The translations under genes and the position numbers were made by a program. Of a stretch of DNA of 33,973 bases, positions 1-33,973 are shown in pieces (within the stretch, counting starts at the first letter, position 1; every line of letters starts with the position of its first letter). The notes under the pieces were generated by a model. That model was given only the letters and a program-made list of their open reading frames with translations, searched no databases and was not told the origin of the DNA. This stretch comes from Synechococcales cyanobacterium C42_A2020_086 (GTDB lineage Bacteria; Cyanobacteriota; Cyanobacteriia; Elainellales; Elainellaceae): the NCBI GenBank assembly GCA_015272325.1, contig JACYLU010000027.1, positions 1 to 33,973 of the forward strand. Direction: 5' to 3'.

Positions 1-54
1 AACTCGTGACCTCACCCTTACCAAGGGTGTGCTCTACCACTGAGCTACACGGGC
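1..54 (-). tRNA. tRNA-Thr (anticodon GGT), 3' part cut off by window edge
   Basis: Read on the minus strand, the gene starts GCCCGTGTAGCTCAGTGGTA and has an anticodon arm ACCC-TTGGTAA-GGGT, giving anticodon GGT (threonine). The D arm and anticodon arm are complete. The T arm and the 3' acceptor strand lie beyond base 1. It follows the tRNA-Tyr gene by 20 bases on the same strand, so the two are probably one transcript; Tyr-Thr tandems are common in bacteria. Confidence 0.93.
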
Positions 55-74
55 ACTAGAAGCACCGACGTGGA

Positions 75-156
75 TGGGCCGGGCTGGATTCGAACCAGCG
101 TAGGCGTAGCCAGCGGATTTACAGTCCGCCCCCATTAACCACTCGGGCACCGACCC
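75..156 (-). tRNA. tRNA-Tyr (anticodon GTA)
   Basis: The acceptor stem pairs GGGTCGG (5' end at 156) with CCGGCCC near the other end, including one G-U pair. The anticodon loop CTGTAAA gives GTA (tyrosine), and the long variable arm is expected for bacterial tRNA-Tyr. The discriminator is A and is followed by TCCA rather than CCA, so the CCA tail is apparently not encoded, as usual in cyanobacteria. Length is 82 nt. Confidence 0.95.
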
Positions 157-465
157 GCCTCATCCACGAATACTGATGGTAGCACACTTGGTCCCGAAAT
201 AGGTGCAGTTGGTCCATCTAGTTTTTCTATGGGTTCTTCAGCATTGCATTAGAAAAGGTAGCCGCGGCTGGCGCGTGTAGCCGTTTCTCTGCTACCGATA
301 GTGCTTGCCCCTACCGGTGCTGTCAGCAGCATGCTTTGAAGCCAAAGCTGAACGAGATTAGCTGATTTTTCTCCTGTTGTCGTGTACCAAAAGGTAGAGA
401 ATGTTCATCATGTCCAATTTGGGGAGATCGTTCGCGCTATGCTGTTGCGTTAATGTGTTGCGTTA
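157..465. other. intergenic region between tRNA-Tyr and the TPR gene
   Basis: About 309 bases with no convincing reading frame or RNA gene. It should hold the promoter for the tRNA pair (minus strand) and the promoter of the TPR gene (plus strand), but I see no strong -35/-10 pair. Its 3' end contains the first copy and most of the second copy of a 13-bp tandem duplication that runs into the TPR start codon. Confidence 0.6.
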
Positions 466-468
466 ATG
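443..468 (+). repeat. 13-bp exact tandem duplication ending at a start codon
   Basis: TGTTGCGTTAATG occurs twice without a gap (443-455 and 456-468). The second copy ends in the ATG of the TPR gene at 466-468. The first copy carries an ATG at 453 that is out of frame with it. One of a set of similar duplications of unrelated sequence in this window. Confidence 0.97.
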
Positions 469-1578
469 AAAACCCCTATTCATCCTTGGTTTCAGTCAAA
501 GCTTATGCATCTGTTGAATCATGTCAACTCCGCTGACTCCCCTCAGCCCTCCATTCAGTACCCCATTCAGTCCGCCATTCAAGAATGGGAGGACCGACGG
601 AGCCAAGCCAGCCGTCACTATCGTAATGGTGAGTTTCAGACCTATTTAGTGCTCGCCAAGCAAAACCTCAAGTTGGCTCGACAGCTCCAGGACCGGGTAC
701 GAGAAGGCTATGCTCTCAATGACGTTGGCTTGGCCTATAAAACCTGCCATTGCCCGCAGTCAGCAGTTCAGTGCTTTTTGCAGGCGCTAGCCATCGCTGA
801 AGAGATAGACAATCCGATGGCCGTCGCAACGGCGCTAACAAACCTAGGGGCAACCTACAGTCAGCTTGGGCAGCTCACTTCAGCATTACATGCCTTTGAA
901 CGGGCCCTACCGCTCTGGCAGCAGCAGCACGATGTTGCCGCCGAAATCTCCACCCTCAACAACATGGCGCTAGCCTACACCAAGCTAGAACAACCGAAGC
1001 GGGCGCTGCTGATTCACCACCAGCTGCTGGCAATGCGGCGGCTCTTGGGAGACTTTTCGGGAGAAGCGATTACGCTCAACGGCATTGGTTTTGCCTATCA
1101 GGCGTTGGGCGAGCTAGAGCAGTCATTAGGCTATTTCCATGAGGCCTTAGCGATCCACCATGCCACTCGCAACTTAACGGGTGCAGCAACGACATTGAAC
1201 AACATTGCTACGGTCTATACCGATCTGGGCCAGCCGAAACAGGCTCTACTGATCCAGCATCAAATCCTGCTCACCTGCAAAGCCATGAATGATCGGTCTG
1301 GCATTGCTCTGGCGCTACACAATATGGGCTTTACTTATGCCGAGCTAGCCGACTACCCTCAGGCGCTCACCTGCTACGACCAGGCGCTGACCTTGTATCG
1401 CGACTTGAACGACCGCCCCGGTGAAATTCGCATCTTGATGAATCTGGGCAGCGTTTATGCCACCCTAGGGCAGAAGGAACCTGCTCGTTCGCATTACCTC
1501 AGCGCTCAGGCTCTGGTGCAGCAGCTCGAAGACCAGCCGTTGATGCGGCGGGTGCAGCGGTTGATTGCAGCGCTCTAG
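466..1578 (+). CDS. tetratricopeptide-repeat protein
   Basis: A 370-residue soluble protein made almost entirely of tetratricopeptide repeats of the TPR_12 kind, spaced about 40 residues apart from about residue 85 to 350. Recurring signatures are ALNDVGLAY, ALTNLGATYSQLGQ, TLNNMALAYTKLEQ, TLNNIATVYTDLGQ and ALHNMGFTYAELADYPQAL. TPR arrays are protein-binding scaffolds; no catalytic domain, signal peptide or membrane segment is visible, so the partner is unknown. Near the N-terminus a 12-bp unit (551-582) is present three times and encodes the motif PIQ/AIQ. No Shine-Dalgarno sequence precedes the ATG, and an out-of-frame ATG lies 13 bases upstream in the duplicated copy. It converges on the helicase gene 41 bases downstream. 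Confidence 0.9.
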   Translation: MKTPIHPWFQSKLMHLLNHVNSADSPQPSIQYPIQSAIQEWEDRRSQASRHYRNGEFQTYLVLAKQNLKLARQLQDRVREGYALNDVGLAYKTCHCPQSAVQCFLQALAIAEEIDNPMAVATALTNLGATYSQLGQLTSALHAFERALPLWQQQHDVAAEISTLNNMALAYTKLEQPKRALLIHHQLLAMRRLLGDFSGEAITLNGIGFAYQALGELEQSLGYFHEALAIHHATRNLTGAATTLNNIATVYTDLGQPKQALLIQHQILLTCKAMNDRSGIALALHNMGFTYAELADYPQALTCYDQALTLYRDLNDRPGEIRILMNLGSVYATLGQKEPARSHYLSAQALVQQLEDQPLMRRVQRLIAAL

Positions 1579-1619
1579 GGACTAAGACAGGAAAACTCAG
1601 CTCGACCCACCTCCCCAAT

Positions 1620-3569
1620 TCAGGACAATTGTCGCAGTCCGGCGGTTTGTAGAGCGGCCGCGGTGAGATCCATCTGCGTTTCGGGTGGCAGAAAGACGAT
1701 AAAACCATCGCGGCCGCGGGTCAGCAGAACCCGGTAGCTGTTTATACGCAGCCGCAGCGGATCACGAACCTGCCGTTGCCGCACCGAGCTGAGCCACCGA
1801 CCGGGCTGAAGATTTGCGGAGGAGTCTGGGTGCCACAGCAAATCATTGCCCCAGCCCAGCAGGGGAAAGTCGAGTTCTAGCCCTTGGCAGCCAAATTCGG
1901 TCACGGCGCGGTCGAGGGCACAGCAGGACTGCGGCGAGTCGGGCGGGTCGATGTACCACGCCCCCATGTTGAGTCGTGAGGTGGCGTAGTAGTCGTTGGG
2001 GATGCCGTAGGCGGCTAGATTGCGGGCACGCGAGGAGGCGAGCAGACCATAGCGTTTGCTGGGCTGACCCTGGTAGCGCTCGCGGCAGTAGGTTTTAGCT
2101 AGCTCCAGATCGCGGGTGAGGTAGGCGTCGAACCCTTCGGCTAGAAGCAGCGGCATGAGCTGCGCGGCTTGTTCGAGCTGGCCCTGCAGCAAAGCGGCCA
2201 CCCAAGTCTGCACATGCTTTGCCAGATGGGTGCGCAAGGAAGTCGTCAGGTTAAACCGATCGTGGGCATGGCGCTGTTGAGGTGGAATGGCCGTGAAGCA
2301 GTTTGCCTGCTCGGGGGGGCAATGCACTTGCCACGGTTCTTGAGCGGCTGCCAGTCCATGATTCCACTGCTCGATGCCTTCCTCTTCGCCGACGTGGATT
2401 TCTTGCCCCTCGCCGATTAGCCCCAGCACAACGCACCAGTTCGGCACCCGCTCGGCAATCCGCAGCACTGCTCCGCCGGCCGCACTGCCAATGCCATACT
2501 TTTCTGCCATGCGCTCGGCATCCCAGGCTCGCTGCGCCTCATCAAAAACAATCAAGTGCTCGGCGGGGGCACTTTGACGGCGCACTTCATGCTGGAGATA
2601 GAAATTGCGCACGGCCTGCACAAACACGCGGCTCTTGAGGGCATATTGCAGCACCGCAATCAAAGGACCATTGCCCGACAAGAAGACGGCCTGACGCTCG
2701 TTTTGATTGTCCTGAGTAGACAGCGGATTCTGGTAGACCCACTGCAGCCCCACCAGGGTTTTGCCAGCTCCCGGAACGCCAGTAATCAGCACCAGATGGC
2801 GTTCTTGCCGCTTCTGAGCTTGCAGCACCAGCGCATTCAAATAGTCGAGCAGCTCGGGAATACCGGCACTCGAGGCTCGCTTGAGGGCGGGCAGCGGTTC
2901 CTGCTGAAAGAGGCGTCGGGCGGCTTGCACCAGCGTTGGCAGCGGCGCGTAGTCTGCCGTCACCCAGGTGTGCGGATCGAGGGGCGGCGGAGCGTGATCG
3001 GTGACCTGATTCAAATAAGGCGCTACCTCCTGCGGGCTAAGCACCTGCACGGCAGAACGCATTTCTCCTGGCTGCGAGCGGCGAGTGGGTACCAGAATCG
3101 GCGTGACAGAACGATGCCAGCAGCCCGGATGGTAGGCAGCCAGATCGCGGGCATAGGCCGCCACCTGATCGAGATCCGCCGTGGAGGGAGACACCTTTTG
3201 CTTGAACTCGAACACTAGAATCTGCGTGGCTGTTAGCAGCACCAGATCGGGACGGCGGCCGCCCTCACGGGGCAGCTCATACTCAAAGATCAGCGTCCAA
3301 TTTGCGCTCTCGGGTCGGGTTGCTACTAGGTGCGCCAACTGCTGCTGCAAAATCTGCCCGCTATCTTGCCAGGCGTGTTGCTGGGTGGAGGTAGCCCGCT
3401 GCCGGTAGAGCTGCTGATAGTTTTGCTGCACCGTTGCAAGCCAGTCGGATAAGGGCGTATCTAGAAAACAAGCGATGGTTCCCAACCAGCCATAGGTAAT
3501 GACCGGCTCCTCGGTAGCAACTGCTGCGACGGGTACTGGGAATAGCGGTAGCTGATGGGGCGATTCCAT
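1620..3569 (-). CDS. PD-(D/E)XK nuclease-SF1 helicase fusion (DUF2075 / Schlafen group 3-like)
   Basis: A 649-residue protein. The C-terminal two thirds is a superfamily 1 helicase of the DUF2075 type: Walker A GVPGAGKT (264-271), Walker B LIVFDEAQ (339-346), a motif V-like segment around FGCQGLELD (559-567), and YRVLLTRGRDG (612-622), which resembles motif VI. The N-terminal part has the layout of a PD-(D/E)XK nuclease: an acidic strand IFEYELP (94-100), RRPD ending at D108, and EFK (E121, K123) in a hydrophobic strand, followed by a helix. That arrangement predicts a metal-dependent DNA cut linked to ATP-driven translocation. Known relatives are poorly characterised; roles in DNA repair or in phage defence are both possible. 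It stands alone between the convergent TPR gene and the divergent glycosylase gene, with no methyltransferase or obvious partner beside it. Confidence 0.85.
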   Translation of the reverse strand: MESPHQLPLFPVPVAAVATEEPVITYGWLGTIACFLDTPLSDWLATVQQNYQQLYRQRATSTQQHAWQDSGQILQQQLAHLVATRPESANWTLIFEYELPREGGRRPDLVLLTATQILVFEFKQKVSPSTADLDQVAAYARDLAAYHPGCWHRSVTPILVPTRRSQPGEMRSAVQVLSPQEVAPYLNQVTDHAPPPLDPHTWVTADYAPLPTLVQAARRLFQQEPLPALKRASSAGIPELLDYLNALVLQAQKRQERHLVLITGVPGAGKTLVGLQWVYQNPLSTQDNQNERQAVFLSGNGPLIAVLQYALKSRVFVQAVRNFYLQHEVRRQSAPAEHLIVFDEAQRAWDAERMAEKYGIGSAAGGAVLRIAERVPNWCVVLGLIGEGQEIHVGEEEGIEQWNHGLAAAQEPWQVHCPPEQANCFTAIPPQQRHAHDRFNLTTSLRTHLAKHVQTWVAALLQGQLEQAAQLMPLLLAEGFDAYLTRDLELAKTYCRERYQGQPSKRYGLLASSRARNLAAYGIPNDYYATSRLNMGAWYIDPPDSPQSCCALDRAVTEFGCQGLELDFPLLGWGNDLLWHPDSSANLQPGRWLSSVRQRQVRDPLRLRINSYRVLLTRGRDGFIVFLPPETQMDLTAAALQTAGLRQLS

Positions 3570-3687
3570 GCGGTATTGATTCTATTTCGGACTTCCTGGT
3601 TCTGCCTGATTCTGCCTTCCTGATTCTAAAGTGCGCCACACTAGAGAACAGCCCGCCGTTAGGAAGAACAGGTGAGGAAGAAACAGA

Positions 3688-4341
3688 ATGATTGGTGCTT
3701 GCTCCTCTGCCGGAACTCTCGATTACACTGCTGCCATTGCGGCTCTCAAGCAAGCCGATCCGATTTTGGCCGCGACTATTGAGCGCGTCGGAACTTGCAC
3801 CCTGAGCCAGCAGCAGCAAACCGGCGATCTGCTGTTTGCCCTGTCGGAGGCAATCTTGTATCAGCAGCTCTCGGGCAAAGCCGCCGCCGCCATCCATCGC
3901 CGCTTTTTACAGCTTTATCCCAATGCAGACTTTCCGACCGCTCGCGATATTTTGAATACGCCCGATGAGGCTCTGCGCAGTGCTGGCATTTCCCGACCCA
4001 AAATCACCTATCTCAAGGATCTGGCGCAAACAGTGCTCGATGGGCTGCCCAGCCTAGAGGCTCTGCAAACGCTGGATGACGAAACCATTATTCAAACCCT
4101 GACGCCGATCAAAGGCATCGGTCGCTGGACGGTGCAAATGCTGCTGATCTTCCGCCTACACCGCTGGGACGTGCTGCCCGTGGATGATTTGGGGATTCGC
4201 GCTGCTGTCCGCTCCCTCTACAACCTGCCCGACCTACCCAACAAAGCCACCCTGGAGCGCATTGGGCAGCCCTGGCGACCCTACCGCACGGTTGCCTCCT
4301 GGTATCTCTGGCGCAGCCTGGAGCAGAAGCCGCAGAGATAG
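3688..4341 (+). CDS. DNA-3-methyladenine glycosylase, AlkA/Mag1-like (HhH-GPD)
   Basis: A 217-residue base-excision-repair enzyme expected to remove alkylated purines such as 3-methyladenine. The helix-hairpin-helix is KGIGRWTVQM (142-151). It is followed by VLPVDDLGIR, where the D166/D167 pair holds the catalytic aspartate and R171 the expected arginine. EAILYQQLSGKAA (55-67) is the conserved helix preceding the core. There is no iron-sulphur cysteine cluster, which argues against Nth or MutY. The length fits the short Mag1 class that lacks AlkA's N-terminal extension. A GAGGAAG sequence lies upstream of the ATG. The stop codon sits inside a 12-bp tandem duplication. Confidence 0.9.
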   Translation: MIGACSSAGTLDYTAAIAALKQADPILAATIERVGTCTLSQQQQTGDLLFALSEAILYQQLSGKAAAAIHRRFLQLYPNADFPTARDILNTPDEALRSAGISRPKITYLKDLAQTVLDGLPSLEALQTLDDETIIQTLTPIKGIGRWTVQMLLIFRLHRWDVLPVDDLGIRAAVRSLYNLPDLPNKATLERIGQPWRPYRTVASWYLWRSLEQKPQR

Positions 4342-4361
4342 CTACATCCATAGCTACATCC
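4338..4361 (+). repeat. 12-bp exact tandem duplication across the glycosylase stop codon
   Basis: ATAGCTACATCC is present twice without a gap (4338-4349 and 4350-4361). The first copy contains the TAG stop of the glycosylase gene (4339-4341), so the duplication begins at the gene end. Confidence 0.97.
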
Positions 4362-4362
4362 T

Positions 4363-4609
4363 ATGAAGACCGACTCCTCTGTCCCGGCAGAGGGCAGTAT
4401 TTGACCACGAGCGATATCGAGTCGTTGAGTTCCGCAATTGGGAAAGTCAAACCCAGTTTCGCTCAGCAACCGATGTCAAATTTCGCAACCTCAGAAGGCT
4501 GATCCGGCTACCGTACCTAAGTCAGCGAGACTGTAGTGCTCGGGCTTATCTACAGCGAATTCATAGTTGGCTTAAAAATCTCCACAACCATTGGCCGTGG
4601 ATGACATGA
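4363..4609 (+). pseudogene. small frameshifted reading frame, unknown product
   Basis: A reading frame open from 4367 to the TGA at 4607-4609 encodes about 80 residues of protein-like sequence (for example RYRVVEFRNWESQTQFRSA and LIRLPYLSQRD, then AYLQRIHSWLKNLHNHWPW) but has no ATG, GTG or TTG near its start. An ATG at 4363 opens the neighbouring frame (MKTDSSVPAE) and stops early. Removing one G from the GGG at about 4391-4393 joins the two into a continuous product of about 82 residues. I infer a one-base frameshift, either a real mutation or a sequencing error. I do not recognise the family. No ribosome binding site is evident. Confidence 0.4.
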
Positions 4610-4621
4610 CCGTGGATGACA
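4595..4621 (+). repeat. 12-bp direct repeat with 15-bp period
   Basis: CCGTGGATGACA occurs at 4595-4606 and 4610-4621 separated by TGA. The TGA is the stop of the small frameshifted reading frame. A near-tandem member of the short-duplication set. Confidence 0.9.
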
Positions 4622-4631
4622 GGTTTTCTAT

Positions 4632-4647
4632 ACCCCCAAGGGGTTTT
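4632..4647 (+). terminator. possible weak terminator hairpin
   Basis: ACCCC (4632-4636), loop CAA, GGGGT (4640-4644), followed by TTT on the plus strand. It sits just before the convergent end of sbtB. The stem is only 5 bp and the T run is short, so termination is possible but not well supported. Confidence 0.3.
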
Positions 4648-4650
4648 GAG

Positions 4651-4977
<327 letters not shown>

Positions 4978-5253
4978 CTAATGCGTTCTGTTGCGAAAAA
5001 ACAAGACAAAACCCTATGATTTTTCCTTGAACCATGTTTTTAAGTTTATGCCAAAGATTGGTGAATCCACTACTTTCCGTTGAGAAAGATGGATAGAGAT
5101 GGATTCAGACTAGCGGAAGCATTTCATAAAGAACACTTATGCCTTTGGGGCTAGGACCACTATTCAACATCAAATTGCAGAGGCATAGGGGATGGGAGGT
5201 TTGCTGTTTGCGGTACTGTCCACTGGTAGAGTCATCAAACTTCGATTCACCAT

Positions 5254-5275
5254 TTAACAGCAGATTAACAGCAGA
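5254..5275 (+). repeat. 11-bp exact tandem duplication
   Basis: TTAACAGCAGA is present twice without a gap (5254-5264 and 5265-5275) in the sbtB-sbtA intergenic region. Confidence 0.97.
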
Positions 5276-5630
5276 GCAACTCTTGACTATCATCCCCCTC
5301 ACCGCAGATGTTTTAGTAGTCGCAGCGGCACAGGGGCAGCATAGCAAAAATGCATAGAGAAAATTCGGCAATTTCAATTTACCCTGACCAAAAATATACG
5401 AGTTTTCTGAAAATAAAAGGAAAACTTATGATTTAGATTTAATATTACTTAGTAAAATAACCACAAATTTTTGCGAATTTAACGATAGACTTAAGCACAT
5501 GGAAATTTAGGTATTAATAGATTTTGATCTATCACAGGTATTGCGGAACAGCGACACCTTCCAGCCCTATTCGGAGGGGCGCCCTCTCTGAACACTCTGT
5601 CGATAGGTTCTCGCGTAACGCCTGTGTTGC

Positions 5631-5688
5631 AGGGGTGAAGCGCTTCTCCCTTGCTCTTTAAAGATCACTTGTCACGATAGTCACCCCT
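5631..5688 (+). promoter_or_regulatory. candidate structured leader just upstream of the sbtA ribosome binding site
   Basis: AGGGGTGA (5631-5638) can pair with TCACCCCT (5681-5688) over 8 bp, enclosing a second palindrome GAAGCGCTTC (5637-5646). A further small hairpin, GAGGG-GCG-CCCTC, lies at 5574-5586. The long stem ends 16 bases before the AGGAGG of sbtA, so it could influence translation or mark an attenuator. This is inference from complementarity only; no known riboswitch class is recognised. Confidence 0.35.
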
Positions 5689-5715
5689 CGTCAGAGGAGG
5701 CGGAAGGAGGTATTA

Positions 5716-6840
5716 GTGGATTTCTTGTCCTATTTTTTCATGGACTTTCTGTCGCAGTTGCAGTCCCCGACACTCGGCTTTCTGATTGGTGGTATGGTCA
5801 TTGCTGCCCTCGGTAGCCAACTGCAAATTCCAGATGCAATTTATAAGTTCATCGTCTTCATGCTGCTTCTCAGAGTTGGCTTGAGCGGCGGCATTGCGAT
5901 TCGTAATGGCAACTTGGCAGAGATGCTGTTGCCCGCGCTATTCGCCGTAGTCATGGGAATCCTTATTGTGTTCATTGGGCGCTACACATTGGCTAAGCTG
6001 CCGGGCGTGAAAACTGTGGATGCCCTTGCAACGGCAGGTTTGTTCGGTGCCGTGAGTGGCTCTACCCTCGCTGCCGGACTGACTGCACTGGAAGCGCAAG
6101 GCATCGAGTATGAACCCTGGGCTGCCGCACTCTACCCCTTCATGGACATCCCAGCGCTCGTAACTGCGATCGTCGTGGCCAACATTTACATCAGCAAGCG
6201 GGAGTATCTCAGCAAGCAGCGCATTACCGCAGACGAGTATCTCAGTACCGCAGACGAGTATCCCAGTACCGCAGGCGAGTATCCCAGCAAGCAGCGCATT
6301 ACCGCAGTCGGGTATCCCAGTACTACCGCAGGCAAGCGGGTCAGGATATGGCCCATCGTGAAGGAAAGCCTTCAAGGCTCTGCCCTATCGGCACTGCTGC
6401 TCGGAGTTGCTCTAGGACTGCTAACCCGACCAGAAAGTGTTTATGAAAGCTTCTATGACCCCCTCTTCCGCGGACTGCTTTCGGTTCTGATGCTGGTTAT
6501 GGGAATGGAGGCCTGGTCAAGGCTTAGCGAACTGCGCAAGGTAGCCCAGTGGTACGTCGTATATTCCGTGGTGGCACCACTGCTGCATGGGTTCATCGCC
6601 TTTGGTCTCGGCATGATTGCCCACTACACTACGGGATTTAGCTTTGGTGGTGTCGTGCTCCTAGCCGTTATCGCCTGCTCCAGTTCAGACATTTCAGGAC
6701 CGCCCACATTACGCGCCGGTATCCCGTCGGCCAATCCCTCGGCCTACATAGGCTCGTCCACGGCCATCGGTACGCCGATTGCGATTGGCTTAGGAATACC
6801 GCTCTACATCGGGCTTGCCCAGGCACTGATGGGCAACTGA
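5716..6840 (+). CDS. sbtA: SbtA, sodium-dependent bicarbonate transporter
   Basis: A 374-residue inner-membrane protein that imports bicarbonate with sodium as part of the CO2-concentrating mechanism. Segments characteristic of SbtA are LQSPTLGFLIGGMVIAALGS, FGAVSGSTLAAGLTALEA, LYPFMDIPALVTAIVVANIY, GMEAWSRLSELRKVAQWYVV and SSSDISGPPTLRAGIPSANP. The length equals the Synechocystis protein. I use the GTG at 5716 because AGGAGG lies 5 bases upstream and the encoded N-terminus MDFLSYFFMDFLSQLQ aligns with the family. An in-frame ATG at 5740 is the alternative. The cytosolic loop between the two halves (residues about 163-206) consists of repeats unlike the usual loop. The stop is followed by 355 noncoding bases. 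Confidence 0.97.
   Translation: MDFLSYFFMDFLSQLQSPTLGFLIGGMVIAALGSQLQIPDAIYKFIVFMLLLRVGLSGGIAIRNGNLAEMLLPALFAVVMGILIVFIGRYTLAKLPGVKTVDALATAGLFGAVSGSTLAAGLTALEAQGIEYEPWAAALYPFMDIPALVTAIVVANIYISKREYLSKQRITADEYLSTADEYPSTAGEYPSKQRITAVGYPSTTAGKRVRIWPIVKESLQGSALSALLLGVALGLLTRPESVYESFYDPLFRGLLSVLMLVMGMEAWSRLSELRKVAQWYVVYSVVAPLLHGFIAFGLGMIAHYTTGFSFGGVVLLAVIACSSSDISGPPTLRAGIPSANPSAYIGSSTAIGTPIAIGLGIPLYIGLAQALMGN
6202..6333 (+). repeat. in-frame minisatellite within the SbtA cytosolic loop
   Basis: Five units in the order A (6202-6234, 33 nt), B (6235-6255, 21 nt), B' (6256-6276, 21 nt), A' (6277-6309, 33 nt) and C (6310-6333, 24 nt). They encode EYLSKQRITAD, EYLSTAD, EYPSTAG, EYPSKQRITAV and GYPSTTAG. 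All units are multiples of three, so copy changes keep the frame. The core GGCGAGTATCCCAGC resembles the minus strand of the noncoding repeat at 32278-32331 (GGCGATTATCCTAGC). Confidence 0.95.
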
Positions 6841-7195
6841 TTTCAGATGGGTCGCGGTCTGCCGGTGCTCCCCAGCCCGGCAACCAACGCGGCAACTCTG
6901 TCAAGGTTTGCGTCTTCCAGACAAGTTTTAATGAACCAACCCTTGAAAACGACCCCTGGTGGACCAGGATTCAAGAACCAGGCGCTTGGATGAAACGAGT
7001 TATCGCATTGATGGGGTGAATCAAACTCTTATCCAACTCTTATCCAACTTTTATGTAAACTGACTTAACCTTCTCGAGTTTGCTGATATAGCTCATTTGA
7101 GGATCTTAGCCAGACATCACACTGCTCTAATCATCTCTACGGGCATCTTAAAGCTGTGCTTAAAATTGTGATTGTCGGTCAACGAGAACTATATC
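6841..7195. other. intergenic region between sbtA and the ABC-F gene
   Basis: About 355 bases between convergent genes. I see no gene, RNA or clear terminator. It holds an 11-bp tandem duplication at 7024-7045 with a degenerate third copy. Confidence 0.6.
7024..7045 (+). repeat. 11-bp exact tandem duplication with a degenerate third copy
   Basis: AACTCTTATCC occurs at 7024-7034 and 7035-7045 and is followed by AACTTTTATG at 7046-7055, which looks like a decayed third copy. Confidence 0.97.
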
Positions 7196-9145
7196 TCATT
7201 GCAGCTCTGCCAATTCCAACCAGCGTTCCGTAGCGGATTCAATGGTTTGTTCCAATTCCGCCAACTTTCCTGTAAGCAACTGCATTTCTGTAAAGTCTGT
7301 GGGCGGATCATTGTAGAGTTGCTTCTCTAGCGCCTCTTTCTCGGCTTCCAGTTCAGGAATCTGCGTTTCGAGCTGTTCGAGTTCGCGTTTCTCTTTGTAG
7401 GAAAGCTTGCGCGGTTTTGTGACCGAAGAGGCCGCTAGCTGAGCTGTTGGCGGAGTTGGAGTGGGCTGAGGTTTGGCAGCCGGCCTCTTGCTTGGTTCGC
7501 TCGGGTCCAATTCGGACTGCTTGAAGTCGAGATAGACCGAATAATTACCAGGGTATTGCTTGATTACGCCCTCCGACTCGATGGCAAAAATCGTGTCCAC
7601 GGTGCGATCGAGAAAATAGCGGTCGTGCGATACGATCAGCACGCAGCCGTTGAAGTCTTCCAGGTATTCTTCCAACACCCCCAGCGTCTGCACATCTAGA
7701 TCGTTGGTGGGTTCGTCCAAAATCAATACGTTCGGCGCACTCATCAGCACCCGCAGCAGAAACAGCCGCCGTTTTTCGCCGCCAGAGAGTTTGTGAATCG
7801 GTGCATACTGCTGGTTCGGCGGGAACAAGAACCGCTCCAGCATCTGCGATGCCGTGATCACCGAGCCGTCTGCTGTTTGCACGAGTTCCGCGACATCTTT
7901 GAGATACTCGATCACCCGCTGATTGGGGTTGAGCGCCAAATCCTCCGAGTGCTGATCGAAATAGCCGATGTGGATTGTGCTGCCAATCTCGACGCTACCC
8001 GCATCTGGCTCGATCCGTCCGGCGATGATGTTCATCAATGTGGACTTGCCAGCACCATTGCCGCCAATAATGCCTACCCGCTCCTGGGGGTTAAAAGCAT
8101 AGGTAAAGTCTTGAATGACTGTGCGTAGCCGTTCCTCGCCATCGGGCAGTCGTTCGAGGTAGGCTTTGCAGATCCCGGTCAGCTCAATCACTTTTTTGCC
8201 GATCCGTCGCCCGGCTGTGGCGATCTCCACCTTGCCCTGCGCCTGCCGGAACTCGCGGGTCTGCATCTCCTCGATGCGCTGAATCCGCGCTTTCTGCTTC
8301 GTGCTGCGGGCTTTCGGTCCGCGCTTTAGCCATTCCAACTCGCGCCGCAATATGCCTCGATGCTTGCGTTGGCTGCTGACCTCGGCTTCTTCAGCCAGGG
8401 CTTTTTTCTCCAGGTAATAAGAGTAATTACCGTCGTAAACGGTCAGCTCGCCGCGGTCAAGTTCAATAATTCGGTTCGTTACTCGGTCCAGAAAATAGCG
8501 GTCGTGGGTGATCAGCAGCAGTGCCCCTCGGTAGCGGTTGAGGTAGCTCTGCAGCCACTCCACAGATAACGCATCGAGGTGGTTGGTTGGCTCATCCATC
8601 AGCAGCACATCTGGCTGAGACAGCAGCGCCGTGGCCAAGGCAATTCGCTTGCGGTAGCCGCCCGAGAGGTCGCCCACCCGAGCACTGAAGTCTGTGATTC
8701 CCAGCCTCGACAAAATAATTTTGGCATTAGTTTCCAGTTCCCAAGCTCCGGTTGCATCCATGCGTTGGGTAACGCTAGAGAGCCGTGCCATGAGCTGATC
8801 GGGGTTGCCGCTGCCATGAGCCAACTGATCTGAGATTTCCTCATACTCGCGTACTAGCGCCATGCCCTCACCACTGTCGGCAAAGACCTGCTCTAGAACC
8901 GTGCGATTTTCATCCACTTCTGGCTGCTGCGGCAGATACACAATCCGCACGCCAGAATTCACCAGAATTTGCCCAGCATCGACCGGCTCTAGTCCAGCAA
9001 TCAGCTTCAGCAGGGTAGATTTACCCGAGCCGTTGGTGCCAATCAGCCCTACTTTGTCGGTTGCACCTAAGCTAAAGCTGGCATCTCTGAGAATTTCCTT
9101 AATACCAAAGTCTTTTTGAACAGATTTTAGAGTAAAAATGCTCAT
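7196..9145 (-). CDS. ABC-F family ATP-binding protein (Uup-like)
   Basis: A 649-residue soluble protein with two ABC ATPase domains and no membrane segments. Domain 1 has GTNGSGKST (36-44), LSGGYRKR (160-167) and LLMDEPTNHLD (181-191). Domain 2 has GGNGAGKST (361-369), LSGGEKRR (453-460) and LILDEPTNDLD (474-484). The basic linker between them (about 255-300, KRGPKARSTKQKARIQRIEE) is the tRNA/ribosome-interacting arm of ABC-F factors. A proline-rich stretch and a C-terminal coiled coil (about 580-649) follow, as in Uup. ABC-F proteins act on ribosomes, and Uup also affects excision of mobile elements, so the function is translational or genome-maintenance rather than transport. It is a single-gene unit. 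Confidence 0.93.
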   Translation of the reverse strand: MSIFTLKSVQKDFGIKEILRDASFSLGATDKVGLIGTNGSGKSTLLKLIAGLEPVDAGQILVNSGVRIVYLPQQPEVDENRTVLEQVFADSGEGMALVREYEEISDQLAHGSGNPDQLMARLSSVTQRMDATGAWELETNAKIILSRLGITDFSARVGDLSGGYRKRIALATALLSQPDVLLMDEPTNHLDALSVEWLQSYLNRYRGALLLITHDRYFLDRVTNRIIELDRGELTVYDGNYSYYLEKKALAEEAEVSSQRKHRGILRRELEWLKRGPKARSTKQKARIQRIEEMQTREFRQAQGKVEIATAGRRIGKKVIELTGICKAYLERLPDGEERLRTVIQDFTYAFNPQERVGIIGGNGAGKSTLMNIIAGRIEPDAGSVEIGSTIHIGYFDQHSEDLALNPNQRVIEYLKDVAELVQTADGSVITASQMLERFLFPPNQQYAPIHKLSGGEKRRLFLLRVLMSAPNVLILDEPTNDLDVQTLGVLEEYLEDFNGCVLIVSHDRYFLDRTVDTIFAIESEGVIKQYPGNYSVYLDFKQSELDPSEPSKRPAAKPQPTPTPPTAQLAASSVTKPRKLSYKEKRELEQLETQIPELEAEKEALEKQLYNDPPTDFTEMQLLTGKLAELEQTIESATERWLELAELQ

Positions 9146-9681
9146 CGCTGGCTGTTTGGTTCATCCTCTAGCACCTTAGCATTTACGCTTGCCTCAGTGG
9201 GGAACGGCCCGACCATGAACCGATCGAGGATTATAAGTAATGATGGCTAGTGCAATAGAGCCGTGATGTCTCATGAGATAAGTATTTATACTTGCACTTA
9301 TAGCTGGGCAACACACACGATGTTTAGTAACGAATGTGACGAAATATGCGACAAAGGTGTGGATTCTCAGCCAAGAGCTTAAGAACTTGTTAAAAGAGAA
9401 AGGTTTAGGAATTTCTACCGCTAAGGTTGAATGCAAGATACCTCCTAACTGCGTCTCCAGCCTCATCGGTTAAACCTTGCGTCTAACGGTGAGGCTGCTC
9501 TTTATGGAATCGGTATGAAATCGGTATGAAATCGGTATGGCATCGTTGCAGACTCTCTGCTCGCTCTGCTGCCCAACGATACCCTCTATTCCTAAGTCTC
9601 TTAAGTCAAGCAGAGTAATGCTTAGAGTAGAGTTGTTCTTTGTCGTTCTATGAGCTGAACCATCGCAGGGAGCAGAATCGA
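9146..9681. other. intergenic region upstream of the secreted solenoid protein gene
   Basis: About 536 bases between divergent genes, so both promoters lie here. A minus-strand frame at 9194-9466 lacks any recognisable feature and is not called. A small inverted repeat AAGTAT-TT-ATACTT lies near 9279-9292. An 11-bp triple repeat is at 9509-9541. Confidence 0.55.
9509..9541 (+). repeat. 11-bp tandem repeat, three copies
   Basis: ATCGGTATGAA at 9509-9519 and 9520-9530, then ATCGGTATGGC at 9531-9541 with two changes at its end. The longest of the short intergenic tandem duplications. Confidence 0.97.
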
Positions 9682-12108
9682 ATGGGTGTTAGCCGTTCCA
9701 GGATGATATGGACTAGCATCGGGCTATTGCTGTTTGCAGGATTGCCCTTACGCGGACAGACGCCCACCCTGCCTACTCCAGAAGCCGCTATCCAGCAAGC
9801 CGAGCAGATTGCCCCCGCCGAATTACCGCAGCAGATTACTGCCCTAGAAATCGACGCTGCTACCCGCGACCAGCTCCGCTTTGATCCGGCATGGCAGCCG
9901 ATTCTGCGAGCCGTACAGCAAGACCTAATGCAGTTGAAATGGGGCAATAGTCAGCTCAGCAACCCGGTCTGGCAGCAGTACGGTGCCAAAGCCTACCCGC
10001 TGCTAGACTACTACACCCGCTCAGCAGATTCCACGCGACAAGCCTATGGCATGTTGGGCATTCGCCATTTGGGGCAGCCCTACACGACCCTCTGGCTAGA
10101 GCGGCAGTTGCAGCGGCGACGGCGGGATGACTTCGCACTGGTTACGGCTTCGGATAGTCAGTTGTTGGCTCCAGAATCAGCCGCGAATCAGTTCAGCCCC
10201 GACTGGCAACAAATCTTTGGACTGAACGATCCCACCACCCGCGACCGCCTGCTTCAGCTAGCCCGCCAAAACCTAGAGCCGGAAACGTCTCCTACCTACC
10301 ATGACCAGTTCAATCTCTCATTTTTGATTGCGGTTCTAGGATACGACGCTGTATTTCCGCCGATTCCCGAATCACCGCCGCCGGCAATTCCCGAGTGGCA
10401 GCAGTTTGCCTCTCTCAGCTCACCTAGTCCCGAACAGGTGCAGCAGATCGTTACCTATTACCGCGCTCAGCCGGTTGAGGTGCAGCAGTGGATTCTGGTG
10501 CAGGAATTGGGGCAAATAAAAGCAGGCGAGCTATCTGCTGCCGGCAGGGCTTTTCTGCAAGCGTTAGCTGCCGATGCAGCCGCTCCCGACCGATTGTGGG
10601 CAATAGCCGAACTCGACCGCCACGGCGACCCCCAAGCAGCAATGCTGCTGCAAGCTATTTTGAACGGCAATCTCGAAGATCTCTACAGCCTGACGCGGTT
10701 GGTCAGCTATGTGGATGGCTTCAGCCCTGGAGTCGATGCGGCTACCCACGCCTACTATTTGCTGCTGGGTATTGCCGAAACGTATCCCCAGTCGCGTTTC
10801 GTGCGGGCTGCCCGAGAGTATGGCAATTTGCGAGGTAGCTCCTATTGGGGTGGAGAACCGCGCAGTCAGGCCGTGCAGGATCAGATAGCGCAGCAGTCCC
10901 CCGCTCAACGCACGACAAGCTGGCAAAGCTGGCTCGACCGCTACCCCGATCACCCTGGAGCCGACGATGCGACCTATTTCATTGCCCGCGGCTGGCAAGA
11001 GCAAAACCAGATTTTTGCCGCCTTTGATCTGTGGGTACAGCTCATGACGCAGCAGGTTGGCGATAGCGATGCCACCTATCTGGCTTGGCCCCATCTGCGC
11101 TCGCTGCTAGATGTCGGGCTAACGCTGCCACAAATCGAGCGACTGCCGCAGCTCTACCGCAGCACGGCTATTGCACCACTGTTTCGCTATGCGCTGGCTG
11201 TTCACTACGCGCGTCACCACGACTATGCCAACGCCTTGGCAACCTCCGACGGACTCGATCTGACGCAAATCCCCGAGACGGTGCTGGGTCGCTATTACAA
11301 CCCGCGTTTGTTCGGCGGCAGACCCAACCCCCGACAACAGCCAGCCCTTGTTCAGCAGGCGATGCAGCAGATGCTCACCGAACAGCGACAGCGCTGGCAG
11401 CGTCTCCAGCAGTGGCAACGCGAAAATACGCCGGAAGCGATTTACCAGATCGCTGCGGATTGGGCAGGAGCAGGCGGTTGGAAGAATGGCTACTTGGCGA
11501 TTTGGGACGGCAATCGTGCCTACCATCTGCCCACCGGGGATTGGGGAGACCCAGCCCTCTGTCGGGCTTTCTGGGTGTGTGACACGGCGCTGCGAGGGGA
11601 AGAAGCAGTGCGGACCAGCTATCAGCTCGCTAGCTCGAACGCCATTGCTCTCACTTTGTTCCAACGGTTGCTAGATGATCCGGCAACTCCTGCTCCGCTG
11701 CGCGAAAAAGCTTTGTATGAATCGGCAGCGACGCTGCTCAGACAATGGGAAGACTACCCACTCGGCGAAACTCGTCAGATTCATCCGCCTGCGGGAATAC
11801 TATCAACAGTGACTCTAGCCGCCTCAACGGCCGAACCCGAACCGCTGCTCAAATCAGACTATTTGGCCACCCTCGATGCCCGAATCGCGGCATTGCAGCA
11901 AGAGTTTCCAGCGAGTTCCTTCATCGACGATTTGCTGTTTTCGCGCTATGCCATGAGCGGAGAGCGGCAGTACTTGCAGCAGATTGTGACTCAGTACCCC
12001 CAGGGCGATCGGGCGGCAGAAGCGGAGTTTTTGCTGCGAACCCTGCCAGCGGTCTCTACCGATCAACACTCTCTGCCGACCAACGCCCATGCACAACCAA
12101 CCCACTAA
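9682..12108 (+). CDS. exported alpha-solenoid (TPR-like) protein of unknown function
   Basis: An 808-residue protein. The ATG at 9682 is chosen because AGGGAG precedes it by about 9 bases and because it starts directly with a signal peptide: basic GVSRSRM, hydrophobic IWTSIGLLLFAGLPL, probable cleavage around LRG-QTP. The mature part is rich in helical repeat segments such as LDRYPDHPGADDATYFIARG and YPQGDRAAEAEFLLRTLP, typical of TPR-like superhelices in periplasmic or outer-membrane-associated proteins. There is no lipobox cysteine and no visible catalytic motif. An upstream in-frame TTG at 9640 would add 14 residues ahead of the signal peptide and is less likely. The GT2 gene follows by 143 bases on the same strand; a link to envelope polysaccharide is only a guess. 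Confidence 0.8.
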   Translation: MGVSRSRMIWTSIGLLLFAGLPLRGQTPTLPTPEAAIQQAEQIAPAELPQQITALEIDAATRDQLRFDPAWQPILRAVQQDLMQLKWGNSQLSNPVWQQYGAKAYPLLDYYTRSADSTRQAYGMLGIRHLGQPYTTLWLERQLQRRRRDDFALVTASDSQLLAPESAANQFSPDWQQIFGLNDPTTRDRLLQLARQNLEPETSPTYHDQFNLSFLIAVLGYDAVFPPIPESPPPAIPEWQQFASLSSPSPEQVQQIVTYYRAQPVEVQQWILVQELGQIKAGELSAAGRAFLQALAADAAAPDRLWAIAELDRHGDPQAAMLLQAILNGNLEDLYSLTRLVSYVDGFSPGVDAATHAYYLLLGIAETYPQSRFVRAAREYGNLRGSSYWGGEPRSQAVQDQIAQQSPAQRTTSWQSWLDRYPDHPGADDATYFIARGWQEQNQIFAAFDLWVQLMTQQVGDSDATYLAWPHLRSLLDVGLTLPQIERLPQLYRSTAIAPLFRYALAVHYARHHDYANALATSDGLDLTQIPETVLGRYYNPRLFGGRPNPRQQPALVQQAMQQMLTEQRQRWQRLQQWQRENTPEAIYQIAADWAGAGGWKNGYLAIWDGNRAYHLPTGDWGDPALCRAFWVCDTALRGEEAVRTSYQLASSNAIALTLFQRLLDDPATPAPLREKALYESAATLLRQWEDYPLGETRQIHPPAGILSTVTLAASTAEPEPLLKSDYLATLDARIAALQQEFPASSFIDDLLFSRYAMSGERQYLQQIVTQYPQGDRAAEAEFLLRTLPAVSTDQHSLPTNAHAQPTH

Positions 12109-12251
12109 CAACGCCTGCGTTCCCCGAGTTTTGCATCACTAATTGCTAGAGTTGAGGCTAAGTTGCTGGAGGTTCTGGTTCGTTGACAGCTTACACCCCA
12201 CTGTCTTGACCTGAACATCTCGATTGTGCACCCTGATCCTCCTTGGTCATC

Positions 12252-13160
12252 ATGAGCGCTTGCATCTCCGTCATCATTCCCTGCCATAACGGCGAGCGTT
12301 TTCTGGCTGAAGCCATTGAGAGCGTTTTAGCTCAAACCTATGCAGCATCAGAGATTCTAGTCATTGATGACGGCTCGACTGATGGCACCAAAGCGATTGC
12401 TAGCCGCTATCCGCAGGTGCGTTATCTCTTTCAGCTGCAGTCGGGGGTTTCGGCTGCTCGCAATCTGGGAATTCAAGAAAGCCACGGGGATTACCTCGTG
12501 TTCCTCGATCACGATGATCGCCTGCTGCCTAACGCGCTGGAGCTTGGCGTTCACTGGCTAACAACCTATCCCGAAAGCGGCTTTGTGTTTGGCCTCTGCC
12601 GCAACATTGATATTCATGGCTTGCCGTCGCAGGGATCTTATCGCGCTGTGTTAGAGCATCCCTACGAAGGAGAAGTGTATCCGAATCTGCTTCGGGGAGA
12701 ATCAATCCATCCTCCGGCCCGTCAGATCTATCAACGGCGAGTCGTTGAGGCGATTGGCGGTTTTGATCCCAATTTAACCGTGGCAGAAGATTATGATTTT
12801 TGTCTGCGGGCAGCGGCTCGCTTTCCGGGATACTGCCACAACGAGGTGATTGCAGAGTACCGAGAGCACGACGTTAGTACGTCTTCTACCGCTCGTCCCT
12901 CCCATCATTTGCACTCAACATTGCAGGTGTTTCGCAAGCAGCAGCACTGGATTCAGGGCAAGCCAGACTACGAAGCGGCTTACAAGGCAGGCAAACAGCA
13001 CTGGTGCCGAATCTATGGACCCTATATCGTCTACGATATTACGTTCTACCTCAAGGCAGGACGGCTCACCTCAGCCCTCACCGCGCTCTACCTGCTACTG
13101 CGCTATTATCCACAGGGCGTTCTGACCTATAGCCGCAGGCAGAGTTCTAAGGTCCCTTAG
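12252..13160 (+). CDS. family 2 glycosyltransferase
   Basis: A 302-residue soluble GT-A glycosyltransferase. The start of the fold is ISVIIPCHNGERFLAEAIES. Nucleotide-sugar binding is marked by VIDDGSTDGT and the metal-binding DXD region by FLDHDDRLLP. GVSAARNLGI is the conserved loop of GT2 enzymes, and the EDYDFCLRA segment (the ED motif) is near the acceptor site. I use the ATG at 12252; a TTG at 12243 is in frame but has no better ribosome binding site. There is no membrane helix. The sugar and acceptor cannot be told from sequence; a role in exopolysaccharide or surface glycan synthesis is typical. Confidence 0.9.
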   Translation: MSACISVIIPCHNGERFLAEAIESVLAQTYAASEILVIDDGSTDGTKAIASRYPQVRYLFQLQSGVSAARNLGIQESHGDYLVFLDHDDRLLPNALELGVHWLTTYPESGFVFGLCRNIDIHGLPSQGSYRAVLEHPYEGEVYPNLLRGESIHPPARQIYQRRVVEAIGGFDPNLTVAEDYDFCLRAAARFPGYCHNEVIAEYREHDVSTSSTARPSHHLHSTLQVFRKQQHWIQGKPDYEAAYKAGKQHWCRIYGPYIVYDITFYLKAGRLTSALTALYLLLRYYPQGVLTYSRRQSSKVP

Positions 13161-13279
13161 CAGTTGACAGTTGAGCGTTGGCACGAAAGATCTGCTCTGA
13201 TCCCGGCTCTCAATTGGCAGCTACAGCTCGGTGAGTCGCTGGCACTTGCCCAACATCAAGCTGTACACAGCCCTAAATA

Positions 13280-13371
13280 CGGAGAGGGAGGGATTCGAAC
13301 CCTCGGTACGGACTTTCGAACCGTACAACAGATTAGCAATCTGCCGCTTTCGACCACTCAGCCACCTCTCC
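13280..13371 (-). tRNA. tRNA-Ser (anticodon GCT)
   Basis: On the minus strand the acceptor stem is GGAGAGG (5' end at 13371) paired with CCTCTCC (13281-13287), with discriminator G at 13280 as expected for serine tRNAs. The anticodon loop contains GCT, and there is a long variable arm. No CCA is encoded. Length is 92 nt. A plus-strand frame over this region is incidental. Confidence 0.95.
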
Positions 13372-13434
13372 AGGTGCTAAAGCTTTATCACTATAACAGA
13401 TCTTTGGAACCTTGCCTGCCACCTCCGGCAATCA

Positions 13435-13452
13435 TTAAGAAACCTTAAGAAA
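13435..13452. repeat. short direct repeat at the patatin stop codon
   Basis: TTAAGAAA occurs at 13435-13442 and 13445-13452 (10-bp period). The second copy contains the stop codon of the minus-strand patatin gene (13445-13447). Shorter than the other tandem duplications but with the same gene-end position. Confidence 0.6.
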
Positions 13453-14611
13453 TTGCGGTCTGAAGGGCGAAGCCACGCCGTGCCAGATGCGCTTGCCAAT
13501 CCCATTGATAGAGCAGAAAGGTCTTGGCATGCAGATAGCCCGTTCGATAGAGAATCTGCTTTTGGGTTTCTGAAAGATTAAACTCTGTCGCGGTGACCTG
13601 GGCATCGGTGACGTCGATAGCAATCACCCGGTCGCAATTGGCTCGATTGACGTGGTACTGGTCACGAGCCACCATCATGGTTCTGACCATGCTGCCCAAG
13701 ATGTCGAAGGGACCCTTGATCGACCGGTCTGCGGGGTTGTCTTGCTCTACGAGCCGCAGCCCAAAGGTCGGCCAGCGAGGGCCAGTCTGGGTAGGGCCAG
13801 CGGCGGTGGGTTTGACGTCGTAGATCCACAGTGGGAAGTTGCTGAGGATGCCGCCGTCCACGATTTTGCGCTCGCTGGGGGTGCCGGGAGCGCCCAAGAT
13901 ACCAGGTTCAAAAAACAGCGGAATGCTCATCGACAGGCGAACCGCTTCGGCAATAGGAAACTGATTGCGATGGGATAGCGGCGGTACGAGCTGTTCCTTG
14001 AGTGAGCGACGCTGGGGATCAGTCAAATCGACCAGGTCCAAATCGTCCGGCAATACCAACATTTCTCCGCGAGTAATGTCCGACGCCACCACCTTCAGCT
14101 CACAGTCACCCCTAGACTGAACATCCGCAAAGGTTCTCACCCCCCGTTGCTCTAGATGCTGCGCCAACCACTGGCGGAACGGCAGCGATGAATATTGTCC
14201 CAATTGCCGTGCCATCAGCAGCGAAACGATCATCCAGAGCGGGTGCTGCAAATCCTTGGCGGGGTTGCCATTCCAAATCCATCGGCTGGTCTTGTGGCTC
14301 AGCAGCGCCATATAGTCCATGCTGCCCACAATGGCTTCTAGTTCGTCTAGGGAATAATCTGCCGCTACTAAAGCCGCAGTAATTGCGCCAGCAGAGGTGC
14401 CCGCAACCTTGCGCCAGCGAATGCCCACATCGGCAAAACAGCGCAGCGCTCCCAAAAATGCAATCCCTCGTACACCGCCGCCTTCAAAGACTCCATCGGC
14501 ATATAGCTGCCCGTTCTCAGGATGGGGCATGCGGCTGCGAATACTGGCAATTTCTGCAGTGCTTAGGCGCAGCCCTGATTCCTGCAGCACGGTTTCAATC
14601 CAAGTGACCAT
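13445..14611 (-). CDS. patatin-like phospholipase / acyl hydrolase
   Basis: A 388-residue serine hydrolase with the patatin Ser-Asp dyad. The oxyanion loop is EGGGVRGIAFLGAL (GGGVRG at 44-49), the nucleophile elbow is GTSAG (71-75, S73) and the catalytic aspartate is in VDGGILSNFP (D252). These enzymes cleave acyl chains from phospholipids or galactolipids. There is no signal peptide, so it is probably cytosolic or peripheral to membranes. The length and all key residues are intact, so it should be active. It converges with tRNA-Ser's end of the region and is divergent from the HNH gene. Confidence 0.92.
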   Translation of the reverse strand: MVTWIETVLQESGLRLSTAEIASIRSRMPHPENGQLYADGVFEGGGVRGIAFLGALRCFADVGIRWRKVAGTSAGAITAALVAADYSLDELEAIVGSMDYMALLSHKTSRWIWNGNPAKDLQHPLWMIVSLLMARQLGQYSSLPFRQWLAQHLEQRGVRTFADVQSRGDCELKVVASDITRGEMLVLPDDLDLVDLTDPQRRSLKEQLVPPLSHRNQFPIAEAVRLSMSIPLFFEPGILGAPGTPSERKIVDGGILSNFPLWIYDVKPTAAGPTQTGPRWPTFGLRLVEQDNPADRSIKGPFDILGSMVRTMMVARDQYHVNRANCDRVIAIDVTDAQVTATEFNLSETQKQILYRTGYLHAKTFLLYQWDWQAHLARRGFALQTAIS

Positions 14612-14881
14612 CCCGATCTAGCCTCGTTCTCGGCTCCAATGCCAGGACTATGATGGGCGACTCGTCTCTTGAGGAACCACCGTGAATTTACGGTGCTAGT
14701 CTCAGGATCTAACCTGGTTCGCTAGGGTAAGAGGAAGGGTACGCCAACCGCTTCGCTGTAGTCTGCCTATCGTCTGGGTTCCCGCACAGGAAAACTTAGC
14801 TCTCGCCGCCACAAAACCAGCCCAGAGCTGACGTCAATTGTGTTACTATCTGTAAAAACTTGCACTGCATTAGAATCGCCG

Positions 14882-15379
14882 ATGGGCAAAGTTCTGGTAT
14901 TGAACGCGTCCTACGAGCCACTCAACATTACGAGCTGGAGGCGCGCTGTCGTCTTGCTAATCAAGGGGAAGGCCGAACAGGTTGAACACAACGGCAGGTA
15001 CGTATATTCCGAGATGCCTCTGCCTACGGTCATTCGCCTCCGCCACTACGTCCGGGTTCCCTACAAGGAAATTCCCCTTACCCGACGCAATATCCTACAC
15101 CGAGATGGGCACTCTTGCCAATATTGTGGGTATAGCGGTGATGATCTCACCCTCGATCATGTTGTGCCCCGTTCCCGAGGCGGTGATGATTCCTGGGAAA
15201 ATATGGTGACTGCCTGTGTTCGCTGCAATGTCAAAAAAGGCAACCGAACGCCCAAGGAAGCCAACATGCTGCTGCGTCAAACTCCTCACAAACCCCATAG
15301 TGGACTCTACTTTGAGGTCACCAAGCATATTAAGAGCGGGGTGCATCAAGAGTGGCAGAAATACGTGATTGGAACGTAA
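14882..15379 (+). CDS. HNH endonuclease family protein
   Basis: A 165-residue protein of a type widespread in cyanobacteria. The N-terminal part begins GKVLVLNASYEPLNITSWRR. The HNH core has zinc ligands CQYC (C79, C82) and CVRC (C112, C115), the catalytic pair LDH (D92, H93) followed by VVPRSRGG, and N107 in the second helix. The family is annotated as endonuclease, but its universal single-copy presence in phototrophs suggests a housekeeping role rather than restriction. The ATG at 14882 is chosen because family members start MGKVLVLNASYEPL; the upstream GTG at 14840 adds 14 unrelated residues. A strong terminator follows the stop codon. Confidence 0.9.
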   Translation: MGKVLVLNASYEPLNITSWRRAVVLLIKGKAEQVEHNGRYVYSEMPLPTVIRLRHYVRVPYKEIPLTRRNILHRDGHSCQYCGYSGDDLTLDHVVPRSRGGDDSWENMVTACVRCNVKKGNRTPKEANMLLRQTPHKPHSGLYFEVTKHIKSGVHQEWQKYVIGT

Positions 15380-15410
15380 ACCCCTGGTCTTGAACAGTCA
15401 GGGGTTTTTT
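15379..15410 (+). terminator. rho-independent terminator after the HNH gene
   Basis: AACCCCTG (15379-15386), 12-base loop, CAGGGGTT (15399-15406), then continuing T residues to 15410. A perfect 8-bp stem with a T run of six directly after the G's. The clearest intrinsic terminator in the window. Confidence 0.9.
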
Positions 15411-15627
15411 AGGCTTCGGGTGAGGGATTCCCATACAATGCATCCGGTTGCTGGGGCTTTGCCCACTCTGCCAAAAGTTGTAATCTGGATCGAAACCTGA
15501 CGGCAATTCCTTTTTTTTGCAAAGATCAAGAGGTAGAGGTGAGTCAAATGAGCAACTAACAGGAAGTAACCTTTTTGTTCTGAGACCGCAAATACAGACT
15601 GTTAGATTGCCAAGTTTGGAAGACGCT

Positions 15628-16899
15628 ATGCACTTAAATTCGTTAACTGTACAGGATGGTAGTTCAGCACTGATGATGGATTCTGCTGAGGTAAGCTCTG
15701 ACCCTGCTTCTGCTGACCTGCTAGAACCAAGAGAGCGGGCAATGCCCAATTTTAGTCGCGGCTTACTACCGCCGCAAGCGGGACAGTTAACTGAGCAAAA
15801 GGTTGAGGCACTGCGGCGAGTGTTGGAACGGCATCGGGGCGACCGTCACCTTGTAGCGCTACAGGATTTCCCCGATCCAGATGCTCTGTCCTGCGCCTGG
15901 GTTTATAAACTGGTTGCCCAGCAGTATGAGATCCGCACAGATATTGTCTACGCTGGGGCCCTCAGTCATCAGGAGAATATTGCCTTAGTGCGACTCACCG
16001 GGCTGCCAGCCCAGCGCTGGATGCCGCCGACGCTGCGGGAGCGGGATTTATCGGTGTATCAAGGCTGCGTGTTTATCGACAATCAAGGCACTACAACCCA
16101 GCTCACACCGCTAATCCAGCAGCTCAACATCCCAATTATTGCGGTGATTGATCACCACACTGCCCAAGGCGAAATGAAAGCCGAATTTGTCGATCTGCGT
16201 CCCCATACTCGCGCCACATCCACGATCTTCACGCAGTATTTGCAAGTGGGGCTGCTCCAGCTCGACAGCGGCAATACGGAGCATGTCAAATGTGCAACGG
16301 CACTAATGCATGGGCTGCGCTCGGACACCAATCGCTTGATGCAGGCTCAGGAAGAAGATTTCTTGGCGGCCGCCTACCTCAGCCGATTTTATGATGCTCA
16401 GTTGCTCAACTCGGTGTTGCAAGCCTCCCGCTCAAAGCGCGTCATGGATGTAATCGAGCGGTCGCTACGCAATCGGGTGCTGCAAAACAACTTCTCGATT
16501 GCCGGCGTGGGCTACTTGCGCTACGACGACCGGGATGCCATTCCGCAAGCGGCGGATTTTCTGGTGACGGAAGAGAACGTGCATACAGCGGTGGTGTACG
16601 GTATTGTCCACGATGAAGATGAAGATCTAGAAGTCGTGATTGGCTCATTGCGGACGAGTAAAATCACCCTCGACCCCGACGAGTTCATCAAAGAAGCTTT
16701 TGGGCAAGACTCACAAGGTCGCTTCTTTGGTGGCGGTCGCTCGATGGCTGGCGGCTTCGAGATCCCGATGGGCTTCCTCTCCGGTTTTAACGAAAGCCCG
16801 GAATACACCCGCATGAAGTGGGAAGTGTTTGATGCTCAAGTCAAACAAAAGCTGTTCCGCTTGGTGAATCCCGAAAACGGCGTGATTTCGACAATCTAG
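15628..16899 (+). CDS. DHH-family phosphoesterase (NrnA/RecJ-like)
   Basis: A 423-residue protein of the DHH-DHHA1 superfamily, which hydrolyses short oligoribonucleotides or cyclic dinucleotide products. Metal-binding motifs: FPDPDA (D83, D85), VFIDNQ (D151) and VIDHH (D175-H176-H177). The DHHA1 part contains GGGRSMAGGFEIPMG near the C-terminus, a nucleic-acid-binding glycine motif. The first 50 residues are poorly ordered-looking and typical of cyanobacterial members. I choose the ATG at 15628, preceded by GGAAGA; the frame is open further upstream to a TTG at 15517, and an ATG at residue 39 is another option. A small exported protein gene follows 53 bases downstream. Confidence 0.88.
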   Translation: MHLNSLTVQDGSSALMMDSAEVSSDPASADLLEPRERAMPNFSRGLLPPQAGQLTEQKVEALRRVLERHRGDRHLVALQDFPDPDALSCAWVYKLVAQQYEIRTDIVYAGALSHQENIALVRLTGLPAQRWMPPTLRERDLSVYQGCVFIDNQGTTTQLTPLIQQLNIPIIAVIDHHTAQGEMKAEFVDLRPHTRATSTIFTQYLQVGLLQLDSGNTEHVKCATALMHGLRSDTNRLMQAQEEDFLAAAYLSRFYDAQLLNSVLQASRSKRVMDVIERSLRNRVLQNNFSIAGVGYLRYDDRDAIPQAADFLVTEENVHTAVVYGIVHDEDEDLEVVIGSLRTSKITLDPDEFIKEAFGQDSQGRFFGGGRSMAGGFEIPMGFLSGFNESPEYTRMKWEVFDAQVKQKLFRLVNPENGVISTI

Positions 16900-16952
16900 C
16901 CACCCATGGAGTCACCCTGTTCATCTCACCGACTGTCAGGGAAACGCAGCGA

Positions 16953-17294
16953 ATGCGACTTGTCTGGGTACCGATCCTCACTTTAACTGTCGGCTGGGCA
17001 AACCCGTGGTCAATAACGCGAGGCATTGAGGAACCGGCACAGATGGTTGAGGTCGTCCTCAGCCAAACTCCCGTTGGCACCCCGGTCGATGATGCTCAGC
17101 AGTTCATGGAGCGGGAGGGATTCAGCTGCTCTCGCAGTACCAACCAGCCCTTCGGAGACCGGGAGAATCCAAACTACATCTACTGTGACCGCTCTGAGGG
17201 CTTCCTAGTCCTGCGGCGGTGGCAAGTCGCAATCGTTCATCAGGACGGTAGAGTGGTGGAAGTACTAGCCAGCACTGGGCTAGTTGGACTGTAA
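16953..17294 (+). CDS. small exported protein, unknown function
   Basis: A 113-residue protein beginning with a short hydrophobic stretch (MRLVWVPILTLTVGWA) that looks like a signal peptide. The rest carries two cysteines (C59, C78) that could form a disulphide, and the segments VGTPVDDAQQFMEREGFSCS, YIYCDRS and RRWQVAIVHQDGRV. This pattern (a PVGTP..DA..FM...GF.C opening, then a strand-rich end) recurs in short uncharacterised periplasmic proteins. AGGGA lies about 11 bases upstream of the ATG. It may be cotranscribed with the DHH gene. Its TAA is inside a 13-bp tandem duplication. Confidence 0.7.
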   Translation: MRLVWVPILTLTVGWANPWSITRGIEEPAQMVEVVLSQTPVGTPVDDAQQFMEREGFSCSRSTNQPFGDRENPNYIYCDRSEGFLVLRRWQVAIVHQDGRVVEVLASTGLVGL

Positions 17295-17314
17295 CACCAA
17301 GCTGTAACACCAAG
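17289..17314 (+). repeat. 13-bp exact tandem duplication across a stop codon
   Basis: CTGTAACACCAAG occurs at 17289-17301 and 17302-17314. The first copy contains the last codon (CTG) and TAA stop of the small exported protein, so the duplication copies the gene end. Confidence 0.97.
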
Positions 17315-17365
17315 ACAATAGCCAGAACATCTCGGGATCTGGAAACCTAAGATAAACCCAATGGA

Positions 17366-17542
17366 TTAGATCGCTCTAGATAACTTTGCAGCTAGACTAA
17401 GCCCTGAAACCCCAAACTCATTCAGTTCATTAAATCGTTCTAATACATATTCACGGTAACTTCCTTGTGAAATATATTTGGCAATATACCTCATATCGAA
17501 GTTTTGGACTTCAATATCTGGTAAAATCACTCCTAGATTCAC
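17366..17542 (-). CDS. possible small ORF or gene remnant, 58 residues
   Basis: A minus-strand frame from GTG at 17540-17542 to TAA at 17366-17368 encodes 58 residues with natural-looking composition, for example DIEVQNFDMRYIAKYISQG and ERFNELNEFGVSGLSLAA. It lies in an otherwise empty AT-rich stretch. There is no convincing ribosome binding site, and an in-frame TGA lies four codons upstream at about 17546-17548, so it may be the 3' end of a decayed gene rather than a functional one. I do not recognise the family. Confidence 0.3.
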   Translation of the reverse strand: MNLGVILPDIEVQNFDMRYIAKYISQGSYREYVLERFNELNEFGVSGLSLAAKLSRAI

Positions 17543-17806
17543 CGCTCAGATGGTCTCGCATTCATTTAGATACAGCTCATCTTCAAATGCTTTCTAGTGA
17601 ATCAGATCGCACCTGATTAGACACTACAACCATGCCAACTAAAATATTGTCACGATAGCACTCTTAATCTATCTCTTTTGATTGCAACAGCATTCGTTTC
17701 GAGGTTTCTACTCGACAGTTCAGCTTCGCAAATATGATTCACTTGGCTGCCAGTTTGCGCTGACTGCGGCTCGGTTACGGGACGATTGCTCTCATCTTGT
17801 AAAGAG
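17543..17806. other. AT-rich noncoding stretch downstream of the permease gene
   Basis: About 264 bases, visibly more AT-rich than the coding DNA around it. No gene, RNA or terminator recognised. With the small ORF before it, the gap between 17294 and 17807 is about 510 bases. Confidence 0.5.
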
Positions 17807-19624
17807 TTACAATCCATAGAGCCAGACAATCAGCAACGGCGTTAGGATTGCCAGGATTAGGTTAAGCGGTGCTCCTACCCGCGTAAAGTCGAAGAATTTG
17901 TAGCCACCAGGACCATAGACCATAGTGTTGGTTTGGTAGCCGATGGGCGTCATGTAGCTATTGGAGGCGGCAAAGGTGACGGCAAACATAAACGCCAGCG
18001 GATTCAAGCTCAGGGCCTTGGCTACCTCGACGGCAATGGGAATCATCAGGACCACGGCAGCGTTGTTGGACAAAACTTCCGTCAGGAGAGACGTCACCAC
18101 ATAGAAGAACATCAAGATCCAGAATCCCGATAGATTGCCCCCCACTGCCAAGAGCTGATCAGCGAGCCATTTGGTAGCACCAGAGTTTTCCATGGCAATG
18201 CCGAGAGGAATCAGACCTGCCAGCAGAATGATCACGTCCCAGCGAATGGCGCCATACACTTCTCCGGGTTTCAGGCAGCCCGTAATGACCATAAGAATGA
18301 CCCCGGCTAGTGCGGCCACCAAGATCGGCATCCAGTTCAATGCGGCAACCACAATCACCCCCAAGATAATCGACAGAGCAATCCAGGCTTTGTCTTGACG
18401 GAGGGTTTCTACATCCCGCTGTTCCAGCACTAGCAGTTCGCGGCTGGTTTGTAAGCCCAGGAAGCTTTCCCTAGGTCCCTGAACCAGCAGCAGATCGCCA
18501 AATCGCAGCGGTACTTTACCTAAGCGTTCTCGAATCACCTCTTCGCCGCGCCGAATGGCCAACACGGTGGCATTGTAGCGCTGCCGGAAGCGCAAATCTT
18601 TTAATGTGGAACCGGCTAAGCGAGCATTCGACAGAATCAAAACTTCAGCAATTTTTTCTTCCCCCGAGGTCAGCTCGGTTTCCAGAGAGTCGCCGTTCAT
18701 CTCTTTTCGGCTGAACTTGACATCGGGCACAATGTCAAGACCTCGCTCATCGCGGATTTTGAGCAGATCTTCCCGGCTGCCGCGCACAATCAAGATATCG
18801 CCTGCCGCCAGCACTTTATCGGCTAGAGGCTGGGGAAAGTGGGCCCCATCGCGGATCAGCTCCAGCACGCTGATATCGAATTTGCGCTGCACGCCACTAG
18901 AGCGGAGAGTTTGCCCGACTAGACTAGAACGCGGCGTGATAATTACTTCGCTGACATAGTCTTTGAGGCTGTAATCTTGACCAAAATCTCCGCTGGGTGC
19001 TTTGCGATCGGGCAATAGCCGTGGTGCTGCGAAGGCTAAATATATCAGACCAATGACGAAGGTGATAACCCCCAAAGCGGTGAACTGGAATAAGCCAAAT
19101 TCGCCGTAGCCCAGCTTTTGAGAAATGCCGCTAGCCAGGACGTTCGTAGAAGTGCCAATGACGGTGATCATGCCACCTAGCACCGTGGCGTAGGAAAGGG
19201 GAATCAGCAGCTTCGAGGGCGAGATGTTTTGCTTTTTGCACCAGTCTTCCACAATCGGCAGAAACACCGCTACGACTGCCGTGTTGTTAATAAACGCCGT
19301 AATCGGTCCGACAATCATCCCCATGACAATAATTTGCCGCCTCGGGCTTTTGCCACCCCACTTCAGCAGAAAGTCACGCACCACCTGAATAACCCCCGTG
19401 CGGGCAATGCCGGCACTGAGGATGAACATGGCCATCACGGTAATCGTAGCCGAGTTGCCAAAGCCGGAAATGCCTTCCTCGGGGCTGACCAGTCCCAGCA
19501 ACATCAAGATAACCGTGATCGCTAGCGCCGTTAGATCAACCGGCAGCCACTCCACGGCGAAGGCAATCAGCGACACCACCAGAATAATCAGGGTGAGAGC
19601 AATCGGATTGAAAATCTCGGTCAT
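17807..19624 (-). CDS. SLC13-type permease with two RCK_C (TrkA-C) domains
   Basis: A 605-residue inner-membrane transporter of the SLC13/DASS (citrate-sulphate) group. The N-terminal membrane half contains ITAFINNTAVVAVFLPIVED and GTSTNVLASG. Two TrkA-C domains form the central soluble loop (about 225-290, VGQTLRSSGVQRKFDISVLE; about 325-392, AGSTLKDLRFRQRYNATVLA). The second membrane half has SNNAAVVLMIPIAVEV and SNSYMTPIGYQTNTMVYGPG. This architecture is common in cyanobacterial sulphate or other anion permeases; the substrate is not determined here. Three in-frame starts exist: TTG 19657, ATG 19651 and ATG 19624. I choose 19624, which places MTEIFNPIAL just before the first helix with GAGG 11 bases upstream, but this is uncertain. 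Confidence 0.9.
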   Translation of the reverse strand: MTEIFNPIALTLIILVVSLIAFAVEWLPVDLTALAITVILMLLGLVSPEEGISGFGNSATITVMAMFILSAGIARTGVIQVVRDFLLKWGGKSPRRQIIVMGMIVGPITAFINNTAVVAVFLPIVEDWCKKQNISPSKLLIPLSYATVLGGMITVIGTSTNVLASGISQKLGYGEFGLFQFTALGVITFVIGLIYLAFAAPRLLPDRKAPSGDFGQDYSLKDYVSEVIITPRSSLVGQTLRSSGVQRKFDISVLELIRDGAHFPQPLADKVLAAGDILIVRGSREDLLKIRDERGLDIVPDVKFSRKEMNGDSLETELTSGEEKIAEVLILSNARLAGSTLKDLRFRQRYNATVLAIRRGEEVIRERLGKVPLRFGDLLLVQGPRESFLGLQTSRELLVLEQRDVETLRQDKAWIALSIILGVIVVAALNWMPILVAALAGVILMVITGCLKPGEVYGAIRWDVIILLAGLIPLGIAMENSGATKWLADQLLAVGGNLSGFWILMFFYVVTSLLTEVLSNNAAVVLMIPIAVEVAKALSLNPLAFMFAVTFAASNSYMTPIGYQTNTMVYGPGGYKFFDFTRVGAPLNLILAILTPLLIVWLYGL

Positions 19625-20010
19625 AGAGTATTCGGCCTCAAGGGGGGTCATGGGCAAAAACGCAGTACTGCTCGGCAGACTGCTTGGCTGCTTTCTACGC
19701 TACGCAACTCATCTTTACCAAGGTGGCATAGAAGGGGACGTCCTGGAACTAGATTGAGCTGGAGCCACACATCAGGGTTATCCAAAGGTCATCAAACAGG
19801 CATTAAAAAGCAGCCCAAGCTCGATCTAGCCTGGATCTCAAGGAACTGGGGTAAGAGTAAACCACGCTCACAGGGGGAACCTTCACATCTCTATAACATT
19901 TGCGCTTTGCCAGCATCAGGCTCAGCGAGTGAAAGTTTTTGGGAACTTCACATTGGCTTAACCTGATATCGGGGACTGGATTAGACTGATTAGCTCAGGT
20001 CAGGGTTGGC
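19625..20010. other. intergenic region between the permease and recG
   Basis: About 386 bases containing the permease promoter and the region downstream of recG. No gene, RNA, strong terminator or tandem duplication recognised. Imperfect repeats of CTCAGGTCAGG type occur near 19992-20020 but are not exact. Confidence 0.5.
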
Positions 20011-22521
20011 TTAGGTCAGGATCGTGCCACCCAGCAGTCGCTGATAGCGGTACTCTAATTCAGCTTTGATCAATGACCAGCGCTCTAGCTGTGGATCCAG
20101 CTCGATGATTTTTTGGGCTGCCTCGCGGGCTAGCTCCAGTACTGCCTGATCTTCAACGAGACTGGCTAGGGCGAAGTCCGGTAGCCCCGATTGGCGGGTG
20201 CCCAGCACTTCTCCGGGACCCCGAAAGCGCAGATCCATTTCTGAGATAAAGAACCCGTCCTGCGATTGTTCTAGCACCTTCAGCCGCTGGCGCGCCGTTT
20301 CACTTTTAGAGCTGTTCATCAGCAAACAAAACGATTGAGCCGCCCCCCGCCCAACCCGGCCGCGCAACTGGTGGAGCTGCGAGAGTCCAAACCGTTCGGC
20401 ATGTTCGATCAGCATCACGGTGGCATTGGGCACATCAACCCCCACTTCAACAACGGTGGTGGAAACGAGGATCTGCGTCTGGTTGTTGCGGAACCGGGTA
20501 ATGGCGTCTTCCTTTTCGGCAGAACTCATGCGCCCGTGCAGCAAGCCCACCCGGAAGTCGGGAAATACGGCATCCTGTAAGTGCTGGTATTCATCAATGG
20601 CGGATTTTAGGTCTAGCTTTTCCGACTCTTCGACCAGCGGCAGCACCACGTACACCTGCCTGCCCTGAGCCACTTCCCGCCGGATCAGGTCATAGGCGTG
20701 CTGGCGATCTCGTCCGCTGAGCAACGTGGTTTGAATTGCCTGCCGTCCGGGAGGCAGCTCGTCGATCTGGCTGACATCGAGGTCGCCGTGTAGGGTTAGC
20801 GCCAGGGTTCTAGGAATCGGGGTAGCAGTCATCGTCAGCACATGGGGAAAGCTGCCTTTCTGCTGCAAGCGGGCCCGCTGCTGCACCCCAAAGCGATGCT
20901 GCTCGTCGATCACCACTAGCCCTAGTCGCTGAAACTCCACCGGGTCTTCGATTAAGGCGTGGGTGCCTACTAGCAGGGGCAGTTCTCCGGTGGCAAGCTG
21001 CGCCAGAATCTCTCGTCGTTTGGCGGCTTTCGTGGATCCGGTCAGCAGTTCTACCGGCAGATGCAGCAGGTTAAACCAGCTCACCAGCTTGTGGTAGTGC
21101 TGCTCGGCCAGCACCTCGGTGGGAGCCATCAACGCCGCCTGATAGCCTGCCTGGATCGCCGCCAAAATTGCCACCACTGCCACCACGGTTTTGCCCGACC
21201 CAACATCGCCTTGCACCAGTCGATTCATGGGCACCGGCTTCTGTAAATCGGTGAGGATGTCATTGACAACCCGCTGCTGCGCCGAGGTGAACTGAAACGG
21301 TAGCACCTCATAGAACTGCTGAATCAAGGCTCCGGTAGGGGCGAGGGTAGCACTGGTCTGCTGTTGCTTCTGGGCTAAGCGTCGCTTGAGCAGCCCGAGC
21401 TGCAAGTAGAAAAACTCATCGAACACCAGGCGATGGCGGGCGGCCGCGAGGGCATCAGCATCGGGGGGAAAGTGGATATCGGCCACTGCCTGCGCCAGAG
21501 GAGCCAATTCGTACGTTTGCCGCAGTCCCTCAGGCAGGGGGTCTACAAGCTGCTGAACGGCGGGCAGAGCGGCCACCACGGCTTTGCGCACCAGATCCGC
21601 CCCCACACCGTCTGTGAGGGGATAGATCGGCACGACCCGCCCCACTTTCAGAGAATCGATCGAGGCGTTGGAGTGGTCCAGCACTTCAATCTGGGGATCT
21701 TCGAGGGTGGTGCCGTACTTATCTTTCTTGACTAAGCCAGAGGCAGCAATCACTGCTCCCACCGGGTAGAGCTTTTTCTGCTGCTCCTGCCAACCGCGAT
21801 TCCGATAGCGAGTGCCAGCATAGAAGCGGCTTAGCTTGAGTTGCCCGCTGTGATCCTGCACCAGCAGCTCAAAAATAGTCAGCTTGGCATTCTTGGGGCT
21901 ATTGAAACAGGTGCATCGCTTGACGGTGGCAATTAGCGTCACGGTTTCGCCGGGCACCAGCTCCCGGATATTCACCTGCCGCGCATAGTCGATGTGGTCA
22001 CGGGGATAGTAGTAGAGCACATCGCGCACGGTAGATAGCCCCAGCTTGGCCAGCCGCTCAGCACTTTTGGGTCCAATGCTCGGCAGGTAGGTAATGGCTT
22101 GATCGAGCGTTACCTTGACCGCCGGACGCTCGGGAGCAAGGGCAACGGTGCGGGGGCGTTTAGTGCGACGCGGCGGAGCGGATGCTGGAGCAGAGGTTGC
22201 GCTAGACGAGCTGCCGCTGTCGGACACGGCAATGGGCGATGGTTCTGGTGATGGTTCTAACCGCTGGCGGGCTTGATGCAGCAGGCGGCGTGTCTCGGCA
22301 ACTAGATGCTGCCGCTGGGCAAAGCTGAGTTCCGGATATTTGGCATATTCACCGGCAATTTGCTGCAACCGCAGACGGTCGGCTCGTGGCAGTTCCACCG
22401 GCGGCTGGTTGAGGCTAAAGCTCAGAAACTCACTGAAGCGATACTGAGTTCCCAGCAGGTCATTGAAGCCTCGCTCGGCTTCTACAGAAAGGGCTTTTTG
22501 CAGGCGTAACCAGTCCAGCAT
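20011..22521 (-). CDS. recG: ATP-dependent DNA helicase RecG
   Basis: An 836-residue branch-migration helicase that remodels stalled replication forks and Holliday junctions. Order of parts: an N-terminal helical extension typical of cyanobacterial RecG, a Ser/Pro-rich linker (about 88-125), the wedge/OB domain (about 140-290), then the helicase core with GDVGSGKT (438-445), APTEVLAEQH, DEQH box in VVIDEQHRFG (539-542 for DEQH), TATPIPRTLALTLHGDL and the QLRGRVGRG motif VI. The length exceeds that of E. coli RecG (693) because of the N-terminal extension and linker. A 12-bp direct repeat (22238-22258) in the linker encodes EPSPEPSP. It is divergent from bvdR with 168 bases between. Confidence 0.96.
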   Translation of the reverse strand: MLDWLRLQKALSVEAERGFNDLLGTQYRFSEFLSFSLNQPPVELPRADRLRLQQIAGEYAKYPELSFAQRQHLVAETRRLLHQARQRLEPSPEPSPIAVSDSGSSSSATSAPASAPPRRTKRPRTVALAPERPAVKVTLDQAITYLPSIGPKSAERLAKLGLSTVRDVLYYYPRDHIDYARQVNIRELVPGETVTLIATVKRCTCFNSPKNAKLTIFELLVQDHSGQLKLSRFYAGTRYRNRGWQEQQKKLYPVGAVIAASGLVKKDKYGTTLEDPQIEVLDHSNASIDSLKVGRVVPIYPLTDGVGADLVRKAVVAALPAVQQLVDPLPEGLRQTYELAPLAQAVADIHFPPDADALAAARHRLVFDEFFYLQLGLLKRRLAQKQQQTSATLAPTGALIQQFYEVLPFQFTSAQQRVVNDILTDLQKPVPMNRLVQGDVGSGKTVVAVVAILAAIQAGYQAALMAPTEVLAEQHYHKLVSWFNLLHLPVELLTGSTKAAKRREILAQLATGELPLLVGTHALIEDPVEFQRLGLVVIDEQHRFGVQQRARLQQKGSFPHVLTMTATPIPRTLALTLHGDLDVSQIDELPPGRQAIQTTLLSGRDRQHAYDLIRREVAQGRQVYVVLPLVEESEKLDLKSAIDEYQHLQDAVFPDFRVGLLHGRMSSAEKEDAITRFRNNQTQILVSTTVVEVGVDVPNATVMLIEHAERFGLSQLHQLRGRVGRGAAQSFCLLMNSSKSETARQRLKVLEQSQDGFFISEMDLRFRGPGEVLGTRQSGLPDFALASLVEDQAVLELAREAAQKIIELDPQLERWSLIKAELEYRYQRLLGGTILT
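22238..22258 (-). repeat. 12-bp-period duplication in the recG linker
   Basis: GATGGTTCTGGT at 22238-22249 is followed by GATGGTTCT at 22250-22258. On the coding strand it yields EPSPEPSP in the flexible linker, where copy changes would be tolerated. Confidence 0.85.
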
Positions 22522-22689
22522 TGACGGGGAAAAGAGAAATCCGGACGAAAGATTTCTTCAGTGTAGCGCCGAGGTTGATTTTCGTTCGCTCAGCCAAAGC
22601 GTTGTCCTGAACGTGCGCTGCAACAAAGCCCTTACCGATTAGTGCTAGGGTGATAACCAGTAATTTTGTTGAGCAGGTGAGGATTCAGG

Positions 22690-23685
22690 GTGGAGAAACC
22701 GCTGCAGGTGGGATTGGTCGGCACCGGCTACGCCGCCAAACTGAGGGCAGAAACGCTGCAAGCCGATGCTCGCGCTGAGTTAGTGGCCGTGGCTGGGCAT
22801 ACTCCCGACACAACTGCCGCCTTTAGCCAGACGTATGGGGCCGAGGCACTGAGCGACTGGCAGACGTTGGTGCAGCGGTCTGATCTTGATCTAGTAGTGA
22901 TTGCCAGCATTAATAGCGACCACGCGGCAATTGCCCGAGCGGCGTTGCAGGCTGGCAAATCCGTTGTGGTGGAATATCCGCTGGCGCTGGAGTTTGCAGA
23001 GGCTGCGTCATTGGTGGAGCTAGCCGCTGCCCAAGGAAACCTGCTGCATGTGGAGCACATCGAGCTGCTGAGCGGCATTCATCAGGCTGCCAAGACGGCC
23101 TTGCCCACGATCGGCACCCCCTTCTACGTCCGCTACACAAGCCTCAATGCCCAGCGCCCAGCGCCCCAAAAGTGGACTTATCACCCCCGACAGTTTGGCT
23201 TTCCGCTGGTGGGGGCAGTCTCCCGAATCCATCGCCTCACCAATCTGTTTGGCTCCGTAGCCACCGTAAGCTGCCAAGCCCGCTTTTGGGATAGGGCGAA
23301 CGAAGTCGATGCCGATCGCGATGCCTACTACACCTCCTGTCTTTGCACGGCCCAACTGCGGTTTGTTGGCGGCGTAGTGGCAGAGGTGGTTTACGGCAAG
23401 GGGGAAGCCCTGTGGCAGTCGGCTCGCTCCCTAGAGATTCATGGTGAGAATGGCGCGATTTTGATCGACGGCGAGCAGGGGCAGCTCGTAACGGCTGAGG
23501 GAACGCAGTCGCTGGAGATGGGCAGTCGGCGCGGGCTATTTGCCAAAGACACGACTATGGTTCTGGATCACCTCACCCAAGGCACGCCACTCTATGTGTC
23601 GTTGCCGGCTAGCCTGTATGCGCTGCAGGTCGCCGATGCTGCCCGCCGCTCAGCCGAAATTGGGCAAACCATTCAGTTGCATTGA
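22690..23685 (+). CDS. bvdR: biliverdin reductase BvdR (Gfo/Idh/MocA fold)
   Basis: A 331-residue NAD(P)H-dependent enzyme that reduces biliverdin IX-alpha to bilirubin. The Rossmann motif is VGLVGTGYAAKLRAE (glycines at 8, 11 and 13). Family-specific segments agree with Synechocystis BvdR as I recall it: VVVEYPLALEFA, NLLHVEHIELLSGIHQA, APQKWTYHPRQFGFPLVGAV, VAEVVYGKGEALW, GSRRGLFAKDT and PLYVSLPASLYALQVAD. The GTG start at 22690 has TGAGG about 8 bases upstream, and the protein begins directly with the first beta strand. In cyanobacteria this enzyme affects phycobilin pools and phycobilisome assembly. It is convergent with the GT39 gene. Confidence 0.9.
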   Translation: MEKPLQVGLVGTGYAAKLRAETLQADARAELVAVAGHTPDTTAAFSQTYGAEALSDWQTLVQRSDLDLVVIASINSDHAAIARAALQAGKSVVVEYPLALEFAEAASLVELAAAQGNLLHVEHIELLSGIHQAAKTALPTIGTPFYVRYTSLNAQRPAPQKWTYHPRQFGFPLVGAVSRIHRLTNLFGSVATVSCQARFWDRANEVDADRDAYYTSCLCTAQLRFVGGVVAEVVYGKGEALWQSARSLEIHGENGAILIDGEQGQLVTAEGTQSLEMGSRRGLFAKDTTMVLDHLTQGTPLYVSLPASLYALQVADAARRSAEIGQTIQLH

Positions 23686-23710
23686 CGGTATCCATTGCGT
23701 ACATAGCCCC

Positions 23711-25369
23711 TCACCGGCTTGGCAGCTGGATTTGCCACAGCCAGTTGTTAAAACCCTCGGCGAGGGGTTTGATGTCGTAGGTTTGCTGCTGGTTGAGCTG
23801 GGTCAGCCAAGCCTCGGAAGGGCGGGGGTTGAACAGAAACACCGTCTCTGCACCATTGGGCAGAGGAGGCAGATAGGGCTGGTCAAGCCATTCGCGATGG
23901 GCATCACAGGCGTAGCATTGCGGTCGCACTAACAGCAGCACGTCGGGATTGAGGTAGTGGGTCAGGGCAAACAAATCGCCAACTTCGGCATCACTAATGA
24001 CGAGCGGACCCGGACTCTGATTAATCTGCGCGGTCAGGGCGGGCACGGTGCGGTTATGAACTTTGTGCCACCAGCTGGGTGATGTGGCAATGGCAGCCGA
24101 AGAACCGATGCCCACTAGCACAATCACTAGGGCAACACCCTGCCAGAGGTACCGCTGCCAGCGTTTAACCGTGGAACTATCCCAGAGCTGCTGCGACAGC
24201 AGGTAGGTGAGTGCCAGTTCAAAGCCAATGTAAACGGGCACAAGATAGCGGGGAATCGTTGAGCGTTTACCGCCATAGATCAAATCCGGCAGGGTGAGGG
24301 CAATCGCCGGCACCGCAATTAGCGTCATGACAAACCACCAAACCCGCAGCGGCGTACGGCGACAGAGCAGATATAGCCCATAGAGGACGCCTACCCGAAC
24401 AAGGAGATTGGCAGCACTAACCATGGCCCGCAGGGGCAAGGGCAGCACCAACTCACCGCGATCGACAAAGGGCAAGCTCAGATGGTACGCCCACAATTTT
24501 CCGAAACTGCGAAGCGTGAAGCGATTTTCCACCGCTAACCAGTTGGTGACGGTATCCACCTGCGACTGATTCTGGGCAATGGCCATAAGCCAGGGTGCGA
24601 AAGCCAGCGTCGCCAAACCCAGGGCCGCCAGGATAAACCGCAGATTGCGCCGCAGCCGAAACCGCTCTACACCTGCCACATAGAGTAAATGCGCCTGCGC
24701 TACCAAGATCGAAAACAAATAGGTGTAGAAATTCACAGTACTGGCCAGGGCGTAAGCTGTCCAGTGAACGGCCGCCTTCGACCGCATGGCTCGCAGCAGG
24801 GCAACGCTAGTCAGCAGAGTAGTCAGCGTCCAGAGGGCTGTGGGACGGGCTTCTTGAGCATAGGCGACCTGAAAGGGGGAAACTGCCAGTAGCAGCATTC
24901 CTATTGAAGCGGCAGCAGGCGATGCAAACAGCTCCCAGCAGAGCCAGCCCATTAGGGGAATAGCCAACACGCTGGCAACGATAGACAGGCTGCGCAAACT
25001 GGTGATTGAGTCTCCAAACCAATCTGCCCAGAGTCGCGCCAGTACAAAATACAGCGGCGTATGCTGCGGCTCTTCGGCGGCTAAGCCCTGCACAGTGTTG
25101 AACAGGGTTTTATGGGAGTTAAGCTGTTGGTAGCGTTGAAAGACTGCCGCCCTTACGGGTTCATCGGTAGACACGGCCTGTACCACCTCTGCTTCGGTGT
25201 AGCCCGAGACGCGCAGCGCTGTGAAGGCTTCGTCGTACCAGAACACTTTGTCACTGAGGTTAATGATTCGTAGCCCGATGCCGATGATAAGACAAAGCAG
25301 TACGCACCATCGCCAAAGCCGGGGGAGAGAGTACCAGTTCTGGGGAATTCTGGGTTTGCTGTTGCTCAT
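23711..25369 (-). CDS. membrane glycosyltransferase, GT39/PMT_2 (ArnT-like) family
   Basis: A 552-residue polytopic GT-C enzyme. It begins with a transmembrane helix (about 19-37) followed by a periplasmic loop carrying WYDEAF (D46-E47), the catalytic acidic pair of this superfamily. QHTPLYFVLARLWADWF (102-118) is the second conserved loop, and about 8-10 further hydrophobic helices follow. A soluble C-terminal part (about 430-552) faces the periplasm. Such enzymes transfer a sugar from a polyprenyl-phosphate carrier to a lipid, glycan or protein outside the membrane. It is divergent from a gene for a GT2-GtrA fusion, which would supply such a lipid-linked sugar. The acceptor is unknown. Confidence 0.85.
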   Translation of the reverse strand: MSNSKPRIPQNWYSLPRLWRWCVLLCLIIGIGLRIINLSDKVFWYDEAFTALRVSGYTEAEVVQAVSTDEPVRAAVFQRYQQLNSHKTLFNTVQGLAAEEPQHTPLYFVLARLWADWFGDSITSLRSLSIVASVLAIPLMGWLCWELFASPAAASIGMLLLAVSPFQVAYAQEARPTALWTLTTLLTSVALLRAMRSKAAVHWTAYALASTVNFYTYLFSILVAQAHLLYVAGVERFRLRRNLRFILAALGLATLAFAPWLMAIAQNQSQVDTVTNWLAVENRFTLRSFGKLWAYHLSLPFVDRGELVLPLPLRAMVSAANLLVRVGVLYGLYLLCRRTPLRVWWFVMTLIAVPAIALTLPDLIYGGKRSTIPRYLVPVYIGFELALTYLLSQQLWDSSTVKRWQRYLWQGVALVIVLVGIGSSAAIATSPSWWHKVHNRTVPALTAQINQSPGPLVISDAEVGDLFALTHYLNPDVLLLVRPQCYACDAHREWLDQPYLPPLPNGAETVFLFNPRPSEAWLTQLNQQQTYDIKPLAEGFNNWLWQIQLPSR

Positions 25370-25676
25370 CGGGATGCTGGTCAGAAGCTCGCGACGTCAC
25401 CCCCACTATGGTCTGGACAATGGTAGCTCGTCAATGCCGCATGAAAGCCGCGACGCAGTGCAAATGTCGTCCGCAGGTCCTTTGCTGCACCAATTGTGAG
25501 GTGCAAGACCCCACAATCAGGTAGGATGAAGCATTGCCGAAATTGCTGAATCGGATGATCTGCGGCTAGGGAACCTGTGCTCTGTTTTTTGATCCGTCTA
25601 TTGGATAAATCGATTGAATTAATCCGTTTTGCGAGCCAGCGTTTGGTGAATTGGTGTTTGGTGTAAGTGAGCTGCT
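25370..25676. other. divergent promoter region between the two glycosyltransferase genes
   Basis: About 307 bases that must contain both promoters. It holds one good inverted repeat (25493-25517). No gene recognised. Imperfect repeats of GTTTGGTG (25641-25648 and 25656-25663) lie just before the plus-strand start. Confidence 0.5.
25493..25517. promoter_or_regulatory. inverted repeat, candidate operator
   Basis: ATTGTGAGG (25493-25501), 7-base spacer, CCCCACAAT (25509-25517); 8 of 9 positions are complementary. It lies between divergent glycosyltransferase genes, where an operator for a dimeric regulator would be expected. No T run follows, so it is less likely to be a terminator. Confidence 0.4.
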
Positions 25677-26930
25677 ATGACGATTGCCCACCCGTCCCGA
25701 TCCCTAGCCGTGCCAACGGGCGCATTGCGTATTCCCAAGGTGCCGCTGCAACGCGACCCGCAGGATCTGCCGTTGACACCGGTGATCCTGTCGCTGGTGA
25801 TTCCCACGTTTAATGAAGCTCAGAATATTCCCAAAATGGTGCGGCAGCTTACGGATCTGCTCGATCAAGCGCTGGGAGAGCAATACGAACTCATCATTGT
25901 CGATGACAACAGCCCAGACCACACCTGGGAGGTGGCGCTGGCCTTCACGGTAGATTATCCTCAGCTCTGGGTAATGCACCGCCAGCAGGAGCGGGGGCTA
26001 TCCACGGCAGTCATCCGCGGTTGGCAGGCAGCCCGTGGCGAGATCCTGGGCGTGATGGATGGCGATTTGCAGCATCCGCCGGAGGTGCTGTTGCAGCTCG
26101 TGCAGGCAATTCAGCAGGGGGCGGATCTAGCGGTCGCCAGTCGCCATGTGGCAGGAGGCGGCGTCAGCGAGTGGAGTCCGGTGCGGCGTTTTTTGTCGCG
26201 GGGGGCGCAGGTTTTGGGGCTGCTGATCTTGCCCAGCGTGGTGGGGCGCGTATCGGACCCGATGAGCGGCTATTTCATGGTGCGGCGCAGCGCCATTGCC
26301 GAACAAACGCTGAATCCCCTGGGCTACAAAATTTTGCTAGAGGTGCTAGGGCGTGGCAGCATTGCTCAAGTGGCAGAAGTGGGCTATGTGTTTCAAGAGC
26401 GCAAAGAAGGCGAAAGCAAAGTTACCTGGCGGCAGTATGTAGACTACATTTTGCATTTGCTGCGGCTGCGATCGCGGGGGCGGGTGGCGCACTGGCGACA
26501 AAAATATCAGCTCCCGATGCAGCGGTTTATTCGCTTTGGCATTGTCGGCCTGAGTGGCGTGTTTGTGGACATGGCGATGCTCTACGTGCTCAGCGACCCG
26601 GCAATGCTGGGCTGGGGGCTGACGCGCAGCAAGATCATTGCCTCAGAATTAGCGATTATCAACAACTTCCTCTGGAACGACCGCTGGACTTTTGGCGATA
26701 TTGCTAATCAACAGAAGGGCTGGCAAAAACGGCTAAAGCGACTGCTGAAGTTTAACCTGATTTGCTTAGGCGGGCTAGTGCTAAACGTGCTGCTGCTGAA
26801 TTTGCTGTTCAACATCTTCGGGTTCAATCGCTACCTCGCGAATTTGATTGCCATCGCCGCCGTTACGCTATGGAATTTTTGGCTCAACCTGAAGCTAAGC
26901 TGGCGCGTTACCGATACCGGCAAACGCTAG
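25677..26930 (+). CDS. polyprenyl/dolichyl-phosphate sugar synthase fused to a GtrA domain
   Basis: A 417-residue fusion. Residues about 37-265 are a GT2 domain of the Dpm1/GtrB type: SLVIPTFNEAQNI, DDNSPD (76-81), DGDLQHPPE (128-136, metal-binding DGD) and DPMSGYFMVRR (194-204). Residues about 281-410 are a GtrA-like membrane domain with four helices and the segment FIRFGIVGLSGVFVDMAMLY plus ASELAIINNFLWNDRWTF. The GT2 part links a sugar to polyprenyl phosphate on the cytosolic face and GtrA is thought to help move it across the membrane. Divergent GT39 would be a natural user. The ATG at 25677 has only a weak AGTGAG upstream. Both halves look complete. Confidence 0.92.
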   Translation: MTIAHPSRSLAVPTGALRIPKVPLQRDPQDLPLTPVILSLVIPTFNEAQNIPKMVRQLTDLLDQALGEQYELIIVDDNSPDHTWEVALAFTVDYPQLWVMHRQQERGLSTAVIRGWQAARGEILGVMDGDLQHPPEVLLQLVQAIQQGADLAVASRHVAGGGVSEWSPVRRFLSRGAQVLGLLILPSVVGRVSDPMSGYFMVRRSAIAEQTLNPLGYKILLEVLGRGSIAQVAEVGYVFQERKEGESKVTWRQYVDYILHLLRLRSRGRVAHWRQKYQLPMQRFIRFGIVGLSGVFVDMAMLYVLSDPAMLGWGLTRSKIIASELAIINNFLWNDRWTFGDIANQQKGWQKRLKRLLKFNLICLGGLVLNVLLLNLLFNIFGFNRYLANLIAIAAVTLWNFWLNLKLSWRVTDTGKR

Positions 26931-27136
26931 CGATTGCCAAAGCCGTTAAAGTAGCTGCACCGGCTCCATCAGTCAGTTCAGTCACTATTGGGATGATCTT
27001 TGTTAATAGACAATACCAGGAAGTTAAAGCCAGCCCAACATTTCCAGATATTCTTTTCAGATATTCCTAAGGAGCGGCTGTATCAATTGATCGGTGAATG
27101 CACTGAGCGGGAAGAAACCCAAGCTAGACGCAATTT

Positions 27137-27168
27137 AAGAATGCGACTAAGAAAGAATGCGACTAAGA
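27137..27168 (+). repeat. 16-bp exact tandem duplication
   Basis: AAGAATGCGACTAAGA at 27137-27152 and again at 27153-27168, without a gap. The longest exact unit among the short tandem duplications seen here. Confidence 0.97.
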
Positions 27169-27273
27169 AAATAGACAGGAAAAGCAGCAATAATAGCTTG
27201 TTGAGTCTATGCTAATCTCTACTGCACCTATCCTTGAACCGATAAAGTGGCGTTCAGGGAACAAAACTCCTGA

Positions 27274-27302
27274 TTGACAGCACAATTTTATTGTTCTACC
27301 TC
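27274..27302 (+). promoter_or_regulatory. candidate promoter of the carotenoid protein gene
   Basis: A perfect -35 box TTGACA (27274-27279), a 17-base spacer and a poor -10 box TACCTC (27297-27302). The perfect -35 with a weak -10 would suit an inducible promoter. The transcript would start about 90 bases upstream of the coding start. Confidence 0.35.
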
Positions 27303-27338
27303 TGTCTACAGTTAGGTCACCATCTTCTGTCTTTAGTG

Positions 27339-27379
27339 GGTTGGGTAACTTTACCCGACCTTGATACCGTACGAACGGT
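27339..27379 (+). promoter_or_regulatory. two adjacent inverted repeats upstream of the carotenoid protein gene
   Basis: GGTTGGGTAA (27339-27348) pairs with TTACCCGACC (27351-27360) across a 2-base gap, with one T-G wobble. ACCGT (27366-27370) and ACGGT (27375-27379) form a second inverted repeat. They lie between the candidate promoter and the start codon, so they may be operators or a leader structure. Confidence 0.4.
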
Positions 27380-27397
27380 GAATTATGGCAGACCGCA

Positions 27398-27898
27398 ATG
27401 ACCTACACAACGTCGAACTCGTCGAGCGAACTAGTATCTGCATTTCAGAGCTTAGAGGTAGATCAGCAGCTCGCGCTGTTTTATTTTATTTACAAAGAGA
27501 TGGGAAACTCTGTAACGCCGGCTGCCCCCGGAGCGAGCACGGTATCGCCTGAAATCGCCGAATCGCTGTTTAATCAGGTGAAGGAGATGTCGCACGAGGA
27601 GCAGTTGCAGTTGCAGCGCGATTTGATTGTCGGCAAAAATACCCTGATTGCTCGGGAATATGGAGCACTTAGCGACACCACTAAACTGCTGTTTTGGTAC
27701 TATCTCGCTCAAGGAATGGATAACGGGACTGTGGTTCCCATGCCGCCGAACTACGAGCTAACTTCGGAAGCACAGCAGCTCTTTGAGCGAATCAAAGAAC
27801 TCGACTTTGGCGAGCAAATTACCCTCTTCCGCAACATTGTTTCGCCGATGGGTGTTGATCCTACCGCTGGAAATCAGGATAGTGAAACTGGGCTGTAG
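27398..27898 (+). CDS. helical carotenoid protein (HCP), OCP N-terminal-domain homologue
   Basis: A 166-residue all-helical protein homologous to the N-terminal carotenoid-binding half of the orange carotenoid protein, without the C-terminal NTF2-like sensor half. Proteins of this class bind a keto-carotenoid and quench singlet oxygen or phycobilisome excitation. LVSAFQSLEVDQQLALFYF aligns with the OCP start, Y32 with OCP Y44 and W100 in LLFWYYLAQGM with OCP W110. Y29 stands where OCP has W41. FGEQITLFRNIVSPMG matches the final helix motif. No OCP, CTD homologue or FRP gene lies in the window. There is no clear Shine-Dalgarno before the ATG at 27398; an out-of-frame ATG at 27384 opens an overlapping frame. 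Confidence 0.9.
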   Translation: MTYTTSNSSSELVSAFQSLEVDQQLALFYFIYKEMGNSVTPAAPGASTVSPEIAESLFNQVKEMSHEEQLQLQRDLIVGKNTLIAREYGALSDTTKLLFWYYLAQGMDNGTVVPMPPNYELTSEAQQLFERIKELDFGEQITLFRNIVSPMGVDPTAGNQDSETGL

Positions 27899-27972
27899 CA
27901 GGCACTCTGCCAAGAACTGCTAAGACCAACTACAAAAACCGTCAACAAAACAACAAGAACAGACTACAGGCA

Positions 27973-28010
27973 GCGGCTTCTGAAGGATTGACATGGTCAT
28001 CGGAAGCCGC
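27973..28010. terminator. hairpin between convergent genes, possible terminator
   Basis: GCGGCTTCTGA (27973-27983) pairs with TCGGAAGCCGC (28000-28010) over 11 bp with one G-U pair; the loop is 16 bases. It lies between the carotenoid protein gene and the convergent thioredoxin gene. There is no T run on either side, so it may act as an RNA end-protecting hairpin rather than an intrinsic terminator. Confidence 0.4.
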
Positions 28011-28071
28011 ATTGTCGTAGTGTGTCGTACTGCTGCTTACGCTGCTCCGAAATAGGAGAGCAGAGTGACGC

Positions 28072-28386
28072 TCAGTTTGCTTGCCCGACCACCGCTTGCA
28101 GTTTCTCGCGAAATTCGCCTTTGGGATGAGCACCTTTGACCTCACCTAAAATTTTGAATTCGCCTTCGGGGCTATCACAGACGATGTAGGTCGGCCAGCC
28201 CATTTCCGCTTTGTCCGGGTATTGGGTCAGCAGAATCTTGCGATACTTACGATAGGTGGCGGTGTCCTGCATTTTCACGTCTACGAAGTCTAGTCCTAGC
28301 TCTTGCGCTACTTTCTGGTCATAGAAGGACATCTTGTGGCATAGTCCACAATCTTCCGACGAAAATTTGATTACTGCCAGGCTCAT
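28072..28386 (-). CDS. thioredoxin-like protein (CGLC active site)
   Basis: A 104-residue cytosolic protein with a thioredoxin fold. The redox motif is EDCGLCHKM (CGLC at 13-16) after the first strand LAVIKFSS, and the cis-proline is P65 in GWPTYIV. The family's usual WCGPC is replaced by DCGLC, so the redox potential and partners should differ from ordinary thioredoxin; CGLC occurs in a group of small cyanobacterial thioredoxin-like proteins. There is no signal peptide. It is convergent with the carotenoid protein gene, and no other redox partner gene is adjacent. Confidence 0.88.
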   Translation of the reverse strand: MSLAVIKFSSEDCGLCHKMSFYDQKVAQELGLDFVDVKMQDTATYRKYRKILLTQYPDKAEMGWPTYIVCDSPEGEFKILGEVKGAHPKGEFREKLQAVVGQAN

Positions 28387-28503
28387 AGCTGATTAACTCC
28401 GCGACTAGCTACGTGACCCTCTTCGCACCGCTATGGGTAGAGAAGGGATATTCCTCTAATGAGGGTGACAAGAAATATCTGGTGCGACAAGGGATTTTAG
28501 CAA

Positions 28504-28531
28504 TTCGCTACATAGATTTCGCTACATAGAT
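28504..28531 (+). repeat. 14-bp exact tandem duplication
   Basis: TTCGCTACATAGAT at 28504-28517 and 28518-28531, without a gap, in the 276-base gap between the thioredoxin-like gene and pgk. Nothing else was recognised in that gap apart from the hairpin at 28595. Confidence 0.97.
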
Positions 28532-28594
28532 GCAGTGGGGATGACTCGCTCTGCTCAATCCCTCTGTCCAGGGCTGCATGCAAGACGAAATATC

Positions 28595-28638
28595 AGCGGG
28601 AACAGGAGTCCTATGCAGAACCTAGTCCTATCCCCGCT
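28595..28638 (-). terminator. hairpin downstream of pgk
   Basis: AGCGGGAA (28595-28602) is complementary to TCCCCGCT (28631-28638) except for one G-U type pair, enclosing a 28-base loop. It begins about 25 bases past the pgk stop on the minus strand. No strong T run follows, so termination is only a possibility. Confidence 0.3.
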
Positions 28639-28662
28639 CATTCGACGGCTGTTCAGTGACGA

Positions 28663-29868
28663 TTAGGCTTCGTCGAGAGCGGCAATGCCGGGAAGCACTT
28701 TGCCTTCTAGCAGTTCTAGGCTAGCGCCGCCGCCCGTGGAAATGTGGCTCATTTGGTCGGCTACGCCCACTTTTTCGACGGCAGCCACCGAGTCGCCGCC
28801 GCCAATGATTGTAGTGGTACCGGTCTTGGTGAGATCGGCTAGCGTGCGGGCAATGGCTTCGGTGCCTTTGGCAAATTTATCGAACTCGAATACGCCCATC
28901 GGACCGTTCCAAACCACGGTTTTGCAGTCGGCAAGGGCATCCTGGAACAGTTTAACCGAGTCGGGACCAATGTCTAAGCCCATCCAGTCATCAGGGATGT
29001 TCTCGATGCTGACGGTCTGGGTATCGGCATCTTTGTCAAACTTGTCTGCTACGACGACGTCGCTGGGCAACAGCAGTGCCACGCCTTTCTCTTTTGCTTT
29101 AGATTCCAGGGATTTCGCTAGCTCCAGGAATTCATCTTCCACTAGCGATTTGCCCACGCTCAGCCCGCGAGCTTTGTAGAAGGTGAAGATCATGCCGCCA
29201 CCAATCAGCAGCTTGTCTACCTTCTCGAGCAGCGTTTCAATCACGGTAATTTTGCTCGATACTTTTGAGCCGCCAATGATTGCTGCCAACGGACGTTGGG
29301 GGCTTTCAATGGCGCTTTGCAGATACTGCAGTTCTTTTTCGATGAGATAGCCAGCCACCGATGGCTTCAGGTAGTGGGTGACTCCTTCTGTCGAGGCATG
29401 GGCCCGGTGCGCTGTGCCAAAGGCATCGTTGACGTACAGATCGGCATTGGCGGCCAGCTTTTGAGCGAACTCGGGATCGTTGGCTTCTTCTTCGGCATAA
29501 AAGCGGACGTTTTCCAGCAATGCCACCTGCCCGTTTTGCATCTTGGCCACAGCAGCGGCAACTTCGTCCCCGATGCAGTCGTTGCATTTGATCACATCTT
29601 GCCCGAGCAACTCCGAGAGCCGCTTGGCAACCGGCGTCAGGCGCATTCCCTCAACCACCTTACCTTTGGGACGCCCGAAGTGGCTGGCGAGTAGCACCTT
29701 AGCGCCCTTCGAGGTCAAGTCCTGAATCGTCGGCAGAGCGGCCCGAATGCGGGTGTCGTCGGTGATGTTGCCCTGATCGTCGAGTGGAACGTTGAAGTCT
29801 ACTCGGACCAGAACGCGCTTGCCCGACAATTCGGCAGCCGACAGGTTTGCTATACTCTTTTTCGCCAC
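28663..29868 (-). CDS. pgk: phosphoglycerate kinase
   Basis: A 401-residue enzyme of glycolysis and the Calvin-Benson cycle that interconverts 3-phosphoglycerate plus ATP and 1,3-bisphosphoglycerate plus ADP. Substrate-binding segments are [12 protein letters not shown] and [21 protein letters not shown] and [11 protein letters not shown] are in the hinge and nucleotide domain, and the C-terminal motifs are [13 protein letters not shown] and [16 protein letters not shown] choose the GTG at 29866-29868 because AGGGGG is 5 bases upstream and it gives the usual cyanobacterial start AKKSIANLS and length. The ATG five codons earlier would overlap the ribosome binding site. The gene stands alone and is divergent from the universal stress gene. 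Confidence 0.97.
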
Positions 29869-30114
29869 AAGAACCCCCTGCATGAGTCTTTTTACCTAGG
29901 GTTATTTTAAGGGGATTAGGGCCCTTCTGTAGCCTAGATGCAAGGTCTCCATGCAGATTTTCCAAAAATTCTGTAGCCTAGCACGCTAAGAAAAGATGAA
30001 GGATTGAGGATAAAGGCAGAAAATAGAGAATAAAGAGGGAAAGACTTCCTTTGCAGTCCCCTAATGCAAGTCCCATTTCTCTAGCATTGATCGTTTGCCC
30101 TCGTGAGGCGTGCT

Positions 30115-30528
30115 ATGTTCAAGACTGTTTTGTTCCCCATTGATCAAAGCCGCGAGTCCCGTGAGGCGGCGGACACTGTTGCTAACGTGGTGAAAACCTA
30201 TCAGAGCCGTTTGGTGATTTTGTCGGTCGTAGAATCCCCCGAGGATGGGGCAGCTGAGGCCCCCCGACGCAACACACCTTCTCCAGAAGCAATTGCCGAA
30301 TTACTTGAAGAAGCAAAGGCGCTATTCTCCGAGCAGGGCATCGAAGCCGACGTATTGGAGCGGCAGGGCAAGCCGGCCTTCACCATCTGCGATGTAGCCG
30401 ACGAGATCGAAGCCGACCTGATCATTATGGGCTGCCGCGGTCTCGGGTTGACCGAAGAGGGCGCTGCCGAAAGCGTCACAAATCGCGTAATCAACCTGTC
30501 GCCCTGTCCGGTGCTGATTGTGCCCTAG
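30115..30528 (+). CDS. universal stress protein (UspA family), altered ATP motif
   Basis: A 137-residue small cytosolic protein of the UspA fold. It starts MFKTVLFPIDQSRESREA with D10 at the base-binding position. The nucleotide motif of ATP-binding members is G-2x-G-9x-G-S/T. Here it reads GCRG-LGLTEEGAA-ES, so the third glycine is replaced by glutamate, and ATP binding may be lost. The end PCPVLIVP is the family's last strand. The ATG at 30115 is chosen because GAGG precedes it by 6 bases; the GTG at 30103 would overlap that site. The role is probably stress or light signalling; partners are not evident from the neighbours. Confidence 0.88.
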   Translation: MFKTVLFPIDQSRESREAADTVANVVKTYQSRLVILSVVESPEDGAAEAPRRNTPSPEAIAELLEEAKALFSEQGIEADVLERQGKPAFTICDVADEIEADLIIMGCRGLGLTEEGAAESVTNRVINLSPCPVLIVP

Positions 30529-30770
30529 GAACAGCGGGATAGTGCCGTCCCAGCTTTGAGCAGCCAGCAAACACGACGTATCCGGGTCCACTCCGAGCTG
30601 TCGCTTGCTCGCAGAGGCAGACCGCTTCGGCTAGAGTCCGTCAAGAGTTCACCATCCGAACTCGGGTAGATGACTTCGGTTTTCTGAGGTGCAGGAACCA
30701 GAGAAGTCAGAGGTCATACCGGCAACGCGATTGCTTTGATTTGAGCGGAGGGTGGATCGGAAACAGCACC

Positions 30771-31748
30771 TCAGCGCCGCGAATGGGATTCGTCTCGGGT
30801 TTGCCGCTGTAGCTCCATGCGCCGCAGCCGCAGGCGGTTTTCTTCTAGCAGGCGACGGTTGGCAGCCATCAGATCGGCAACGAGGCCAAACATCCAGAGC
30901 TGAAAGCCAATCAAAATTAAAATAGCGGCGAGAATCAAACTTGGAGCGCGGGAGCGGGTCGGGTCTACTAGCCAAAACAGCAGCAGCCAACGCATGCCCA
31001 GCAGTGTCCCTAGCGTAAAGGGAATGCTTCCCAGCAGCGTAAAAAACCGCAGCGGCCTGTAGAGCATGAAGATCCGCAAAATCGTCATGGCAGAGCGAAA
31101 GACGTAGGAGGGAATGCTCTTCACCAGGCGAGATTTGCGCAGCATCGGGTTAGTGCGGATCGGCACCGAGGTAATCACCATGCCTTTTTGCCCCGCCTGA
31201 ATAATTGTCTCCAGCGTGTAGGTATAGTTGTTGAACACGTTGAGCTGCATGGCTGCTTCGCGACTAAAGGCACGAAACCCGCTCGGCGCATCGGGAACCG
31301 AAGTTTTGCTGGCCAGACGCACCATCCAGCTCCCGAAGTTTTGCAGCAGCTTTTTGGTCACCGAGAAGTGTTGGGTGTTCCAGATGGGACGTGCCCCGAT
31401 CACTATGTCGGCTTGCCCTAGCAGAATCGGCTGAATTAGCTTGGGAATATCGTCGGCGCAATACTGGTTGTCGGCATCGGTGTTGACAATAATATCGGCT
31501 CCGGCACGCAGGCTGGCTTCCAGTCCGGCCATGAAGCCCTTGGCCAATCCTTGATTGGTGGAAAAGTTGACGATGTGATCGACGCCAAATTCTTTGGCCA
31601 CTTCCACCGTGCGATCGCGACTGCCATCATTGATAATTAGCCATTCAATGGTATCTACACCGGGGAGTTGTCGCGGCAGGGCAGAGAGGGTCATGCCCAA
31701 GGTGCGCTCTTCGTTGTAGCAGGGAATTTGGATGATCAGTTTGGTCAT
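30771..31748 (-). CDS. membrane-anchored family 2 glycosyltransferase (Dpm1/GtrB-like)
   Basis: A 325-residue protein with an N-terminal GT2 catalytic domain and two C-terminal transmembrane helices. Catalytic motifs are IQIPCYNEERTL, INDGSRDRT (39-47) and NTDADNQY (D91-D93, metal site). DAPSGFRAFSREAA and YTLETIIQAGQ are typical of enzymes that load a sugar on polyprenyl phosphate. The helices are at about 235-262 (FTLLGSIPFTLGTLLG...) and 268-295 (LILAAILILIGFQLWM). A basic C-terminal tail follows. It is the fourth glycosyltransferase in the window but is not clustered with the others. No Shine-Dalgarno is obvious before the ATG at 31748. Confidence 0.9.
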   Translation of the reverse strand: MTKLIIQIPCYNEERTLGMTLSALPRQLPGVDTIEWLIINDGSRDRTVEVAKEFGVDHIVNFSTNQGLAKGFMAGLEASLRAGADIIVNTDADNQYCADDIPKLIQPILLGQADIVIGARPIWNTQHFSVTKKLLQNFGSWMVRLASKTSVPDAPSGFRAFSREAAMQLNVFNNYTYTLETIIQAGQKGMVITSVPIRTNPMLRKSRLVKSIPSYVFRSAMTILRIFMLYRPLRFFTLLGSIPFTLGTLLGMRWLLLFWLVDPTRSRAPSLILAAILILIGFQLWMFGLVADLMAANRRLLEENRLRLRRMELQRQTRDESHSRR

Positions 31749-32277
31749 GGCTGGGATCGGGGCAGTAGACGCAGCACATCAGCCCAATCTTTACCACAAA
31801 GCGGCGAGGAGTGCTAGCAGGGGAGTTAGTTCAGTCCTCGTTATCCAGGTTGCTGCTGAACATCCCCTGTTCTGCCTGCTGCTTCAATTAATTGAGAATG
31901 GATTTGCATGTGATTAATTTGTTAGCTGGTTCCGCAACGGGGCCTTCCACTCGTTCCCCCAGCCATGCATTGGGTTGCAGAGCACCGCGCCGTTGGTTGG
32001 TCAAGGTCGTCGTTTGAGGGTATCTGTGGTGTCGAAAAGCACTCACAGTGCGGTGGGTGAGGACGGTGGTTTTGGGATAGCGTGGGGGTGGCAAAGCCAA
32101 GGTCAGCTAGGTCGATCGGTGCGCCTCTCAGCTAACAACGTTGCAACGGATTGGCTGGTTCCTGCTCGTAGAGTGGCAAAGTCAGTCTGCAATCGCTGAA
32201 CAGCAGCGTTATCTCGCTTTAGTCTTGGGGTGGGACTGTGCTTTGAGCCACTCATCCAAAGTTGAAAACCCTCACGT

Positions 32278-32331
32278 TCGCCCTTGGCGTGTTCGCTAGG
32301 ATAATCGCCCTTGGCATATCCACTAGGACGA
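32278..32331 (-). repeat. 27-bp imperfect tandem repeat related to the sbtA loop repeat
   Basis: Units at 32278-32304 and 32305-32331 agree at about three quarters of positions, and TCGCCC begins a third. Read on the minus strand each has GGCGATTATCCTAGC or a close variant, which encodes GDYPS in one frame. That core matches GGCGAGTATCCCAGC in sbtA (6273-6287) at 13 of 15 positions. Confidence 0.75.
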
Positions 32332-32379
32332 TCGCCCACCCCGCTTATTACGCCCAGTCCACCCTGCAAAACGCTTGAT

Positions 32380-32408
32380 TTGGCGGCATTTCAGGCAGCG
32401 ACTATAAT
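32380..32408 (+). promoter_or_regulatory. sigma-70-like promoter before the methyltransferase remnant
   Basis: TTGGCG (32380-32385), exact 17-base spacer, TATAAT (32403-32408, perfect -10). The start codon of the methyltransferase remnant is 33 bases downstream of the -10 box. Confidence 0.5.
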
Positions 32409-32440
32409 TGAGGACAGACCTTTGCGTCGCTGTGCTTTCT

Positions 32441-32830
32441 ATGACCCAGCAACCCACCTACGGTCCCCACAACCCCATCCGCTGTCAACGCTACGGACAG
32501 AACTGGTGCGGGAGGGCAAATATGACGAGTAGGCCATCGGCGGGAGGTGGATATTGCCGGGTGTGCCATGCCGATGCAGAAGATTGAGCGCATTGATGAA
32601 CCGCGACGGGCAGCAGCGGCGACGGGGCAGTGGTCGTTATTTGAGCAGCAGAATCCCCGTGTGGATGATTTTCGCAATCGGCTGTTCGCTTGCGTGGCGC
32701 AGCCGTTCTGGGGCGACAACAAGCTGGTGATGGCATTGCTGTTGCAAGAGTTTAAGGGCAAGGTGGATCTGATTTATATTGACCCCCGTTTGATGTGGGC
32801 GCAGATTTTTCTAATGAGTGTGACGTTTTT
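32441..32830 (+). pseudogene. N6-adenine DNA methyltransferase 5' fragment, copy 1 (frameshifted)
   Basis: Remnant of a site-specific (type III-like) adenine methyltransferase. From the ATG at 32441 it reads like QQPTYGPHNP, then a one-base loss near 32475 shifts frame (copy 2 has one more base there), and GACGAGTAG at 32524-32532 gives a stop where copy 2 has GAGTATGGC. A frame resumes from 32547: DIAGCAMPMQKIE, SLFEQQNPRVDDFRN, WGDNKLVMALL and VDLIYIDP. At the catalytic DPPF motif only five C's remain in a run (about 32784-32788); one more would restore DPPFDVGADFS. Homology fades near 32830 and a DUF29 gene begins at 32870. Several independent lesions make it nonfunctional. Confidence 0.85.
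32685..32708 (+). repeat. 24-bp in-frame insert in methyltransferase copy 1
   Basis: TTCGCTTGCGTGGCGCAGCCGTTC encoding FACVAQPF lies between DDFRNRL and WGDNKLVM. In homologues as I recall them NRL is followed directly or almost directly by WGDNK, so this is probably an inserted small dispersed repeat. It cannot be confirmed inside the window because copy 2 lacks this region. Confidence 0.45.
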
Positions 32831-32869
32831 TGTCAATACAATGAAGACACCGATGGAGGCAATGAAGTT

Positions 32870-33352
32870 ATGGAACCTCAAGTTAAAGCTAAACCAGCGT
32901 CACTATACGACACAGACTACCAACTTTGGTTGAATGAGACTGTTGCTCAATTAAGGGCACGGGACTTCAGTAACCTTGACTTAGAAAATTTAATTGAGGA
33001 GATTGAGAGCTTGGGAAAAAGTGACAAACGAGCAATTTCTAGCTATTTGATGCGATTATGTGAACATTTTCTTAAGCTACGGTACTGGGAATCCGAACGA
33101 GAAAATTGTTTTCGAGGTTGGAAGCTTGAGGTTGCTAACTTCCGCTTGCAAATTCAAGCCATACTCAAAGACAGTCCTAGCTTGAAAAACCACCTTCATG
33201 AGAATTTTGGGCTGGAATATCGCAATGGCAGAAAACTGTTCCTCAATGCGAGTGAGTTGGATGCGCGTTTGATTCCTGAAGAGCCTGATTTCACCCTGGA
33301 GCAAGCCCTGGATGAAGATTGGCTCCCCTGGCAACCCGGCTCAAGTTCGTAG
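32870..33352 (+). CDS. DUF29 family protein
   Basis: A 160-residue soluble protein of the DUF29 family, which is multiplied in cyanobacteria and has no established biochemical function. Recognisable segments: SLYDTDYQLWLNETVAQLR, LDLENLIEEIESLGKSDKR, LMRLCEHFLKLRYW and RGWKLEVANFRLQIQAIL. The ATG at 32870 starts MEPQVKAKPAS; the frame is open upstream into the methyltransferase remnant, where it reads the corrected DPPF frame (GADFSNECD), so upstream residues are not part of this protein. The gene appears to sit within a methyltransferase locus, flanked upstream by the copy 1 remnant and downstream by a palindromic repeat that overlaps its stop codon. It looks intact. Confidence 0.85.
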   Translation: MEPQVKAKPASLYDTDYQLWLNETVAQLRARDFSNLDLENLIEEIESLGKSDKRAISSYLMRLCEHFLKLRYWESERENCFRGWKLEVANFRLQIQAILKDSPSLKNHLHENFGLEYRNGRKLFLNASELDARLIPEEPDFTLEQALDEDWLPWQPGSSS

Positions 33353-33402
33353 TGTTCATTTTAGTGAATATTGGATAACGACTAAAGTCGTCACTACCAA
33401 CC
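33345..33402. repeat. paired palindromic dispersed repeat at the DUF29 stop codon
   Basis: A reverse half (GTTCGTAGTG...TTTTAGTGAA, 33345-33368) and a forward half (AACGACTAAAGTCGTCACTACC ending in AACC, 33377-33402). Each half has the form RRCGACTRAAGTCGTYACTACRAACC or its complement, with an internal ACT-AA-AGT palindrome. The DUF29 stop (33350-33352) lies within the reverse half. A second pair is at 33845-33897. Confidence 0.85.
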
Positions 33403-33567
33403 TTCTTTTTACTTTTACCTTTTGCCTTGATTATGTCTCAGCAACCCACCTACGGTCCCCACAACCCGCACCCGCTCTCCCAACTCCGGACGGAACTGGT
33501 GCGGGAGGGCAAGTATGACGAGTATGGCCACCGACGGGAGGTGGATATTGCCGGGTGTGCCATGCCG

Positions 33568-33591
33568 TTCGCGTCAGCGTTCCGCTTGCGG
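33568..33591 (+). repeat. 24-bp in-frame insert in methyltransferase copy 2
   Basis: Alignment of the two 5' copies shows ATGCCG followed at once by ATGCAGAAGATTGAG in copy 1, but in copy 2 TTCGCGTCAGCGTTCCGC plus TTGCGG (24 bp) intervenes before TTGCAGATGATTGGG. The insert keeps frame and encodes FASAFRLR. Its CGC-rich, GCTTGCG-containing make-up resembles the copy 1 insert. Confidence 0.8.
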
Positions 33592-33844
33592 TTGCAGATG
33601 ATTGGGAGCATTGATGAACTGTGACGGGTGGCGGCGGCGACGGGGCAGGCGGGCGGGAGTGCTATTACCTTGCCTGGGAGTTTGAGATGGATTTGCATCT
33701 GCTGGTGAATGCCCTAGCGCAAGAGTTGGGGGTGAAGCTGAAGCTGGTGCAGATTCCCCGCGAGATTATGGAGAAGAACCGCAAATCGCCGCCGCCGTTT
33801 TTGGAAGTCGCCGTCCTCACCGCCGAACCCGTCTACCGTAAAGC

Positions 33845-33897
33845 AACGACTGAAGTCGTTACTACAAACCAGGCTCGTAGTGAGGACTTTAGTTCTC
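33845..33897. repeat. paired palindromic dispersed repeat inside a coding frame
   Basis: Forward half AACGACTGAAGTCGTTACTACA ending AAACC (33845-33870), one base, then reverse half GGCTCGTAGTGAGGACTTTAGT ending TCT (33872-33897). The halves are imperfect inverted copies of each other, so the whole can fold as a long hairpin. In the methyltransferase frame it encodes about 18 extra residues (ATTEVVTTNQARSEDFSS) between VYRK and RTVDIKL, without a stop. Confidence 0.85.
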
Positions 33898-33973
33898 AAA
33901 CCCGCACCGTAGACATCAAACTCACCCAGTTCCTCCCCTCCCTCGCCGAAGTGCCCACCAAAGAACTGGAAGC

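Follow-up and report, generated by a model that had tools for sequence, protein, structure and literature searches.

Short exact tandem duplications with a C four nucleotides upstream of both edges in a cyanobacterial genome: a mutational process with a possible type IA topoisomerase origin

The 33,973-nt stretch of DNA analysed here (the window; contig JACYLU010000027.1 of Synechococcales cyanobacterium C42_A2020_086) contains 8.3 kb of noncoding DNA according to our own gene caller. Eight exact tandem duplications had been listed for it in the original prediction, and all of them were recovered by a scan of the window, the sole coordinate shift being from 9509 to 9508. Two pairs are located at gene ends, namely a 12-bp pair (4338..4361, minus strand) at the stop codon of a HhH-GPD DNA-glycosylase-type gene and a 13-bp pair (17289..17314, unstranded) at the stop codon of a 113-aa ORF. 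Another 13-bp pair with the unit TGTTGCGTTAATG (443..468, unstranded) overlaps what may be the start codon of a gene for a TPR protein (TPR by Pfam). An 11-bp pair (5254..5275, plus strand) lies between sbtB-like (P-II) and sbtA-like genes, a 16-bp pair with 2 additional bp (27137..27170, unstranded) upstream of an orange-carotenoid-protein N-domain gene, and a 14-bp pair (28504..28531, minus strand) between a 104-aa ORF and the phosphoglycerate kinase gene. The remaining two, both unstranded and with ambiguous edges, are an 11-bp pair carrying 4 bp of a third copy (7024..7049) and an 11-bp array of almost three full copies (9508..9539). Near-exact duplications predicted at 4595, 13435 and 27042 were found as an unstranded 15-bp pair (14/15) at 4592..4621, which represents an older event or a chance near-match, a 9/10 match from 13433, and an unstranded 13-bp pair (12/13) at 27041..27066. 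Additionally, the scan detected an exact 9-bp pair absent from the earlier list (21169-21186) inside recG. It encodes VVAVVA and was not counted as a recent duplication because relatives have the VVA repeat too, either as such or in a closely similar form. Repeats in the SbtA linker were also set aside as evidence, this being a variable loop.

The excess of such pairs over shuffled sequence is present throughout the sampled genome, which comprises 1.17 Mb out of 5.9 Mb and includes 272 kb of noncoding DNA. This noncoding DNA holds 188 exact pairs of period 10-20 (0.69/kb), whereas a shuffled noncoding subset of 188.5 kb yielded almost none. The predicted excess beyond chance was borne out as well for periods of 11-16, with 44 noncoding and 5 coding pairs in 370 kb of the genome as against means of 0.0 and 0.05, respectively, in 20 dinucleotide shuffles of the same DNA. 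The view that these are recurring events and not a dispersed family also stood: the units differ, and when the events were compared by BLAST with the 1.17 Mb sample, only two hits spanned an event, a single local repeat of 66 bp accounting for both. Duplication pairs in the sample are mostly intergenic, and their units are AT-richer than noncoding DNA (38% versus 47.5% GC). Among coding pairs of period at least 9 in the same sample, 48 of 54 come in multiples of three; therefore, they are real mutations pruned by selection. Pairs of period 12-13 with 0, 1 and 2 mismatches number 39, 41 and 45 after subtraction of the shuffle counts, and these near-equal counts give the pattern of neutral decay. 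The density differs among relatives; in the single-contig genome of one of them (G008) it is likewise 0.69/kb. Zero pairs of period at least 8 were found within 38 kb of noncoding DNA of E. coli K-12. For every 50 substitutions in intergenic DNA, roughly one duplication of period 8-22, whatever its cause, is estimated to arise, assuming a steady state with no loss. The pairs are the traces left by an ongoing mutational process that creates single, blunt tandem duplications some 8-16 bp long, and this process is present in the genome studied and, with varying strength, in its family.

The size distribution is wider than the 11-16 bp proposed earlier from a small sample. Such periods are indeed in excess, but in the sampled noncoding DNA the excess starts near 5-7 bp, is broad over 8-13 bp and has faded by 17-22 bp. 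Each period from 8 to 16 was counted 7 to 52 times in the noncoding DNA of the 1.17 Mb sample, and no noncoding pair of period 23-60 was found there. Owing to this broad range, a fixed-step polymerase, one of the causes initially suggested, is not supported. Target duplications of transposons have a fixed length, and transposon target-site footprints were rejected as a source since one fixed length would be expected. The junctions of 144 two-copy arrays provide further information. Overlaps of 0, 1, 2 and 3 bp were observed 77, 36, 11 and 5 times, compared with 79.4, 39.4, 15.8 and 5.5 in simulated blunt duplications. Thus, slippage or microhomology-mediated repair, which had also been suggested, is not supported as the main cause, and there is no general requirement for microhomology. 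The whole overlap distribution does deviate from the blunt expectation (chi2 33.6, p about 1e-6), driven essentially by overlaps of at least 4 bp (15 of the 144 arrays versus 3.9 expected), so a minority of arrays may involve homology or a third copy.

Single-copy ancestral states were sought among relatives. BLAST against relatives gave 223 hits, none of which extends over one of the eight window pairs, and paralogues within the genome sample gave nothing useful. In a comparison of the congeners G023 and G005, six pairs were looked at and one lay in a well-aligned spacer; this event, 11 bp long and situated between petB and petD in G023, has a single copy in G005, and no pair is visible by eye in the same spacer of 21 further genomes. 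One single-copy allele of the kind expected in relatives was thus seen, and polarisation comes from the relatives G023/G005. When clean gaps between related loci were scanned automatically, 15 of 118 proved to be tandem-duplication gaps, and nine of these 15 have a length divisible by 7. Such lengths are frequent at some other cyanobacterial loci but are not the pattern of this genome.

A C at position -4 of both edges is the new finding of this analysis. The 379 noncoding events retained include 193 unambiguous ones (138 from this genome and 55 from 15 relatives); events with ambiguous edges, near stretch ends or close to three full copies were excluded from the signature counts. C occurs at -4 in 35-43% of the 193 events per edge and strand, compared with 25-26% at nearby control positions. 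A same-strand C exactly 4 nt 5' of both breakpoints is carried by 52 of the 138 events of this genome versus 4-16 at offsets 2, 3 and 5-8, and by 17 of 45 events in family relatives versus 4-7 at other offsets. A large part of the events therefore has C at -4 of both edges on one strand. In the window, both edges of 4338..4361 and 28504..28531 have it on the minus strand and those of 5254..5275 on the plus strand. For 7024..7049 both edges have it on the plus strand in one of five alignments, and for 17289..17314 it is found at a single edge only. Neither edge of 443..468 has it on either strand, and a same-strand double C was looked for at 27137..27170 with none found.

The strand dependence of the signature was assessed by likelihood and association. 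In 183 events (the 193 minus G028 and G029), -lnL was 475.1 for a same-strand model, 485.6 for independent sites and 491.0 for opposite strands of either polarity. The same-strand fit gives a signature fraction of 0.46 with C at 81%, leaving about half of the events without the signature. The same-strand Fisher test gave OR 2.49 and p=0.0005 in this genome, and was not significant in relatives alone (OR 1.97, p=0.11, n=55). Bases other than C show no peak as a same-strand double at offset 4. Among edges sharing no other nearby base, double C still occurs in 18/101 at offset 4 versus 4/98, 5/106 and 1/143 at offsets 5, 6 and 7; as the peak persists here, decayed third copies are not its source. 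Further same-strand associations, obtained among many tests, are A at -4 (OR 2.6, p=0.009), T at +4 (OR 2.8, p=0.0055), C at -5 (OR 2.8, p=0.034) and G at +5 (OR 3.8, p=0.0037). Raised values of C at -4 were likewise obtained for coding events (0.388, n=29, in this genome; 0.380, n=25, in relatives), for mismatched pairs of this genome (0.332 with one mismatch, n=58; 0.348 with two, n=28) and for two-mismatch pairs of relatives (0.330, n=28), and not for one-mismatch pairs of relatives (0.257, n=38). In ambiguous events with 1-2 extra bp the peak is less marked, with 47 of 124 at offset 4 versus 26-37 at the remaining offsets between 3 and 8. The signature was looked for and not seen at periods 5 and 6, and double C at -4 occurred in none of 10 events from two same-class outgroups. 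Across 54 events at other loci, 45 of them from a broad set of genome contigs and with periods that are multiples of 7 excluded from the broad-locus test, C at -4 stood at 0.208 against a local background of 0.220, and double C at 7/54 for offset 4 against 6-11 elsewhere.

The duplication edges can be linked to type IA topoisomerases because C at -4 is the cleavage rule of these enzymes. As described in PMC9352719, E. coli TopoI cleaves AT-rich DNA 4 nt downstream of a required C, likely a family trait, keeps the 5' end covalently bound with the 3' end free, and has raised cleavage upstream of active transcription units. In the mechanism proposed here, TopA or a paralogous type IA topoisomerase would act on melted, AT-rich DNA, breaking a single strand at a point 4 nt 3' of a C while its tyrosine retains the 5' end. 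The 3'-OH end, being free, could then escape and be extended by a polymerase, displacing the enzyme-bound strand, until the bound 5' end is resealed onto the new 3' end where a C is again at -4. Resealing would leave a loop of 8-16 nt, presumably escaping mismatch repair, and the next replication would fix this loop as an exact tandem duplication. A loop of 8-16 nt is too big for MutS. We give roughly even chances to such a cut, extension and resealing by a type IA enzyme being what makes the duplications. The broader proposal, that type IA topoisomerases constitute a mutation class of their own by writing exact 8-16 bp tandem duplications through resealing onto a polymerase-extended 3' end, and that this is a major insertion process in some cyanobacteria, is put forward more tentatively. 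No description of such a process was found in the portion covered of the open-licence PubMed Central literature on topoisomerase I or type IA enzymes and on short duplications. A self-poisoned TopA mutant is described in PMC9352719, and TopoI has been overexpressed in Synechocystis PCC 6803 (PMC9825172).

The genome has two type IA matches (open frames of 919 and 742 aa), and every genome and control searched has such an enzyme (40 of 40 and 14 of 14, respectively), including E. coli. Since E. coli has a type IA enzyme and zero pairs in 38 kb of noncoding DNA, the rate must be set by another factor. Copy number compared across genomes does not track duplication density, and an extra topoisomerase copy was consequently dropped as the cause. 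Moreover, the signature strand in this genome shows no coding/template bias (23 versus 24), and divergent spacers are not enriched (0.87/kb versus 0.96 in codirectional and 0.73 in convergent ones). An expected dependence of density on enzyme copy number or on transcription-driven supercoiling was therefore not seen. In three relatives, 9 of 10 signatures are on the template strand, a number too small to judge. Loss of mismatch repair was also rejected as a cause, with MutS-family matches in 40 of 40 genomes and two in this one. Patches of nucleotide excision repair are 12-13 nt long; this source was dropped by reasoning, because one lesion cannot set C at -4 of both edges over lengths of 8 to 16.

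Several other explanations deserve consideration. The statistics point to a cut rule and not to a protein, so the rule might belong to another single-strand nicking enzyme, such as a nickase or an HUH or transposase-like enzyme, instead of topoisomerase I; the varying density among relatives, with type IA enzymes everywhere, is what an accessory gene would give. However, the broad length does not suit a transposase-like enzyme, and the type IA rule described in PMC9352719 is just such a lone C, placed four nucleotides upstream within AT-rich DNA, which makes this alternative unlikely. A comparably low probability is assigned to paired staggered nicks on opposite strands, whose overhangs of 8-16 nt would be filled in and bluntly ligated so that the overhang is duplicated. 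Such nicks would account for the exactness, the lack of microhomology and the size limit, and a patch or paired-nick model has reportedly been proposed for small tandem duplications in rice and mammals. Nevertheless, the signature is same-strand at both edges, and opposite-strand models fit worse by at least 15.8 log units. Ku, for which one of 40 genomes and the B. subtilis control were positive, gave no match in this genome; overhang-type small tandem duplications are known in eukaryotes and, in mammals, fall strongly without Ku80, as reported in PMC8355091.

Replication slippage or microhomology misalignment between short direct repeats appears rather improbable as the overall explanation, as it predicts no C at -4 and the 0-3 bp overlaps are those of random blunt duplication. 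It would suit the arrays with surplus overlap of at least 4 bp, the weak extra edge sharing at -4 and -5, and third copies such as that at 9508, which can arise from a pair. That the repeats are selected functional elements, i.e. direct-repeat operators or phase-variation switches, agrees with their mostly intergenic position but is very hard to reconcile with units that all differ, with mismatch classes about equally common as in neutral decay, and with the rarity of frame-breaking lengths in genes. The draft state of the assembly (38 contigs) raises the thought of an assembly or sequencing artefact, which the frame-respecting pattern in genes and the equal density in the single-contig genome render barely credible.

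Small tandem duplications are a common type of insertion and in bacteria are usually ascribed to slippage at repeats. The intergenic sequence here records a process with a breakpoint rule, and thus a candidate enzyme can be named and tested. The edge fingerprint may mean an unrecognised route of genome mutation. If topoisomerase I is responsible, type IA enzymes would join the topoisomerases with a known mutagenic effect on genomes, there would be an explanation for insertions that involve neither repeats nor end joining, and the history of cleavage would be readable from sequence alone. A further question is why such pairs are missing from the 38 kb of noncoding DNA scanned in E. coli, whose enzyme is of the same kind.

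Among known systems, the STRR heptamer repeats are similar in being tandem repeats of cyanobacterial intergenic DNA. They form 7-bp families with a recurrent sequence, so that period 7 or its multiples with a shared unit would be expected, unlike what the present pairs show. Overhang fill-in duplications (Pol alpha-primase/CST in mammals, patch-mediated breaks in rice) are likewise exact, short and formed in non-repeat sequence, but they need two-strand breaks and mostly NHEJ, and the strand pattern found here does not fit them. The de novo duplications of topoisomerase II in yeast and human cancer, as described in PMC11477040, also combine a topoisomerase with short exact tandem duplications at sites lacking pre-existing repeats; they are mainly of 2-4 bp and depend on double-strand cleavage and NHEJ joining, whereas this genome shows 8-16 bp, a same-strand cut rule and no Ku. 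The 2-5 bp deletions of topoisomerase I (type IB) resemble the proposed process as one-strand cut-and-religate errors of a topoisomerase. Type IB events are deletions at tandem repeats, while the events described here are duplications, which would fit the polarity of a 5'-linked enzyme with an extendable 3' end.

The eight exact tandem pairs listed in the original prediction are all present in the window at the places given, except that one begins at 9508 instead of 9509, and its near-exact pairs were found as 14/15 matches at 4592, 9/10 at 13433 and 12/13 at 27041. An unlisted 9-bp exact pair lies in recG (21169); it was rejected as a recent event, a VVA repeat or close form being common to relatives. 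The window is one entire contig (33,973 bases) of a 5.93-Mb genome in 38 contigs and has cyanobacterial neighbours, the top-ranked match of its phosphoglycerate kinase being in Elainella saxicola (89%). Other features of the contig include three copies (95%) of a 21-bp unit at 6225-6287 in an sbtA-like bicarbonate transporter gene, within a loop of variable length and sequence among five aligned relatives. Around a DUF29 gene, positions 32841-33648 share 88% identity with a stretch in a genome of another family (G033), well beyond the 70-80% typical of gene matches; judged from this identity, the stretch is probably recently shared mobile DNA. Additionally, a Schlafen group 3 helicase-domain gene (1620-3569) adjoins a DNA-glycosylase-type gene, and the two are possibly, as a guess, a defence locus.

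The genome was sampled as the window plus 59 stretches (1.17 Mb in total), with genes called from codon usage by a caller written for the analysis. The predicted excess over chance is borne out: 370 kb held 44 noncoding (90 kb) and 5 coding (281 kb) pairs of period 11-16, against means of 0.0 and 0.05 in 20 dinucleotide shuffles. The 272 kb of noncoding DNA in the full sample holds 188 pairs of period 10-20, or 0.69 per kb. In a 188.5-kb noncoding subset, observed/shuffled counts were 185/154, 64/36, 22/9, 23/2 and 26/1.2 for periods 5 to 9, then 23/0.1, 30/0, 25/0 and 14/0 for periods 10 to 13, and 12/0, 7/0, 5/0 and 3/0 for periods 14 to 17, with one pair each observed at 18, 19 and 22. No noncoding pair of period 23-60 occurred in the full sample. 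The size class is broad and fades near 17-20 bp, and the fixed-step process once proposed is therefore not supported. The noncoding sample also contains many direct repeats of at least 10 bp at a distance of 67-84, resembling CRISPR arrays.

Among coding pairs of period at least 9 in the full sample, 48/54 are multiples of three (29 of period 9, 12 of 12, six of 15 and one of 21), the others having periods of 10 (two), 11 (one), 13 (two) and 16 (one). Chance or old protein repeats, as in recG, will account for a few of the 9-bp pairs. The pairs are real mutations and not an artefact, because coding lengths mostly keep the frame, which sequencing errors would not, and because G008, a relative assembled as one complete contig, is equally dense in pairs. 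A single-copy ancestor had been anticipated in relatives; none of those compared aligns over the window's pairs, and the expectation was realised in one case elsewhere. Of six pairs examined between the congeneric genomes G023 and G005, the only well-aligned one is an 11-bp pair upstream of petD in G023, which is single-copy in G005. The flanks match closely in the two genomes, whose spacers differ in length by 12 bases, made up of the duplication and a T. No pair was seen by eye in the petD spacers of 21 further genomes, most of which are not alignable there. For periods 12-13, pairs with 0/1/2 mismatches number about 39/41/45 after subtracting shuffles, as expected for steady birth and point-mutation decay with little loss, whereas at periods 14-18 mismatched pairs are scarcer (27 exact vs 15 with one mismatch). 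Assuming a steady state, about one duplication arises for every 50 substitutions.

Microhomology, also suggested originally, does not hold as a general cause. A random blunt duplication extends on both sides by chance, and overlaps of 0/1/2/3 bp, found in 77/36/11/5 of 144 two-copy arrays, fit a blunt simulation (79.4/39.4/15.8/5.5). The whole distribution differs (chi2 33.6) because of an excess at overlaps of at least 4 bp (15 vs 3.9 expected), which points to a minority of arrays that arose differently or hold part of a third copy.

In this genome, the edges of unambiguous events stand out for C at -4 and G at +4 of the cut, the latter being a C at -4 on the opposite strand, and are A/T-rich inside the unit at +2, +3, +5 and +7. 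The C/G signal was found in an initial event set and recurred in the enlarged one. Both edges carry a same-strand C at -4 in 52/138 events of the genome, compared with 13, 4, 14, 16, 4 and 13 at offsets 2, 3, 5, 6, 7 and 8, and in 17/45 events of family relatives (4-7 elsewhere); within the window, 3/5 unambiguous pairs carry it (4338, 5254 and 28504). Two same-class outgroups, G028 and G029, gave 0/10. No base other than C showed a same-strand double peak at offset 4 (193 events), although an association test between edges also flags A at -4 and T at +4, and more weakly offset 5. The C peak holds without other shared bases near both edges (18/101 at offset 4 vs 4/98, 5/106 and 1/143 at offsets 5, 6 and 7). 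Moreover, C at -4 is raised in coding events (0.388, n=29; relatives 0.380, n=25), in the genome's pairs with one (0.332, n=58) or two mismatches (0.348, n=28) and in relatives' two-mismatch pairs (0.330, n=28), but not in their one-mismatch pairs (0.257, n=38), in pairs of period 5-6, or in 54 events of other loci (0.208 vs local background 0.220), namely 45 from a broad genome_contigs set and nine from short loci of relatives and others.

Models with equal parameter numbers were compared on 183 events. The same-strand model fitted best (-lnL 475.1), followed by independent sites (485.6), a single site (490.0), opposite strands in either polarity (491.0), a palindrome at one edge (492.0), a 5' overhang (498.2) and a 3' overhang (501.7). 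An opposite-strand component added to the same-strand model received zero weight, and the same-strand fit places 46% of events under the rule, with C at 81%. The strand test was not significant in relatives alone. The cut rule and its same-strand geometry are results.

Noncoding density of period 10-20 varies among genomes, with 1.74 per kb in G004, 0.69 in G008 (a complete single-contig relative equal to the sampled genome), 0.59 in G023, 0.51 in G029, 0.32 in G005 and 0.27 in G002; G003, G019 and G021 had zero pairs in 12.4, 6.2 and 11.4 kb. Relatives' samples were mostly small (40 kb each). Only two non-cyanobacteria were compared: E. coli K-12 had zero pairs of period at least 8 in 38.2 kb noncoding, where the density found here would give about 26 of period 10-20, and Shinella had a single pair (period 8) in 11.9 kb. 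In broad cyanobacterial loci (L054, L038, L073 and others), tandem periods of 14, 21 and 28 are multiples of seven, as in heptamer STRR repeats, and close relatives differ by indels of these sizes. G015, the only Ku-positive genome among 40, has four Ku matches on contigs C61 and C66, arranged as two pairs of opposite orientation.

E. coli topoisomerase I binds AT-rich single-stranded DNA and, in an AT-rich context, cuts 4 nt downstream of a C that it strictly requires, leaving a covalently bound 5' end and a free 3' end; the authors of that work expect the C requirement across the whole type IA family (PMC9352719). The units here are AT-rich (GC 38% vs 47.5% for noncoding DNA), and edges oriented by C show a preference for A/T at -5 and -3, and for T at +1 of the left cut, which loosely resembles the E. 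coli motif. The genome has two type IA topoisomerase matches. Such an enzyme may cut at the left edge, with C at -4, and the free 3' end would be extended through the unit. The enzyme-bound 5' end would then be resealed onto the extended 3' end, being accepted where C again lies at -4. The product would carry unit-unit on one strand as an 8-16 nt loop, a size that MutS should ignore, and replication would convert it into an exact tandem duplication. This mechanism predicts three things, all of them observed: same-strand C at both edges, found in about half of the events, absence of microhomology, and a ceiling on size. If the ends of two sister strands were instead resealed crosswise, an identical signature would result, but no size limit of 16-20 bp would be expected. 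Against the type IA mechanism, half of the events do not show the same-strand C, and type IA enzymes occur universally, in copy numbers that do not follow duplication density. The genome's events have no transcription-strand or promoter-side bias; in three relatives 9/10 lie on the template strand, too few to judge. We consider the chances that a type IA topoisomerase is the cutting enzyme to be about even.

Among the top matches listed in the open PubMed Central literature, no type IA duplication process was found. Known related processes include topoisomerase II duplications, mainly of 2-4 bp and through NHEJ, and type IB topoisomerase deletions (PMC11477040), as well as overhang fill-in duplications in mammals (PMC8355091).
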